DNA of 57,886 nucleotides, from assembly GCA_903875045.1 (NCBI GenBank), contig CAIQUS010000057.1, positions 1 to 57,886 on the forward strand. Reading direction: 5' to 3'. The DNA is from an uncultured Bacteroidales bacterium (GTDB taxonomy: Bacteria > Bacteroidota > Bacteroidia > Bacteroidales > FEN-979). The notes below the pieces were generated by a model. The model did not search any database. It saw only the letters and a list, made by a program, of their open reading frames with translations, and was not told where the DNA came from. Both the position numbers and the translations under genes were made by a program. How positions within the stretch are numbered: position 1 is the first letter of the stretch; each line of letters opens with the position of its first letter. Shown here piece by piece: positions 1 to 57,886 of the stretch.

Positions 1-1481
1 GCATGGAAATTTTCAAAGGACCCGGAGGAAATGAAGCTGACGGGATGCGATACGTTTCCCTGATGATCGCCGCCTACCTGATCCCGCTTTCGTTCTGGTG
101 GTTTTTCAAATAGCGGGAACCGGGTTTTGTAAAAGCTGCCAAGCATGAAAAAACACCCTTCTGGAAAGACATGAAACGTACTGCCAGCAACAGAAATTTT
201 ATCATGTTGACACTGACAATTTTCACCTTGAACATGGGCTTTGCTTTTGTCCAGCTGCTCGGGTCATACATTCCGATATTTTATGTTTTCGGGGGAGATA
301 AAGTTGCAGGAGCCTACATGCTCGCAATCAACGGCACCATTTGGGCCATCACCGGGGTCCTTGCGGTATTCCCCCTCAACTGGATCAGCCCGAAACTGGG
401 GAAAAGAAATACACTCACCATTGCAATTTTACTCATGTGTCTTGCGCAACTATCTAAAATTGTATGCTATAACCCTACATATCCCTACCTGATCATTATC
501 CCCACTTTTCTGCTTTCCGCCGGAATGCTGTTTTTCTTTACCCTGGGATCCTCCATGGTGGGCGATATCTGTGATGAAGAAGAGTTAAAGACCGGATACC
601 GGGTAGAGGGCAGTTATTACTCAGTATTCTGGTGGTTTATAAAAATGGGTTCCGCACTTGCCAGCTTTGTCGCAGGTGCATTGATCGTTTTTACCATGTT
701 CGACGAAACCCAGGTCACCAAAGTCGATAAGATACAAGGGAGCGTGAGGGAGATGCGCAGCAAGGTTCAGTACTGGGAAGGCTATAAGGGTGTAACCAGC
801 GCCAATAAGGAGTGGCTGGAGAATACAAAAACTCAGACTTCTGAAGCGATTCAGGAATCAAAAGAATATCTGACCTATCTGGGAAAAGAACTATTAAAAA
901 ATCAGGACGAGACGAACGTACTTCTTCCTGAATATCCAAAGCAGAAGAAAGATGCCCTGTTAAGTGCTTCGTCAACGACGCAAACAACCATGGCTGAACT
1001 GGAACAGTTGCAGTCGCAAATTGAAACAGCAAAGTCGGAGATACAACCATCAGGGATTGACAGCATCATTAGAAGAGCAATCCCGCTTACGCTTCATACG
1101 AAGATGGTAAAAGCGAGAATAAGTTCTTTTGAACTCATGTCGCGCCTGGAAGATAAATCCCTGGAAACCAAAAACAGCAAGAACCATTATCAAAGGCTTA
1201 TCCAGGAAGTAACAGGAGTAAATAACCGGCTCGTAAATCTGAACACGACCTCATCGCCGGATTCCATGGAAAAAGAACTTGGCTCCATCGAAAGCGACAT
1301 CATGCCGCTCACCCAGCAAACTCCTTATACGTTGTTAATGATGCGGGTAGTTGAAATCGGACTGCCACTGTTATTAAGCATCTTTTCAATTTTCTTTTTG
1401 CTGCGTTACTCGCTTACTGAGAAACGAAGTCATGAAATCAAGGATCTTCTCAGGCAAAGAAGCGTGACACGTGAAGCTTGA
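1..1481 (+). pseudogene. GPH-family sugar:cation symporter (MFS), 5' end outside window, interrupted by in-frame TAG
   Basis: The frame is open from base 3 to a TAG at 111-113 and then runs on without a break into the ORF that starts at ATG 171. The peptide on both sides of the TAG reads as one GPH/melibiose-type permease: a helix ending WWFFK, the stop, then REPGFVKAAKHEKTPFWKDM, the usual cytoplasmic linker before the second helix bundle. About five membrane helices follow, then a hydrophilic, coiled-coil-like stretch of about 200 residues (bases 700-1320) and a last helix before a basic tail. GPH permeases import glycosides with Na+ or H+. The gene lies 24 bp before a GH35 and a GH94 gene, so it probably brings in their substrate. 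TAG is a genuine stop elsewhere in this window, so this is a nonsense mutation or a sequence error. A restart at ATG 171 would lack the N-terminal half. Confidence 0.75.
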
Positions 1482-1505
1482 AAAATTAAAAATTAAAAGT
1501 GACCA

Positions 1506-3944
1506 ATGAAATTCAGCATTAAAGATGACAGTTTTTTCCTGAATGATAAAAAGGTGTTTCTCAATTCGGGGGAGATACATTATTTCAGGATCAAACGTGA
1601 GTTGTGGGACAAGCATCTGGAAGCAGCAAAAGAGGCTGGCTTAACCACCGTAAGTACTTACATCCCCTGGGCGTGGCATGAGAATGAAGAATCTGTTTTT
1701 GATTTTGATGGCACATCATCGCCTGAACGTGATCTGAAGGGATGGCTGGAGCGATGCCAGATCCATGGATTAAATTGCATTGTAAAACCAGGGCCATTCA
1801 TTCTGGCGGAGTTTCGCGGAGCCGGACTTCCGGACTGGTTTATGGAACAGCATGGTTGCGAAGTTAAAATGCACAACAGCAAAGGCGAAATAGTCCGGAG
1901 CGACGGTGTAAGCCTGTTTAATCAGAAATACCTGGAAAAGGTAGCTTTGTGGTATGACCAGGTCATGCCATTCATCAGTACCCGCGAAATATCAAAGGGT
2001 GGTCCGGTCATCATGATGCAGGTATGCAATGAAATCGGCGTTTTCTCCTGGCTGGCGAAACAGGGGGACTATTGTCCGACTGTGAAAGAGCGTTTCATTT
2101 CATACATGACCAGTAAATTTTCCTCTATTGATGAGGTGAATATTTTATGGGGGACAAATTTCCGGGATTTTGCGCAAATTGATCTTCCCCCCGACGGAAA
2201 CCATGCCTACACTTCAAAGGGTGATCGCAGCCGTGATTTTGAATGGCACTCGTTCTGGAGAGTTTATTATGGCGACTATTTGAGGATGCTGACATCCATG
2301 ATAAGAGCCAGAGGGGTGAGTGTTCCGTTGTTTCACAATCTTCCGGGCTGGATATATGGAAATGGCTACGAATTTCCGGTCAATATCACCATGTACGAAG
2401 ATTTGTTTGGCGATAAAAGTGAAATCATCTTTGGGGTTGATCACATTCCGGAATTTTTATCCTACCGCAATATGCATGATGACCGGATCATCAATGATGT
2501 GACGTTTGCCATGCAGGGGAACAAACCGCAGTTTGCTGCTGAATTCCAGAGTGGATCCCGTGAGTATCATGTGGTAACGAATCCCCGTGAGATGGAACTT
2601 TTCTACAAGGCCAGTGTTGCCAACGGGTTGACCGGCTGGAACTATTATATGTTTTCTCAGGGGCGCAACCCGGCTCGCAAGGGCTATTCAGGGGAAACTT
2701 TTTACTGGTTCAACCCGCTCACAGCAGAAGGTGAACGTACAAGTGCCTTTCCGGTGGTTCAACGAATGAGCAGATTGATAAAAACCTCAGAAAGCCTTAT
2801 TGTAAATGCCAAACGAAAAGCTGAAATATGTATCCTTTTTTATCCTCCATATTACGCAACTGAGCTGGAAAGGCCTGTTGACAAGGCATGTGAACTGCGA
2901 TTTACAGCTTCCGTCATCCGCCGGCCGGCATATTTCGATGGATTGCTGAAAGTCCTGCAGATACTGAATGTTGATTATGATATGGTTGATCAGTGCACGG
3001 CTTCTGCTGATGAATTGGGACGCTACAGGCAGGTGTGGGCTTTTGCTACGGATGAAATGAATGCAAGGGATCAGCAAACCATTGTTGATTATGCAAAAGC
3101 CGGTGGTCAATTGGTTATTTTTCCTTATCTGCCTGACCGTGAGATGTCACAGCGACCATGTACCATCATAAGGGATATCATTTGTATATCACCAGCGGGA
3201 GTTGAAACCATTGATTCGCCATTGATAGATATTTATGACATGAAAGATATTAAATGCGCCAATCCCCAGGTCACCTATTCTGAAGAATCACTTTCCGGTG
3301 CCGAAGTGATTGCCCGTACGATCAAAGGTTCTCCATGCGGATTTAAAAAGGCTCTCGGCAGCGGATCCCTGATTCACCTGGGAGCCTGGATCGGATTTGA
3401 CACGGAAGGGCACAAGCCGGTATATGAAGCAATTCTGAGGGGATCAGGGGCCAAACTCCGGCAAGCATCAACCCTCCATGGAAATATCGCTGTAAGAGAA
3501 CGTTTTACCAATGATCGTTCAGCACTTCTGTTTGTTGGAAATTACTACAATGAGGACCAGGCGGACAAAGTTACCTATACCCACCCCGAAAGTGGTGAAG
3601 CTATTTCTATTCCGTATTCACAGGATGAAATGTTATGGCCGGCATTGTATAGTATATTGACACCGGTTTGCCTGAACATTTCTGATGGATTAAATATTCT
3701 TCACTGTACCTCCGATATTCTTGATGTTGCCGGGGTAAATGGTCATCTTGAAATAACCCTTTTCGGAGACCGTGATCTGGCCGGTGAGATAGTTTTTGAA
3801 GGTGCAACCATCCATCAGATCAAATATGCTACGTTAAATGGTGAAGATATGAAAATGATCCGCGATGAAAAACGGATTGCATTCAATTACAGTCATCAGC
3901 ATAAAAAGGAATTGAAAGTTAATATTATTTTTGATGAATATTAA
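1506..3944 (+). CDS. GH35-type beta-galactosidase-like glycoside hydrolase or transglycosylase
   Basis: An 812-aa clan GH-A enzyme without a signal peptide, so probably cytoplasmic. The N-terminal TIM barrel has the GH35 landmarks: GEIHYFRI at about 21-28, YIPWAWHE near residues 52-59, then KPGPFILAEFRGAGLPDWF. The acid/base candidate is E176 in QVCNEIG and the nucleophile candidate is E346 in AAEFQSG. A GATase-like domain (about 470-560) and beta-rich C-terminal domains follow. Typical GH35 galactosidases have QVENEYG at the acid/base site, so QVCNEIG marks a divergent subgroup. It is followed by a GH94-type phosphorylase whose start overlaps its stop, and is preceded by a GPH permease. One divergent GH35 subgroup is known to transfer glucose on beta-1,2-glucans, which would fit this context; that assignment is inference. 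Beta-galactosidase remains possible. Confidence 0.85.
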   Translation: MKFSIKDDSFFLNDKKVFLNSGEIHYFRIKRELWDKHLEAAKEAGLTTVSTYIPWAWHENEESVFDFDGTSSPERDLKGWLERCQIHGLNCIVKPGPFILAEFRGAGLPDWFMEQHGCEVKMHNSKGEIVRSDGVSLFNQKYLEKVALWYDQVMPFISTREISKGGPVIMMQVCNEIGVFSWLAKQGDYCPTVKERFISYMTSKFSSIDEVNILWGTNFRDFAQIDLPPDGNHAYTSKGDRSRDFEWHSFWRVYYGDYLRMLTSMIRARGVSVPLFHNLPGWIYGNGYEFPVNITMYEDLFGDKSEIIFGVDHIPEFLSYRNMHDDRIINDVTFAMQGNKPQFAAEFQSGSREYHVVTNPREMELFYKASVANGLTGWNYYMFSQGRNPARKGYSGETFYWFNPLTAEGERTSAFPVVQRMSRLIKTSESLIVNAKRKAEICILFYPPYYATELERPVDKACELRFTASVIRRPAYFDGLLKVLQILNVDYDMVDQCTASADELGRYRQVWAFATDEMNARDQQTIVDYAKAGGQLVIFPYLPDREMSQRPCTIIRDIICISPAGVETIDSPLIDIYDMKDIKCANPQVTYSEESLSGAEVIARTIKGSPCGFKKALGSGSLIHLGAWIGFDTEGHKPVYEAILRGSGAKLRQASTLHGNIAVRERFTNDRSALLFVGNYYNEDQADKVTYTHPESGEAISIPYSQDEMLWPALYSILTPVCLNISDGLNILHCTSDILDVAGVNGHLEITLFGDRDLAGEIVFEGATIHQIKYATLNGEDMKMIRDEKRIAFNYSHQHKKELKVNIIFDEY

Positions 3945-6900
3945 AAACTCCTGCGGACTATCCTTTGATTTCCTGGAAAATGGTTCCATTCAACGCATTG
4001 AAGTCGCCCCGATCAGGATAAGTCTTAAATCTGCCACCCCATTTTCACCATCAGGCGCAAATTTGTATCTGAGAAAGAGAACAAACCCTTTGCAGTTCAA
4101 GCCACTTCTGGGCCCGGAAAGTAACAGTCATTTTTCGGTGAGTGAAGGTGCTTTTATGGTCAAAGGCATTTGGGATGGTCTTGATTATGTATGTTTCCTG
4201 CAACTTTCAAAAACGAGTTTGAGCTGGCAGTGGCGAATAGATATTCGCAATCTCTCTAATGACCATGTTGCACTTGATTTAATTTATATGCAGGATACAG
4301 GGCTGAAACCAATATCTGATGGCCTGGTCAACGAGTATTATGTCAGCCAATATCTTGAACGACGCATTCTGGAAGATAAAATCTTTGGTTCTGTGATATG
4401 TTGTCGCCAGAACATGAAAGAATCTATTGGTAACCCATGGTTGATGCTCGGCTGTGAAAATTCAGCAATTGCTGCAAGTGTGGATGGCATGCAGTTTTAC
4501 GGGGCTTCTTATCGGGAAACAGGGATACCTGATGGCCTTCTTGCAGACATCCTCGGGGGTGAATATTCAGGGGAATCATCTGTGGTTGCCTTGCAGGAAA
4601 ATCCATTTGACCTGGCTAAAGGGGCCCATCATCAAAGTGTGTTTTTTGCCAGCTACTTACCAGACCATCCTTTGGCCACTTCCACAGATGATTTGAATAA
4701 ACTGGGCGGCCTGATGCTTGAATTTGGCTATGAATTACCTTCTCCAGGTTCACAGTTATTGGTTAAACCCGTGAAAAACATATTCAATCCCTCAGCTTTT
4801 TTACCGGTTGACGATCTGGAGGAAGCGGAACTTAAACTCTTTTTTGGTACGGACCGGCGTCATGGGGAAGAAGAAAATGGCCGGTTGCTTTCATTTTTCT
4901 GCAGACAAAACAATCATGTTGTTTTACGGGCCAAAGAAGTAACGGTTGATCGTCCCCATGCACACATCATGCAGGCAGCGGCAGGGAATGCCCCCGATGA
5001 AAATATTGTTTCAACCACGGCTTATGCTTTTGGTGTTTTCAATTCACATCTTACACAGGGAAATACAAATTTCAATATTTTTCTTTCCGTTTGTGCAAGT
5101 CAGTTTAATCTTTCACGGGAAACAGGTCAGCGAATTTTTGTGGAGATCAGGGGCCGGCAATATTTACTGGGAGTGCCTTCTGCATTCGAAATCGGGTTAA
5201 ATCATTGCCGGTGGATATATAAACATGGTGATGATTGTTTTCAGGTGCGCACCTGGACTTCAAAAACAGCCCCACAGGTTAATATGGACTTCAAAGTTAT
5301 CAGTGGGCCAAAGGTGAAATTGCTGGTTACACATCATTTTGATGATCTTAACGGCTGGAATGTGCTTACAGGGGATGAAAATGGGGAGTATCTGTTTAAG
5401 CCTGAAGCTGATAGCATGGTTGCCGGAAAATTTCCGGATGCCCGGTTCAGGATTGTTGTTCAGCCGGGCAATGCTGAGTATAAAGTTTGCGGTGAAGAAG
5501 TGCTGTATTCTGATAATCAACCACAACAGGGCAATTTTTTCATAATAGAACTGCAGGAAACATCCGATTTCTGTATGAGTTTTATCGGTGAAGTATGTAC
5601 GTCTGCAAAATGGGTACAAATCGAAAATCCAGATGACCAGTGGCTTTCAGATGTCAGCGATGCCCAATCTGGATGGCTTGATTTGTGTTTGAACCTTTCT
5701 TTAAAAGGTGACCACACCGATGTTGCCGCGATCCGTGAAATTTTGCCATGGTATGGCATGAATGCACTCACCCATTTTTTAACGCCGTATGGTCTGGAAC
5801 AATTCAGCGGGGCTGCATGGGGTACACGGGATATCTCTCAGGGACCTTTCGACCTGCTGCTGTGCATGGAAAAATACGATGAGGCCCGACAGGTTTTGCG
5901 CATCATCTTCTCGAATCAGAATGCTGATGGCGGATGGCCGCAATGGTGGATGTTCGACAGCTTTTCCAATATAAGGGCCGACAGCGCTCACGGGGATGTT
6001 TATTACTGGTGTATCATTGCACTAAGTAATTATATCAAAATAACCGGGGATTTGAAAATCCTTGATGAGATGTTGCCATACTATCATGAGAATGGGTTGG
6101 ACAGAGGTGAAAAAACAACACTGTGCGAACACATCGACAGGCTGATTGAGATGATCATTCATTCATTTATTCCAGGTACTGCACTGGTCCCGTTTGGTGG
6201 CGGTGACTGGAATGATTCCCTGCAACCTGTCAGCAAGGAGTTGGCGCAACGCATGATATCCAGCTGGACAGTTGAAATGAATTATCAGGCATTCACCCAA
6301 TTTCAGGTGGTGTATGAAAACATTGGTGAAGCTGGTAAAGCGAAAAAATTGAATGAAATCTGCCGGCAGATCAAAGCAGATTTTAACACATTTTTGATAA
6401 GGGATGGGGTAGTTGCCGGATATGGCCTGGTTGAAGAGGACCACAGCATCAGCCTGATGCTCCATCCGGTCGACCATAAAACCAATATCCATTATAGTCT
6501 CCTGCCAATGAACCGTGGCATTATCAGCGGAATTTTTACCAGAGAACAGGCGCAGCACCACCAGGAAATTATTGAGCGGCACCTGAAGGGTCCTGATGGC
6601 GCCAGGTTGATGGATCGTCCGCTTAAATATCAGGGTGGGATACAAACACTATTTCAGAGAGCCGAAAGCAGTACATTCTTTGGTCGTGAAATAGGCATCA
6701 TGTATGTTCATGAACATATTCGTTATGCCGAATCACAGGCGCTTACGGGCAGGGCCGATGCTTTTGTAAAAGCGCTTCGTCAGGCAATTCCGGTTGCATA
6801 CAGGGATATCGTTCCATGCGGGGATATCCGACAGTCAAATTGTTATTACAGCAGTTCAGATGTGGCATTTAAGAACCGCTATGAGGCTGATGAGCGATAC

Positions 6901-7278
6901 GAAGAAATAAAAACCGGGAAAATTACCCTCAGGGGAGGATGGCGTGTTTATTCCAGCGGACCGGGAATTTATATTGGCCTCATTGTGTCACGGTTGCTGG
7001 GATTGCGCAGTGAATTTAGCAGGATCATCCTTGATCCGGTCATTCCCTTTTCATTGGATGGATTATCTGCTTCTATAGATTTTATGGGTTATCCTGTCAC
7101 TTTCAACTATGTCATAAAGGAGCGTTGTTTTGGACCCAATGCTATCTTCATCAACGGTAAACCTGTTGAGTTCACTTATGAAGATAATAAATACCGGCAG
7201 GGTGGGGCAGTCATTACGACTGAACTGTTTTTAGCTATGCTGAATGAGAAGGATAATACAATTGTGATCCATCTTTGA
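3934..7278 (+). CDS. GH94-type glycoside phosphorylase, SOGP-like (1,2-beta-oligoglucan phosphorylase candidate)
   Basis: A 1114-aa protein with beta-sandwich regions followed by an (alpha/alpha)6 barrel of the GH94/GH36-like type. The barrel carries SGAAWGTRD, NADGGWPQWW and GGGDWND (about 755-761). The second Asp of DWND is the likely general acid of inverting phosphorylases. Cellobiose phosphorylases are about 800 aa; around 1100 aa is characteristic of 1,2-beta-oligoglucan phosphorylases, and also of beta-1,3-glucan phosphorylases of other families. No signal peptide was seen, so it should act in the cytoplasm, splitting imported oligosaccharides with phosphate to give a sugar 1-phosphate. 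A TTG at 3931 could be read as the start. I chose ATG 3934, which overlaps the stop of the GH35 gene at 3942-3944 and suggests translational coupling. Confidence 0.8.
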   Translation: MNIKNSCGLSFDFLENGSIQRIEVAPIRISLKSATPFSPSGANLYLRKRTNPLQFKPLLGPESNSHFSVSEGAFMVKGIWDGLDYVCFLQLSKTSLSWQWRIDIRNLSNDHVALDLIYMQDTGLKPISDGLVNEYYVSQYLERRILEDKIFGSVICCRQNMKESIGNPWLMLGCENSAIAASVDGMQFYGASYRETGIPDGLLADILGGEYSGESSVVALQENPFDLAKGAHHQSVFFASYLPDHPLATSTDDLNKLGGLMLEFGYELPSPGSQLLVKPVKNIFNPSAFLPVDDLEEAELKLFFGTDRRHGEEENGRLLSFFCRQNNHVVLRAKEVTVDRPHAHIMQAAAGNAPDENIVSTTAYAFGVFNSHLTQGNTNFNIFLSVCASQFNLSRETGQRIFVEIRGRQYLLGVPSAFEIGLNHCRWIYKHGDDCFQVRTWTSKTAPQVNMDFKVISGPKVKLLVTHHFDDLNGWNVLTGDENGEYLFKPEADSMVAGKFPDARFRIVVQPGNAEYKVCGEEVLYSDNQPQQGNFFIIELQETSDFCMSFIGEVCTSAKWVQIENPDDQWLSDVSDAQSGWLDLCLNLSLKGDHTDVAAIREILPWYGMNALTHFLTPYGLEQFSGAAWGTRDISQGPFDLLLCMEKYDEARQVLRIIFSNQNADGGWPQWWMFDSFSNIRADSAHGDVYYWCIIALSNYIKITGDLKILDEMLPYYHENGLDRGEKTTLCEHIDRLIEMIIHSFIPGTALVPFGGGDWNDSLQPVSKELAQRMISSWTVEMNYQAFTQFQVVYENIGEAGKAKKLNEICRQIKADFNTFLIRDGVVAGYGLVEEDHSISLMLHPVDHKTNIHYSLLPMNRGIISGIFTREQAQHHQEIIERHLKGPDGARLMDRPLKYQGGIQTLFQRAESSTFFGREIGIMYVHEHIRYAESQALTGRADAFVKALRQAIPVAYRDIVPCGDIRQSNCYYSSSDVAFKNRYEADERYEEIKTGKITLRGGWRVYSSGPGIYIGLIVSRLLGLRSEFSRIILDPVIPFSLDGLSASIDFMGYPVTFNYVIKERCFGPNAIFINGKPVEFTYEDNKYRQGGAVITTELFLAMLNEKDNTIVIHL

Positions 7279-7311
7279 TGCATCCCGGGCCAAAGATTTT
7301 TTATGGAAATT

Positions 7312-9063
7312 TTACCCAAGCAAACCATTGATCGCCTGCTGGAGAATTTCGTAAGTAAAAGGTTTGCTTACATATTCGTCCATCCCTGCTGCGAGGTACA
7401 ACTCCCGGTCGCCTTTCATGGCATTGGCGGTTAAAGCAATGATGGGTACATGCCGGAATGTGCCTTTTTCGGCTTCCCTGATGGCTTTGGCCGCCTGGTA
7501 ACCATCCATCACCGGCATCTGAATGTCAAGGATGATCAGGTCATATTTTCCGGCAAGATATTTTTCCAACGCCTCCTTTCCATCACTGACCACATCAACC
7601 CCGAAGCCCATTTTTTGCAGATGAAAACTTACAATGCGCTGGTTTATGGCATTGTCTTCAGCAACCAGTACGAATTTTTTTAAGAAATTCGTAGTTTCTT
7701 CAGGTTGAGCAACAATGGTTCTTTGTTTGTGAAGGTTCGACAAGGTGAAGGGAAGAGAAAACCAAAACATGGATCCTTTCCCGGGTGTACTTTCCACTCC
7801 GATCCCGCCCCCCATCAGGTCTGTGAGCTTTTTACATATCGAAAGACCCAGTCCGGTGCCGGCTATCAGTTTTGATTTATTCTGTTTTACCCGTGAAAAA
7901 ACCCGGAAAAGTGAATCCAAAGCTTCTGGTGGAATGCCGATGCCTGAGTCAACCACTTCAAAGCGTAAGGTTGCCTTATTCTGTGTATGATCAATCTGTT
8001 TTACATGCACTTCAATTTTACCATGGTCAGTAAACTTTACCGCATTGTTGGTAAGATTGATCAAAATCTGGCGTAATCGTTGTGAATCGCCAATGATGAG
8101 GTTTGATACATTTTTATCGATGAAAATATCAAATCCAAGTGATTTTTCAGCCGCTTTCATTTTCATCACCAACGAAATATCCTCCATCACCCGGTCAAGC
8201 ATAAAAGGTTGGTAATCCATCTCCATTTTGCCTGCTTCAATGGCTGAAAAATCGAGTACATCGTTGAGCAACACCAGCAGGTTTTCAGCAGATGAAATAA
8301 TTCCCTTCAACAAATCCATCTGGTCGGTTGCAAGGGATGTGTTCTTCAAAATTTCCGAAAGTCCCAGGATGCCATTCATCGGCGTACGAAACTCATGGGA
8401 TATACTGGCGATGAACTCATTTTTTGCCTGTGTGCCAGCCTCAGCCAGCTCTTTCGACTGCCGGAGTTCCTCTTCATGTAATTTCCGGTCTGTAATATCC
8501 CACGAAATGCCAATCAAACCGATGATCTCATTGGCTGCATTCCTGATTGGGGCTAAGTTGCTGTAAACCCACCGTTTCCTGTCGTTATGCTCAATTTCCT
8601 CTTCGATATCGTATAAAGCATTCCCGGTTTCGATCACCGAAGCCTCTTTATTGATATATTCGTCGTTTTTATATCCCGGGAAAACCTCCTGAATCCTTTT
8701 ACCGGTTATTTGAGCTGCCGGTATCCCTGCCAATTCTGCGAATGGCTGGTTCACAAGCATGTAGTTGAGGTGTGTGTCTTTGAAGTAAACGTATGCCGGG
8801 ATGGTGGTAAGCAAAGTGGAGAGTTCTTCAGCCCTTACTTTCAGGTTGTTGGATACCTTCTTCAGATCGTCCGAAGTTTTTATCAGCAGAGATGAAAAAA
8901 TACTTTTTTCTTTGCTTGACCGCTCGTATTTGAAGTGCAGGTTGTCATGTTCTGATTTGATTTTCTTTAACTCTTCAATAACCAGTCTCTTCTTCCCTGC
9001 AAAATCTGCCGGATTTTCAATACTGGAAATTTCTTCGATGAGCGAAAGGATCCTATGCGACAT
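7312..9063 (-). CDS. Hybrid histidine kinase (coiled coil-PAS-HisKA-HATPase-REC)
   Basis: A 583-aa cytoplasmic sensor kinase with no membrane segment. The order is an N-terminal coiled coil (about 25-85), one PAS domain with a PAC tail (about 85-195, ending in a DITDRK linker), HisKA with the phospho-acceptor H223 in SISHEFRTP, and HATPase_c with LINLTNNAVKF (N box, 334-344), DSGIGIP (G1) and GTGLGLSI (G2). A C-terminal receiver domain has acidic residues E469/D470, phospho-acceptor D513 in ILDIQMPVMDG and KPF near the end. Its start overlaps the last 11 bp of the FIST-domain gene, so the two are almost certainly co-expressed and FIST is likely its sensory partner. No output regulator is encoded next to it. 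Confidence 0.93.
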   Translation of the reverse strand: MSHRILSLIEEISSIENPADFAGKKRLVIEELKKIKSEHDNLHFKYERSSKEKSIFSSLLIKTSDDLKKVSNNLKVRAEELSTLLTTIPAYVYFKDTHLNYMLVNQPFAELAGIPAAQITGKRIQEVFPGYKNDEYINKEASVIETGNALYDIEEEIEHNDRKRWVYSNLAPIRNAANEIIGLIGISWDITDRKLHEEELRQSKELAEAGTQAKNEFIASISHEFRTPMNGILGLSEILKNTSLATDQMDLLKGIISSAENLLVLLNDVLDFSAIEAGKMEMDYQPFMLDRVMEDISLVMKMKAAEKSLGFDIFIDKNVSNLIIGDSQRLRQILINLTNNAVKFTDHGKIEVHVKQIDHTQNKATLRFEVVDSGIGIPPEALDSLFRVFSRVKQNKSKLIAGTGLGLSICKKLTDLMGGGIGVESTPGKGSMFWFSLPFTLSNLHKQRTIVAQPEETTNFLKKFVLVAEDNAINQRIVSFHLQKMGFGVDVVSDGKEALEKYLAGKYDLIILDIQMPVMDGYQAAKAIREAEKGTFRHVPIIALTANAMKGDRELYLAAGMDEYVSKPFTYEILQQAINGLLG

Positions 9064-10195
9064 CTGGTTTTTGTTTTAAAGAAACCATTGTGAAAGTTTC
9101 GTTGTGAAAATCACAAGCAGCATTATAATTGCTTCCGATTTCACCATACGTAAAAAACCCGATGAGGGGTTTTGCCCAGTTTTGCCATACCTCATCAATT
9201 TCTTCTGAGATGGAAGGGCCCAATGCATTATGACGTGCCATACAGGAAAAAAGGATCAATGCGTCGGTTTCCTGGTTTTTTTCATAAAATTCCCTGACTT
9301 TTTTCCGGGTATATTCTATGATTTCAAAACCGGGCGAACTTGAGAAGGTTACCACTGCCCCATTCGGAACAGTACCGGCAAAAATCAGCAGCTTTTTTTC
9401 GATGTCAACATTGGTTACTGCCCGGAGTACATCCTGAGAACCTGGCTTTTTTATCAGCAACGGAAACTCAACCCCTATTTCGGGAAGGTCTGTATCCCGC
9501 ACATTCAGGTAATCTTTATAAACATCCAGGGCAGGCTCCCCATCGATGGTATACACCACATTTCCCTCGGAGTGTGTGATGATCTTGTCAGCACCAATAC
9601 TAACCCATCCGCTCGTGGCCATGCCTTCAATATCGTATTGTTTTGTGTTGAAGACCATGGCGATCGCACCGTTGTTTTCCAGTGTTGTTTCCGAGAATAC
9701 GAAGGTTTCTTTAAACCGTGCATCATCCCCGGCCAACCCCCCGAACATGGTGATATCCTTCCCGGCCAGATGCTGGATGCCCCCTACAAGTTGCTCCCCA
9801 TCGGTTTCAAGGCCGCTTGCAAGGACCAGGATTGCAGGTTTTTCAAAAGCCTCACAAGCCCACTGGCCGATTTTATTACCCAGGTCAAAAGAAGATTGCC
9901 CTCGTCCGTTAATTAGTTTTATGTCAAAGCTTCCCGGAATGAGGTTCAGCATCACGCAAACCAACCCCCCTTCCGTAATGGATTGTTTTTGATCGTCAAA
10001 TAAAAATTCGCCACAAGAACTGCAGCCAAAAACTTTAATATCAATGGTTTGCAGAAAAGAGACCATTTCGTGGAGATCAACGGCAACCGATGCAAAAATA
10101 ACAGCTGCATTGGGATGGAAACCATCGGATGTATGGTCGTTCCAGGTTTGAATGAAACCTTTGACAGTATCGGTGCTAAAAGTTTTCAGGATCAT
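9053..10195 (-). CDS. FIST N- and C-domain sensory protein
   Basis: A 380-aa soluble protein matching the FIST family: an N-terminal FIST domain with FGCSSCGEF near residue 57, the conserved GGLAGDD around 150, and a C-terminal FIST_C domain with GFFTYGEIGS near 352. FIST proteins are thought to sense small ligands, possibly amino acids, and usually sit beside signalling enzymes. Here the stop codon lies inside the start of the hybrid kinase, an 11-bp overlap, which supports a two-protein sensor unit. I saw no signal peptide or membrane helix. The ligand cannot be read from sequence. Confidence 0.9.
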   Translation of the reverse strand: MILKTFSTDTVKGFIQTWNDHTSDGFHPNAAVIFASVAVDLHEMVSFLQTIDIKVFGCSSCGEFLFDDQKQSITEGGLVCVMLNLIPGSFDIKLINGRGQSSFDLGNKIGQWACEAFEKPAILVLASGLETDGEQLVGGIQHLAGKDITMFGGLAGDDARFKETFVFSETTLENNGAIAMVFNTKQYDIEGMATSGWVSIGADKIITHSEGNVVYTIDGEPALDVYKDYLNVRDTDLPEIGVEFPLLIKKPGSQDVLRAVTNVDIEKKLLIFAGTVPNGAVVTFSSSPGFEIIEYTRKKVREFYEKNQETDALILFSCMARHNALGPSISEEIDEVWQNWAKPLIGFFTYGEIGSNYNAACDFHNETFTMVSLKQKPDVA

Positions 10196-10296
10196 AAGAT
10201 GGGAATTTGTGGTTGGTTATCGCTGAACAAAATATACAAATTTCAATAAAGTGGTGAATAGTTTTCAAAGGTTCCTTTTAGAATACAGATTAACGC

Positions 10297-10304
10297 TATT
10301 TTTG
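10297..10304 (+). promoter_or_regulatory. Candidate Bacteroidota -7 box for the T9SS-exported protein
   Basis: TATTTTTG matches TAnnTTTG, the -7 consensus of the Bacteroidota primary sigma factor, and lies 19 bp before ATG 10324. No clear -33 TTG was found at the usual distance. Confidence 0.45.
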
Positions 10305-10323
10305 TCGTTTAATCTGAAAAAAC

Positions 10324-12705
10324 ATGAAAAACACCATTTACACCCTGATGATAGTCCTTTTTGCGATCAGGATCGCAGCAGCCCAGGATACCCGGATGGT
10401 TCCAACGGCCGACCGGGCCATTTATTTTGATGTTTCACCTCCGCTGAAGGATATGCTGAAATCTGCCATTGCCCGGGCCGACGGAAGCTGGAAGGACGGC
10501 GTCGTTAAAAACTATGTGGATCTGAACGGAGAAGCGAACTTTAAGCCTGGCCAGGTTCTGCCGGCAGATCCTGGATTGCAGGACTATTTCGGCAGTCTCC
10601 CGTCGGATACGACCATCCAGAATTTCGATGGCATGGGTAACCTCGGTGGTTACATTCCTCCCGACACCCATGGCGATGTAGGGTTCAACCATTATTTTCA
10701 GGTAATCAATTGCTCCTATTCCATTTACAACAAAACCGGAGCGAGAATTTTCGGACCGGCTGGTAACAGTACTGTATGGTCTGGCATGCCCCATAATTCC
10801 AATGATGGGGACGCAATTGTGTTGTTTGATGAAGTAGCGAATCGGTGGCTTTTTTCTCAATTTTCACTCCCGAACGGCTCATCAACAGCACCTTTTTACC
10901 AGATGATCGCAGTATCACAAACACCTGACCCGACCGGAAGCTGGTACCGTTGGGTTTATGAATTCAGCGCCATGCCCGATTATCCCAAGTTCGGAATCTG
11001 GCCGGATGCCTATTATATGACGACAAACAATTTTGGAGCCGGTGGGGCAGGATGGGTCGGAAACGGAGCTTACTCGTACGACCGTACAGCCATGCTTGCC
11101 GGAAATCCGGATGCTCAGCGGATTTCGTTCACACTGCCTCCCGGATCAGATGGGTTTATCTCATTGCTGCCCTCAGATTGTGACGGTATATTCCCAGCGA
11201 TGGGCACCCCAAACTATTTTACCTATATCCGAACAGGTGGAACCCAGCGCCTTGGTATTTATGAATTTCATTCCGACTTTATTACACCTGCCAATTCAAC
11301 CTTTGGAAACCTTGTTTATCTGAATGTAAACCCATTTACCTCCCTGGGATGGGGCAACGGCATTCCGCAGAAGGGCTCACCTCAACTGCTTGAAACACTG
11401 GGTGACCGGCTGATGTACCGGTTGCAATACAGAAAATTCAATGGTTATTCATCCATGGTGATGAACCATTCAGTGAATGCGGGAGCAGGCGTTGCAGGTA
11501 TCCGCTGGTATGAGTTGAGAAATACGGGAGCATCGTGGAGCATCTATCAGCAGGCGACCTATTCGCCCGACAATACTTCGCGATGGATGGGCAGCATTGC
11601 ACAAGATTCGGCAGGGACGATTTCGATGGGGTATTCGGTTTCCAGTACTACCGTTTATCCTGGGATCCGCTATACCGGAAGACTGAAAAATGATCCGTTG
11701 AACCAGATGTCCATCATGGAAAAAACAATCGTAAACGGAGGAGGCTCACAACAGGGTATCTGGAGTGGCCGTAGCCGCTGGGGCGATTACAGCTCCCTCA
11801 GTTTAGATCCTTCTGATCCGACAACCTTCTGGTATACAACGGAGTATTATGCCACCTCTTCGTCAAGTGGCTGGCAAACACGTATTGCTTCATATACTTT
11901 TGCCAATGTGTTTTCCTCGGCAGCTTCCTGCACTCCGGCGATAGTCTGCAGTGCAACTGCTGATTCTGCCCAGCTCCATGCCTATGGATATGGCGGGAGT
12001 GGAACCTTTACCTATTCCTGGACAGCCATTCCGGCGGGGTTTACCTCAACATTGCAAAAACCCAAAGTCAAACCGCTTCAAACAACCAAATACGTTGCGG
12101 TAACCAGCGATGGTACTGCCATCAGGCATGATACCACGGAAATGCGCATCGTGCCTGCACCTACGGCCTTTGCAGGGAATGATACCATCGTATGCTGGTA
12201 TGTTTCACCCATTCCGGTGAATGCCACAGCAACCGGATATCTCCGGTTTCTCTGGGGCAGTACAGGTGATGGTGTTTTTACCGATCCATCCTCTCTTACA
12301 ACCGCCTATATCCCGGGAATCCGCGATAAAACTTCCGGCTCTGCAGATTTAAAACTCATCGTATGGCCGCTTGCTCCTTGTATGACCAAGGCAACTAGCA
12401 TGATGCATATCACACTCGATCCCTGTACAGGAATCGCTGAGCAGCCTGGCAGGGAACCTGGTATGGTTGTCCAGCCAAATCCCGCCCATGATAAGGTGTT
12501 GGTTACTGTGACCGGCCTGCAACATGAAGCGCTGCTTACCCTTACCGGATTGGAAGGCCGTCAGGTATATTCTGTGACCATCCTTCCGGACGGAAAGGAA
12601 AAAGTAACCCGGCAATTGGATGTGAGCTCTTATCCAAAGGGAATGTATCTCATGAAGTTGCAAACAGCCAATCAGGTTTCAGTGACCCGGTTTATCGTTC
12701 AATAA
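10324..12705 (+). CDS. Exported protein with type IX secretion C-terminal sorting domain
   Basis: A 793-aa protein with a signal peptide (first about 20 residues, ending AAAQD). The large middle part (about 95-535) is rich in Gly, Trp and Tyr, with WSGMPHNSNDGDAIVLFDE and repeated sheet-like segments, suggesting a beta-propeller-like surface domain. One or two Ig/PKD-like modules follow (about 540-690). The last roughly 85 residues form a type A T9SS sorting domain: VVQPNPAHDKVLV, then a GRQVYS turn, YPKGMYLMKL and a final RFIVQ. It should cross the outer membrane through the T9SS and be released or anchored at the surface after removal of the domain. No catalytic motif was recognised, so the function is unknown. 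Confidence 0.88.
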   Translation: MKNTIYTLMIVLFAIRIAAAQDTRMVPTADRAIYFDVSPPLKDMLKSAIARADGSWKDGVVKNYVDLNGEANFKPGQVLPADPGLQDYFGSLPSDTTIQNFDGMGNLGGYIPPDTHGDVGFNHYFQVINCSYSIYNKTGARIFGPAGNSTVWSGMPHNSNDGDAIVLFDEVANRWLFSQFSLPNGSSTAPFYQMIAVSQTPDPTGSWYRWVYEFSAMPDYPKFGIWPDAYYMTTNNFGAGGAGWVGNGAYSYDRTAMLAGNPDAQRISFTLPPGSDGFISLLPSDCDGIFPAMGTPNYFTYIRTGGTQRLGIYEFHSDFITPANSTFGNLVYLNVNPFTSLGWGNGIPQKGSPQLLETLGDRLMYRLQYRKFNGYSSMVMNHSVNAGAGVAGIRWYELRNTGASWSIYQQATYSPDNTSRWMGSIAQDSAGTISMGYSVSSTTVYPGIRYTGRLKNDPLNQMSIMEKTIVNGGGSQQGIWSGRSRWGDYSSLSLDPSDPTTFWYTTEYYATSSSSGWQTRIASYTFANVFSSAASCTPAIVCSATADSAQLHAYGYGGSGTFTYSWTAIPAGFTSTLQKPKVKPLQTTKYVAVTSDGTAIRHDTTEMRIVPAPTAFAGNDTIVCWYVSPIPVNATATGYLRFLWGSTGDGVFTDPSSLTTAYIPGIRDKTSGSADLKLIVWPLAPCMTKATSMMHITLDPCTGIAEQPGREPGMVVQPNPAHDKVLVTVTGLQHEALLTLTGLEGRQVYSVTILPDGKEKVTRQLDVSSYPKGMYLMKLQTANQVSVTRFIVQ

Positions 12706-12794
12706 GTGCAGAATTTTAGCAAAATTTATTTTCGCATTCAGAAATTGTATTAAATTTAGATCGCGAAAACACAGTAACAATTAACCAAACAACA

Positions 12795-13565
12795 ATGAAT
12801 TATCAAATCCTGAAAATCCAGATTGCTGATCGTATTGCCGTGGTGACCATCAGCAGACCTGCTGCACTTAACGCGTTGAATACTAGATTTTTTAAAGAAT
12901 TTAACCATTTCCTCGATGACCTCGAACCCCGTGACGATGTGAAAGTGCTCGTGATCACCGGGGAGGGAAAAGCGTTTGTGGCTGGTGCCGATATTGCTGA
13001 GATGGTTCACATGAACTCTGATGAAGGATACGCATTCTCCACTTTTGGACAACGTACATTCGACAGGCTGGAACAACTTCGCATTCCCGTTATTGCGGCC
13101 GTGAATGGGTACGCGCTTGGTGGTGGTTGTGAATTGACTATGGCCTGCGATTTTCGGATCGCCAGCAAACAGGCCAAATTCGGACAGCCAGAAATGAACC
13201 TGGGGATGATTCCGGGGTATGCGGCCACTCAGCGCCTGTCGCGACTTACAGGCCTTGGAAATGCCTTGTACCTGATCCTCACCGCTGATACAATTTCAGC
13301 CGATGATGCCCTTCGCATTGGCCTTGTTCAGAAGGTAACCGAGCCGGAATTGTTGATGGTTGAGGTGATGAAACTGGCAACAAAAATTGCCGGGAATGGG
13401 TCGCAGGCGGTGGTCACTTCCAAAAGAATTATCAGGGCTGGCATTGCAAAAAGTTTTCAGGAGGCATCAGAGCTGGAAGCCATCGAATTTGGCAGACAGT
13501 TCGACGATCAAGCCACAAAAGAAGGAATGAAAGCTTTCCTGGAAAAACGAAAACCGGAGTGGTGA
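12795..13565 (+). CDS. Enoyl-CoA hydratase/isomerase (crotonase family)
   Basis: A 256-aa single-domain crotonase of usual length. It has the CoA and oxyanion-hole segments AFVAGADIAEM (about 60-70) and NGYALGGGCEL (104-114), with catalytic Glu candidates E113 and E133 (QPEMNLGMIPG). The step after GMIPG is YAATQRL instead of the more common GGTQRL. It hydrates trans-2-enoyl-CoA to 3-hydroxyacyl-CoA in the cytoplasm. The next genes encode a 3-hydroxyacyl-CoA dehydrogenase and a thiolase, so the three can complete a beta-oxidation turn, or run in reverse in short-chain synthesis. The chain length is not readable from sequence. Confidence 0.93.
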   Translation: MNYQILKIQIADRIAVVTISRPAALNALNTRFFKEFNHFLDDLEPRDDVKVLVITGEGKAFVAGADIAEMVHMNSDEGYAFSTFGQRTFDRLEQLRIPVIAAVNGYALGGGCELTMACDFRIASKQAKFGQPEMNLGMIPGYAATQRLSRLTGLGNALYLILTADTISADDALRIGLVQKVTEPELLMVEVMKLATKIAGNGSQAVVTSKRIIRAGIAKSFQEASELEAIEFGRQFDDQATKEGMKAFLEKRKPEW

Positions 13566-13606
13566 TTTTTTAATTTACGATTTACGATTTTTGATTTACG
13601 AGGTTG
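13564..13606 (+). repeat. Period-7 tandem word repeat (GATTTAC type)
   Basis: Between the crotonase and dehydrogenase genes the units aatttac, gatttac, gattttt, gatttac and gaggttg follow in 7-bp register. The same word recurs at 49239-49287. Too short and AT-rich to encode anything. Confidence 0.7.
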
Positions 13607-13632
13607 TTGAAATAAATTCAAAATAATAAAAT

Positions 13633-14964
13633 ATGTCCTACGAAGAAAGATTACAGCATGTCTCGGTGCTGGGAGCTGCGGGAAAAATGGGAAGCGGTAT
13701 ATTACTGCTCACGGCTATTGAAATGGCCGATATCAGTCTGAAACCTGAAAATAAAGGCAAGCCTTTTGTGCTCAATGCCATTGATGTTTCAGATGAGGCC
13801 CTGGCAGGGGTAATGAAATACCTGAAGGCTCAGGTGCTGAAGATGGCCGAGAAAAAAATGGTAGGCTTACGTAAAGTTTATGCCCACCGTGCCGATCTGA
13901 TCGACAACGATGAGATCATCGACCAGTATATTTTCGATGTGATCAGCCTTGTCCGGACCACCACAAGGATGGAAGCGGCTTATGATTCCTATATGGTGTT
14001 CGAAGCCATCAAGGAGGACCCTGAGATGAAAATCAGCATTTTTTCGAAAATCTCTGCTAATAACCCTCATCAGCCCTGGTTTTTCACCAATACCTCCTCC
14101 ATCCCAATCACCAAACTGGATGAAGGTGCCGGGTTGAATGGCCGAATCATCGGGTTCCATTTTTACAATCCTCCTGCTGTCCAGAAATTGGTTGAGCTTA
14201 TCAAAGCCGAGCATACGCTTCCCGAGGTGGAGGCATTTGCCCAGGCTTATGCGAAAAATCTGCGAAAGGTGGTTGTACCTTCACACGATGTAGCCGGCTT
14301 TATCGGGAATGGCCATTTTATGCGCGACATTCTTTATGCTTCGGCAGAGGTTGAAAATCTTTGCAGGGATCTCTCTTACGTGGAAGCTGTTTACGCCATG
14401 AACAAAGTAAGCCAGGATTATCTTGTCCGGCCCATGGGCATTTTCCAGCTCATTGACTATGTTGGCGTGGATGTTTGCAGTTTTATCATGTCGGTGATGA
14501 CCCGTCATCTGAAGGAAGAAACACTGCATTGTCCGCTTCTTGACAATCTGCTGGCACAGGGCGTAAAGGGAGGGCAATTTTCGGATGGTTCACAGAAAGA
14601 TGGCGTACTGAAATATGAAAAGGGGAGGCCGGTTGCCATTTACGATCCCGGAACAAAAGTATATGTGCCCATCAGTGACTTTCAATCGAAGGTTGATCAG
14701 AAACTGGGCGACATGCCACCGGCACCTGCATGGAAAACAGTGGTAGGTCACAAAGCCAAACATGAAATTCTGACAGATTACTTCACCCTGTTGAAAACTG
14801 CAGAAAGCATGGGTGCAGAACTGGCCAGGGCTTATGTGGTGCGCTCCAACACCATTGGCCTTCAATTGATCAATTCAGGGGTCGCATTGAATGAAAACGA
14901 TGTGAACACCGTGATGCTTACAGGATTTTTTCATGCCTATGGCCCGATAAATAAATATTTATGA
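13633..14964 (+). CDS. 3-hydroxyacyl-CoA dehydrogenase family protein
   Basis: A 443-aa NAD-dependent dehydrogenase with a Rossmann loop GAAGKMGSG (14-22), a catalytic-His motif GFHFYNPP (H176) and a C-terminal 3HCDH helical domain with RPMGIFQLIDYVG (about 275-287). It oxidises 3-hydroxyacyl-CoA to 3-ketoacyl-CoA. It is longer than the classic 280-aa enzyme and keeps an extended C-terminal region, but lacks a fused crotonase domain, which the preceding gene supplies. The gap to that gene is 67 bp and contains a period-7 repeat; the thiolase follows after 64 bp. Probably the same transcription unit. Confidence 0.88.
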   Translation: MSYEERLQHVSVLGAAGKMGSGILLLTAIEMADISLKPENKGKPFVLNAIDVSDEALAGVMKYLKAQVLKMAEKKMVGLRKVYAHRADLIDNDEIIDQYIFDVISLVRTTTRMEAAYDSYMVFEAIKEDPEMKISIFSKISANNPHQPWFFTNTSSIPITKLDEGAGLNGRIIGFHFYNPPAVQKLVELIKAEHTLPEVEAFAQAYAKNLRKVVVPSHDVAGFIGNGHFMRDILYASAEVENLCRDLSYVEAVYAMNKVSQDYLVRPMGIFQLIDYVGVDVCSFIMSVMTRHLKEETLHCPLLDNLLAQGVKGGQFSDGSQKDGVLKYEKGRPVAIYDPGTKVYVPISDFQSKVDQKLGDMPPAPAWKTVVGHKAKHEILTDYFTLLKTAESMGAELARAYVVRSNTIGLQLINSGVALNENDVNTVMLTGFFHAYGPINKYL

Positions 14965-15028
14965 TAGTTTCCTTAATCTGTCCTTCCTCTTATCCGGGAA
15001 GGTAGGGGCGAGGTAAAAATTTATAATT

Positions 15029-16264
15029 ATGAGAAGAAAAGTATACATGATTGCCGGATACAATACCCTTTCCATGGGAACAGGCCGGAAAGAGTTCAAC
15101 CCGAAAAAGGACCGTCCGGGATTGGAAGAATATATCAGGGAGGCAGGTCAGGGAACCCTCAAACAAATAGGCGGAGCGCAAAACGTTGACGAATGCGTGA
15201 TCGGTAATTTCATGGCTTCACGGTTCAACCGTCAGGCCAACCTTGCCGCCTTTTTCCCTTACGTGGATGACGGATTGCGTTATAAGCCCGCCATCAGGGT
15301 TGAAGGGGCTTGTGCTACCGGTGGATTGGCGCTTATGAGCGGAATCAAAAGTGTGCTTGCTGAAACAGCCGAAGTCGTCCTCGTAATCGGTGTGGAAGTT
15401 CAAAATACGGTGAAGGCCATCTATTGCGCCGACTATCTGGCTGGTGCCGGCTGGTTTAAGAACCGCAAAGCTGGCCATGCCTATTTTTTCCCCGGACAGT
15501 TCAGTGACCGGGCCGGCTCCTATTTTGAAAAATATGGCCGCGAGAAAACCCGGCAGGCCATGGCCCGCTGGTTCCGAAATGCCATTGAAAATGCCCGCCT
15601 TTGCCCAACGGCGCAGGAACACCACAATACAGTCAAAGATCTGGAAGCCCTCGCCATGATGGAACCAAACGGAAAATCATTTGTCGATCACCTGAATGTT
15701 TTCGATTGCTCAAAAGTCTCCGATGGTGCTTCTGCCATTGCAATCGTATCGGAGGAGGGCTTGAAACGCTGTGGTATTCCTGTCAGCGATGCCATCGAAG
15801 TACTGGGTTGGGGGCAGCTGGAAGAAGATATCACCAAGCCACCATCTGATCCGGCCGAGTTGAGTACCACCAAAGAGGCAGTAAAACAAGCATTGGCATC
15901 TGCGGGGATCACACGTGAAGAGATTGGTACAGCCGAAATTCATGACTGTTTTTCCATCGCCGGGTTGATGTGCATGGAGGCGATCGGATTCGCTGAAAAA
16001 GGCAAAGGCGCTGATTATATCCTCGAAGGCCATACCGGACGTACCGGACGTGTTCCAATCAACACAACGGGTGGCCTCATTGGTTGGGGACATCCCACCG
16101 GAGGCACTGGTGTACACCAGGCGGTTACCATTCTTGAACAGCTCACCGGAAAGGCCGGCGATGCTCAGGTTGAAATCCCTGCCGGTCGTCCCTACGGACT
16201 TACGGTGAATATGGGAGGAGATGATAAATCGCTTGTGTCAATTGTTTACAAAAAGGGACAATAA
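15029..16264 (+). CDS. Thiolase (acetyl-CoA acyltransferase)
   Basis: A 411-aa thiolase. The nucleophile is C95 in EGACATGG; C-terminal motifs are EIHDCFSIA, GWGHPTGGTG and NMGGDDKS. The HDCF and NMGG forms are typical of the SCP-2/archaeal-like thiolase branch rather than the FadA type. It cleaves 3-ketoacyl-CoA with CoA, or condenses acyl-CoAs. With the two upstream genes it completes a beta-oxidation-type set. ATG 15029 gives the expected N-terminus for this branch. Confidence 0.88.
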   Translation: MRRKVYMIAGYNTLSMGTGRKEFNPKKDRPGLEEYIREAGQGTLKQIGGAQNVDECVIGNFMASRFNRQANLAAFFPYVDDGLRYKPAIRVEGACATGGLALMSGIKSVLAETAEVVLVIGVEVQNTVKAIYCADYLAGAGWFKNRKAGHAYFFPGQFSDRAGSYFEKYGREKTRQAMARWFRNAIENARLCPTAQEHHNTVKDLEALAMMEPNGKSFVDHLNVFDCSKVSDGASAIAIVSEEGLKRCGIPVSDAIEVLGWGQLEEDITKPPSDPAELSTTKEAVKQALASAGITREEIGTAEIHDCFSIAGLMCMEAIGFAEKGKGADYILEGHTGRTGRVPINTTGGLIGWGHPTGGTGVHQAVTILEQLTGKAGDAQVEIPAGRPYGLTVNMGGDDKSLVSIVYKKGQ

Positions 16265-16298
16265 ATCGCGTATCGTTCTGCATTTTTAACCCAACCAT

Positions 16299-17240
16299 TT
16301 GAAAAGCCGGATCACATCCCTTTTCGGAATAGATTTCCCTGTCATTCAGGCCGGGATGATATGGTGCAGTGGATGGAGGCTTGCTTCAGCCGTGAGCAAT
16401 GCCGGTGGATTGGGGTTGCTTGGCGCCGGGTCGATGTCACCCGAGGTGCTTGAAGATCAGGTCAGAAAATGTAAATCCACCACGGATAAGCCTTTTGGTG
16501 TAAATGTTCCGATGCTCTATTCCCGGATTGAAGAGCAATTAGACATTATCGTCCGTGAAGGGGTGAAAATTGTATTTACCTCAGCCGGGAACCCTGCAAA
16601 ATATACCACATTCCTTAAAGAACACGGAATCACGGTTGTTCATGTAGTCGCCAATGTGAAGTCGGCCATAAAATGCGAACAGGCGGGGGTTGATGCCGTT
16701 GTGGCGGAAGGTTTTGAAGCCGGTGGACACAACGGAAAGGAGGAGACCACCACTTTCACCCTCATTCCGCAGGTCAGGCAGGCGGTACAGTTGCCACTTA
16801 TTGCCGCCGGTGGCATCGCCACAGGCCGTGGCATGTTGGCAGCGATGGTCCTTGGTGCCGACGGGGTGCAGGTAGGAAGCCGCTTTGTAGCCTCCGAAGA
16901 ATCATCGGCGCATCAGGCTTTCAAACAAAAAATACTTGAAACAGGTGATGGCGGCACCTTCCTGGCTTTGAAAAAGGTTGGGCCGGTGCGTCTGATCAGA
17001 AATTCCTTTTTTCAGAAAGTGCACGAACTTGAAAATTCAGGGGCTTCACCGGAATTGTTGACAGAATTGCTCGGGAAGGGGCGGGCAAAACTTGGCATGT
17101 TCGATGGCAATATCGATGAAGGGGAACTCGAAATCGGGCAGATATCGGCCATGATTGGCGACATCCGGCCTGCTGCTGCGATCTTTCGTGAAATCATGGA
17201 TGAGTTTCATGTAGCCGTAAATGAAATTAAGAATTGGTGA
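16299..17240 (+). CDS. FMN-dependent nitronate monooxygenase / FabK-like enoyl reductase
   Basis: A 313-aa TIM-barrel flavoprotein of the 2-nitropropane dioxygenase/FabK family: FPVIQAGM near the start, VNVPMLYS (about 67), a His in EAGGHNGK (H144) and the FMN phosphate segments AAGGIATGRG and LGADGVQVGSRF. The start is TTG at 16299; an ATG further in would cut off the conserved IxxLFGIDFPVIQAGM beginning. Next to acyl-CoA genes, an enoyl-CoA or enoyl-ACP reductase role is as likely as nitronate oxidation; the sequence alone does not decide. Its stop is followed at once by the lipoprotein gene. Confidence 0.85.
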   Translation: MKSRITSLFGIDFPVIQAGMIWCSGWRLASAVSNAGGLGLLGAGSMSPEVLEDQVRKCKSTTDKPFGVNVPMLYSRIEEQLDIIVREGVKIVFTSAGNPAKYTTFLKEHGITVVHVVANVKSAIKCEQAGVDAVVAEGFEAGGHNGKEETTTFTLIPQVRQAVQLPLIAAGGIATGRGMLAAMVLGADGVQVGSRFVASEESSAHQAFKQKILETGDGGTFLALKKVGPVRLIRNSFFQKVHELENSGASPELLTELLGKGRAKLGMFDGNIDEGELEIGQISAMIGDIRPAAAIFREIMDEFHVAVNEIKNW

Positions 17241-17241
17241 A

Positions 17242-18021
17242 ATGACAAAGTGGTTTTTTCTGCTCTCAGCCCTGTCGATATTGACTTTTGCATGTAAAAA
17301 AGGCACTGATTCCCAGGAACCGGAAAATCCTTCCTCTGCGCGGATCAAATCCATGATCTATACTGATTTTACAACAGGTGATACCATTGGATGGTTTAAA
17401 TATCAGTATGATGCACAAGGAAGGGTTATTGAGTTGTCAATTCAGACCTCGCCGGTCGGCGAAGCATTTGTCCATAAGTATGAATATTATCCGCAATCAG
17501 TTTTCGACAACATAACTGTTGCACAAAATACCCATTGGGGACGAAACATCTATACCCTCGATGCAGCCGGATTTGCGGTATCAGAACTTCATGTCGGCTA
17601 TGGCATGCCGGGTGATTCTTCTATCCTGTCAACAGTTGTCAGTAAATACGATGCAGAGGGTTACCGGATCGAAGTAAACACATACCTTTCGGGCGACACA
17701 GTAACTGATAAATGGAAAATTGTTCAAGGCAACCGGGTTTCACTGGATATATGGTATACTTTCGGTTATGCCGATTCCCTGACAGAAACCTACAGTTACT
17801 TTTCCAACACAGCAAACACCCTAGGATACGTTAACCAGGGAATGAATTTTATGGGTAAATCAAATGTTAATTTACTCAAGTCCTCCGCCATTTCCAGCCC
17901 GATCCCGCAATCAGCCAGCTACTCCTACACATTTGATTCAAGAAACCGGGTAATTGCCAGAAAAGTCCGGGGCAGTGGCATTGAATCAAACTCCTGCGAT
18001 TTGGAGGTTACCTATTATTGA
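17242..18021 (+). CDS. Lipoprotein of unknown function
   Basis: A 259-aa lipoprotein with a type II signal peptide and lipobox cysteine C18 (SILTFAC followed by KKG). The mature part is beta-rich, with segments such as FKYQYDAQGRVIEL and YTFDSRNRVIARK that recall YD/RHS-like or DUF4595-like strand repeats of Bacteroidota surface proteins. An in-frame ATG at 17221 overlaps the flavoprotein gene; I prefer ATG 17242 because it begins the signal peptide directly. The mature protein starts with Lys-Lys rather than the S-D-rich surface-export signal, so it may face the periplasm. Function is unknown. Confidence 0.7.
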   Translation: MTKWFFLLSALSILTFACKKGTDSQEPENPSSARIKSMIYTDFTTGDTIGWFKYQYDAQGRVIELSIQTSPVGEAFVHKYEYYPQSVFDNITVAQNTHWGRNIYTLDAAGFAVSELHVGYGMPGDSSILSTVVSKYDAEGYRIEVNTYLSGDTVTDKWKIVQGNRVSLDIWYTFGYADSLTETYSYFSNTANTLGYVNQGMNFMGKSNVNLLKSSAISSPIPQSASYSYTFDSRNRVIARKVRGSGIESNSCDLEVTYY

Positions 18022-18137
18022 TCCCAATAGAAGGTCGTTTGATCCAATCTTCTTTCTGGGCTATGGATTGTTTGCTTGCGTTGCCTTTGATGTTGCAGCA
18101 ATAACAAATAGTTCAGTTTTCCCAACTGTCCGTGGGG

Positions 18138-21035
18138 TTAATTTTTGGGAATGGTAAACTTAAAAACACTCCCTTCGCCGATGGCTGATTCAACCCAGAT
18201 TCTGCCCCCATGGATTTCTACGATCTTTTTGCAGTGTGCCAAACCAATTCCTGTTCCGGGGAAGTCACTTCGGTTGTGCATCCGCTTGAAAATAATGAAA
18301 ATCTTGTCTTTGTTCTTGTCTTCAATGCCAATGCCATTGTCTTTGATGGAAAAGAGCCATTCGGTTCCATTTATTTCAGATGAAATATTTATTTCCGGGA
18401 CCACATCCTTTGTCTGGAACTTGATGGCATTGTTTATCAGGTTTTGGAACAATGATCTCAACTCTGAGGCAAACCCGGTGATGGTGGGCAGTTCCCGGAA
18501 CGTGATGATTGCCTTACTTTTTATGATGAAATCCTCCATGTCCGACACCACTTCACTTACAATTGTATTACAGTTAACAGTTGTCTTTATACTTTCTTTT
18601 CCAATAATAGAATAATCAACCAATCCTGAAACAAGCTCTTTCATCCTGCCTGCAGAATTGTATATAAAATTAAGATATTTAAGGCCATTCTCATCAAGTT
18701 TAGCTGCATACTCTTCCTTGATAAGTTCGGTGTAGTTGGTAAGTGTTCGCAGTGGTTCCTGAAGATCGTGGGAAGCAATATATGCAAACTGTTCAACTTC
18801 CTTTGTGTGAATTTCGAGTTCCTTATTTGAGACTTCCAGTTGGCCGGTGCGCTCAGCTATGCGGTTTTCAAGGGTCTCGTTCAATTTTCGGATTTCATCC
18901 TCTGCCTGTCTTCTCCCGGTAATATCATGAACAACAGTATACCGGAATTTTTTATCCTGAACCTGAATAACCTCTGCCGATAGCAGGACATGCCTGATAC
19001 TTCCGTTCTTGGCGGTTAACACGGTTTCCAGATTTGTTGTGATCCCGCCTTTCCTTACCTGAAGTTGGAGCGCATTCACGGTCTCCTCGTTTAAAATGCC
19101 TAACTCTACTGGCGTTTTACCAATCACCTCATCCTTGTCAAATCCAAGCAACGTGTAAAATGCTTCATTTACTTCGCTATATCTGTAAGTGTTCATGTCA
19201 CTTAACCCACATGCTGAAGGATTGAGATAAAAAACCTTTGAAAATTTTTCTTCCGACAGTTTGAGTTTTGAAATATCCTTGGAAACACCAAAAATGGCAG
19301 GTTTTCCATTCCAGAATCCATGTGAAACCCTCGTTTCCACTGGAATTTCAATGCCGGATTTTGAAATGATGGGGACCAGACAACAAGCTTTAACCCCGAG
19401 TAGCATTTCCTGCACAATCCGTCCTGCCTCTTCACGGCGGTCAGGGGGATGGACAAAAAGTACTGATTGGTCAAAAAGTTCTTCTTTTGTGTACCCGAGA
19501 CGATCAATAACAGTAATATTCGTATGTATTATTTTGCCTTGTTCATCCAGCACAAACAGGAAATCGTCGATCGCATTGAAAAAAGTTTCATAATTCAGAC
19601 GGGTTTGCAGCAATATCTCTTCTGATTGTTTACGCTCTGTGATATCCTGATTTGTGCCATATATCGCAGCAGGCTCACCGTTTGCCCCAAGTTGTATTTC
19701 CCCGGAGGACAGGATATGCCGGATTTCACCCGTGTCTTTTTTGATGAACCGTATTTCGATGGCATAGGACTTGCCGGTTATTAAAGCATTATTTAGAACC
19801 TGGGATGTGTACTCACGATCCTCAGGGTGAATGCAATCCGATACTTCCTGGAATTTTGGATGTTTTCCGGCATCAAACCCCATTATCCTCAAGCCTTCCT
19901 CCGAAGCAGTAAAAAGGTTGGTGGGAAGGTCTAATTTCCAATTGCCTAATTTTCCGATTTTCTGACTCTTTTTTAATTCTGACAGGGTTTCCAGAAGTTC
20001 CGCATCGGCAACTTTCCTTTCTTCAATAAGCCTTATTTTCATCAATGCAAGGCTCACTTGTTTTGCAACGGATTCAAGAAAGGCAAACTCTTCCTGTTTC
20101 CAGCTTCTTTGCTCCAGAATTTGATTCAGGGTAAAAAGGTAATATCCATTTTTATAAAAAGCAAAAGGATACCAAATTAAACTTTTAATCTTAAACCGTT
20201 CGTGCAAAATACTGCCTGAACCATCATTGATGAAATGTTCCCCTATGGCATTAAATTGACTTTCAAGGTGTTTTTGCGTTTTTTTGATTTCGGTAAACGG
20301 GGCTAAAAACATATCCAAAGGATATTGGGCTTTGGTTGCGGCAATATCCGCATGATCCTGTTTTAACCATTCACACAAACCGGTAATGATGTTTTTCTCG
20401 AATGAAACATCATAAATCAGCGACCTGTCCAACTGCAGGGTTTCACCGATAATGCGGTTGGTGTTTTCTAATATTTCGAAAGAGGTATCATGATAAATAA
20501 TTATTTCAGCAATTTTGTTCAATGCGGTAGAAAAAAACAATTGCTGGTCACGTTGTGATTCTGCAAGTTTTCGGTCAGTGATATCAATCACTGTAACGAA
20601 GCATTGCTCATCATTTTCTAAAGTAATTCCAGTGAGGTAAACATATTGCGGGGTATTTCCCTTGACAGATAATTTCACTTCACAGGATTCTTTGGCCTTG
20701 CAATTAAATACCGTGTTAAGAAAGTGATTGAAAACCGGTTTCGAATCGTCTGAAATAAAAAAACCGAACCATTTGCTTTTTAATAGTTGACGTTCTTTAT
20801 TCAACAATCTTGCCCCGCTAAGGTTAACCTCTATAACCATACCTTTTGGAGAAAGGATAAAATAACCCGTAGGGGTGAAATCGTATAACCCTGTATACTT
20901 GTTATTGACAATTTCTGTCTTTGCCCATAAATGCCGTAACTCCTCATTCTCCCTTTCAAGTTCCCTTTTGGATTCCTTAAGTTCTTGAATGAGCCTCAGA
21001 TTTTCAGTTACTGGGTGGTTATCCTCATGTTCCAT
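18138..21035 (-). CDS. Multi-PAS/GAF sensor histidine kinase
   Basis: A 965-aa soluble kinase. From the N-terminus: coiled coil (about 10-40), PAS (about 50-155), a GAF-like domain (about 165-345), three more PAS/PAC units (about 360-475, 485-600 and 605-725, each ending in an ITERK- or ITGRR-like linker), a coiled coil, HisKA with H756 in IASHDLQEPLR, and HATPase_c with NLINNAIKF, DNGIGIE and GTGIGLAHC. The HDLQEPLR box is that of phytochrome-like and Bacteroidota HisKA kinases. There is no receiver domain and no membrane helix, so its partner lies elsewhere. It converges with the lipoprotein gene. Confidence 0.92.
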   Translation of the reverse strand: MEHEDNHPVTENLRLIQELKESKRELERENEELRHLWAKTEIVNNKYTGLYDFTPTGYFILSPKGMVIEVNLSGARLLNKERQLLKSKWFGFFISDDSKPVFNHFLNTVFNCKAKESCEVKLSVKGNTPQYVYLTGITLENDEQCFVTVIDITDRKLAESQRDQQLFFSTALNKIAEIIIYHDTSFEILENTNRIIGETLQLDRSLIYDVSFEKNIITGLCEWLKQDHADIAATKAQYPLDMFLAPFTEIKKTQKHLESQFNAIGEHFINDGSGSILHERFKIKSLIWYPFAFYKNGYYLFTLNQILEQRSWKQEEFAFLESVAKQVSLALMKIRLIEERKVADAELLETLSELKKSQKIGKLGNWKLDLPTNLFTASEEGLRIMGFDAGKHPKFQEVSDCIHPEDREYTSQVLNNALITGKSYAIEIRFIKKDTGEIRHILSSGEIQLGANGEPAAIYGTNQDITERKQSEEILLQTRLNYETFFNAIDDFLFVLDEQGKIIHTNITVIDRLGYTKEELFDQSVLFVHPPDRREEAGRIVQEMLLGVKACCLVPIISKSGIEIPVETRVSHGFWNGKPAIFGVSKDISKLKLSEEKFSKVFYLNPSACGLSDMNTYRYSEVNEAFYTLLGFDKDEVIGKTPVELGILNEETVNALQLQVRKGGITTNLETVLTAKNGSIRHVLLSAEVIQVQDKKFRYTVVHDITGRRQAEDEIRKLNETLENRIAERTGQLEVSNKELEIHTKEVEQFAYIASHDLQEPLRTLTNYTELIKEEYAAKLDENGLKYLNFIYNSAGRMKELVSGLVDYSIIGKESIKTTVNCNTIVSEVVSDMEDFIIKSKAIITFRELPTITGFASELRSLFQNLINNAIKFQTKDVVPEINISSEINGTEWLFSIKDNGIGIEDKNKDKIFIIFKRMHNRSDFPGTGIGLAHCKKIVEIHGGRIWVESAIGEGSVFKFTIPKN

Positions 21036-21288
21036 GTTAAAGGCTGGGGTTTTATAGAGATTAAACTGTGTCCCGAAAACAATTTGACGAAATTAACGAA
21101 AACTCACGAATAACCTGTATTAAAATCGGACAGGGTTTAAGTGATTGGTGTTTTGGGGAATCAACTCCTCTGGTAGAAAGAAAAACCACCATTTTATCAG
21201 AATTAAATTTCAGATAAAATGGTAATTTATTTGAAATATGTGACTGCAGAAATAAGTCAGGGAATAGGAAAAACAAGCAGACAGCAGC

Positions 21289-21798
21289 TTAACAGGATGG
21301 GTAAACGGAGGCGTAATTAATATAACTCTGTGCAGGGCTAATACTTACAAAGCGAAAAGCATTGCCAACTGTTGTGGGGGTAACAACTTCCAAAGCCCAT
21401 AAATTTTCAGCCTTTGGGAAGTTAATCCTGATGCCATTATTATACATTACACGCTGGATAACGTTACCAGACTCATCAAACCAGCAGCGTTCACCGTTTA
21501 ATTTACCGTTTACATAAACAAATGATTCTTTTATTTTACCGGTTTTGTCATCATAACGTGACCATTGACCATTTGGAACCCCATTTTTATACATGAGCGA
21601 CATTGTTAAAATACCACTCTTGTTATAAAAATTTGAATACCCTATTTTAACGCCATTTGAATCGACAAGAGTAAGTTCCTCGGGAACTCCGCTTCCATTA
21701 AATACCATGAAAACTTTTTGAGCCTTTGTGACCATGGAGAACATAGTCAGCAAAAGAACAAAAAAAATCGCTTTCAAATATGGTGGAATCGTTTTCAT
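21289..21798 (-). CDS. Exported MORN_2/YwqK-like repeat protein
   Basis: A 169-aa protein starting with MKTIPPYLK and a signal peptide ending near TKAQ. Three MORN_2-type units follow, for example MYKNGVPNGQWSRYDDKTG and VYVNGKLNGERCWFDESG, each a short hairpin around a Gly-x-x-Asn-Gly turn. An in-frame ATG at 21810 would add four residues; I prefer 21798 because the signal peptide then begins with Met-Lys. Such proteins are often labelled YwqK antitoxins by similarity, but with a signal peptide and no toxin nearby that label is not supported. Function is unknown. Confidence 0.65.
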   Translation of the reverse strand: MKTIPPYLKAIFFVLLLTMFSMVTKAQKVFMVFNGSGVPEELTLVDSNGVKIGYSNFYNKSGILTMSLMYKNGVPNGQWSRYDDKTGKIKESFVYVNGKLNGERCWFDESGNVIQRVMYNNGIRINFPKAENLWALEVVTPTTVGNAFRFVSISPAQSYINYASVYPSC

Positions 21799-21810
21799 GC
21801 TTATTGGCAT

Positions 21811-22253
21811 TACAAAAAGAAGGCCAAAATAAAAACCGTGAAGAATATTTATAATAATTAATCATTTAACTAGCATAAAATGAGTTAAATAAAACGAAAA
21901 AAAATATTTTGTTGAGAAGGGGAATTCATGTATATGTTATGGAAGAAGAATCGGGCTAAAAGTGAAAAAAACGCACAGGTGTGCGGAAATAAAATTGTTG
22001 TTTTGGTTGGAAATTTTAAATCGGAGCATGCCCATCGAAAAATAATTTTTATTGCTGTTCTAAAATGTTGTTTCTTTGTATAGTCTGGTTAAACATCCGG
22101 ATCTCAAACCTGCTCATACCGCTTCCCATGGAAATTATATATGCTGCATGTCTCCTCTTCTTCCTGATTAATATTGCATTCATTCCGTTTTGTTTTTCAA
22201 AGCCGGCAGCGACGATGGCCGGGATACTCCATTAATACTAAACCTTAGGTACC
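21811..22253. other. AT-rich intergenic region of 443 bp
   Basis: It separates the minus-strand MORN protein from the plus-strand beta-helix gene. It holds one short ORF (21928-22083) and a weak promoter-like pair: TTG at 22052-22054, 16 bp, then TTTCTTTG at 22071-22078, which differs from TAnnTTTG at one position. No tRNA, hairpin terminator or strong repeat was seen. Confidence 0.4.
21928..22083 (+). CDS. Possible small ORF, 51 aa
   Basis: ATG 21928 opens a 51-codon frame ending in TAG at 22081-22083. A GAGAAGGGG stretch about 7 bp upstream could act as a ribosome binding site. The product starts MYMLWKKNRAKSEKN, is basic, and has a hydrophobic end (IIFIAVLKCCFFV) that could form one short membrane segment. 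No homologue is recognised, and it may be chance. Confidence 0.2.
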   Translation: MYMLWKKNRAKSEKNAQVCGNKIVVLVGNFKSEHAHRKIIFIAVLKCCFFV

Positions 22254-23216
22254 ATGAAAAAAATGATCTTTTTTTTGATCCTTGTGATCTTATGTTTAAA
22301 TGTGAATTCGATTTATGCGAAAAAATGGCGGGTAAACAATACGGGGATACCCTCCGATTTCACCACAGCCAACGCTGCGGTAAATTCGCCACTTGTTTCA
22401 AACGGAGATACGATGTACTTTGAAAGTTCGATGTTATCCTATGGCGGTTTGTATCTTGTAAAAAGACTTGTTATTATTGGTCCGGGTTATTTCCTTGGTG
22501 AAAATGATTCAACACAAGCCGATTTGAAACCTGCTTCTTTTGATCAGGCAACATTCAGTACCGGTTCAAATGGGACCATCGTGAGAGGAATGACCTTTAC
22601 ACACACATACAATGATCTCGGTGCATCTGGTATTACCCTGGAAAACAATAGAATAGAAGGAATGAGTGTCAATTCCGGCGGATCAGGAAATGTCATTATC
22701 CGTAATTATATAACAACCCTTTCGCTGACTAATACGCAGAATGCACTGGTTGCAAATAATGTTATAATAAAATCTGCCTGGAATGAAGTGTGTTTTTTTA
22801 TACAGACCGATGCTTCCGCTACAGTATTAAACAACATATTCCTGGGGAAAGTGAGTATTCGCAATTCGGTATTCAGGAACAATATATGCACATTAACAGC
22901 AGGTCAATCTCCATTGTTTTTCAGCGAAAATTCGACTGTTGAGAACAACATTGGTGCTTCAACCCAATTTGGAACTACGAATGGTAACCAGGAAAATGTT
23001 GATATGACGACTGTATTTGAATTTACCGGTAGCAGCGATGGCCAATACAAGTTGAAGGCCGGATCGCCGGCCATTGGAGCAGGGGTTGGCGGAACAGATT
23101 GTGGTATGTTCGGCGGAAATTATCCGTATATCCTCTCGGGAATGGTATCCGGTCCTTCTGTCTGGTATCTGAATATGAACGGAATAGAGGTAACGGTCAA
23201 GGCTAAAAGTCACTGA
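22254..23216 (+). CDS. Exported right-handed beta-helix protein
   Basis: A 320-aa protein with a signal peptide (first about 22 residues, ending IYAKK). The body has short repeats typical of a parallel beta-helix, such as GITLENNRIEG, NVIIRNYIT, NALVANNVII and ATVLNNIFLG, with Asn ladders. It ends with the SPAIGAGVGGTDCGMFGG motif common in Bacteroidota beta-helix proteins. No lyase catalytic set was recognised, so a structural or binding role is as likely as polysaccharide cleavage. No T9SS sorting domain is visible. The next gene begins 2 bp after its stop, so the two are probably translated together. Confidence 0.75.
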   Translation: MKKMIFFLILVILCLNVNSIYAKKWRVNNTGIPSDFTTANAAVNSPLVSNGDTMYFESSMLSYGGLYLVKRLVIIGPGYFLGENDSTQADLKPASFDQATFSTGSNGTIVRGMTFTHTYNDLGASGITLENNRIEGMSVNSGGSGNVIIRNYITTLSLTNTQNALVANNVIIKSAWNEVCFFIQTDASATVLNNIFLGKVSIRNSVFRNNICTLTAGQSPLFFSENSTVENNIGASTQFGTTNGNQENVDMTTVFEFTGSSDGQYKLKAGSPAIGAGVGGTDCGMFGGNYPYILSGMVSGPSVWYLNMNGIEVTVKAKSH

Positions 23217-23218
23217 TC

Positions 23219-24391
23219 ATGAAACGGTGTTTAATCATTTTTCTGACTGTTCTTACACAGGCTATCGTTTTCGGACAAAATATCAGCAGGATTGAATATT
23301 TCTTTGATAACGACCCTGGATATGGTGAAGGAACTGCCGTCAGTTATGCTGCGGGTTCTGCCGTGACTACAACCTTTAATATCAGCACGACCGGTTTGAC
23401 AAAAGGGTTGCATTACCTGTGTGTAAGGGCTAAAGATTCACAATCCCGCTGGAGTGTTCTTTCTTGGTCGATGTTTTTAGTGCAGGACATTAAGGCCAAC
23501 CTCAGCCTGCTCGAATATTTTGTTGATACCGATCCGGGATTCGGAAGCGGCACCCCGGTCTCATATACCCTTGGTTCAAAGATATCGGTTTCTTTCGAGA
23601 TCAATCCAGCTGTTAGCGGTGCGGGGATGCATTATTTGTGTCTCAGAGCTATGGATTTGAAGAAGCGTTGGAGTGTTCTTTCCTGGTACCCGTTTGTTGA
23701 CTTATCAATGGCTACAGGCTCCATGATCACAGGTATGGAGTATTTTATTGATACTGACCCCGGTTTTGGAAGTGCCATACCGATACCGGTTACGCCCGGG
23801 CAAAAGGTAAATGCAGTTTTTTCACCCTCCACTTCAGGTTTGAACCAGGGTGTTCATTTTCTCTGTGTGCGTGTAAGGAATGAGGCGGGTGTTTGGAGTA
23901 TCCTCCAGCAATATATCTTTAGTAAGGTTCCCGAAACAAAGTATCCGATTGATGGTATGGAATATTTCACCGATACCGATCCTGGTTTCGGGAAGGGCGT
24001 TCCGGTTAGTATTACCTCTTCCAATTCTGTTGTTGCCCGTTTTAGTCCTGATACCATCGGGATGGCCCAGGGTACCCGGTTGCTGGTGGTAAGGGCAAAG
24101 GATGCTGCAGGTAACTGGAGCATTGTTCAGGATACCACCTTTAATTACAGTAGTACCTTCCGTACCTGGACAGGAGCCTTAAGCGATGACTGGAATGTAG
24201 CCGGGAACTGGTCGCCTGTCGGGGTCCCCGGTTGGAATGATGATGCACTGATTCCGGCTTCAACCCCTTTTATGCCCGTGGTCAGGAATCCGGGATTGAG
24301 CTGCCGCGAAGTGATTGTAGCACCAGGCGGTGAATTGCATATCAACCCTGGAATAGTATTGACTGTGAGTGGTGATCTGAAATTGAATTAA
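23219..24391 (+). CDS. Exported protein with four tandem EYFxDTDPGFG repeats
   Basis: A 390-aa protein with a signal peptide (ending VFGQN, about 21). Four tandem repeats of about 73 residues follow, each opening with EYFxDxDPGFG/YGxGxPV and closing with HxLCVRAKDxxxxWS, beginning near residues 25, 98, 172 and 245. After the last unit comes a segment of the form TWTGALSDDWNVAGNWSP (about 317-334), often seen in Bacteroidota surface proteins ahead of a C-terminal sorting domain. The protein ends soon after, with no T9SS domain. It lies 2 bp after the beta-helix gene. The repeat type is widespread in Bacteroidota surface proteins; its role is not known to me. Confidence 0.75.
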   Translation: MKRCLIIFLTVLTQAIVFGQNISRIEYFFDNDPGYGEGTAVSYAAGSAVTTTFNISTTGLTKGLHYLCVRAKDSQSRWSVLSWSMFLVQDIKANLSLLEYFVDTDPGFGSGTPVSYTLGSKISVSFEINPAVSGAGMHYLCLRAMDLKKRWSVLSWYPFVDLSMATGSMITGMEYFIDTDPGFGSAIPIPVTPGQKVNAVFSPSTSGLNQGVHFLCVRVRNEAGVWSILQQYIFSKVPETKYPIDGMEYFTDTDPGFGKGVPVSITSSNSVVARFSPDTIGMAQGTRLLVVRAKDAAGNWSIVQDTTFNYSSTFRTWTGALSDDWNVAGNWSPVGVPGWNDDALIPASTPFMPVVRNPGLSCREVIVAPGGELHINPGIVLTVSGDLKLN

Positions 24392-24433
24392 GGCTTGTGC
24401 CATCCATACAAACACTATCCAACTGTTCAGGAT

Positions 24434-27400
24434 CTAATCTTTTTCCGTGAGTAATCCGACCAGTGGATTTTGAGTTAATATCCTTCGGGCGGGGAAATAT
24501 ATCCATAGAAAACCATTTGCTGCGACCATCATAAGGATTCCACAAATAAATATCCAGGGGATGGAACTAACCCGGGAAATCAGCAATGGCAGAATGACCG
24601 GTATGGAGGCTATCAGCCCAAGGAGGATTCCCGATGAAAGTATTAGGAGGTGTTCAGCAAGGATCATCTTGAAAATAAATTTCCTGTGAAATCCCAATGC
24701 AACATATAGAGCCAGTTCATGCCTTCGTTGGGATATATTCCGCAGAAGCACAATACCCAATCCGATGGTGCCGATAACAATACCCAGTCCCCCGAGCAGC
24801 ATGAACACCGACAGATAAGTGTTTTCCACCGCATTGAAGGAGGCAAGTCGTTCGGATGCATGGATTGTCATCAATCCATAATCCCGGAACAGCGATTCAA
24901 GCCTTTGCGAAATAGTATCAACTTGATTTGACGGACCATCGATCAGCATCATGCGTGTACCAACGGTTGAAGGGTAATAACAACGCAACAGGCTGTCGGA
25001 AACCAGGATGTTCCCCTGGAAAACCGAGTTGTCCAAACCACCCATCAGTTTAATTTTTAGAATTTTGCCCGATTCATCCCTGTAAAACAGGGTATCTCCG
25101 ACCGATTTTCGAAGGCCCCAGGTAATGACCGTCAGATCCGCAAATCCGGGGATGACACCAGGTGCGAGGCTGCGCAATAATAGATTCCACGGCTGTGTGG
25201 GATCGACAGATGAATCGAGGTTCGTAAAGTTGAATACATTGAGACGGTTAAATACTCCCGCAGGGACACCCAATATGCCGGGCTGAGTTACCTGGTTGAG
25301 GTTCAGGCAGCTGGCGTCATCCCCGTCCAGACGGGGCAGTTGAATAAACCTGACTTGTTTAAGCACCGTTTCGTCCGATAAACCAAAAATGTCTGCGCTG
25401 TAAGGCGAGTTCAAGTCATTCAAAAATGGAAGTGTTGACTCGGCCCAAAGAAGAAATCCACCGGTTCCGGAATGTCTTGAGGTTTCGAGACCATAAAATG
25501 TTTTTCTGTTTGCCCCGGTAATGATGATGGTAAAGGTTCCCAGCGACAACAATGCCACAGCAGATATCGTTCGCATGCGATGCAGGGCGAGGGTTTTCAA
25601 TATTAGCCGGGAGAGCCGGGGGATGAGATTCGCGGGATGGATTGATCTTCTGATCAGGAAAAGGTTCAGCAGGGCTAACCCTCCGAGGAGGAGAAGACCT
25701 CCTGCTATCAGCGAAAAAGAATCATTCAGGGCTTTGCCGGAAATCATTGGCAAAAACAGCCAGCCCACAGAAAACCCAATGCCAATAGCGGCAATGACAA
25801 TGCTCGGCAGCCGGACGGGCTTGCTGAATCCTGCATTTTGAATTTCATTGGAACCTTTTACCATCGTTGACAATGGTTTCCGCAGATTTTTCCATAATAC
25901 ACCCAGCAGAACAGCCAGCGAAGCAACGATACCTGTTGTTGCGCCAGTCAGAAGTGTTGCCGGATTGATCTTCATCACCAGAAGTGAAGTATTCACCGCA
26001 TCAAGCCAGATGGTGTTCAATCCAAGGATCAGACAATTGTTGTAAAGTACACCGCCAAATGTTCCGGCGATGGCACCGGCAATGGCAACCAGCAATGCTT
26101 CGATGGACAGGACGACCAGAATGTTTCGTTTTGTGAAGCCAATGGCCGACAGAATGCCGGCTTCTGACATACGCGCCTGTGCCAGTGACCGAAATAACAT
26201 GGCTGTGAGCAGCAAGGCACTGATCACAATAAAAAAGCTCAGGCTCAGGAACAATTCTCCAAAATCGGTCGAGTTACGTGCGGCCAGTTGCCCCTCCTCA
26301 TAAACAGGCCGGAAAAATAATCCGGAATGAACCGGATTGATATTCAGCATTATGGATTGTTCAATCCGGGAAATCTCTGTTTCACGGGCATCAAACCGAA
26401 ATCCGGTATAGCTGCCAAACCGGTTTCCCCAGATTTTTTTTCCGGTATCTATTGCGATAAATGCCTTTGGTGTTCCACGGTAATCTTTCCAGTATTGTTC
26501 ATCTTTGTCACGAATTTTCTTCAGATTGATGGGTGCCCCTGTTTCCCAATCGCGGCAATTTCCGGCATCAGACATCCCGGGAAATTCAGGCATCAGAAAG
26601 CGATCTGCCAGGTTGTTCTCTAAAGGGATGACCGATTTTACCATAAACCGGCTGCTGTCTTCCCGAAGCGTGCGCAAAGGGCCCATCAGGAAATACCTCA
26701 TCGTCACTGAATCTCCGGTCTGAACGCCCAGATCCTTTGAGAGCCAGTCATTGATGATTATCTGCCCCGGTGAGATAGGTTGTTTGAGAAAAGATTCACT
26801 GGCTGCTGTTACAAAAGAATAAGGGGTTGAGTTGCCGCCATAGGAGATTGAATTTACCAGATAAGTGAGAAGGGGCTGGCAGCCGGGAATGGCCGATAAT
26901 ACGGCATTGGCGGTGGCATCATGGAAAAAGATCCGATCGGAGGTGATTTGGTATATTCCGCCGGAGGGCAGTTTCCTGATGGTCAGTCCGGCATCAGCCG
27001 GTTTCATGCAGAAATGAAGAGCACTGTCAAGCACAGGTACCATTGATCCGGATGTTCCATTATCAGTCGCAAGCAGCAGGTTGGCCCGGCCATTTAATTC
27101 CAGCAATGAAGCCAACTGTTTTAATGGAAGGAAAATGTTGTATGGGGCAGTTTGATTGTTTTTGAGGCTGAAGCGGCCCGATTGTTCATCCCCGGAGATG
27201 GCAGAAACTTTAACCCGGATTGAAACCGATGGGACCTTTTCCGAGACAAATGGCGCATCTGATGGCGCTTCCCCCTGTTTTTGCAGTCGTAACAGCAGCT
27301 CATCCCCCAGCTTCAGGTTCAGTTTTTTTGCTACATTCATACTGATAACTGCCTCATCTGTAAGGGGTAACTGAACCGGCCTGTCCCAGAGTGTTTTGAA

Positions 27401-27742
27401 CCTTTCATCGATCCCAAGGATTTGCACCTGGTTTATCCTCAGGTTTTGATCACTGTTTATGGCAATACCTGCAACCTGTAAAACGGGAGCGACAGGAATT
27501 TGAGTTTTTTCAGACAGTTCCCTGGCCAGTCCCTGTGTGAAAAACCGGTTATTCGTTTGCAGTGCGTACCTGATTTTTCCCAACCGGATGTCTGTCAGCC
27601 GCTGCAGGCTGAACCTCACCGAATCGCCTACGATCAACGCACCCGTCACCACCGCTGTACTGATCATAACCCCAGCCATCACGGCAAGGTATGGTTTGCG
27701 ATGAAACCAGAGGTTACGTAAAATCAGCCTGACCTGGTTCAT
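24434..27742 (-). CDS. Giant FtsX/MacB-type ABC transporter permease
   Basis: A 1102-aa permease. After a first helix (about 16-38) comes a MacB-like periplasmic domain, then an FtsX core of three helices (about 485-620), two or three more helices (about 640-745), a second periplasmic domain, and a C-terminal FtsX core (about 975-1090) with LLRNISQRRHELALYVALGF. It is therefore a two-module FtsX permease in one chain, unlike the 400-aa LolC/E or 650-aa MacB proteins. Its start overlaps the stop of the ATPase gene by 4 bp (ATGA at 27742-27739), so the pair forms one transporter. Such systems extract lipoproteins or export peptides and lipids by mechanotransmission. It is the last gene of the large minus-strand operon. 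Confidence 0.88.
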   Translation of the reverse strand: MNQVRLILRNLWFHRKPYLAVMAGVMISTAVVTGALIVGDSVRFSLQRLTDIRLGKIRYALQTNNRFFTQGLARELSEKTQIPVAPVLQVAGIAINSDQNLRINQVQILGIDERFKTLWDRPVQLPLTDEAVISMNVAKKLNLKLGDELLLRLQKQGEAPSDAPFVSEKVPSVSIRVKVSAISGDEQSGRFSLKNNQTAPYNIFLPLKQLASLLELNGRANLLLATDNGTSGSMVPVLDSALHFCMKPADAGLTIRKLPSGGIYQITSDRIFFHDATANAVLSAIPGCQPLLTYLVNSISYGGNSTPYSFVTAASESFLKQPISPGQIIINDWLSKDLGVQTGDSVTMRYFLMGPLRTLREDSSRFMVKSVIPLENNLADRFLMPEFPGMSDAGNCRDWETGAPINLKKIRDKDEQYWKDYRGTPKAFIAIDTGKKIWGNRFGSYTGFRFDARETEISRIEQSIMLNINPVHSGLFFRPVYEEGQLAARNSTDFGELFLSLSFFIVISALLLTAMLFRSLAQARMSEAGILSAIGFTKRNILVVLSIEALLVAIAGAIAGTFGGVLYNNCLILGLNTIWLDAVNTSLLVMKINPATLLTGATTGIVASLAVLLGVLWKNLRKPLSTMVKGSNEIQNAGFSKPVRLPSIVIAAIGIGFSVGWLFLPMISGKALNDSFSLIAGGLLLLGGLALLNLFLIRRSIHPANLIPRLSRLILKTLALHRMRTISAVALLSLGTFTIIITGANRKTFYGLETSRHSGTGGFLLWAESTLPFLNDLNSPYSADIFGLSDETVLKQVRFIQLPRLDGDDASCLNLNQVTQPGILGVPAGVFNRLNVFNFTNLDSSVDPTQPWNLLLRSLAPGVIPGFADLTVITWGLRKSVGDTLFYRDESGKILKIKLMGGLDNSVFQGNILVSDSLLRCYYPSTVGTRMMLIDGPSNQVDTISQRLESLFRDYGLMTIHASERLASFNAVENTYLSVFMLLGGLGIVIGTIGLGIVLLRNISQRRHELALYVALGFHRKFIFKMILAEHLLILSSGILLGLIASIPVILPLLISRVSSIPWIFICGILMMVAANGFLWIYFPARRILTQNPLVGLLTEKD

Positions 27743-28431
27743 AATTGTGGCATCAGATGGAGTTTCCCGGCAGTTAGCTGGTATATTTTTCCCATACGCT
27801 TCGCGAGTTCCATTGAATGGGTAACAACCACCACAGCGAGACCATTTTCATGGTTCAATTCGGCAAACAACTCTCCGAGCCGGCTGGCGTTCTCCGCATC
27901 CAGCGAGCCGGTTGGTTCATCGGCCAGCAGCAGGAGGGGCTTGTTGACAAGCGCCCTGACGACAGCAGCCCGCTGACATTCACCAACAGACAATTCCCAT
28001 GGGCGCTGATGAATCTGTTTTTTCAATCCGACCCGTTCAATTAACAAATGTGCATGTTCCCGGGCAATTTTCCGCATGGATTTGTCTTTAACCGGTAAAG
28101 CCGGTAAAAGGACGTTTTCGATCAGTGTTAGCTGAGGCAGCAAGTGGTGCATCTGGAAAACAAAGCCGATAAACTTATTCCTATGGTTTGCCAGTTGGTT
28201 TTCGTTCATGGTTTCAACCGGGATGCCGTTGATGATCACCTTTCCGGTGGTTGGCTGATCCAGGGTTCCAAGAATATTCAGCAGGGTGCTTTTCCCCGAA
28301 CCGGACGGCCCCACGATGGCAATTGAATCCTTCTCATCGATTGAGAGCGAAAGCTCATGTAAAATTACATTTCGAATTTCTGAGCCAGATTGCCCATAGT
28401 GTTTGGAGATGTTGTGAAGTTCTGCTAACAT
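27739..28431 (-). CDS. ABC transporter ATPase (LolD/MacB type)
   Basis: A 230-aa nucleotide-binding subunit of typical LolD length: Walker A GPSGSGKST (41-49), Q loop in FVFQMHHLLPQ, Walker B LLLLADEPTGSLD and H loop VVVTHS. The signature motif is LSVGECQRAAVVRAL: LSVGE replaces the usual LSGGQ, an uncommon change in the residues that contact ATP across the dimer. The gene follows the glycosyltransferase by 3 bp and overlaps the permease start, so it works with the giant FtsX-type permease. The substrate is unknown; position in the redox operon suggests a link with its exported proteins. Confidence 0.92.
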   Translation of the reverse strand: MLAELHNISKHYGQSGSEIRNVILHELSLSIDEKDSIAIVGPSGSGKSTLLNILGTLDQPTTGKVIINGIPVETMNENQLANHRNKFIGFVFQMHHLLPQLTLIENVLLPALPVKDKSMRKIAREHAHLLIERVGLKKQIHQRPWELSVGECQRAAVVRALVNKPLLLLADEPTGSLDAENASRLGELFAELNHENGLAVVVVTHSMELAKRMGKIYQLTAGKLHLMPQL

Positions 28432-28434
28432 GTG

Positions 28435-29724
28435 TTATCGGATTATTCTTTCGTAAACTTCCACCATCTTTCTGGTAAGTATTCTGCTATCGAACACATC
28501 TTCTGCCGATTTTCGTCCAAGCCTGCTCATCTTTTCAAGCGCAGCACGGTCTGACAGGACTTCTGATAGTTTGGTTGCCAGTGTTTCAGCGGTATTCGGA
28601 TGGTAAATAATACCGCCGCCTGTTGTTTGAATGATCTCCGGGAAAGCGCCAAGATGGGGCTGGACAAGTGGTACTCCTGATGCAAGTGCTTCGATCTGGT
28701 ATAGTCCGAAAGCCTCTCCCTTGAGAACAGGTACTGATAAAACCGATAGTTTTTCAAAAAAACCATAAAGTGCAGGGGTGGTGAAGTCGGACTGCATCTC
28801 AAAATCCTCAAGAATGTTATGCAACTTCAACTTATGAAGTTGTAGCTGAAGAAATGCCTGATCGTCACCGGTCATGCCACCGGTGGCTTTTAATTGAAGC
28901 GTGCTGAACCGGGGATCGGATTTCAGGAGGATAAATGCATCAACAAGGATTTCAAAACCATTCTCCTCACAGATCCTTGATAAATAGCCGATGGCAGGAG
29001 GTGAATCCGCAGGCAGGGAGTAGGGGTATCTTTCCGGATTTATTCCGATATGAACAACATTCATTTTTTCAGAAGGAATATTCATCTTTTCCTTCATCAC
29101 ATTTGCAAAATAGGAACTTACAGCAATAAATGCATCCACATCCCGGCTTTTTTCCGACATCAGATCCCAGATTTTTTTTCGCCATAAAGGTTCCATTGCA
29201 TCAACCCAGACATCTTCATCCTGTAAAGAAAATATCACAGGAACCTTTACCTCTTCCCTGATTTGTTTGGCCATTCCCATTAACAGGGCATTGGAAAAAT
29301 GAACAACATCCGGTTTCTGATGGTTTTTAAGGAAATCAACCAGCCGGTCAAGTTCGTGATTCTGGTGTCCCTGTTGTCCAAGGAGCATTGATTCGGTCAG
29401 TTTTTCCAACCCGTGTGCCCTTGTGGAACCTGATTTTTTTGCCGCAAATTTCAATACAGGTTTTGAGTCCAGCATGTTTTCCAGCCAATCAGGCATGTGC
29501 CGGAACAGCGCAAACTGTTGCTTGAGATAAATATTGACTGCACCATAAAACACAGGGACATCATCGTTTGTTTTTTCTCCTGTCAGTGCAAGCGGAAGGT
29601 ACATCGGCAGGGTAACAGCATCATGGCCCAATTGCCGCAGGGAAGTAACATAAGCACTATCACGCAGGCAGTTTCCGCAATAGAAGGTGCCTCCAAAACC
29701 AGGAACAATATTTACGATTTTCAT
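28435..29724 (-). CDS. Glycosyltransferase family 4-like protein
   Basis: A 429-aa GT-B enzyme. The N-terminal domain begins MKIVNIVPGFGG and carries PDVVHFSNALL (about 140-150); the C-terminal donor domain has AIGYLSRICEENG (about 244-256) and GEAFGLYQIEALASGVPLV, the E-x7-E nucleotide-sugar motif of GT4. It is cytoplasmic and transfers a sugar from a nucleotide donor to an unknown acceptor. It lies 3 bp from each neighbour (PQQ propeller upstream, ABC ATPase downstream) and so belongs to the same unit. It might glycosylate an operon product or a lipid carried by the ABC transporter; that is inference. Confidence 0.85.
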   Translation of the reverse strand: MKIVNIVPGFGGTFYCGNCLRDSAYVTSLRQLGHDAVTLPMYLPLALTGEKTNDDVPVFYGAVNIYLKQQFALFRHMPDWLENMLDSKPVLKFAAKKSGSTRAHGLEKLTESMLLGQQGHQNHELDRLVDFLKNHQKPDVVHFSNALLMGMAKQIREEVKVPVIFSLQDEDVWVDAMEPLWRKKIWDLMSEKSRDVDAFIAVSSYFANVMKEKMNIPSEKMNVVHIGINPERYPYSLPADSPPAIGYLSRICEENGFEILVDAFILLKSDPRFSTLQLKATGGMTGDDQAFLQLQLHKLKLHNILEDFEMQSDFTTPALYGFFEKLSVLSVPVLKGEAFGLYQIEALASGVPLVQPHLGAFPEIIQTTGGGIIYHPNTAETLATKLSEVLSDRAALEKMSRLGRKSAEDVFDSRILTRKMVEVYERIIR

Positions 29725-29727
29725 AGT

Positions 29728-30861
29728 TTACTGACCAAATACATATACCTTTCCATCCTGTGCCCCGACAACGATCATTTTCGAGGTAACTGCGGGTGTG
29801 CTGAAAATGGCGCTTCCGATTTCATACACCCAGACTTCGGTCCCCGTGCTGATATCAATGACATGGAGCCGGCCATCCGTTGATGCTGCAATCACAAGGT
29901 TACCAGCAATAACCGGTGAAGCGTCGACTTTACCAAGTGTTTTAAACTTCCATTGCAACTGCCCGTTCACCGCGTCAAAACAATAGATGTAACGGTTTTG
30001 GGATCCGGTGATCACCTTCCCTGATCCGATGGCCGGTGAAGCAAGAAATGGCCCGCCCCCTTCAGTTTTCCACAGGATTTTTTTTGTCTTCAGATCGAAA
30101 CAATGGAATACGCCATCATAATTGCCAAAATAAACTTTATCGCCCAGGATGGCGGCGGATGCAGGAATGTAGGTTCCCAATTCAATTTTATCAGGCGCTT
30201 TTCCGTCATACGTGTTCACAAGGTGCAAAAAGCCGTCGCATCCGCCGAATATTGCGAATTTTCCGCTGATGGCGGGTGAACCGTTGATAAAATTTCCAGA
30301 TTCATATTTCCATAAAGCTTTTCCGGTGAGGACATCAACAGCGTGAAGATTGAAATCGTAACTTCCAACCAGGATGGAAGTGCTTTTCCTGTCCTCGCTG
30401 ATTGAAAAGTTGGCGGCCCCGGAAATCTGGCTATCGGCGGAGTACTTCCATCTCACCGCACCCGTTTTTGCATTCAGTGCAAACAGGTTTCCTGCCATGG
30501 TCCCGGCATAAATTGTATTTCCGAGGATCAGCGGAGGAGCCTCTACTGAGTTGCCCGCATTGAATTTCCATTTGAGTTTACCTGTTGAATTGATGGCATA
30601 GATATACCCGTCATTTGATCCGATAAACACCGTGCCATCCCAGATCACAGCAGATGATTTAATGGCATCCCCGGTTTTAAATGTCCAGAGGAGACGGAAG
30701 GGTGGTTTGATTAAAACCGGTGCATTGCCTGTTAATTGGGCATCGCCGCGGAAGGATGGCCAGCAGTCGCTGCTTTTAACCTGTGCAAAAAGATTGGAAA
30801 TCCCAATAATGGATAGAAAAATCAGTATGGTTAACCGATCGCGTACTGGAAAAGTCATCAT
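29728..30861 (-). CDS. Exported PQQ-like beta-propeller protein
   Basis: A 377-aa protein with a signal peptide (ending SNLFAQ, about 27) followed by about seven repeats of the form GxVYAxNAxTGxxxWKY, for example VFIGSNDGYIYAIN and LFALNAKTGAVRWKY. The repeats match the PQQ_2/BamB-like fold. The family name does not prove PQQ binding, and no haem motif is present. The gene starts inside the stop of the FeS flavoprotein (ATGA at 30861-30858). It is the shortest of the six propellers in this operon and lacks their QWRG opening, having CWPSFRGDAQ instead. Confidence 0.85.
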   Translation of the reverse strand: MMTFPVRDRLTILIFLSIIGISNLFAQVKSSDCWPSFRGDAQLTGNAPVLIKPPFRLLWTFKTGDAIKSSAVIWDGTVFIGSNDGYIYAINSTGKLKWKFNAGNSVEAPPLILGNTIYAGTMAGNLFALNAKTGAVRWKYSADSQISGAANFSISEDRKSTSILVGSYDFNLHAVDVLTGKALWKYESGNFINGSPAISGKFAIFGGCDGFLHLVNTYDGKAPDKIELGTYIPASAAILGDKVYFGNYDGVFHCFDLKTKKILWKTEGGGPFLASPAIGSGKVITGSQNRYIYCFDAVNGQLQWKFKTLGKVDASPVIAGNLVIAASTDGRLHVIDISTGTEVWVYEIGSAIFSTPAVTSKMIVVGAQDGKVYVFGQ

Positions 30862-32447
30862 AGATTTCTTTCCTCCTTTTCTTTAAAGGCAAGGGCACCT
30901 GTTGGACACGCTTCCACACATTCCGCGGCAGTTTTCGTCAGTGCCAGGCTGATAGTTTCATTGAAAGGTACTGAGATTCGAACATCAAATCCCCTGCCTG
31001 CAAAGGTAAGCCCGATGGATTCGCCATGTTTTTGAGTGATTTCAACGCATAAGCCGCACCGGATGCACTTTTCAGTTTCGTAAACCACCACCTCATGCTG
31101 AACTTCTTTGGTGATTGGTTTTCTTTCCGCCCCTGCAAACCTTTTCCGGTTGGCATCATATTCTTCCGAGTACAGCCTGAGTTTGCAACTCAATGGCTTC
31201 CTGCAATCGCAATGCATGCAGCGTTTTGCTTCATGGATGGCCTCCTGCCGGCTGAAGCCCGATAAATTCTCTTCAGAGGGATCAATCCGGTGATCAGGTA
31301 TGCTCTCTTTCAAATATTCTGCCCATTCGGGTTCAAGTAAATGACCAATGGCTGATATTGATTTATGGTGTATATCCCTGACTGATTTTTGTTTATGCAA
31401 ACCCAGATAAAGTTCTATCTCCCGGGCTGCCATTTTTCCCTGTGCCGCCGAATGGACCGCCATTTTTTGTTCCCGGATGATATTTCCGCAGGCAAAAACC
31501 CCGGGAATGCTGGTTGTAAAGCTCTTTTTGTTGATAAAAGCCCCGTGTTCATCCGGTTGAATGCCGAAAAGATCTGTCAGATTTTCTGTCATGTTCCCCG
31601 TTGCCAGCACTATTGCATCATATTTTCCAAGGATGGTTTGCTGAAATAACTCGCTGGTAATACGGATTCCCAAGCGGAATTCAGCGCCCATTTTGCGGAT
31701 GTTCCCGATTTCAGTTTCAAGTATGTTTGTTGGAAGCTGATCCAAGGGAATCTGGTATTGCATGGCACCGCCGGCTTTTTCATGTTGGTCATACAATACA
31801 CATTCATTTCCTGATCGAAGGAGGTAGAAGGCTGCTGAAAGTCCGGCAGGTCCGGTGCCAATGATGGCGGTTTTTTTACCATTCCTCACCGGAATATCGG
31901 TTACTGCGGGAGTTTCCTTAACTGCATATTGAGCAGCCGACCGCTTTAAAAGGCAAATGGAAACCGCCTGATCAATGGGTTTTCGCTTGCAGGCCTTTTC
32001 GCAGGGTGCCGGGCAAATGTATCCCAAAATGAGGGGTATGGCAATTTCTTCCCTCACGACACGCAGCGCCTTCTCAAAGTTGCCCGAAGCAATCAGCCGG
32101 TTCATCAATGGGATGTCCATAAATGCCGGACATGACAACCTGCATGGCGCTTCACAATCACCGAGATGGTCGCTGAGCAGCAATTCGAGCGCCTCCCGGC
32201 GTGCCTCTTTTATTTCATCAGAACTGGTAAGTATGTTCAGCCCTTCTGCAACCGGCATGGCACACGATGGTATCAGATTTCCGCGGTCAAGATCCTTCAC
32301 CAGGCAAACCATGCATGAAGGATGGTTTGAAAATCCCGGGCGGAAACACATCGATGGAATAGAGATGCCAAGGATGGCAGCCGCTTCCATTACTGAAATG
32401 CCCTCCTTTACCTCAACGTGGATATGATCGATGGTCAGTTTTACCAT
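30858..32447 (-). CDS. NuoG-N/GltD-type FeS flavoprotein oxidoreductase
   Basis: A 529-aa cytoplasmic protein. The N-terminal [2Fe-2S] domain (C34, C45, C48, C62) is NuoG/HydA-like. A Cys-rich segment follows (H94, C98, C102, C106) as in GltD/Fer4_20 domains, then a pyridine-nucleotide FAD domain (TAIIGTGPAGLSAAFYL at about 195-211; SIPGVFACGNI near 325). The C-terminus holds a ferredoxin-like part with CIRCGLCVE and CVEACPTGALAF. It lacks an H-cluster domain and the molybdopterin-like part of NuoG. I use the ATG at 32447, 1 bp after the NuoEF stop; the ATG at 32471 would overlap it. Together with the NuoE-NuoF fusion it could form an NAD(P)H-linked multi-cofactor enzyme; its exact reaction is unknown. 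Confidence 0.85.
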   Translation of the reverse strand: MVKLTIDHIHVEVKEGISVMEAAAILGISIPSMCFRPGFSNHPSCMVCLVKDLDRGNLIPSCAMPVAEGLNILTSSDEIKEARREALELLLSDHLGDCEAPCRLSCPAFMDIPLMNRLIASGNFEKALRVVREEIAIPLILGYICPAPCEKACKRKPIDQAVSICLLKRSAAQYAVKETPAVTDIPVRNGKKTAIIGTGPAGLSAAFYLLRSGNECVLYDQHEKAGGAMQYQIPLDQLPTNILETEIGNIRKMGAEFRLGIRITSELFQQTILGKYDAIVLATGNMTENLTDLFGIQPDEHGAFINKKSFTTSIPGVFACGNIIREQKMAVHSAAQGKMAAREIELYLGLHKQKSVRDIHHKSISAIGHLLEPEWAEYLKESIPDHRIDPSEENLSGFSRQEAIHEAKRCMHCDCRKPLSCKLRLYSEEYDANRKRFAGAERKPITKEVQHEVVVYETEKCIRCGLCVEITQKHGESIGLTFAGRGFDVRISVPFNETISLALTKTAAECVEACPTGALAFKEKEERNL

Positions 32448-32448
32448 G

Positions 32449-34806
32449 TTATTGAATGATGATGGCATCAACCGGGCAGATTTGCCTGCAAATGTCGCAT
32501 TTTATACATTTTTCGGGATCAATGGTGTGTTTTTCATAAGGGCTGAAACCAATTGCATCAGACGGACAGCGTTGGGCGCATTTGGTACAGCCGATGCATT
32601 CATCCAGAATTATATAATGAATGAGCGGCAGGCATTTCCCGGCCGGACAATGTCCATTGATGTGGGCTTCATATTCTTCACGGAAATAATGAAGGGTAGT
32701 TAGAACTGGATTCGGGGCTGTTTTTCCCAGACCGCAGAGGCTCCCTTTGGATGTGCTGTGTGCCAGTTTTTCAAGGTTGAGCAGGTCTTCATTTTTCCCC
32801 TGCCCGCTTCTGATTTTTTCCAGCAATTCCAGCATCCGGCGGGTGCCGATCCTGCAAAAAGTACATCTGCCGCACGATTGATTTTGAGTAAAAGAGAGAA
32901 AATAGTGCGCCATGTCGACCATGCAGTCAGTCTCGTCAAGTACGATAAGTCCGCCTGATCCCATCATGGTCCCTGCCTCTCTGAGCGCTTCAAAATCGAT
33001 GGGCATATCTGCCACGGAGGCAGGTAAACACCCCCCGGAAGGGCCGCCTATCTGAACGGCTTTGAATTTTAAATCACCAGCGATGCCTCCGCCAATTTCT
33101 TCGACAATTTGCCGGATGGTGATTCCCATCGGCACTTCTATCAATCCGCCGCGTTTAACTTTACCGGCCAGCGCGAACACTTTGGTGCCTTTGCTCCCGG
33201 CAGTTCCGATTTTTGAAAAAGCCTGTGCCCCATGATGGATGATCCATGGAACCAGGGATAGTGTTTCTGTGTTGTTGATCAGGGTTGGTTTTTCCCAAAG
33301 ACCTTTTTCGGCCGGATAGGGTGGCCGCATCCGGGGTAGTCCCCGTTTCCCTTCGACGGAGGCGATGAGGGCGGTTTCCTCTCCGCAAACAAATGCACCG
33401 GCGCCACCGAAAATCCGGATTTCGAAGGAGAACCCCGAACCGAAAATGGATGCTCCTGTAATGCCTTGTTCTTTACAAATTTTAAGCGCTTCGTCAATTC
33501 TGGCCACTGCAAGGGGATATTCAGCACGTATGTAAAAAATTCCATGGGATGCCCCGGTTGCATACCCTGCAATCAGCATACCCTCGATGATGCGGAATGG
33601 ATAGGATTCGAGCAACATCCTGTCCATAAAGGCACCGGGATCGCCTTCATCGCCGTTGCAGATCACAAATTTTTCCCGATTCTGCTGGTTTTTAACCATT
33701 TGCCATTTTCGACCCGATGGAAAACCCGCGCCTCCGCGGCCTCGCAACCCGCTTTCATTGATTTCATCGATCACCTGCTGAGGAGACATGGATTTAAGAC
33801 ATTTTCGAAGTGATTCAAATCCGCCCGCACGTTTATACCCTTCAATATCAGTGGGATTTGTTACGCCTCTGTTCTCGGTGGCAATGTTGAGCTGTGGGCC
33901 AAGAAATCGTGATAATGGCGTATCCCGTTGTTCTTCAAGGTATTTGCGGAATGATTTTGGAGCACCGTCTGCAAGCAGGTTCTCAAAAAGGCTGTAAAAT
34001 CCGGTTTTAACCCGGTTAACATAACCTGTTGGCTTAAAATGGCTCAACAGAATCTCCCTGACCTCCTCTGGCTTTATCCTGGCGTAAAATGCAGGGTTTT
34101 CTCCCGGTTTGATTATCTCCATAATCGGCACCTGGTTGCAGATGCCAACGCAACCTACCTGCTGGACATCAACCTTGATTCTGGTTTGTGCCAATGTTTT
34201 TTCCAGTTGCATCTTAACCTCAGAACTCCCGCTTGCCACGCAGCAGGAACCAAGGCCGATACGGATTTCACCTTGTGTGTCGGTTGAAAGTATCCCTGTT
34301 GATGTGTGGCTGTCATGATTGTCTTTCTTCTTCCGGAGAAATTCGCGTAGAATATCGCCCACATGCTCAGGTTCCACATGGCCAAAAGTCATTTCATCGA
34401 TCCTGACAACCGGAGCGAGGGTGCAGCATCCAAGACAGGCCACCTGTTCAATGGTAAAGATCCAGGAAGCATCGGTATCTTCATCGTCATTCAGTTTGAG
34501 TTCCCGTCTGAAAGCTTCATATACAAACAGGGCTCCTTTCACATGGCAGGCCGTACCTGTACACACCCTGATCCGGTGGCTGCCTGCCGGCTTGTGCCTG
34601 AACTGGGTGTAAAATGTTGAAATCCCGGAGATCAGGGAAGGGGTAATGTCAGTTGTTTCGCAAACCCTTATCAGTGCCGGGCTGGGAAGATAGTTGAATT
34701 CCTGCTGAATATCCTGCAATATCGGAATAACCACATCCACAGATGCACCGTGATGTGCAACTATCTGGTCGGTTTTTTCTTTGATATTATGGTTCTTTTT
34801 ATCCAT
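32449..34806 (-). CDS. Fused NuoE-NuoF/HydB-like NADH-oxidising FeS flavoprotein
   Basis: A 785-aa fusion. Residues 1-160 are a NuoE/HydC thioredoxin-like [2Fe-2S] domain (C82, C87, C124, C128). Residues about 180-255 are a second thioredoxin-like [2Fe-2S] domain (C188/C189, C219, C223), as in the N-terminus of HydB. Then comes the NuoF FMN/NADH core with GLRGRGGAGFPSG, CNGDEGDPGAF and GGAGAFVCGEETALI, the [4Fe-4S] site CGRCTFCRIG with SLCGLG, and two C-terminal [4Fe-4S] ferredoxin motifs (CIGCTKCAQRCP and CIKCDICRQICP). In electron-bifurcating hydrogenases HydC and HydB are separate genes; here they are one chain and no hydrogenase subunit is nearby. It should oxidise or reduce NAD(H) in the cytoplasm and pass electrons to FeS partners. 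Confidence 0.92.
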   Translation of the reverse strand: MDKKNHNIKEKTDQIVAHHGASVDVVIPILQDIQQEFNYLPSPALIRVCETTDITPSLISGISTFYTQFRHKPAGSHRIRVCTGTACHVKGALFVYEAFRRELKLNDDEDTDASWIFTIEQVACLGCCTLAPVVRIDEMTFGHVEPEHVGDILREFLRKKKDNHDSHTSTGILSTDTQGEIRIGLGSCCVASGSSEVKMQLEKTLAQTRIKVDVQQVGCVGICNQVPIMEIIKPGENPAFYARIKPEEVREILLSHFKPTGYVNRVKTGFYSLFENLLADGAPKSFRKYLEEQRDTPLSRFLGPQLNIATENRGVTNPTDIEGYKRAGGFESLRKCLKSMSPQQVIDEINESGLRGRGGAGFPSGRKWQMVKNQQNREKFVICNGDEGDPGAFMDRMLLESYPFRIIEGMLIAGYATGASHGIFYIRAEYPLAVARIDEALKICKEQGITGASIFGSGFSFEIRIFGGAGAFVCGEETALIASVEGKRGLPRMRPPYPAEKGLWEKPTLINNTETLSLVPWIIHHGAQAFSKIGTAGSKGTKVFALAGKVKRGGLIEVPMGITIRQIVEEIGGGIAGDLKFKAVQIGGPSGGCLPASVADMPIDFEALREAGTMMGSGGLIVLDETDCMVDMAHYFLSFTQNQSCGRCTFCRIGTRRMLELLEKIRSGQGKNEDLLNLEKLAHSTSKGSLCGLGKTAPNPVLTTLHYFREEYEAHINGHCPAGKCLPLIHYIILDECIGCTKCAQRCPSDAIGFSPYEKHTIDPEKCIKCDICRQICPVDAIIIQ

Positions 34807-34866
34807 TTTTTGCAGGACGAATGCATGTGTTTGTGGTCTCTTTTCTTGCTTTTTTACGATTTGATA

Positions 34867-35331
34867 TCAAATAAAATGATACAAAAAAACGATTGTACCA
34901 TCAAAAGCTGTTTTTTTATTATCCTTTATCTCCAGCGAAACATTGACTTCCGCTTTGGTTATACCCCTCAGGTTAATCAGGGATGCAAGTTTTGCCCTCA
35001 CCCTCACCTCACCTTCGACAAGAACCGGTTGGTTAAACCTGAGTTTTTCGATGCCATAATTCACCATCATTTTGATATTATTTACCTCAACAATCTGTTC
35101 CCACAAAAAGGGTAACACAGAAAGAGTTAAATATCCATGTGCAATGGTTGTTTTAAAGGGACTTTCTGTCTTTGCCCTTTCAACATCCAGGTGGATCCAC
35201 TGATAATCAAGGGTAGCTTCTGCAAATTTATTGATCTGTTCCTGGGTGATTTTTAAATAATCAGATGTTCCCAATTCTTTTCCGATGTATTGTTCAAAAT
35301 CGGCATAACTATTAACGATTAGTTTGCTCAT
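34867..35331 (-). CDS. MaoC-family dehydratase (R-specific enoyl-CoA hydratase type)
   Basis: A 154-aa single hot-dog domain. FAEATLDYQWIHLDVERA (about 35-52) holds the hydratase-2 Asp and His, and TIAHGYLTLSVLPFL (about 60-74) the following conserved helix. This matches stand-alone MaoC dehydratases that hydrate 2-enoyl-CoA to (R)-3-hydroxyacyl-CoA. I use ATG 35331; upstream ATG 35376 would overlap the propeller gene and add a non-family N-terminus. It sits between a membrane-anchored propeller and the NADH flavoprotein, 29 bp from the former and 60 bp from the latter. A CoA enzyme is unexpected in this redox operon, although acyl-CoA genes occur at 12.8-17.2 kb. Confidence 0.85.
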   Translation of the reverse strand: MSKLIVNSYADFEQYIGKELGTSDYLKITQEQINKFAEATLDYQWIHLDVERAKTESPFKTTIAHGYLTLSVLPFLWEQIVEVNNIKMMVNYGIEKLRFNQPVLVEGEVRVRAKLASLINLRGITKAEVNVSLEIKDNKKTAFDGTIVFLYHFI

Positions 35332-35360
35332 TGTTGTTGTTTTTGATTCGGTTATTCTTT

Positions 35361-37214
35361 TTATTTTCCAATACAAAACAAATTATTATCTCCCCTGATC
35401 ACAATCTTCCCATTGGCAAAAGCAGGGGTGCACGATGATCCTTCTCCCAATGGGGAAGTGCTGATGACCGAATAGGCCTGATCTGCTTTTAAAATATGCA
35501 TAACGCCTTTTTTATCGAGTAGATAAATCCGCCCCTCTGCCAGCATCAGTGACGCGTAGGTTGGCGTTTCAAACTCATGTTCCCAGTATTTTGTACCGGT
35601 TTTGGCATCATAGCATACAGCTGCCCCATAGCTGGTAACCAGGAACAGATATTTACCGGTAGCCAGCGGACTCGGGATATCTGACAGGTAATCAGAATCT
35701 TCCCATAATAGTTTTGGAGATTCTCCGATCTCAATGGCTGAAAGTTTAGAAAAATCATTCACAGCATAAACCACTCCGTCTGCATAAGCCACACTCGGTC
35801 CAACCTCGCCTGAAATGCAGTTCATCCGCCACAATTCCTTCCCATCTGACGGATTGTATGAGGCCACCATCGGATCGGCTGCCAGGATCAATTCCATTCG
35901 TTTTCCGGTATGGATAAGTACAGGTGAAGCCCATGAAACCTTAACACTCCGGCTTGTTTGCCATACCGTCTCCCCGGTTTTACCCGCCAGGGCCATCACG
36001 CTGCCCGAACCACGCTGGTCATACTGGATGATGAGCAGATCACGATACATGATCAAGGATGAAGAATGGCCATAATGATTTTGTGGCATGCCAAGATTTT
36101 TTGCCCATATCTGGTTGCCATCAAAGTCGAGCGCAATGAGATCTCCGTTGGCAAAAATCGCATAAACTCTGCGTCCGTCTGTGGTCATACTTGGTGCACT
36201 AAAGCCGGTTTCCTTAATAATTTTTGGCTCCTGTGCCGGACTGCCAGTGATTTTTTCAACCGGTTTTTGCCAGAGGATCTTGCCTGTATGAAGGTCGATG
36301 CAGTAAACTTCCCTTTTGGTTTCATTGGCGCCGGTCAGAAAAACCCTGTCATTCCAGATAATGGGTGAATTGTACCCCGTAAGCGGGATTTCGGTTTTCC
36401 ATAAGATGTTTTTCCCGGTTTTTCCATCCCAACTTGTTGGAATATTTTTCTGATTTGCAATACCATTCCCGCCTGGTCCCCGGAAAGAGGGGAAATTTCT
36501 GGCGACTTCATCTGGTGAAGGATAACCATCCAGAATTACCTTCCCTGAACTACCGGTTGTATCGGGTTTTCTGATGGTATCTGTTGTTTTGTTTACCTCC
36601 ATTTCTGCATTCCTGCCTTCTGGAATTGAGGCATTTTTACTTTCCTCCTTTGGATTGGAAGAGTTGCTTTCAGGGTTGGTGGCTTTGGATGCAAGATCAA
36701 GGTTTTTGCCGAGTTCCTGATGTGTCAGAAAAACAATCCCCATCGAGAGGATTATAATGGATATGCCGGTATAAGCAACCCAGGTTCTGTTTATTCTTCG
36801 GCTGGCCCAGAAATCGGTTTTTACATCTGTTGGTACTATCGGCAGCGATTTTTGCATGAGCTCAATCGTTTTCACACAGATTACAACCACCAATAAGCTG
36901 AAAAACAAAAGGTAACCTCCCATCCGAACCTGCCATTGATTCGTGAAAAATGCTTTTCTGGCAAGGAGGTCGATTTCCCGGATTTCCTGGCGGAGTTGTT
37001 CATCCCCTGGATTGGCGTGCATCCGTTCAATCATTGCTTTCATTACCAGGGTGTTCAGTGGATCTGCCCGTTTAATCTGGACAAAATTTACCACAATGAG
37101 CACACAAAGGATCATGGCAAACAAAGCACTGATCATGGCAATATTTTGCAAGGTCAAAATATGACGCTTTTCATGATTACTCCCGTGAAGGGTGGATTGG
37201 GTGACCTTTGTCAT
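35361..37214 (-). CDS. Membrane-anchored PQQ-like beta-propeller protein
   Basis: A 617-aa protein with three N-terminal membrane helices (about 23-48, 99-122 and 146-168), a Ser/Asn/Thr-rich linker (about 175-225), then a periplasmic PQQ-like propeller (about 235-617). Propeller motifs include NFPSFRGPGGNG, TGKILWQKPV and DGKELWRMN. The gene starts inside the stop of the NapH-like gene (ATGA at 37214-37211), so translation is coupled. With the propeller tethered beside the membrane polyferredoxin, a structural or docking role in the same complex is plausible. PQQ binding is not proven and no haem motif is present. Confidence 0.88.
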   Translation of the reverse strand: MTKVTQSTLHGSNHEKRHILTLQNIAMISALFAMILCVLIVVNFVQIKRADPLNTLVMKAMIERMHANPGDEQLRQEIREIDLLARKAFFTNQWQVRMGGYLLFFSLLVVVICVKTIELMQKSLPIVPTDVKTDFWASRRINRTWVAYTGISIIILSMGIVFLTHQELGKNLDLASKATNPESNSSNPKEESKNASIPEGRNAEMEVNKTTDTIRKPDTTGSSGKVILDGYPSPDEVARNFPSFRGPGGNGIANQKNIPTSWDGKTGKNILWKTEIPLTGYNSPIIWNDRVFLTGANETKREVYCIDLHTGKILWQKPVEKITGSPAQEPKIIKETGFSAPSMTTDGRRVYAIFANGDLIALDFDGNQIWAKNLGMPQNHYGHSSSLIMYRDLLIIQYDQRGSGSVMALAGKTGETVWQTSRSVKVSWASPVLIHTGKRMELILAADPMVASYNPSDGKELWRMNCISGEVGPSVAYADGVVYAVNDFSKLSAIEIGESPKLLWEDSDYLSDIPSPLATGKYLFLVTSYGAAVCYDAKTGTKYWEHEFETPTYASLMLAEGRIYLLDKKGVMHILKADQAYSVISTSPLGEGSSCTPAFANGKIVIRGDNNLFCIGK

Positions 37215-38494
37215 GGGCTGAATGATTTTACCGTGTCCGATTTAACCGGGCAGTAATCCACACATCTGGTGCAACTGAAACAAGTGCCTTTATTCGGGAT
37301 GTAGTCGCTCCTGTATTTTGTGATCATACGTGAAGCCAGTGTAATTCCGAACACCAGTCCAAGGAAGCAACCCAGGATCCAGCTGCCAATGTAAAATTGC
37401 CTCAGAACCTGTGATGCCTCAGAATAGACCTGCGAAACAGGTTTGCCGGACGACTTAAATGCAGTTATTTCAAAAGACTCAGACTGTTCAATGGATAAAG
37501 GCCCCAGCAACGTTTTCGCCAGGCGCACCTGACCGTTTACCCCGGCCAGGGTTTCATGCAGCCTGGATAAGGCATAACCACCCAGCATCGTAAAAAATGG
37601 CACCAGAACACAGATCAGGATCAATTTCCTGATGGTAGTGGATCTGTTTTCCGGATTTTTATCGGTAACCGGCATGTCAATGGCATCATAAGGACAGGAA
37701 TCTTCACAAAGCCGGCATTGGATACATACAGAGGGCGTGATGGTTAAATGTTTCCATGAAAACCGGCTGATCCAGTTCAGTAAAACCCCGTAAGGACAAA
37801 GGAACCGGCAGTAAGGCCGTGCAATGAAAATTCCTGAAATCAACAATGTGCCCGCAAAAATGAACATGCCAAACGAGGCATCAAACCTGAAAATGCCAAC
37901 AAACGGGTCGTACCTGCAGATGATGAAGTCGGTTCCGGTGGCGGCATAGAGGACAGCCAGTCCAAGGTATATGTATGGAATAAGTCCCAGCACTGTGTTC
38001 AAACGTGTACCAGGATTCAGGGGCTTGAACGAAACCAAATCCTGAATAGCGCCGAATGGGCATACTCCTGCACAAAAGGTGCGGCCAAAAAACAGGGTGA
38101 AGATCAGGGGGAGAATGAAGAAGGCGATGGCCGTCAAAGGGATAACGTAGGCATTGTCGAAAATAGCAAGTGTAACATTTTGTAAGGCACCGATTGAGCA
38201 AATGCAGCCATGGCGGTAGAATCCGAAATAAGCCAGCGAGAAAACCGACACGAGGAAAACCAGATTCCTGGATCGTTTCTTCAGCACAAGCCATGATACA
38301 AGGGCAAGTGCGGCAACCAGGACCAATACATCCATCAAGGCAAGCATTCCGGCACGCGCAGCAGGCACCAAAGTTTCAGGTTGCATATAGCCTGATTCAA
38401 ATTCAGGTTTAGGAAAACGCTGTACACCATACACATTCAAAAACTGAATGGAGGAAATAATCATCAACAATAGCACTAATAACCGTTTATTCAT
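37211..38494 (-). CDS. NapH/NosR-like membrane polyferredoxin
   Basis: A 427-aa integral membrane protein with about six helices. Characteristic pieces are YRHGCICSIGALQN (about 92-105), FGRTFCAGVCPFGAIQD (about 136-152) and RPYCRFLCPYGVLLNW (about 223-238); then a ferredoxin motif CIQCRLCEDSCPYDAI (about 256-271) and a C-terminal CFSCTRCVDYCPVKS. The CxxxCP loops between helices are the signature of NapH, NosR and related quinol-linked electron carriers. The family moves electrons between quinol and periplasmic FeS partners such as NapG. It is coupled by 4-bp overlaps to the NapG-like gene and to the anchored propeller. There is no NosR FMN domain and no NapAB or NosZ in the window. Confidence 0.88.
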   Translation of the reverse strand: MNKRLLVLLLMIISSIQFLNVYGVQRFPKPEFESGYMQPETLVPAARAGMLALMDVLVLVAALALVSWLVLKKRSRNLVFLVSVFSLAYFGFYRHGCICSIGALQNVTLAIFDNAYVIPLTAIAFFILPLIFTLFFGRTFCAGVCPFGAIQDLVSFKPLNPGTRLNTVLGLIPYIYLGLAVLYAATGTDFIICRYDPFVGIFRFDASFGMFIFAGTLLISGIFIARPYCRFLCPYGVLLNWISRFSWKHLTITPSVCIQCRLCEDSCPYDAIDMPVTDKNPENRSTTIRKLILICVLVPFFTMLGGYALSRLHETLAGVNGQVRLAKTLLGPLSIEQSESFEITAFKSSGKPVSQVYSEASQVLRQFYIGSWILGCFLGLVFGITLASRMITKYRSDYIPNKGTCFSCTRCVDYCPVKSDTVKSFSP

Positions 38495-39084
38495 GGACTT
38501 TGCGGTGACTTTTTTTCTTCGGCAATTTGTTTTAGCAAGTATGGCTGGCTCAAAGGGACCCGGCTGAACGCATCAGCCGGACAATTCCTGGCAATCGAAC
38601 ATTGGTTGCAGTTTACGCAGATATTGTGCCTTACCTGCAATTGCAGTGACCCGTTACCAAAAGATCCGCACCCTTTTACGCATTTACCGCAACCGATGCA
38701 GAGAGGCTCATCAATGGTATATTCAAAGAATGGATCCTCAATAAACTTTCTTTTGATCGCATTGGTCGGACAAAGTTGATTTTCGGCGGCAGTCGTAAGA
38801 GTTTTGGTCTCCGGTTTGAAATATCCGCCACACAAATCGCAGTATCCGCACATGGCATATACATGAACGCATTTAACCGCCGATGGGGTCAATACGCAAT
38901 TGGTAGCGCAACGACCACATTGAATACATTTTGCAGGGTCAAGTTGCCACACTGTCTGACCTGTAATGGCCTTCTTTGCAACCAAAGCAGCCACACCCCC
39001 GATTCCTATCAGAACGGAAGCCCGCACACCAGTCGAAAGAAACTTTCGCCGGTTGATCTTTGAGCTATTTTCCGGTTCTTCCAT
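38491..39084 (-). CDS. NapG-like exported ferredoxin with Tat-like signal
   Basis: A 197-aa protein. The start at 39084 gives a twin-arginine-like signal, NRRKFLSTG followed by a hydrophobic stretch (SVLIGIGGVAALVA). The mature part has several [4Fe-4S] motifs: CIQCGRCATNC, CVHVYAMCGYCDLCGG, LCPTNAI, CIGCGKCVKGC and CVNCNQCSIARNCP, which is the four-cluster NapG layout. A longer reading from 39195 would place 37 unrelated residues before the signal and overlap the small Cys-rich gene further. It lies directly before the NapH-like gene (4-bp overlap), as napG does in nap operons. It should carry electrons on the periplasmic face to an unidentified acceptor. Confidence 0.85.
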   Translation of the reverse strand: MEEPENSSKINRRKFLSTGVRASVLIGIGGVAALVAKKAITGQTVWQLDPAKCIQCGRCATNCVLTPSAVKCVHVYAMCGYCDLCGGYFKPETKTLTTAAENQLCPTNAIKRKFIEDPFFEYTIDEPLCIGCGKCVKGCGSFGNGSLQLQVRHNICVNCNQCSIARNCPADAFSRVPLSQPYLLKQIAEEKKSPQSP

Positions 39085-39316
39085 TTGCTTCGTTGGTTTT
39101 GCGACACTTAGCTTTTTCGAGACGATACTTGTCCGCTTCAGGTAATATACAACTGTTTGACGATTTGCAATGACCGCATGAATAGTTTTCCACACAATCT
39201 TTGGCTCCGGTTCTGCGAAGGGTCAACACCCCTCCCAGCAGGGTTAGCGAAGCAAAAATGCCACCCCTGATCAGCGTTTGTATGAACTGTCGTCTCTTTT
39301 GCATAGACCGCTTCAT
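39065..39316 (-). CDS. Small Cys-rich exported or anchored protein
   Basis: An 83-aa protein. The N-terminus has KRRQFIQTLIRGG and a hydrophobic segment (IFASLTLLGGVLTL), resembling a Tat signal or signal anchor. The mature part is only about 50 residues and holds five cysteines in the pattern C-x5-C-x2-C-x5-C-x14-C, enough to bind one FeS cluster or a metal. Its stop lies 20 bp inside the NapG-like gene, so translation is coupled. It lies 12 bp after the NHL gene. I do not recognise the family; the position between the NHL protein and the ferredoxin suggests a small electron carrier or maturation factor. Confidence 0.65.
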   Translation of the reverse strand: MKRSMQKRRQFIQTLIRGGIFASLTLLGGVLTLRRTGAKDCVENYSCGHCKSSNSCILPEADKYRLEKAKCRKTNEANGRTGK

Positions 39317-39328
39317 TTTATTAAGAGA

Positions 39329-40300
39329 TCAATGTTGTTTTTTCAAAATAAACACCCTGATTTGTTTTTTCTCAGGATCGAGCACAAGGATCCGATCCTT
39401 CGAATCAACTGCCACATCAAGACCCTTTGTCCCTTCTATAAAAGAATCAGGGCCAGCCACCACCCATTTAAAATCACCATTTGGTGCGTAAACCTTCACA
39501 CGTTCAATACCTTTTTCGGTAGTGACAAAGGAACCATCTGAAAGTATGGCAAAATTGGAGGGGTTGCAGCATCCGCAAAATCCTTCCATCGACATGGTTG
39601 ATACGCCCCATGATGAGGTTAAATTTCCCTCAAAATTATATTGTTCGAAACGATGGCGGCCAGGATTCACAACCCAAAGCTCTCCGGTACGGCCAATGGC
39701 CAGATCGAAATACGGGCTTGGTACCACAAATCCGGGAATGTTTCTGGCAGGATCTTTTTCTCCGATCTTTTTTATAATATTTCCATTCAGGTCATAATGA
39801 TACACAACCTTGTTGCCGGCATCGGCAGCAAACACATCATTGCCTGTAACTGCAATGGATGTAATAACGGCATTCTCACCGCAGGTTTTCCATTTTTTCA
39901 GTAGCTTCCCTGATTTATCGAATATTTCGATATGTTCCATCATACCCAGATAGATCCGGCCATCCTGATCTACATATAGGCAGTTGGCGGTTCCTTCTAT
40001 GGAGAATTTTGTTTCAGGTTTCCCGGATGGATCAAATATTTCGATGCCATTTTCCCCGCAGATGAAAATGCGGTCGGAATGATCAAGGGCTATACCATTT
40101 ATAGTTGTCGTACCGGGGATGATTTGCTGTACCTCGGCAAACACGATGAGAGAGGTGTCACCTGCTTTGAGCGACTTTATGTCATAATCATAAGGATTCA
40201 CATTGTCATCAGGTTTGTTGAAAAACAAATCCCACGACATGAACAGGATGGCTGCCAGTAAAAGTGCCAGGGCTCCAATCAGGACAATCTTTTTTCTCAT
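39329..40300 (-). CDS. Membrane-anchored NHL-repeat beta-propeller protein
   Basis: A 323-aa protein starting MRKKIVLIGALALLLA, with one N-terminal membrane helix, then a six-bladed NHL-type propeller (for example DGRIYLGMMEHIEIFDKSGKLL and TGELWVVNPGRHRFEQYN, each shown in part). Near residue 238 is a Cys cluster, GFCGCCNPSNFAI, unusual for NHL blades and a candidate metal or FeS site. ATG 40300 lies 1 bp after the stop of the propeller gene upstream; the longer reading from 40345 only adds residues that overlap that gene. A periplasmic scaffold or redox-protein partner is likely. Confidence 0.82.
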   Translation of the reverse strand: MRKKIVLIGALALLLAAILFMSWDLFFNKPDDNVNPYDYDIKSLKAGDTSLIVFAEVQQIIPGTTTINGIALDHSDRIFICGENGIEIFDPSGKPETKFSIEGTANCLYVDQDGRIYLGMMEHIEIFDKSGKLLKKWKTCGENAVITSIAVTGNDVFAADAGNKVVYHYDLNGNIIKKIGEKDPARNIPGFVVPSPYFDLAIGRTGELWVVNPGRHRFEQYNFEGNLTSSWGVSTMSMEGFCGCCNPSNFAILSDGSFVTTEKGIERVKVYAPNGDFKWVVAGPDSFIEGTKGLDVAVDSKDRILVLDPEKKQIRVFILKKQH

Positions 40301-40301
40301 G

Positions 40302-41732
40302 TCAGTGCGCTTTGATGTCGATACATACCATTTGTTTTGAATCACGCATTAACAGAAAACCGCCGGTAATGGCAATTGGGCCCCATGAATCCTGTCCGTC
40401 AATGATCCGGGTTTTGTCGAGTACGGTAAATCGCGACGGGGTTACACGGGCAATGGTCATTTCCCCGTCATCGTTCAGAATAAAGAATTTCCCGTCTGCC
40501 ACAATGTAGGGTCCCAATCCGAACCGGTTGGTTTTGCCACTGCTCATCAAATCTTTTTTACAATCATCGGCTTTATAACACACGAATTGGTTGCGCAGGC
40601 TGCCGGCATCCTTGGGCTGAATGCCATAAATGTAGCTGTTGAGAAAAACCGGTGATTGTTGCTCCGATGCCAGCCCTTCCTGTGGCTTGTATTTCTGCAG
40701 CACTTTAATGTTGTATTTTCCATCTTTTGCAGTTACCTGAAGAAGTGCGGATCCCGCCCCATATCCGGCCGTTACAAAAATCTTTCCATCATTGAGTATT
40801 ACGGGGGATGGTGCGATGACCGAAGGAGCAAACTCTGATGTTTCCCACAATACTTTGCCCTTGTCACCCCCGGATGCCGAAATCCCGCAGATGCCCCCAA
40901 TCGCAAAATACACATACATCTTTTTACCATCAAGTGTCATTGGCATCACTGATGAATGCGACATTTTCCATGTTTTGGGATTGGGTGTTTCCCAAAGTTT
41001 TTTACCCGTATTACAATCAATCGCTACAAGGAGTGCCTTCCCTCCGGGGGCAATAATGGCCGTGTCGTTGTCGAGCAGTGGGCATTGCCCGGTATACCAG
41101 AAAGGAATTTCTGTTCCGTATTCCCTCACCAGGTCGAGACCCCACAAAAAATCACCATTTACACGGTTAACACACATTACCTGACATTTTGGGCCAATGG
41201 TCAGAACAAATTTCGCATTCACCGATGGAACTGTTCTCGACAGTCCATGATTACGTTTGAGGTGTACCTTGTATCCGCGCCGCCAGAGTTCCTCCCCGGT
41301 CGACAGTAAGAAACAACGCAACTGGTCTGATTTCCCGGTTTCATCGTAATCAAGTAAATAGACCTTCCCGTCATACACTGCAGGTGCTGCATGACCCTCG
41401 CCGAGGCTTTTTTTCCAAAGAATAACAGGTCCGCTTTTTCCCCATTTTTCAATCAGCCGGACCGGTTCTTTGCTGATGTTATCAAAATCCGGCCCCCTGA
41501 AGTTTGTCCATCGGGTGCCCGGAAAATCCGGCGATGCCCGATAGAATTTGAATTCAGATCCGATGATTACCGGTTTCCCGGGAGCCATTGCCCCTTTTTT
41601 TCTGTTATCCATGCCGGGTATGGAGACAGTGAAATTTTTGACGGGATCATAAAAAAACCACCATCCCAGCAGTACAATTGCAGACAGGATGAAGATTAAA
41701 AGCAGATATCGTGTGGGTAACCTCTTGAACAT
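40302..41732 (-). CDS. Membrane-anchored PQQ-like propeller, RWTNFRGPDFDNI type
   Basis: A 476-aa protein. From ATG 41732 it begins MFKRLPTRYLLLI and forms one N-terminal membrane helix (about 9-28), then a periplasmic PQQ-like propeller. Blades include EGHAAPAVYDGKVYLLDYD, GEELWRRGYKV, NGDFLWGLDLV and TGKKLWETPNP. The opening FRGPDFDNI corresponds to QWRGPxRDGIY of the other paralogues but is more diverged, and this copy is longer. The upstream ATG at 41777 would overlap the preceding gene by 17 bp. No haem motif; cofactor unknown. Confidence 0.84.
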   Translation of the reverse strand: MFKRLPTRYLLLIFILSAIVLLGWWFFYDPVKNFTVSIPGMDNRKKGAMAPGKPVIIGSEFKFYRASPDFPGTRWTNFRGPDFDNISKEPVRLIEKWGKSGPVILWKKSLGEGHAAPAVYDGKVYLLDYDETGKSDQLRCFLLSTGEELWRRGYKVHLKRNHGLSRTVPSVNAKFVLTIGPKCQVMCVNRVNGDFLWGLDLVREYGTEIPFWYTGQCPLLDNDTAIIAPGGKALLVAIDCNTGKKLWETPNPKTWKMSHSSVMPMTLDGKKMYVYFAIGGICGISASGGDKGKVLWETSEFAPSVIAPSPVILNDGKIFVTAGYGAGSALLQVTAKDGKYNIKVLQKYKPQEGLASEQQSPVFLNSYIYGIQPKDAGSLRNQFVCYKADDCKKDLMSSGKTNRFGLGPYIVADGKFFILNDDGEMTIARVTPSRFTVLDKTRIIDGQDSWGPIAITGGFLLMRDSKQMVCIDIKAH

Positions 41733-41760
41733 GGAAAGATAAACGCTTAATACAACCAGA

Positions 41761-43002
41761 TCACTTTCCCCTGACATCGAATGCCATCAGCGCATTCCCA
41801 TGTCTTACATATAAAACGCCGTTGTGAATGACGGGATGCGAAAAATGTTCCTTGGTTCCCGCTGTTATCTTGAACGAACCAGTCTGTGACATTTTTCCCG
41901 GACCTGGTTTTATCAGTTTGACTTCACCTTTTTGATTGTAGTAGTAAAGCATGCTGTCGGCCAAAATGATGGACCCCACTCCGCATTTCAAGGTATCGGT
42001 AACATTACCAGTGGTAGCATCAAGGCTTTTCAGCTGCTTCTTTTCCGAAACGCAAGAGTAGAGGATGTTACCTTGTTTGATAAAACCACCCATGTAATTG
42101 TCGATCGTTTTATTGCGCCATACCTGCCTGATTTCTTTTCCATCGGCAGATAATTCAAGTTTTACAGCACCATTCCCGTCACCGGCAAAATAGTAAATGA
42201 ATCCCTTGTCATAAAAAACGGTGTTGCTATGGGTGTCGCCATTACCGGGTTTACGCTCAGCTACCGGAATATTGTCCTGTGGATGGGTCCAAAGCAATTC
42301 ACCAGTTGCGGCATCAATGCCAAGTAGTGAATAGGCAGTGAAGGTAACCAGCACATGCCGGTTGAACAGTTTTATCAGATATGGTGAATTATATCCCGGA
42401 ATTTCACCCATGCCTTTGCAAATCCAGATAATTTTTCCGGTAAACCTGTTCATCGCAACCACATTGGTGTCTTTGCCGCCGGGCACCAGAAAAATCTTAT
42501 CCCCGTCAATCAGTGATGATTCTGCATGACCGAACAGGGTAAATCTGCCATGTAAATCATGGATCATATCAACAGACCATTTTTTAGCGCCGCTTCCCGC
42601 CTCAAAACAGGCCACATCCCCCAAGCCTGAGCACACATATATCAAATCTCCCACTACAGTTGGTGCGCAACGTGAGCCCTGATAGTTTACAACCCATTCA
42701 TTGCCGTATTCCGATTTCCAAACCAATTTGCCCTGAGGGGTAAAGGCAAAAAGATATCCGGTGGTGTCAATTTCTCCGGCAACGTAAATTCTGTCGGATG
42801 TAACAACCGGTGATCCGTAACCGCTGCCAATGATTTCGCTTTTCCAAAGCATGACCGGCCCTTCTGCGGGCCAGGATTTTAACAGATTTTTTTCAGAATA
42901 AAATCCATCGCGTTCCAAGCCGCGCCATTGGGCGGTTGTTTGAAGATAACAAGGAATGGTAAGGATTGCCAGACATGTCAGGAGAAAGAATCTTTTTTTC
43001 AT
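41761..43002 (-). CDS. Exported PQQ-like propeller, QWRGLERDGFY type
   Basis: A 413-aa protein. ATG 43002 gives the signal peptide MKKRFFLLTCLAILTIP; starting at 43068 would add 22 residues and run into the previous gene. After QWRGLERDGFY come about seven PQQ-like blades (GKLVWKSEYGNEW, TGKIIWICKGMG, TGELLWTHPQD). The order of motifs matches the two preceding genes along their whole length, so the three are tandem duplicates. No PQQ-site or haem can be shown. Probably periplasmic or at the outer membrane. Confidence 0.85.
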   Translation of the reverse strand: MKKRFFLLTCLAILTIPCYLQTTAQWRGLERDGFYSEKNLLKSWPAEGPVMLWKSEIIGSGYGSPVVTSDRIYVAGEIDTTGYLFAFTPQGKLVWKSEYGNEWVVNYQGSRCAPTVVGDLIYVCSGLGDVACFEAGSGAKKWSVDMIHDLHGRFTLFGHAESSLIDGDKIFLVPGGKDTNVVAMNRFTGKIIWICKGMGEIPGYNSPYLIKLFNRHVLVTFTAYSLLGIDAATGELLWTHPQDNIPVAERKPGNGDTHSNTVFYDKGFIYYFAGDGNGAVKLELSADGKEIRQVWRNKTIDNYMGGFIKQGNILYSCVSEKKQLKSLDATTGNVTDTLKCGVGSIILADSMLYYYNQKGEVKLIKPGPGKMSQTGSFKITAGTKEHFSHPVIHNGVLYVRHGNALMAFDVRGK

Positions 43003-43027
43003 TCGGAGTTTTTTTGATGATTTAACG

Positions 43028-44290
43028 CTATTTTTTTCTGAGATCAAATGACATGAGAACATCCCCACGCCTGATATAGAGGATTCCGTTATTAATTTCA
43101 GGATGTGACCAGCAGGGTCCTTTGCCCCCGGGGATTTTAAAACTGCCTTTGAGATCGAATTTCAATGGATTTGGTTTCACCAATCCGACATTGCCGTTTT
43201 TTTCATCGAAAAGATATAACATGCCGTCACATGAAATGATCGAACCTTTGGTCTGCCACTTATGGTCGTACTTGGCTTTTCCGGTATTCCAATCGATGCA
43301 GCACCAATTGCCGCGGCTGTTGTCAAGCCAGTTTGAACCGTAAATATAACCATCATACAGAACCACGCCACCGTGATGACAATCAAGAATGGTGTCAGTC
43401 CATGCAAGTTTGATCGACGAAGCATCTTCAGACAGTTTAAACATGGCCCCGACATGGTCATATCCGCCGGTGACATATAAAAATCCATCTTTGTAAAGCG
43501 GGGTAATGGTATTTGTTTGAGGTGCACCAGGCCATACTTTCAGACTTTTTTCCGGCATGAAGGCTGCATAATTGTATTTCCATAGTATTTTCCCGTTGGA
43601 GGGATCCACTCCGATCAGGTTATTGGCCATCAGTGTAACGATAACCCGTTTGTCGCCATGGATGATCAACCTGGGAGAAACATAGGCACTGGTATCGTTC
43701 AGACTTTCCGTCTCCCAGACTGTTTCACCGGTATTTTTATCCAGGGCAACCATACAGGTCCGTTGTCCGGCAGGGGTATAAATGACCATATTGTCGACCA
43801 GAAGAAGAGATTCACATACACCCCAGTCTCCGTAGGCTGCACCAAATTTCTTTGCTGCATCGAAGCTCCATTTGGTTTTTCCATCGCTGGCATTGACACA
43901 GTTGATGGTACCAAGGCCGCTGAGCACATAAACAAATCCATTTTGGAGAGTTGGTGTGCACCGTGTTTCGGGGAAGGAACTATTCCATGACGGGCCGAAA
44001 GGAACTTCCCAGATAATATCACCTTTCATATTCAGTGCCGAAAGATAATCGGTAGAGTCTTTCATGCCGGTTACATATATGCTGTTGCCATCTGTAACCG
44101 CTGAGGAATAACCTTTCCCAATTCCACTTTGGGACCAGATCAGCGTAGGGCCCTCTGCAGGCCATTCCTTAAGCAAACCTGTTCCTGGATAAATCCCGTC
44201 CCGGTTCGGGCCCCGCCATTGCGAGGTAACCTGCGACCATCCCCAAAATGGAAGAAGTGAAACGATGCTGTATAGAATAATTTTCTTCAT
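43028..44290 (-). CDS. Exported PQQ-like propeller, QWRGPNRDGIY type
   Basis: A 420-aa protein with signal peptide MKKIILYSIVSLLPFWGWSQ, then QWRGPNRDGIY, GLLKEWPAEGPTLIW and PQQ-like blades such as TGETVWETESL and NGKILWKYNY, ending with RRGDVLMSFDLRKK. The start lies 2 bp after the stop of the first propeller gene. It is a paralogue of both neighbours. No catalytic or haem motif was seen. Confidence 0.86.
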   Translation of the reverse strand: MKKIILYSIVSLLPFWGWSQVTSQWRGPNRDGIYPGTGLLKEWPAEGPTLIWSQSGIGKGYSSAVTDGNSIYVTGMKDSTDYLSALNMKGDIIWEVPFGPSWNSSFPETRCTPTLQNGFVYVLSGLGTINCVNASDGKTKWSFDAAKKFGAAYGDWGVCESLLLVDNMVIYTPAGQRTCMVALDKNTGETVWETESLNDTSAYVSPRLIIHGDKRVIVTLMANNLIGVDPSNGKILWKYNYAAFMPEKSLKVWPGAPQTNTITPLYKDGFLYVTGGYDHVGAMFKLSEDASSIKLAWTDTILDCHHGGVVLYDGYIYGSNWLDNSRGNWCCIDWNTGKAKYDHKWQTKGSIISCDGMLYLFDEKNGNVGLVKPNPLKFDLKGSFKIPGGKGPCWSHPEINNGILYIRRGDVLMSFDLRKK

Positions 44291-44292
44291 AA

Positions 44293-45510
44293 CTATTTAT
44301 TCCTGAGATCATAAACCATCAGCGAGGTCCCGTGACGTACAAAAAGCCTCCCATGCCCGATAACCAAATGAGCCCAATGCTGATCAGCCCCATAAGGGAC
44401 ATTGAAGGCACTAATCTTTTTGAAGGAATTCGCCAGGGGTTCAGCAAGGACTATTTCCCCATTGTCACCATATAAATACAACATGCCATCGGCATAAATG
44501 ATATTCCCTCTGCCGGTTATTTTTTCGGAAAACATGCTGGTCCCTGTCTTCCAGTCGAGACAGTACCAGGCTTTACCCGAATCATCAGAGCCGAAAATTT
44601 TCTCATTGATTAACACAAAACCACCCATCCGGTTATCAATATTTGTGTTTCTCCATATCTCCTGAACAGAGCTGCCATCCTCTGATACTTTTAGCATCAC
44701 ACCACCTTTTCCATAACCGGATACACAATATAAAAACCCCTTATAAAACAGTGGGGTATTTGCATGGACGGAGTATTTGTTCGGCTGGTCATGGCTCCAT
44801 AGAAGGTTACCGTTTTCGGTGTCAATTCCAAGGATGGAACTGGCTGTTTGAGTAACCAGGATGTTTTTTTTCGGCAGTTTGATCAATGCCGGTGATCCGT
44901 AGGCACTTGGTTCACCTTTCCCTTTGCTCTTCCAGATCAGTTTGCCGGTATTGGGATCAAGAGCAATGATATTGTTTTCAGTACCTCCAACAGTGCAAAA
45001 AAGTTTGTTCCCGTCGATCAGCAGATTCTCAGTCACACCCCATTTGATATTTGGACCCTGGTAATCTTTCAGCACATCGACACTCCAAACGAAGTCTCCG
45101 TTAATAGAATTACGGCAAACCAATTTTCCGAAGCCGCTCAACTGATAAATTTTCCCGTTGTGGACAAGAGGCGTGCTCCTGACTCCGGGCCAGCTTTCGG
45201 TCCATTCCTCTCCATAAGGTACCTTCCAGACCAATTTCCCGTCAAGGTCAAAACAGAAAATGTATCCGATTCCTTCGATAATCCCGGCAGTATATGCACG
45301 ATCATTGGTTACGGCTGCGGAAGAGTGTCCTTCACCTAATCCATCAAAGTGCCAAAGCAGGGCAGGACCTGCATCCGGCCATTTTTTTAATAATCCTTTA
45401 TCATTGTAAATACCATCCCGCGCGGGACCACGCCACTGGGCCGTTTCCTGGGCGTAAGTAATCTGGCATGTCAGACACGTAAGGCTTAGTAACAGAATGA
45501 TTCTTTTCAT
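44293..45510 (-). CDS. Exported PQQ-like propeller, first gene of the large operon
   Basis: A 405-aa protein. ATG 45510 begins MKRIILLLSLTCLTC, a signal peptide cut near TYAQ; the longer reading from 45561 would add 17 residues without family support. The mature protein opens QWRGPARDGIY, then GLLKKWPDAGPALLW, followed by PQQ-like blades such as DGKLVWKVPYGEEW, TGKLIWKSKGKGE and NGNLLWSHDQPN. The C-terminus RHGTSLMVYDLRNK is shared with the next two genes. It is the promoter-proximal member of the 16-gene run. A candidate promoter lies about 85 bp upstream. Confidence 0.86.
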   Translation of the reverse strand: MKRIILLLSLTCLTCQITYAQETAQWRGPARDGIYNDKGLLKKWPDAGPALLWHFDGLGEGHSSAAVTNDRAYTAGIIEGIGYIFCFDLDGKLVWKVPYGEEWTESWPGVRSTPLVHNGKIYQLSGFGKLVCRNSINGDFVWSVDVLKDYQGPNIKWGVTENLLIDGNKLFCTVGGTENNIIALDPNTGKLIWKSKGKGEPSAYGSPALIKLPKKNILVTQTASSILGIDTENGNLLWSHDQPNKYSVHANTPLFYKGFLYCVSGYGKGGVMLKVSEDGSSVQEIWRNTNIDNRMGGFVLINEKIFGSDDSGKAWYCLDWKTGTSMFSEKITGRGNIIYADGMLYLYGDNGEIVLAEPLANSFKKISAFNVPYGADQHWAHLVIGHGRLFVRHGTSLMVYDLRNK

Positions 45511-45595
45511 GTGATCAGTGTTTTGAATTTGAAAAAGTTGATGCAGAAAATCAAGGTTCATTGTTGCGTCAATGAGGAATTTTTATTCCGGTCAT

Positions 45596-45603
45596 CAAAA
45601 ATA
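45596..45603 (-). promoter_or_regulatory. Candidate promoter (-7 box) of the PQQ/ferredoxin operon
   Basis: The minus strand reads TATTTTTG, a full match to TAnnTTTG, 86 bp upstream of ATG 45510. A TTG at 45630-45628 is slightly too far (24 bp) to be a typical -33 box. The 16 downstream genes have gaps of at most 60 bp, so this may drive the whole unit. Confidence 0.45.
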
Positions 45604-45783
45604 AAACAAATTATCATATCATTCATTCAATTCCATGAAGTTCACAGGTAAATGGCAATATCCCGGGAAATCAGATCTAAATCAGGAATCCAGGATTTGT
45701 TCATAAATAAATTTCCAAGTCCGCTGATATATTTCAAATGATGTGTACCTTGGAGCCATGAATCAGCAGGAGTGTGCACATGA

Positions 45784-45818
45784 CGCGTCACCCGTCACGC
45801 GTCACGCGTCACGCACAT
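45784..45818 (+). repeat. Period-7 tandem repeat, CGCGTCA word
   Basis: Five heptamers in register: cgcgtca, cccgtca, cgcgtca, cgcgtca and cgcacat. Unlike other word repeats here it is GC-rich and contains palindromic ACGCGT cores. Confidence 0.75.
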
Positions 45819-45887
45819 GGTATGAATGACATGTATAATTTCGGACCCTGTTGAATTATTGGACGTTAAAAATGCAAAATTGAAAAG

Positions 45888-46268
45888 ATGAAAGACTTCA
45901 GAAAATATTACACCGTACCTGCATCTCCTGAAGATGTGTATATTGCCCTCACAAATCCGGTTACGCTCCAACTCTGGACAGGCGAGCCGGCAGAAATGTC
46001 GACAGTCCCGGGATCTGAATTTTCATTATGGGATGGAAGTATTGAAGGCAGAAACATCGAATTTGAAACCGGCAAAAAGTTGGTTCAGCAATGGTATTTC
46101 GGAGAACAGCCTGAAGAATCAATTGTTACCATTATTTTGCATCAGAGGGGAATGGGAACATCTGTTGAATTGATACAGACAAACATTCCCGATGAAGATT
46201 ACGATGACATGGTGGATGGCTGGAACAACAGCTATTTTGGCCCGCTCAGGGAGTTTTATCAGGAATGA
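45888..46268 (+). CDS. SRPBCC (AHSA1/START-like) domain protein
   Basis: A 126-aa single-domain protein. The N-terminus FRKYYTVPASPEDVYIALT is the typical first strand and helix of SRPBCC folds; LQLWTG and the central strands GSEFSLWDGSI and GKKLVQQWYFG match AHSA1-like members. The final long helix is WNNSYFGPLREF. These proteins form a deep hydrophobic pocket that binds small ligands or client proteins. The sequence gives no ligand. It is a single gene with no obvious partner; the next gene is convergent. Confidence 0.85.
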   Translation: MKDFRKYYTVPASPEDVYIALTNPVTLQLWTGEPAEMSTVPGSEFSLWDGSIEGRNIEFETGKKLVQQWYFGEQPEESIVTIILHQRGMGTSVELIQTNIPDEDYDDMVDGWNNSYFGPLREFYQE

Positions 46269-46295
46269 ATCCAAACCTTGAAATGTCCGGGGATT

Positions 46296-46694
46296 TTAAA
46301 CCTGATCTTCAAAATCAGCTGCTTTTGGAGTTTCCGGGGTCAATTGCTGAATCAGGGATTCATTACAAATGCCGGTTTCATCCTCAAAATCTGCTTCTTT
46401 TGGAGTAACAGGAGCCAGATTGACCAGGCTGATTTCAGTCGTCGGGGCTCCATCGGTAAAATCTGCCACAATCGGTAAAACCGGACATAGTTCTGCGATT
46501 TCTATGGTGGAAAAACTTATTTCCTCCACATCCTCAAACGTCGCTTCACCGGGTGTAACAGGCATTAGCATGGAATTGGTAATACCGGTTACGATTTCAT
46601 TTGATAAAACCGGCAATTCACTGAAATTTTTTACTGCGAAAAGTGTGTTGAATTGTAACCCGAGAAAAGCAGCAAGAATATAAATAGTTTTCAT
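46296..46694 (-). CDS. Small exported protein with ADFED-type repeats
   Basis: A 132-aa protein with signal peptide MKTIYILAAFLGLQF ending near LFAVK. The mature part has four short repeats of about 30 residues, each with a PxTPxxAxFxD core: MPVTPGEATFEDVEE, CPVLPIVADFTDGA, APVTPKEADFEDET and TPETPKAADFEDQ. It is acidic, with no predicted enzyme fold. An in-frame ATG at 46718 is part of a local duplication of the sequence around the start, so either ATG is possible; I chose the one that starts the signal peptide. A perfect promoter-type box lies upstream. Function unknown. Confidence 0.65.
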   Translation of the reverse strand: MKTIYILAAFLGLQFNTLFAVKNFSELPVLSNEIVTGITNSMLMPVTPGEATFEDVEEISFSTIEIAELCPVLPIVADFTDGAPTTEISLVNLAPVTPKEADFEDETGICNESLIQQLTPETPKAADFEDQV

Positions 46695-47074
46695 TGTTAA
46701 CATGTTGGTAGTTTTCATTGTTTTCGTTGTTAATCTGTGTTGTTTTAGTGCCCATGAGACGTTGTGTCATTTTTAATGTTACAATCAGGTGAGCATTTAA
46801 CAATTCTTTAACAAACGATTGATAATTAATTTGTTAGGCTGCAAATGTACCATTTTATCTGGATTCAATAAGAATAAAGTCGATGAATAGCAGGTTAAAC
46901 CCGACAAACAGCGGAATTTGATCGATGAAAATGTAATGTGAATATAATCAATAAGATACGCCAAGTGGAAAACCCTAATACCATAAGGCTCAAGACTTCT
47001 GCAACCCCTTCCGGTAATCGCTTAAACAATCATTGCCCTCATTGACTTCATTGCTCGCATTGCCTGCATTGCCT
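46695..47074. other. Intergenic region of about 380 bp
   Basis: It separates the minus-strand ADFED-repeat gene from the end of the dipeptidyl peptidase gene. It contains the promoter-like box 46842-46849, a short duplication around the alternative start codons (46690-46730) and the period-9 repeat 47031-47075. The rest shows nothing recognisable. Confidence 0.5.
46842..46849 (-). promoter_or_regulatory. Candidate promoter of the ADFED-repeat gene
   Basis: The minus strand reads TACATTTG, a full TAnnTTTG match, with a TTG 16 bp upstream (46868-46866), close to the usual spacing. It implies a 5' leader of about 140 nt. Confidence 0.6.
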
Positions 47075-47075
47075 C
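47031..47075 (+). repeat. Period-9 tandem repeat, CATTGCCTG word
   Basis: Five 9-bp units in exact register: cattgccct, cattgactt, cattgctcg, cattgcctg and cattgcctc. The last unit touches the stop codon of the peptidase gene. Confidence 0.75.
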
Positions 47076-49231
47076 TAAAGGTTTTCCTGAAAATACTGCA
47101 CCATCTTTTGATTCAGGTGTAACCGGTCTTTCCCGCGTACATTGTGTTCATGGCCCGGATAGATGAAAAAATCAACCTGTTTGCCTTCATCCACACATTT
47201 CTTCAGGAAAGTCAGGGAATTTTGCGGTACAACGGTCCCGTCCTGATCGTCATGAATAATCAGCAGTTTGCCTGTAAGATCCTTGACATTGTTCAGCAGA
47301 CAAGCGTTTTTATAACCATCCGGATTGTTCTCGGGGGTATCCATGTATCGCTCACCATACATCACTTCGTAGTATTTCCAGTCGATGACAGGCCCGCCAC
47401 ACACAGTTGCTTTAAATTCCCCGGGATGTTTCAGAAACATGGAAATAGTCATAAAGCCACCATAGCTCCAGCCGTTGATTCCAATACGTGTTGAATCGAC
47501 AAAGGTTTGTTTCTTTAAATAGTTCACGCCGATCATCTGGTCGGTGAGCTCATTTAGCCCAAGGTTACGGAAAATGGCTTGTTCAAAAGCACGGCCACGG
47601 TTCGCCGTACCCCGGTTATCAAGTGTGAAAACTACGTAACCAAGGTCGGCCAGGTAATTCAGAAACAGGCCGGCACCACCGAGCCATGAATTAGTGATCA
47701 GTTGCGAGTGGGGACCACCGTAAACATAAACAATTGCGGGATACTTCTTGGTCTGGTCAAAGTCGGCTGGTTTGATCAAACGGCAATACAATCCAGTATT
47801 ATCCTCATTTTTCAAAGAGAAAATCGTCATCCCGCCCAACTTATAATCTTTTAGCGGATTATCATTTTGGAGCAAGGTTTGTAAAGAGTTACCAGTCGCA
47901 TCAAGGAGTTCAATTTGCCTGGCAATTTCTGTGTTGCTGTAATTATCAAGAATGAACCTGCCATCGTCCGATATTTTTGTTGAATGGGTTCCGGAAACGG
48001 AGGTAACAGGGGAAATGTTTCCTGTTTTCAGATCAGCCAGATATAATTGACGGTCAAGCGGATTGCCTTTATTGCAAATGAAAAACACTTTTGAACCGGC
48101 TACATCAGATTTCAGGAACTCAGTAACCTCCCAATCGCCCCTGGTTACTTGTTTGATGAGATTTCCATCGGTATCATATAAATACAGATGGTTGAACCCG
48201 TCGCGGCGGCTTTCCCAGATAAATTTATCGGGATGGCCGGTTAAAAATTTCAAACCTTGTAAGGGCTCTACATAGGTATCATTCTTTTCTTCAAAAAGGG
48301 TTTTGATGAATTTGCCTGTTGCGGCATCAAATTTATTCAATTGCATGAAATTCTGATCACGGTTGAGTGCTGCGATGTAAATGAACCGTCCGTCAGGCTC
48401 CCAGGTGATGTTGGTGAGGTATTCCATGCGTGAACCAGGATCCGGAATTTCCGAAGAATCTGTTTGCAAATAGATGGTTTTTCCGTTCCTGATATTAAAC
48501 ACGCCGACCGATACTTTGTGGCTGGTCATGCCTGCCATCGGGTATTTTGTAGGATTGACAGTGGCGATGCGCTGTGTAATATCAACCAGAGGATAATCGG
48601 TCACCATGGTTTCATCCATGCGGTAGAATGCAAGATTTTGTCCGTCGGGCGACCAAAAGGTTCCTTTTTCAATGCCGAACTCATTGCGGTGCACCCTGCT
48701 TGAACCATACACAATGCCCGGATTTTTTTCATCAGAAACGGCAATCTCTTTTCCGTTCCTCGAGATATAAAGGTTGTTGGCACGGGTATAGGAAACAAGT
48801 TTTCCCGACTGATCTATGTCCGTGTTTTCAGCTTTCTCATCCCAGGAGTTTTCAACGGTAATGCTATTCTTCATGATATCACAAAGAAAAAGTTTGTTTC
48901 CGTTGGTATAGTAAAATGCATCCGCTGTAAGAAATGTGATGGCGGGAAACCTTTTCAAAGTATCCTGCCTGTTGTACTTTAGAATTTCGTTCATGTCACT
49001 CAGCCTGACAAGGGTATCCCTTCCTGCCTTTTCAGCAAATCCCTGGACCAGTCTGTTTTTAGCGATATATACAAACTTATCAGTGCCAGGTAGCCATTGG
49101 AGTTGGCTTAGGGTAGCCGCAGTCAGTTTAGGGTTCATGTAGCTGGCGTCTTCAATTGTGAGAAGCTTTGTCTGGGAAAAAGCTGTGAAAGAAAGAAGGT
49201 ATGCGAGGAGGAGGAGGAGGAATCTGGACAT
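47075..49231 (-). CDS. Dipeptidyl peptidase IV (S9B prolyl peptidase)
   Basis: A 718-aa exported serine peptidase. A signal peptide (about 1-19, ending TAFSQ) is followed by an eight-bladed propeller with the DPPIV-type segment SPDGQNLAFYRMDE (about 189-202), then an alpha/beta-hydrolase domain. The catalytic serine is S589 in NGWSYGGFM; the triad Asp and His lie in IHDDQDGTV and GHEHNV near the C-terminus. It removes X-Pro or X-Ala dipeptides from peptides in the periplasm, feeding amino-acid uptake. The stop is TAG at 47077-47075. It is common in peptide-degrading Bacteroidota; the upstream gap holds a period-7 repeat. Confidence 0.93.
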   Translation of the reverse strand: MSRFLLLLLAYLLSFTAFSQTKLLTIEDASYMNPKLTAATLSQLQWLPGTDKFVYIAKNRLVQGFAEKAGRDTLVRLSDMNEILKYNRQDTLKRFPAITFLTADAFYYTNGNKLFLCDIMKNSITVENSWDEKAENTDIDQSGKLVSYTRANNLYISRNGKEIAVSDEKNPGIVYGSSRVHRNEFGIEKGTFWSPDGQNLAFYRMDETMVTDYPLVDITQRIATVNPTKYPMAGMTSHKVSVGVFNIRNGKTIYLQTDSSEIPDPGSRMEYLTNITWEPDGRFIYIAALNRDQNFMQLNKFDAATGKFIKTLFEEKNDTYVEPLQGLKFLTGHPDKFIWESRRDGFNHLYLYDTDGNLIKQVTRGDWEVTEFLKSDVAGSKVFFICNKGNPLDRQLYLADLKTGNISPVTSVSGTHSTKISDDGRFILDNYSNTEIARQIELLDATGNSLQTLLQNDNPLKDYKLGGMTIFSLKNEDNTGLYCRLIKPADFDQTKKYPAIVYVYGGPHSQLITNSWLGGAGLFLNYLADLGYVVFTLDNRGTANRGRAFEQAIFRNLGLNELTDQMIGVNYLKKQTFVDSTRIGINGWSYGGFMTISMFLKHPGEFKATVCGGPVIDWKYYEVMYGERYMDTPENNPDGYKNACLLNNVKDLTGKLLIIHDDQDGTVVPQNSLTFLKKCVDEGKQVDFFIYPGHEHNVRGKDRLHLNQKMVQYFQENL

Positions 49232-49238
49232 GGCGAGG

Positions 49239-49287
49239 GAATTATGATTTACGATTTATGATTTACGATTTACGATTTACGATTTGT
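49239..49287 (+). repeat. Period-7 tandem repeat, GATTTAC word
   Basis: Seven heptamers in register: gaattat, gatttac, gatttat, gatttac, gatttac, gatttac and gatttgt. The same word appears at 13564-13606. Confidence 0.8.
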
Positions 49288-49332
49288 GAAACCGGGGTGA
49301 AATAAAACAGGGCTTTAGCCACATTAAATTTA

Positions 49333-50061
49333 TTACCTGACAGCCCCGATTGCTAAAATCAGGTCTGGGTTATCCTCAATGCCATTGCCAGCAACAATAA
49401 CATCGGCACCTGCAGTATAAGCCGCTTTAGCCAACTCCGGGGTCGTAATGCCACCGCCAATGATCAACGGGACTCCGATGGATCTCTTTACCTTCGAGAT
49501 CATTGGCAATGGGACCGGATTTTTAGCACCACTCCCCGCATCCATATAAATCAGCTTCATCCCCAGCATTTCACCCGCCATGGCTGTACAAACTGCAATA
49601 TCACTCTTGTGGGCGGGGATTGGGGTTGTGTTACTCATATATGTTACAGCTGTGGTACTCCCGCTTTCAACCAGCATATAACCGGTTGAAAGTATTTCGA
49701 GTTTGCTTGCCTTCAGGTATGGGGCAGAAATTACATGCCGGCCTATCAGCATATCGGGATTTCTGCCAGAAATCAGCGACAATAGCAGAATCCCATCAGC
49801 TTCATTGTTCAATTGCATATTATTGCCGGGAAACAATACGATTGGAATATCGGTATTTTTCTTAATAAAAGCAATCAGTAGTGAAAGATTATCATAAAGC
49901 AGAATGCTTCCGCCTAAAAAGAAATAATCTATCCTGGTTTGTATGGCCAACTTTACAACCTGTGACAACGAATCCAGTGAATATTTATCAGGATCGATGA
50001 GTACGGCAAATTTTTTTTTGCCTGCCAATGTATCCTTCAGCAGTGATTGATATAAGATCAT
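49333..50061 (-). CDS. Geranylgeranylglyceryl/heptaprenylglyceryl phosphate synthase (GGGPS/PcrB family)
   Basis: A 242-aa TIM-barrel prenyltransferase. Family marks are KKKFAVLIDPDK (about 15-26), FFLGGSILLYDN, VLFPGNNMQLN (about 75-85), YMDAGSGAKNPV, IIGGGITTPE and ADVIVAGNGIEDN. The enzyme joins a C20 or longer prenyl diphosphate to sn-glycerol 1-phosphate, forming the first ether bond of archaeal-type lipids. Group II members occur in Bacteroidota. It is 9 bp after MetF and may be transcribed with it. No partner genes for ether lipids lie in this window. Confidence 0.88.
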   Translation of the reverse strand: MILYQSLLKDTLAGKKKFAVLIDPDKYSLDSLSQVVKLAIQTRIDYFFLGGSILLYDNLSLLIAFIKKNTDIPIVLFPGNNMQLNNEADGILLLSLISGRNPDMLIGRHVISAPYLKASKLEILSTGYMLVESGSTTAVTYMSNTTPIPAHKSDIAVCTAMAGEMLGMKLIYMDAGSGAKNPVPLPMISKVKRSIGVPLIIGGGITTPELAKAAYTAGADVIVAGNGIEDNPDLILAIGAVR

Positions 50062-50070
50062 AAAGGCTGG

Positions 50071-51027
50071 TTAAAAGACTGCTTTGGCAATCTGACGGAT
50101 ATTCTCAGAAATCCCGACCGAAAAATAATGAACTACAGGAACACCAAACTTGATAAGTTCTTCCGATTGTTTAATTCCCCACTCAATTCCGACCTTAAAG
50201 GCCTCTTCGTTGTTTTTGCAACTCATGATCATCTTTACAAGTTCATCCGGGATGTCAATGTTGAATATCTGGGGAAGGACATTGATCTCTTTGACTGTAC
50301 AGATTGGTTTAATGCCGGGAATCACGGGGACCGTTATTCCTTCCTTGCGGCAGGCCTCAACGAAATCAAAATACTTCTGGTTATCATAAAACATCTGGGT
50401 GATGATGTATTCGGCACCGGCATCAACCTTGGCCTTCAGATATTTTAAATCGTAGGCAAGGTTTGGCGATTCTATGTGTTTTTCAGGATAACCGGCCACC
50501 CCGACACAGAAATTGGTACTGAAGGTGTTTTGCAACTCTTCATCCAGGTATTTACCCCTGTTCATGTCGGTAATTTGCGCCACCAATGTATTGGCAAATG
50601 CATGTCCGTTTTTTTCCGGAGAAAAAGTCCGCTGATTTTTCGGGGCATCACCACGCAACGCCAAAATATTATCGATGCCCAGGTAGTGGAAATCGATGAG
50701 GGCATATTCAGTTTCCTCTTTGGTAAACCCGCCGCAAATGATGTGCGGGACCACTTCAACATCAGGGTATTTATATTTAATTGCCGCAGAAATGGCCACA
50801 GTTCCAGGCCGTTTCCTTACGGTCCTTTTTTCAAGCAACCCATTCTCATGCTTTTTATAAACCACCTCTTCCTGATGGTAGGTTACATTGATAAAAGAGG
50901 GTTTGTACTCAAGCAATGGGTCGATGGTCCGGTAAATGCTGTTGATATTGTGCCCCCTGAGCGGGGGAAGCAATTCAAAAGAGAACAGGGTTTTTTCAGA
51001 TTTATTGATCAGGTCTATAACTTTCAT
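50071..51027 (-). CDS. metF: Methylenetetrahydrofolate reductase
   Basis: A 318-aa FAD TIM-barrel enzyme. FSFELLPP (about 16-23) holds the catalytic Glu; other motifs are VTYHQEE, HIICGGFTKEE, NILALRGDAP and the C-terminal ITQMFYDNQKYFDFVE. It reduces 5,10-methylene-THF to 5-methyl-THF, the methyl donor for MetH. It lies 2 bp after MetH on the same strand, as expected for the methionine branch. Length is normal for the bacterial type. Confidence 0.95.
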   Translation of the reverse strand: MKVIDLINKSEKTLFSFELLPPLRGHNINSIYRTIDPLLEYKPSFINVTYHQEEVVYKKHENGLLEKRTVRKRPGTVAISAAIKYKYPDVEVVPHIICGGFTKEETEYALIDFHYLGIDNILALRGDAPKNQRTFSPEKNGHAFANTLVAQITDMNRGKYLDEELQNTFSTNFCVGVAGYPEKHIESPNLAYDLKYLKAKVDAGAEYIITQMFYDNQKYFDFVEACRKEGITVPVIPGIKPICTVKEINVLPQIFNIDIPDELVKMIMSCKNNEEAFKVGIEWGIKQSEELIKFGVPVVHYFSVGISENIRQIAKAVF

Positions 51028-51029
51028 CG

Positions 51030-54000
51030 TTAATAATTCAGATTAGTATTCAGTAATTTTTCTGTGAGTTCAACACTAAAACTTTTTCGCTTCGCATAGT
51101 CAAGCACCTGGTCCTTGCTGATCCGCCCGAGGTTGAAATATTGTGCAAGCGGGTGTGAAAAATAGAAACCACTCACCGAAGCACCAGGGTACATGGCATA
51201 ATTTTCAGTCAGCTGAATGCCGATTTTTTTATCGGCTTCCAACAGGTCGAACAGGGTGCGTTTTTCAGAATGTTCAGGGCAGGCAGGGTATCCTGGTGCA
51301 GGCCGGATGCCCTGGTATTCTTCGCGGATCATACCGAACACATCGAGTTGTTCCCCTTTTGAATATCCCCAGAACTCCTTTCGTACACGTTGGTGCATCA
51401 GTTCGGCAAAAGCTTCGGCCAGCCGGTCGGCCAGAACCTTGATCAGGATTGAATTGTAATCATCAAGGTCCTTTTCAAAAATGGAGACCCACTCCTCTAC
51501 GCCCAATCCGGCAGTAACAGCAAAACCTCCCATGTAATCAGTAATTCCCGATTCTTTCGGAGCAATAAAATCAGCAAGGCAAAGGTTCGGCTGTCCGGAG
51601 TCTTTCAATTGCTGGTTCCGTAAAAAACGAAAGGTCGTCAGAACTTTCGAACAGGTTTCATCGGTATATATTTCAATGTCATCACCGGTTGAATTGCATG
51701 GATAAAGCCCGATTACCCCGCGAGCAATCAGCATTTTCTTGCTGGTAATTTCATTCAGGAGCCGTTGGGCATCGTTAAACAACTTGGTTGCTTCCGCGCC
51801 CTTCACAGGATCAGTCAGAATAGCAGGGTATTTCCCGTTCATTTTCCAGGCATGGAAAAAGAATGTCCAGTCGATGTATTTTGCAATTTCTTCAAGGGAA
51901 TAATCGAAAAATACTTTTTCCCGGATAAATTGAGGACTGTAAATTTTAGTGGTGTCCCAATCGATTTTCAATTTATTCTTTCGGGCATCAGCAATGGAAA
52001 TATAAGAGTAATCGGCTTTTTTATCGTAAGTGTTGCGGATTCCTTTGTATTTCTTTTTAATGGCATCAGTAAAATCTTTTTTAGCTTCCGCTGATAAAAG
52101 GTTCGATACCACACCAACCGCTTTGGAAGCATCTTTCACATGAATGACGGATTGGGAATAGAAGGGCTCAATTTTAACGGCAGTGTGAATGTCGGAGGTG
52201 GTAGCCCCTCCGATCAAAAGCGGAATGGTGAATTTAAGGCGTTCCATCTCTTTGGCCACATGTACCATTTCTTCCAGAGAAGGTGTTATGAGGCCGCTGA
52301 GGCCAACAACATCAACATCATGCTCCCTGGCAGCGGCAAGTATCTTGTCGGCCGGGATCATCACCCCAAGGTCAATCACCTCATAATTGTTGCAAGCCAA
52401 TACGACACCTACAATATTTTTACCAATGTCGTGTACATCACCCTTCACAGTAGCAAGCAGTATTTTTCCATTGTTTCGTGGCGACCCTTTCAATTCGGCT
52501 TTCTCAGCTTCCAAACGCGGGGTTAACCGGGCTACTGCCTTTTTCATTACCCTGGCGCTCTTTACAACCTGAGGCAGGAACATTTTTCCGCTGCCAAAAA
52601 GGTCGCCCACCTGGTTCATCCCATCCATTAAAGGTCCTTCAATGATTTTAAGTGCCACATCAAACAGTGGCATGGCTTCATCAATGTCATGATCAATGAA
52701 TTCCGCATTTCCTTTGATGAGCGAATATCGCAGGCGCTCAACGACAGGAAGTGATCGCCACTGAGCCTCGGTTTCCTCCTTCTTTCCTGAATCAGTCACC
52801 TGGTCAGCATAAGCAAGCAGCCGTTCGGTGCCATCTTTACGACGGTTCAGAATTACATCTTCAACTAATTTCAACAGCATCTTTGGGATTTCATCGTACA
52901 CAGGAAGGCCTCCCGCGTTGACGATTCCCATATCAAGCCCGGCCTTGATCGCATGGTAAAGAAATGCCGAATGCATCGCTTCACGAAGCGGGTCATTCCC
53001 CCGGAATGAAAACGAAAGATTGCTGATGCCACCGCTCACCCGTGCATACGGAAGGTTCTCCTTGATCCATTTAACTGCGTTCAAAAATTCGACAGCATAG
53101 TTTGAATGCTCGTCAATACCAGTTGCAACAGTGAGGATGTTGGGATCAAAAATAATATCTTCAGGTGGAAAATTCAGTTCTTGTGTCAGGATTTTATAAG
53201 CACGTGTGGCTATGACGATCCGGCGGTCGAGGCTGGTAGCCTGTCCGTCTTCATCAAACGCCATGATTACGGTAGCCGCACCGAATTTACGCAGAAGGGT
53301 GGCATGTTCCCTGAACGCAGACTCACCCTCTTTCAGACTGATCGAATTCACGATCGGTTTTCCCTGGATACATTTAAGCCCTGCATGGATGACAGAAAAT
53401 TTCGAGGAATCGATCATGATGGGAACCCTTGCCACATCCGGATCTGAGGCCACCATGTTCAGAAAATTCACCATGGCCTTTTCAGCATCAAGCATGGCTT
53501 CATCCATGCTGATGTCGATCACCTGGGCACCACTTTCAACCTGCTGCCGGGCAACAGAGAGCGCCTCTTCATACTTTTCCTCTTTGATGAGGCGGGCAAA
53601 TTTTCTGGAACCACTTACATTGGTACGCTCACCGATGTTGATGAAGTTGCTGCCTTTATATATGGTGAGAGGTTCAAGTCCGCTTAATCTCAATTCATGC
53701 GATTTTTCGGGCACCTGTCTGACAGCACTTCCTTTTGCCATTTCAACAAAACCCCGGATGTGTTCGGGATTGGTTCCACAGCAACCACCGACCATATTGA
53801 CAAACCGGTTATCAAGAAAATCTTTGATAAATCCGGCCATTTCAGAGGGTGATTGGTCGTATTCTCCAAATTGATTGGGTAATCCTGCATTCGGATAGGC
53901 GATAATGGGAAATGGCGCTTTTGCTGATAATTCTTCAATATATGGGCGTAATTCAGCTGCGCCGAGTGAGCAATTCAGGCCAACGGCAAAAAGATCGAAA

Positions 54001-54737
54001 TGAATGATGGAGTATAGAAATGCTTCCAGAGTTTGCCCTGAAAGGGTGCGTCCGCTGTTGTCGGAAATGGTAACGCTCGCAATTACCGGAAAGCTGGTAC
54101 CGGGTTCCAGGTTAAAAGTGCCGGGATCCAGGATATGCCGATCGTTTAGTTCATCGAACACAGCGATCAGTGCGGCCTTGGCGTTGAGCGTGTCAAAAAT
54201 GGTTTCGACCATCAGGATATCTGCACCGCCATCCAGCAGTCCCCGCGCCTGTTCGCGGTAAGCATGATAGAGATCATCAAAACTCACGGCACGATAGGCA
54301 GGATTTTGGACATCTGGCGACATGGAGGCTGTTTTGCTGGTCGGACCAATTGAGCCGGCAACCCAACGCGGTTTGTCGGTGGCAAGTAAGGTGAATCCGG
54401 AGGTTGCCTCCTTGGCGAGTCTGGCTGCGGCCAGATTAATCTCATAAGCCAGGTCTTCGAGATGATAATCAGAAAGAGAAATCCGGTTGGCATTGAAGGT
54501 GTCGGTTTCAATAATGTCGGCCCCGGCTGCCAGGTATGCCTCGTGAATTTCACGTATAACCTGCGGTTTAGTAAGTACCAGCAGGTCGTTGTTTCCTTTC
54601 AGGTTGTGGGGAAAGTTTTTAAACCGCTCCCCCCGGAAATCAGCCTCTTCAAGTTTATACCGTTGGACCATGGTACCCATTGCCCCGTCGAGGACAAGAA
54701 CCCGTGATTTAATTGCCTTATGGATATTGTGAGTCAT
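51030..54737 (-). CDS. metH: Cobalamin-dependent methionine synthase, full length
   Basis: A 1235-aa four-module enzyme. The homocysteine domain (about 1-330) has Zn ligands C256, C319 and C320. The pterin domain (about 355-620) has [14 protein letters not shown]. The B12 cap and cobalamin domain (about 650-890) include [10 protein letters not shown], with H769 as the lower axial ligand. The C-terminal activation domain (about 905-1220) binds SAM for reductive repair. It moves a methyl group from 5-methyl-THF to homocysteine. All modules are present, so repair does not depend on a separate protein. It is followed after 2 bp by metF and faces ahcY across a short region. No cobalamin riboswitch is visible in its short upstream gap. 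Confidence 0.96.
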
Positions 54738-54754
54738 TCTGTTTTAATATTTAA

Positions 54755-54778
54755 TGCATTCCTGCATTCCTGCAATGT
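54755..54778 (+). repeat. Period-8 tandem repeat, TGCATTCC word
   Basis: Three octamers in register (tgcattcc, tgcattcc, tgcaatgt) in the 45-bp gap between the phosphopantetheinyl transferase and metH genes. Confidence 0.55.
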
Positions 54779-54782
54779 TAAT

Positions 54783-55421
54783 TTAAAAGGCCACCACCAG
54801 CATAAAGTCCTCAATTACCTCATAACACAGGGTGTAGTCCTTTTGTGAATTGTTAAAGCTGATGGTCGCATTACATTCAAAATTTGTATGGCAAAGGTAA
54901 TCAAATGGATGAATATAGATATCATTTTTGAAATCTACGTCAGGTTTGCCTTGTAGTTTGTAGAGTGCCTCTTTCCCTCCCCAAAAAACATATAATTGCT
55001 CCAGCCGGCATTCCGAACCGATGGATTCCAACTCTCTCTTCTGGAGAAACCGTTCTTTAACACGCTCTACACGATCCTTCATTTTTTCTATGTCAATGCC
55101 AACAGCATTATTCTCGCTCAAAACTACGGCTGCAAATTCACCGGCGTGTGATACCGAAATCAAATGACTTCCTGAATCAAGATAGGGTTTGCCGTTGGCA
55201 TCGTATGATAAATTTGACGGGAGCGGTGACAATAATTGTTGTAACAGGGCACGGTAAGCCAGCCATTGTTTTTTACGTAATTCGTGGCGAAATGATGCAT
55301 ATACAATTGTTTCTGAGCTGCTTAGATTAAGGTTGTCAAGCAATTCTTCCGCATTTTCTGTAATCCTCCAAATTCCGCCACGTATTCCATCGGCAGGATT
55401 GATTTCCCGTAAAAGGGGCAT
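54783..55421 (-). CDS. 4'-phosphopantetheinyl transferase (Sfp type)
   Basis: A 212-aa protein starting MPLLREINPADG. The Mg and CoA site motifs are VSHAGEFAAVVL, VGIDIE (about 130-135) and FWGGKEALYK, the W-x-x-K-E-A signature. It transfers the phosphopantetheine arm from CoA to acyl or peptidyl carrier proteins. I chose ATG 55421; the open frame continues up to 55550, but the promoter-like box at 55449-55456 lies inside that extension, and the extension has no family similarity. It sits 45 bp ahead of metH on the same strand and may share its transcript. Confidence 0.88.
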   Translation of the reverse strand: MPLLREINPADGIRGGIWRITENAEELLDNLNLSSSETIVYASFRHELRKKQWLAYRALLQQLLSPLPSNLSYDANGKPYLDSGSHLISVSHAGEFAAVVLSENNAVGIDIEKMKDRVERVKERFLQKRELESIGSECRLEQLYVFWGGKEALYKLQGKPDVDFKNDIYIHPFDYLCHTNFECNATISFNNSQKDYTLCYEVIEDFMLVVAF

Positions 55422-55448
55422 ATTAAGGGGTTGAATTTTATTTTCGCG

Positions 55449-55456
55449 CAAAATTA
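55449..55456 (-). promoter_or_regulatory. Candidate promoter for the phosphopantetheinyl transferase gene
   Basis: The minus strand reads TAATTTTG, a full TAnnTTTG match, 27 bp before ATG 55421. No good -33 TTG at the usual distance. It decides against the longer reading of the gene. Confidence 0.55.
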
Positions 55457-55490
55457 CGACAATATGCCATGCTGATATTGCTTTTTTATG

Positions 55491-55498
55491 TACTTTTG
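55491..55498 (+). promoter_or_regulatory. Candidate promoter for ahcY
   Basis: TACTTTTG matches TAnnTTTG and is followed by GCC, as in many Bacteroidota starts. It implies a leader of about 80 nt before ATG 55585. It lies 34 bp from the divergent minus-strand box. Confidence 0.6.
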
Positions 55499-55584
55499 CC
55501 GCCCAATTAAGAAGAAATATCTGTCTGGTTATTTTACCAAATTGATACACATTATTTAACGCCTACAAACAAACCTCCGACTAT

Positions 55585-57006
55585 ATGGAAAATCTTGCAA
55601 TGTCGACCAATATGAAATATAAAGTTGCTGATATGTCCCTCGCTGAATGGGGCCGAAAAGAGATTGAAATTGCTGAAAAAGAGATGCCGGGCCTCATGGC
55701 GATCCGTAAAAAATATTCCACTGAAAAACCCTTGAAAGGAGCACGTATCAGTGGATCACTTCACATGACCATCCAAACCGCTGTACTTATTGAAACCCTG
55801 ATCGAACTGGGTGCTGATGTCCGCTGGGCAAGCTGCAACATTTTTTCCACACAGGATCATGCCGCCGCCGCCATTGCCGCTGCAGGAATCCCTGTGTTTG
55901 CCTGGAAGGGTGAATCCCTCGATGAATATTGGTGGTGTACAAACATGGCCCTGTGTTTCCCCGGTGGTAAAGGACCAAACCTCATTGTTGATGATGGAGG
56001 CGATGCTACCATGATGATCCACAAAGGGTTCGAAATAGAAAAGAATCCTGAATTACTGAAGGTATCAACCGAAAATGCTGATGAAAAGGCGTTCTTGAAA
56101 CAACTCCAGGAACTTTATATAGAAGATAAAACCAGGTGGACCCGTACAGTTGCTGAATGGAAAGGAGTTTCGGAGGAGACAACCACTGGCGTGCACCGCC
56201 TTTATCAGATGAAAGAAAAGGGTGCTTTGCTTGTGCCGGCTGTCAATGTGAATGATTCTGTGACCAAGTCGAAATTTGACAACCTTTATGGATGCAGGGA
56301 ATCACTGGCCGATGGGATCAAACGTGCCACTGATGTGATGATTGCCGGTAAAGTTGTTGTGGTGCTTGGTTACGGCGATGTTGGAAAAGGATGTGCCCAT
56401 TCCATGCGTTCCTATGGTGCCCGTGTGATCGTAACTGAAATTGATCCTATTTGCGCACTCCAGGCAGCAATGGAAGGATTTGAAGTAAGCGTGCTGGAGG
56501 ATGCCCTTCCCGAAGGCAATATTTATGTTACCACCACAGGTAACAAGGATGTGATCACTGCAAGCCATCTGGCAAGTATGAAAGATCAGGCAATTGTATG
56601 CAACATCGGACATTTCGACAATGAGATTCAGGTGGAGCAGCTTACCAACTGGCCAGGGATCAAGATGATCAATATCAAACCTCAGGTTGATAAATATGTT
56701 TACCCCGACGGAAAATGTATCTATCTTTTGGCAGAAGGACGTCTTGTGAACCTGGGATGTGCAACCGGACACCCTTCATTCGTGATGTCGAATTCCTTTA
56801 CCAACCAAACCCTGGCCCAACTGGACCTTTGGCAACACAATTATGAGGTGGATGTTTATCGCCTTCCAAAACGGCTTGATGAGGAAGTTGCCCGGTTACA
56901 CCTGGAACAAATCGGTGTTAAACTGACGAAATTAACCCAGGAACAGGCAGATTACCTCAACGTTAATTTAGATGGTCCGTACAAACCTGAGCATTACCGG
57001 TATTAA
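55585..57006 (+). CDS. ahcY: Adenosylhomocysteinase
   Basis: A 473-aa enzyme of the usual length for the bacterial type. Key segments are [16 protein letters not shown] (about 57-72), the substrate-binding stretch [16 protein letters not shown], the NAD loop GYGDVGKG (262-269) and the C-terminal PYKPEHYRY that closes on NAD of the neighbour in the tetramer. It splits S-adenosylhomocysteine into adenosine and homocysteine, the substrate of MetH encoded on the other side of the divergent promoter region. Internal ATGs at 55600 and 55612 could also be starts; no strong Shine-Dalgarno separates them. Confidence 0.96.
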
Positions 57007-57011
57007 AAAGT

Positions 57012-57141
57012 AACTGGTAAACTAGTAAACGGGTAAACGGGTAAACGGGTGAGCAGTTTACCCGTTTACCTGTTCACCTGTTCACCTGTTCACCCGTTCA
57101 CCTGTTCACCCGTTCACCTGTTCACCTGTTCACCCGTTCAC
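57012..57141. repeat. Inverted array of octamer repeats between convergent genes
   Basis: The left arm repeats gtaaacgg three to four times (about 57016-57050); the right arm repeats tttacctg and ttcacc(c/t)g about ten times (57057-57141). The inner parts pair: ggtaaacgggtaaa matches tttacccgtttacc with an 11-nt loop. The array lies between ahcY (+) and the lipoprotein gene (-) and may act as a two-way terminator, but it is not followed by a clear T-run. Confidence 0.7.
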
Positions 57142-57587
57142 TAATTCGATAAATACAACATCGCCCCGTCATACACCGCTGAATATTGCTTGAGTGAAAA
57201 ACGGGATGGCCCTTCGTAGGGGGTACCGTCAACCATGATGAACTTGGAACCACAAACAGGACAATAGCAGGTAATCCCTGACTGATCGACTCTGACCTGA
57301 GCACCTGAAGTCAATGGATCATACGGGCAGGCGCGCTCAAATGCTGAAAATTCGTTCACAGCTTTTCGGAATATCAGAATACCATTATACCCACCATAAA
57401 CGGTTTCCCATCCATTCACAACATTGAGATTGATGTATTGAGTTCCGTTGGGATTCAGGCTGATGTTCACATAAACATACGGGATTTCAGGAGCCTGCTC
57501 CTCTTTTTTGCAAGAGAACGCAATCAGAATGACGATAGCCGTTAACACCCATGCGCTGACATTTTTATTCCGGATATATTTGATCAT
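57141..57587 (-). CDS. Rieske-like lipoprotein with altered cluster ligands
   Basis: A 148-aa lipoprotein; lipobox cysteine C26 follows LIAFS. The C-terminal half looks like a Rieske fold: RACPYDP near 86-91 and CYCPVCGSKF at 107-116, then a final GTPYEGPSRFSLKQY loop. In true Rieske sites the ligands are CxH and CxxH; here the His positions are Tyr and Cys (CPY and CPVC). The [2Fe-2S] cluster is therefore probably lost or replaced by another metal site, using C87, C107, C109 and C112. It is a short stand-alone gene, convergent with ahcY. Related Bacteroidota proteins are often annotated as Rieske proteins without proof. Confidence 0.7.
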   Translation of the reverse strand: MIKYIRNKNVSAWVLTAIVILIAFSCKKEEQAPEIPYVYVNISLNPNGTQYINLNVVNGWETVYGGYNGILIFRKAVNEFSAFERACPYDPLTSGAQVRVDQSGITCYCPVCGSKFIMVDGTPYEGPSRFSLKQYSAVYDGAMLYLSN

Positions 57588-57720
57588 GATACAAATTTCG
57601 TAATTTTAACGTTTATTTATAATTAATAGTATTAATTGATAGTAATCATTCAGATAAATTTCGAAATGACCGGGTTTTAACCTTTTCAATAAGCAAATGC
57701 ATAATTAAGTGGTAAACTCT

Positions 57721-57737
57721 CCACGCCATAGGCGTGG
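57721..57737 (+). other. Perfect 7-bp hairpin before the group II intron
   Basis: ccacgcc, loop ata, ggcgtgg, followed by tatcttt. It has terminator form and lies 9 bp before the intron start. Group IIC introns often insert after such hairpins. Confidence 0.6.
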
Positions 57738-57746
57738 TATCTTTGG

Positions 57747-57886
57747 GTGTGCCGGGCATGTAGTAATTCTAAAGGGTGCGGGGAAGCAATTTCCCAAGTC
57801 CCGAAAGAGCCGTAATGACCGGAATTTTATAGCCGAAAGCAAGGGTGTCCCGGGCAACCGGGAATCTGAAGGCAGCCGTAGGCAAA
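57747..57886 (+). mobile_element. 5' end of a group II intron (domain I), continues past window
   Basis: The sequence begins GTGTG, fitting the GUGYG 5' splice site. Conserved domain I pieces follow: gccgggcatg, attctaaagggtg, gagccgtaatgaccgg, agccgaaagcaagggtgtc and gaatctgaaggcagcc, as in bacterial intron-maturase elements. The maturase ORF and the 3' end lie outside the window, so class and integrity cannot be judged. No host gene is interrupted in the visible part; insertion is intergenic, upstream of the lipoprotein gene and after a hairpin. Confidence 0.8.

Follow-up and report, generated by a model that had tools for sequence, protein, structure and literature searches.

The electron-bifurcating transhydrogenases of the Stn/Nfn-Bfu type (StnABC of Sporomusa ovata, 8oh5; NfnABC, 9n5u) are built from NuoE, NuoF and NuoG-N/GltD modules and bind NADP(H) in the GltD domain, at a site between its two Rossmann folds. 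Sections of PMC9304861 describe Bfu complexes either as soluble enzymes or as components of pumps that resemble complex I or Mbh, with cores that take many third-substrate modules. A PQQ-like beta-propeller fold is typical of the PQQ-dependent quinoprotein dehydrogenases and of BamB. Polyferredoxins of the NapGH/MauMN/NosR type serve periplasmic oxidoreductases, while ExaA and NirS are propeller enzymes. In the flavinylated extracytosolic systems, as parts of PMC8238504 present them, NapH-like proteins act as modules placed between membrane and periplasmic redox enzymes, including these two, and either feed reductases or drain oxidases; the words propeller, PQQ and polyferredoxin do not occur in the main text of that paper as available.

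The window (the whole stretch of DNA analysed here, 57,886 nucleotides from an uncultured Bacteroidales bacterium) carries sixteen genes between 24434 and 45510, all on the minus strand, with junctions of -23 to +60 bp. The earlier note had described sixteen genes on one strand with gaps of at most 60 bp and ATGA overlaps at 27739, 30858, 37211 and 38491, and all of this is found in the sequence. An arrangement of fifteen genes around an internal 133-bp gap was rejected, since an 83-aa ORF fills the gap. Pfam on all sixteen proteins and NCBIfam on ten matched the gene content claimed: six PQQ_2 propellers (29728, 35361, 40302, 41761, 43028 and 44293) and one NHL propeller, together with NapG- and NapH-like proteins, a NuoE-NuoF fusion, a NuoG-N/GltD flavoprotein, MaoC, a GT4-type glycosyltransferase and an FtsX/MacB-type ABC pair. 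The genes are as follows.

44293..45510, minus: PQQ_A, exported propeller, first gene of the operon (Pfam)
43028..44290, minus: PQQ_B, exported propeller, lineage-variable paralogue (Pfam)
41761..42999, minus: PQQ_C, exported propeller, lineage-variable paralogue, start codon approximate (Pfam)
40302..41732, minus: PQQ_D, membrane-anchored BamB-like propeller, core gene 1, candidate terminal site (PF13360, E 6.9e-17)
39329..40300, minus: membrane-anchored NHL propeller with invariant vicinal cysteines, core gene 2 (PF01436)
39065..39316, minus: small Tat-like four-Cys protein, 83 aa, the sixteenth gene (sequence motif)
38491..39084, minus: NapG-like periplasmic polyferredoxin with Tat-like signal (Pfam, alignment)
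37211..38494, minus: NapH-like transmembrane polyferredoxin (Fer4_5 over cut-off)
35361..37214, minus: PQQ_E, propeller with N-terminal hydrophobic (membrane) part, core gene (Pfam, alignment)
34867..35331, minus: MaoC-like hydratase, probable passenger (Pfam, locus comparison)
32449..34806, minus: NuoE-NuoF fusion, a BfuC-BfuB-like module (PF01257, PF01512, PF10589, Fer4)
30858..32471, minus: NuoG-N/GltD-like protein, BfuA/StnC-like subunit predicted to lack the NADP-binding Rossmann domain (PDB matches)
29728..30861, minus: PQQ_F, exported BamB/ACSF4-like propeller without anchor, accessory (Pfam)
28435..29724, minus: GT4-type glycosyltransferase with conserved YCGNC motif, accessory (Pfam, NCBIfam, alignment)
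27739..28431, minus: ABC ATPase, accessory (Pfam)
24434..27742, minus: FtsX/MacB-type ABC permease, accessory (Pfam)

Rfam at its gathering threshold found no RNA element in the window. Sites of the sigma-70-like type, the only type scanned for, were at background (26 against 31.0 expected), and terminator-like sites numbered 28 against 21.0 +/- 4.9 in shuffles; these scans are not decisive.

How does this set compare with the described systems? The three cytosolic modules and most of the cluster cysteines are shared with the Stn/Nfn-Bfu enzymes. However, NuoE and NuoF are fused here, the NADP(H) site and the large FdhF-like C-terminus are not found, and the operon adds membrane and periplasmic partners. 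The CxxxCP motifs of NapH and a Tat-like, NapG-like ferredoxin are held in common with the NapGH/MauMN/NosR-type systems, whereas an NADH/ferredoxin-type module here takes the place of quinol, and the operon encodes neither an FMN-binding domain nor a known terminal enzyme. It also differs from the flavinylated systems, since none of its sixteen proteins matches an FMN-binding or ApbE Pfam domain at E 0.001. PQQ_D has the PQQ-like fold of the quinoprotein dehydrogenases and BamB, but with invariant residues of its own and a membrane anchor. Among the papers that turned up in the open-licence PMC literature, no title or displayed abstract described this gene set.

The constant part of the locus consists of seven long genes, PQQ_D-NHL-NapG-NapH-PQQ_E-NuoEF-GltD, with the small ORF in most loci checked. 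These seven are complete and colinear in 41 of the 44 distinct loci with enough flank (the other 21 of 65 distinct NapH loci were left out for their short flanks), so the gene order is not due to chance. Conserved synteny across Bacteroidota, set beforehand as the test of the operon, is thus observed, and it extends to Planctomycetota and Armatimonadota. (Three lokiarchaeal loci, L026-L028, contain remote NapH homologs only and were excluded from later counts.) PQQ_D is present in 26/149 sampled genomes of the window's order and in 30/294 from the phylum of the planctomycete G186, and the unit is therefore not rare; its distribution is patchy, since in a phylum draw of 395 genomes the window's own genome was the sole scorer. 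PQQ_A/B/C, PQQ_F, the glycosyltransferase and the ABC exporter differ from one lineage to the next, and in many Planctomycetota the accessory genes do not adjoin the core, so the substrate may differ. MaoC, listed in the earlier note as a member of the set, lies near the core in only 2 of the 65 distinct NapH loci (the window and L003; some of the 65 are truncated), and is a probable passenger.

The NuoE-NuoF fusion and the NuoG-N/GltD protein are present as claimed, although the NADH module, judged by its protein matches, is of the electron-bifurcating Bfu/Stn type and not of the complex-I type. The best PDB matches of the fusion are 9n5u, 9bov and 8oh5, all Nfn- or Stn-type bifurcating enzymes, and its predicted features are an NADH/FMN site, a [2Fe-2S] and a [4Fe-4S] cluster, and a C-terminal 2x[4Fe-4S] domain. 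For the Bfu domain test we used what we take to be the Pfam equivalents of a published InterPro list. That list, in the part of PMC9304861 that gives it, defines BfuB by 51K FMN, SLBB, NADH_4Fe-4S and ferredoxin domains and BfuC by a NuoE-like [2Fe-2S] domain. PF01512, PF10589, Fer4 and PF01257 were over cut-off and SLBB fell below (24.2 bits, cut-off 27); in the GltD-like subunit the BfuA ferredoxin domains Fer2_4 and Fer4_20 were over cut-off and Fer4_Nqo3 reached 25.4 bits against 27. In Bfu enzymes a domain like the C-terminal 2x[4Fe-4S] one serves ferredoxin. Given this type and its C-terminal domain, ferredoxin is probably a second cytosolic partner.

All 25 Cys/His positions of NuoEF are present in the window's protein, and 22 are invariant in 52 sequences. 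C188 is kept in 48, C223 in 47 and C651 in 49; the first is Ser in 4/52 and the second in 5/52, all from the planctomycete draw, and the third is Gly in 3/52. Thus an N-terminal [2Fe-2S] site and a [4Fe-4S] ligand are not universal. The GltD-like subunit matches 9bov, 8oh5 and 9n5u in two main blocks and lacks about 130 residues of the targets, and by these matches the second fold, the NADP-binding Rossmann domain, is absent. Segment 285-330 spans 6-67 aa in 41 sequences and 44-47 aa in 36 of them, while the GxGxxG motif and 18 of the 19 listed Cys/His are invariant. The equivalent of R239 in StnC is Q245, at a position variable in 26 sequences, which suggests an altered FAD site.

On the membrane side, the NapH-like protein has 15 Cys invariant in 65 sequences, including the CxxxCP pairs and ferredoxin cysteines C141/C145, C229/C233, C257-C267 and C405-C415. 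It scores 42.7 bits against the cut-off of 213.05 in the curated NapH/MauN model (NCBIfam). A selenocysteine in NapH was considered and rejected, the in-frame TGA of seven relatives being a terminator after a CPxKS-type ending. The NapG-like protein, whose start was re-assigned to the ATG at 39084, has 16 conserved cysteines (12 invariant and 4 nearly so). Two of the alignment sets, one of them the source of the NapH, NapG, PQQ_D and NHL counts, drew on fetched loci and not on a random sample; their rows had no stops and covered at least 75% of the query in one set and at least 50-80% in the other, the source of these counts, which also excluded identical sequences. The small ORF encodes RR-x-F, a hydrophobic stretch and C-x5-C-x2-C-x5-C, and its product has no Pfam match. 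Its motif was found in 33/47 rows scanned, the window copy included, and in 15/27 re-checked contexts (10/15 planctomycete, 5/12 Bacteroidota), and in some genomes the protein is fused to the N-terminus of NapG.

Where would the electrons go? The operon had been described as lacking a terminal reductase, and in so far as known families are concerned this holds: neither Pfam nor NCBIfam recognised a catalytic domain of NapA, NosZ, hydrogenase or cytochrome in the operon proteins, and NCBIfam matches to hydrogenase, formate dehydrogenase and NosR models were far below cut-off, explained by shared Fe-S domains. On the other hand, two anchored propellers with invariant polar and Cys residues, PQQ_D and NHL, form a candidate terminal module. 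Three propellers (these two and PQQ_E) have membrane segments. In PQQ_D (numbered on the 491-aa ORF 40302-41777), R181, Q231, C232, N266, H274 and Q373 are invariant in 71 sequences, while for C155, C202 and C485, at an ordinary position in the blade, a structural role is possible. In NHL (338-aa ORF 39329-40345), C259, C260, P262, E277 and K278 are invariant in 62. The AlphaFold models have pLDDT values of 85.5 and 89.1, with Foldseek top matches to BamB and tetrathionate hydrolase for PQQ_D and to NHL domains for NHL.

The operon appears to specify an undescribed membrane-spanning electron-transfer machine that links cytosolic NADH/ferredoxin to propellers beyond the inner membrane. We give a probability of about one half to the reading that it encodes a single complex carrying electrons from NADH and ferredoxin outward to the anchored propellers. 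The path from NADH to membrane polyferredoxin to periplasmic ferredoxin, as proposed earlier, is plausible, with the NADH module and the NapH- and NapG-like proteins in conserved order; module content and gene order come from the sequence, and partner and direction we infer. The cytosolic module would take NADH at its FMN domain and ferredoxin at the C-terminal 2x[4Fe-4S] domain. The end of the GltD-like subunit that carries FAD and [4Fe-4S], no longer engaged with NADP, would dock on NapH; NADH and reduced ferredoxin would confurcate, and low-potential electrons would pass through NapH and NapG into the periplasm without quinone or cytochrome. PQQ_D and NHL would hold the terminal site, at which a periplasmic or membrane substrate would be reduced. 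The other propellers, the glycosyltransferase and the ABC pair would deliver this substrate or carrier. In some of the genomes it is probably a terpenoid that a linked module of DUF116-prenyl synthase, DXDD cyclase and radical SAM protein makes for export.

A more specific version is tentative: a Bfu enzyme with a transmembrane polyferredoxin as third partner, transmembrane confurcation, and a twin-propeller reductase of unknown class (PQQ_D with the CCNP-type NHL). Electrons below the potential of menaquinol would then reach the periplasm without quinone, flavinylation or haem, and the twin propeller would act on a dedicated cyclic terpenoid in some lineages. A Bfu core wired to a NapH-like membrane relay would, if true, be a new low-potential electron delivery outside the inner membrane of anaerobes.

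Electrons might also flow inward, with PQQ_D or another propeller as a periplasmic dehydrogenase that feeds NapG, NapH and a Bfu module bifurcating to NAD+ and ferredoxin. Parts of PMC8238504 report clusters that combine a NapH-like protein with the alcohol oxidase ExaA, and reversibility is ascribed to Bfu enzymes in parts of PMC9304861. The modelled fold of PQQ_D is also PQQ-like by Foldseek. However, bifurcation to NAD+ and ferredoxin requires a donor whose potential is close to that of H2 or formate, and quinoprotein-type sites fall short of this. PQQ_D exceeds the cut-off of no quinoprotein dehydrogenase model, all three propellers scanned with NCBIfam being far below every curated quinoprotein cut-off, and inward flow seems unlikely. 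(PqqC had no match in 37 genomes, but no control matched either, so absence is not shown.) Cytochrome-free extracellular electron transfer, to outer-surface propellers or a dedicated isoprenoid carrier, would account for the NADH input, the membrane polyferredoxin, the exported propellers and the dedicated prenyl synthase of some genomes; an analogue is flavin-based extracellular transfer, which has its own quinone genes. Against this, Pfam recognised neither an outer-membrane conduit gene in the operon nor a redox cofactor domain in the unanchored propellers, and the prenyl synthase is optional; we regard it as very improbable. That MaoC, PQQ_A-C, the glycosyltransferase and the ABC genes come and go might suggest unrelated genes that adjoin by accident, or an operon peculiar to one lineage whose members share no function. 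This is barely credible, being contradicted by the 41/44 colinear cores over three phyla and a largely phylum-structured tree.

The terpenoid-type module lies elsewhere in the window's genome. In several lineages it is next to the core, the two being within 16 kb in 5/65 distinct NapH loci; in L088 the terpenoid genes are followed by PQQ_F-GT-ABC. The class II cyclase motif DXDD (D366-A-D-D369) is invariant as DADD in 10 aligned cyclases, and the SHC toroid domains PF13243 and PF13249 are over cut-off in the L024, L025 and L063 copies, PF13243 in the genome's own. These links are consistent with the whole system being a terpenoid glycolipid pathway, in which a prenyl chain would be synthesised and then undergo class II cyclisation, radical SAM chemistry, glycosylation, ABC export and periplasmic reduction or desaturation by the redox core. 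All cyclase-positive genomes are core-positive: the module and its cyclase occur in 7/149 order genomes, all seven among the 26 PQQ_D carriers (p 2.3e-6 without relatedness correction), and the cyclase in 7/61 relatives, all among the 35 NapH carriers (p 0.015). DUF116 alone is less specific (17/149, 12 of them core-positive). On the other hand, the cyclase is absent from 19 of the 26 core-positive order genomes, 28 of the 35 NapH-positive relatives and 15 of the 19 genomes of the window's genus. The module is thus optional, and was rejected as an obligate part. Unless the other carriers use a standard lipid, a glycolipid is not the general purpose of the core, and we doubt this reading. Outward transfer to the anchored propellers remains the preferred one, and the question may be testable: in G751 and G711, two of the PQQ_D-positive planctomycete genomes, one contig makes up about the whole genome, so a cultured carrier may exist.

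The earlier note had described sixteen genes on one strand with gaps of at most 60 bp, and this layout was borne out: the operon (window positions 24434-45510) comprises sixteen minus-strand genes, and neighbouring genes, taken from likely start codons, overlap by up to 23 bp or lie up to 60 bp apart. Domain searches of the operon proteins returned the domain content that had been proposed. The sixteenth gene is a small cysteine-containing ORF:

39065-39316, minus strand: small Cys ORF, 83 aa, with a twin-arginine-like signal and the motif C-x5-C-x2-C-x5-C

Equivalents lie between the NHL and NapG genes in 33 of 47 rows from Bacteroidota and Armatimonadota, as counted by a crude motif scan that includes the window's own copy. 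Of 15 planctomycete contexts, 10 have one as well. In some genomes (e.g., loci L052, L053 and L059), the small Cys domain is continuous with NapG. The window's genome is 5.96 Mb in 253 contigs, its closest named relatives being Bacteroidales MAGs.

How widely is the arrangement kept? A comparison of the NapH-like protein with genome contigs gave 28 loci: 18 from Bacteroidales or other Bacteroidota, 2 from Planctomycetes, 2 from Armatimonadetes/Armatimonadota, 2 from Zipacnadia (a class of Armatimonadota), 1 from a further bacterium and 3 remote Lokiarchaeal homologs. Gene-order comparison yielded a core of PQQ_D - NHL - (small Cys ORF) - NapG - NapH - PQQ_E - NuoEF - GltD-like. All fetched loci together hold 65 distinct NapH loci, 44 of which extend at least 4.5 kb upstream and at least 7 kb downstream; the seven long core genes are complete and colinear in 41 of these 44, so that the conserved synteny suggested beforehand as a check was indeed found. 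As for the exceptions, GltD-like and PQQ_F lie on the other side and strand in genome G163, everything from PQQ_E onward is absent from the neighbourhood in G180, and the fetched stretch of locus L055 stops within NuoEF. Same-strand accessory genes near the core include PQQ_F in at least 27 of the 44 loci, the glycosyltransferase (GT) in at least 27 and the ABC ATPase in at least 19, these being lower bounds since many stretches end early. The window and L003 are the only loci with MaoC near the core; in genome G171, a MaoC-like gene shares a contig with PQQ_D but not with NapH.

Of 61 relatives, counting the window's own genome, 35 have NapH at E < 1e-100. PQQ_D is present in 26 of the 149 genomes from the window's order and in 30 of 294 from the phylum of the planctomycete carrying L021 (G186). 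A phylum-wide draw around the window, mostly of other classes, gave 1 positive in 395, the window itself. In a midpoint-rooted PQQ_D tree, the Bacteroidota sequences (48, joined by one from the planctomycete draw) stand apart from the rest with support of 0.96 and 1.0, a topology that suits an old unit with few transfers. Locus L131 (G635:C300), from the planctomycete draw, has a PQQ_D of 53% identity inside the Bacteroidota clade, reflecting either a transfer or a misbinned contig.

The 785-aa NuoEF protein combines NuoE and NuoF with a second thioredoxin-like [2Fe-2S] region and, at the C-terminus, a 2x[4Fe-4S] domain. Among solved structures it best matches chains B of 9n5u (NfnB), 9bov and 8oh5 (E 5e-203 to 3e-199), with hydrogenases and complex I ranking below. 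Among 52 sequences, 22 of 25 checked Cys/His positions are invariant; Ser replaces C188 in 4 sequences and C223 in 5, all of them from the planctomycete draw, and Gly replaces C651 in 3. The window's copy has all 25. The alignment of the GltD-like protein to StnC-type subunits falls into two blocks, and the roughly 130 StnC-type residues between them (288 to 421, 9bov chain A) have no counterpart. In StnC, according to PMC10482914, two Rossmann folds form the pocket for NADPH. The GltD-like protein retains one such fold (G205, G207 and G210 invariant, n = 41), and its segment 285-330 spans 6-67 residues across 41 sequences, 44-47 in 36 of them. NuoEF and the GltD-like protein thus appear to form a Bfu-type (electron-bifurcating) module for which NADP is an unlikely third partner.

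In the NapH-like protein, a pair of ferredoxin motifs and two CxxxCP pairs show no variation (n = 65), and the protein falls far under the curated NapH cut-offs; NapG has 12 invariant cysteines and 4 more conserved at 95% or above (n = 59). In sequence searches for solved relatives, NapH gave matches to its ferredoxin parts alone, and NapG gave weak ones. PQQ_D and NHL have N-terminal helices in structure models, which we read as membrane anchors. The PQQ_D fold resembles BamB and tetrathionate hydrolase, and the NHL fold resembles NHL domains. Invariant residues are R181, Q231, C232, N266, H274 and Q373 in PQQ_D (n = 71), most of which, judging from the alignment, probably lie near blade-strand starts beside conserved prolines, on the side facing the central channel of such propellers, and the vicinal pair C259-C260, P262 and E277-K278 in NHL (n = 62).

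The operon core is a conserved unit with a Bfu-type input lacking the NADP fold, a membrane and periplasmic Fe-S relay, and anchored propellers with invariant residues. The GltD-like subunit would dock on NapH, electrons would flow outward, and the propellers may be the terminal site. PMC9304861 gives physiological potentials of about -280 mV for NADH and about -500 mV for ferredoxin; joint use of NADH and ferredoxin would give electrons well below menaquinone potential (-74 mV). According to PMC8238504, NapH-like proteins occur together with several oxidases and reductases of the periplasm, but the NapH-like clusters treated there are defined by flavinylation, and none was found in the window operon. 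Our search of open-licence PMC found no description of this cross-phylum redox system, which is real: its modules are known, their assembly is new.

Some carriers have a terpenoid-type module linked to the core. A DXDD squalene-hopene-cyclase-like protein is encoded upstream of the core in L024 (Armatimonadota), L025 (bacterium) and G059 (Bacteroidales), accompanied in L024 and G059 by a fusion of DUF116 with polyprenyl synthetase; in G190 (L091), a matching gene lies further out. The window's own genome (G000) has the module on another contig:

G000:C12:46524-52934 (= L068:10525-16935): ferredoxin, radical SAM/SPASM protein, DUF116-polyprenyl synthetase fusion, toroid protein, DXDD cyclase

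The cyclase (PF13243) occurs in 7 of the 149 order genomes, all among the 26 with PQQ_D (p 2.3e-6, uncorrected for relatedness). The same 7 have a radical SAM protein above 500 bits, and two more, both without PQQ_D, have one at 221 and 251 bits. The 7 cyclase carriers among the 61 relatives are likewise all positive for NapH (p 0.015). PF13243 matches also occur in 4 of 9 core-carrying genomes from the NapH scan, two of them planctomycetes whose genomes encode squalene-hopene cyclases of ordinary appearance as well. A single run in G615 comprises DUF116-prenyl synthase, toroid protein, cyclase, core, PQQ_F, GT and ABC genes, and in L088 (planctomycete) terpenoid genes are followed by PQQ_F-GT-ABC. 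An obligate role of the module is counted against by the 19 of 26 and 28 of 35 core carriers that lack the cyclase; the terpenoid may be one substrate or carrier. No description of the five-gene module was found in open-licence PMC. Directly before the module in another genome (G147:C23; L069:5773-12343) are an FtsX-like permease, an ABC ATPase, two PQQ_D-like propellers and, by eye, a histidine-kinase/response-regulator-like pair.

Several minor features accompany the operon. The GT (window 28435-29724) has a YCGNC motif near its N-terminus, with C16 and C19 present in 18 of 18 sequences, a seemingly uncommon feature for a GT4 enzyme. Loci L016 and L048, of one genus, have a gene for a long PAS-type hybrid sensor kinase (904-1115 aa, by eye) between PQQ_E and NuoEF, inside the core operon. 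Short direct repeats of GTGACGC type were seen by eye in the upstream region (45780-45815). Beside the operon are an AHSA1-like gene (45888-46268, plus strand) and a gene whose small exported product has PVTPxEADFED-like repeats (46296-46718, minus strand); unaligned genes of similar size and place occur in 5 and 4 loci, respectively. A PcrB-family (geranylgeranylglyceryl phosphate synthase-like) gene lies nearby on the operon's strand (49333-50061), an order kept in L006.
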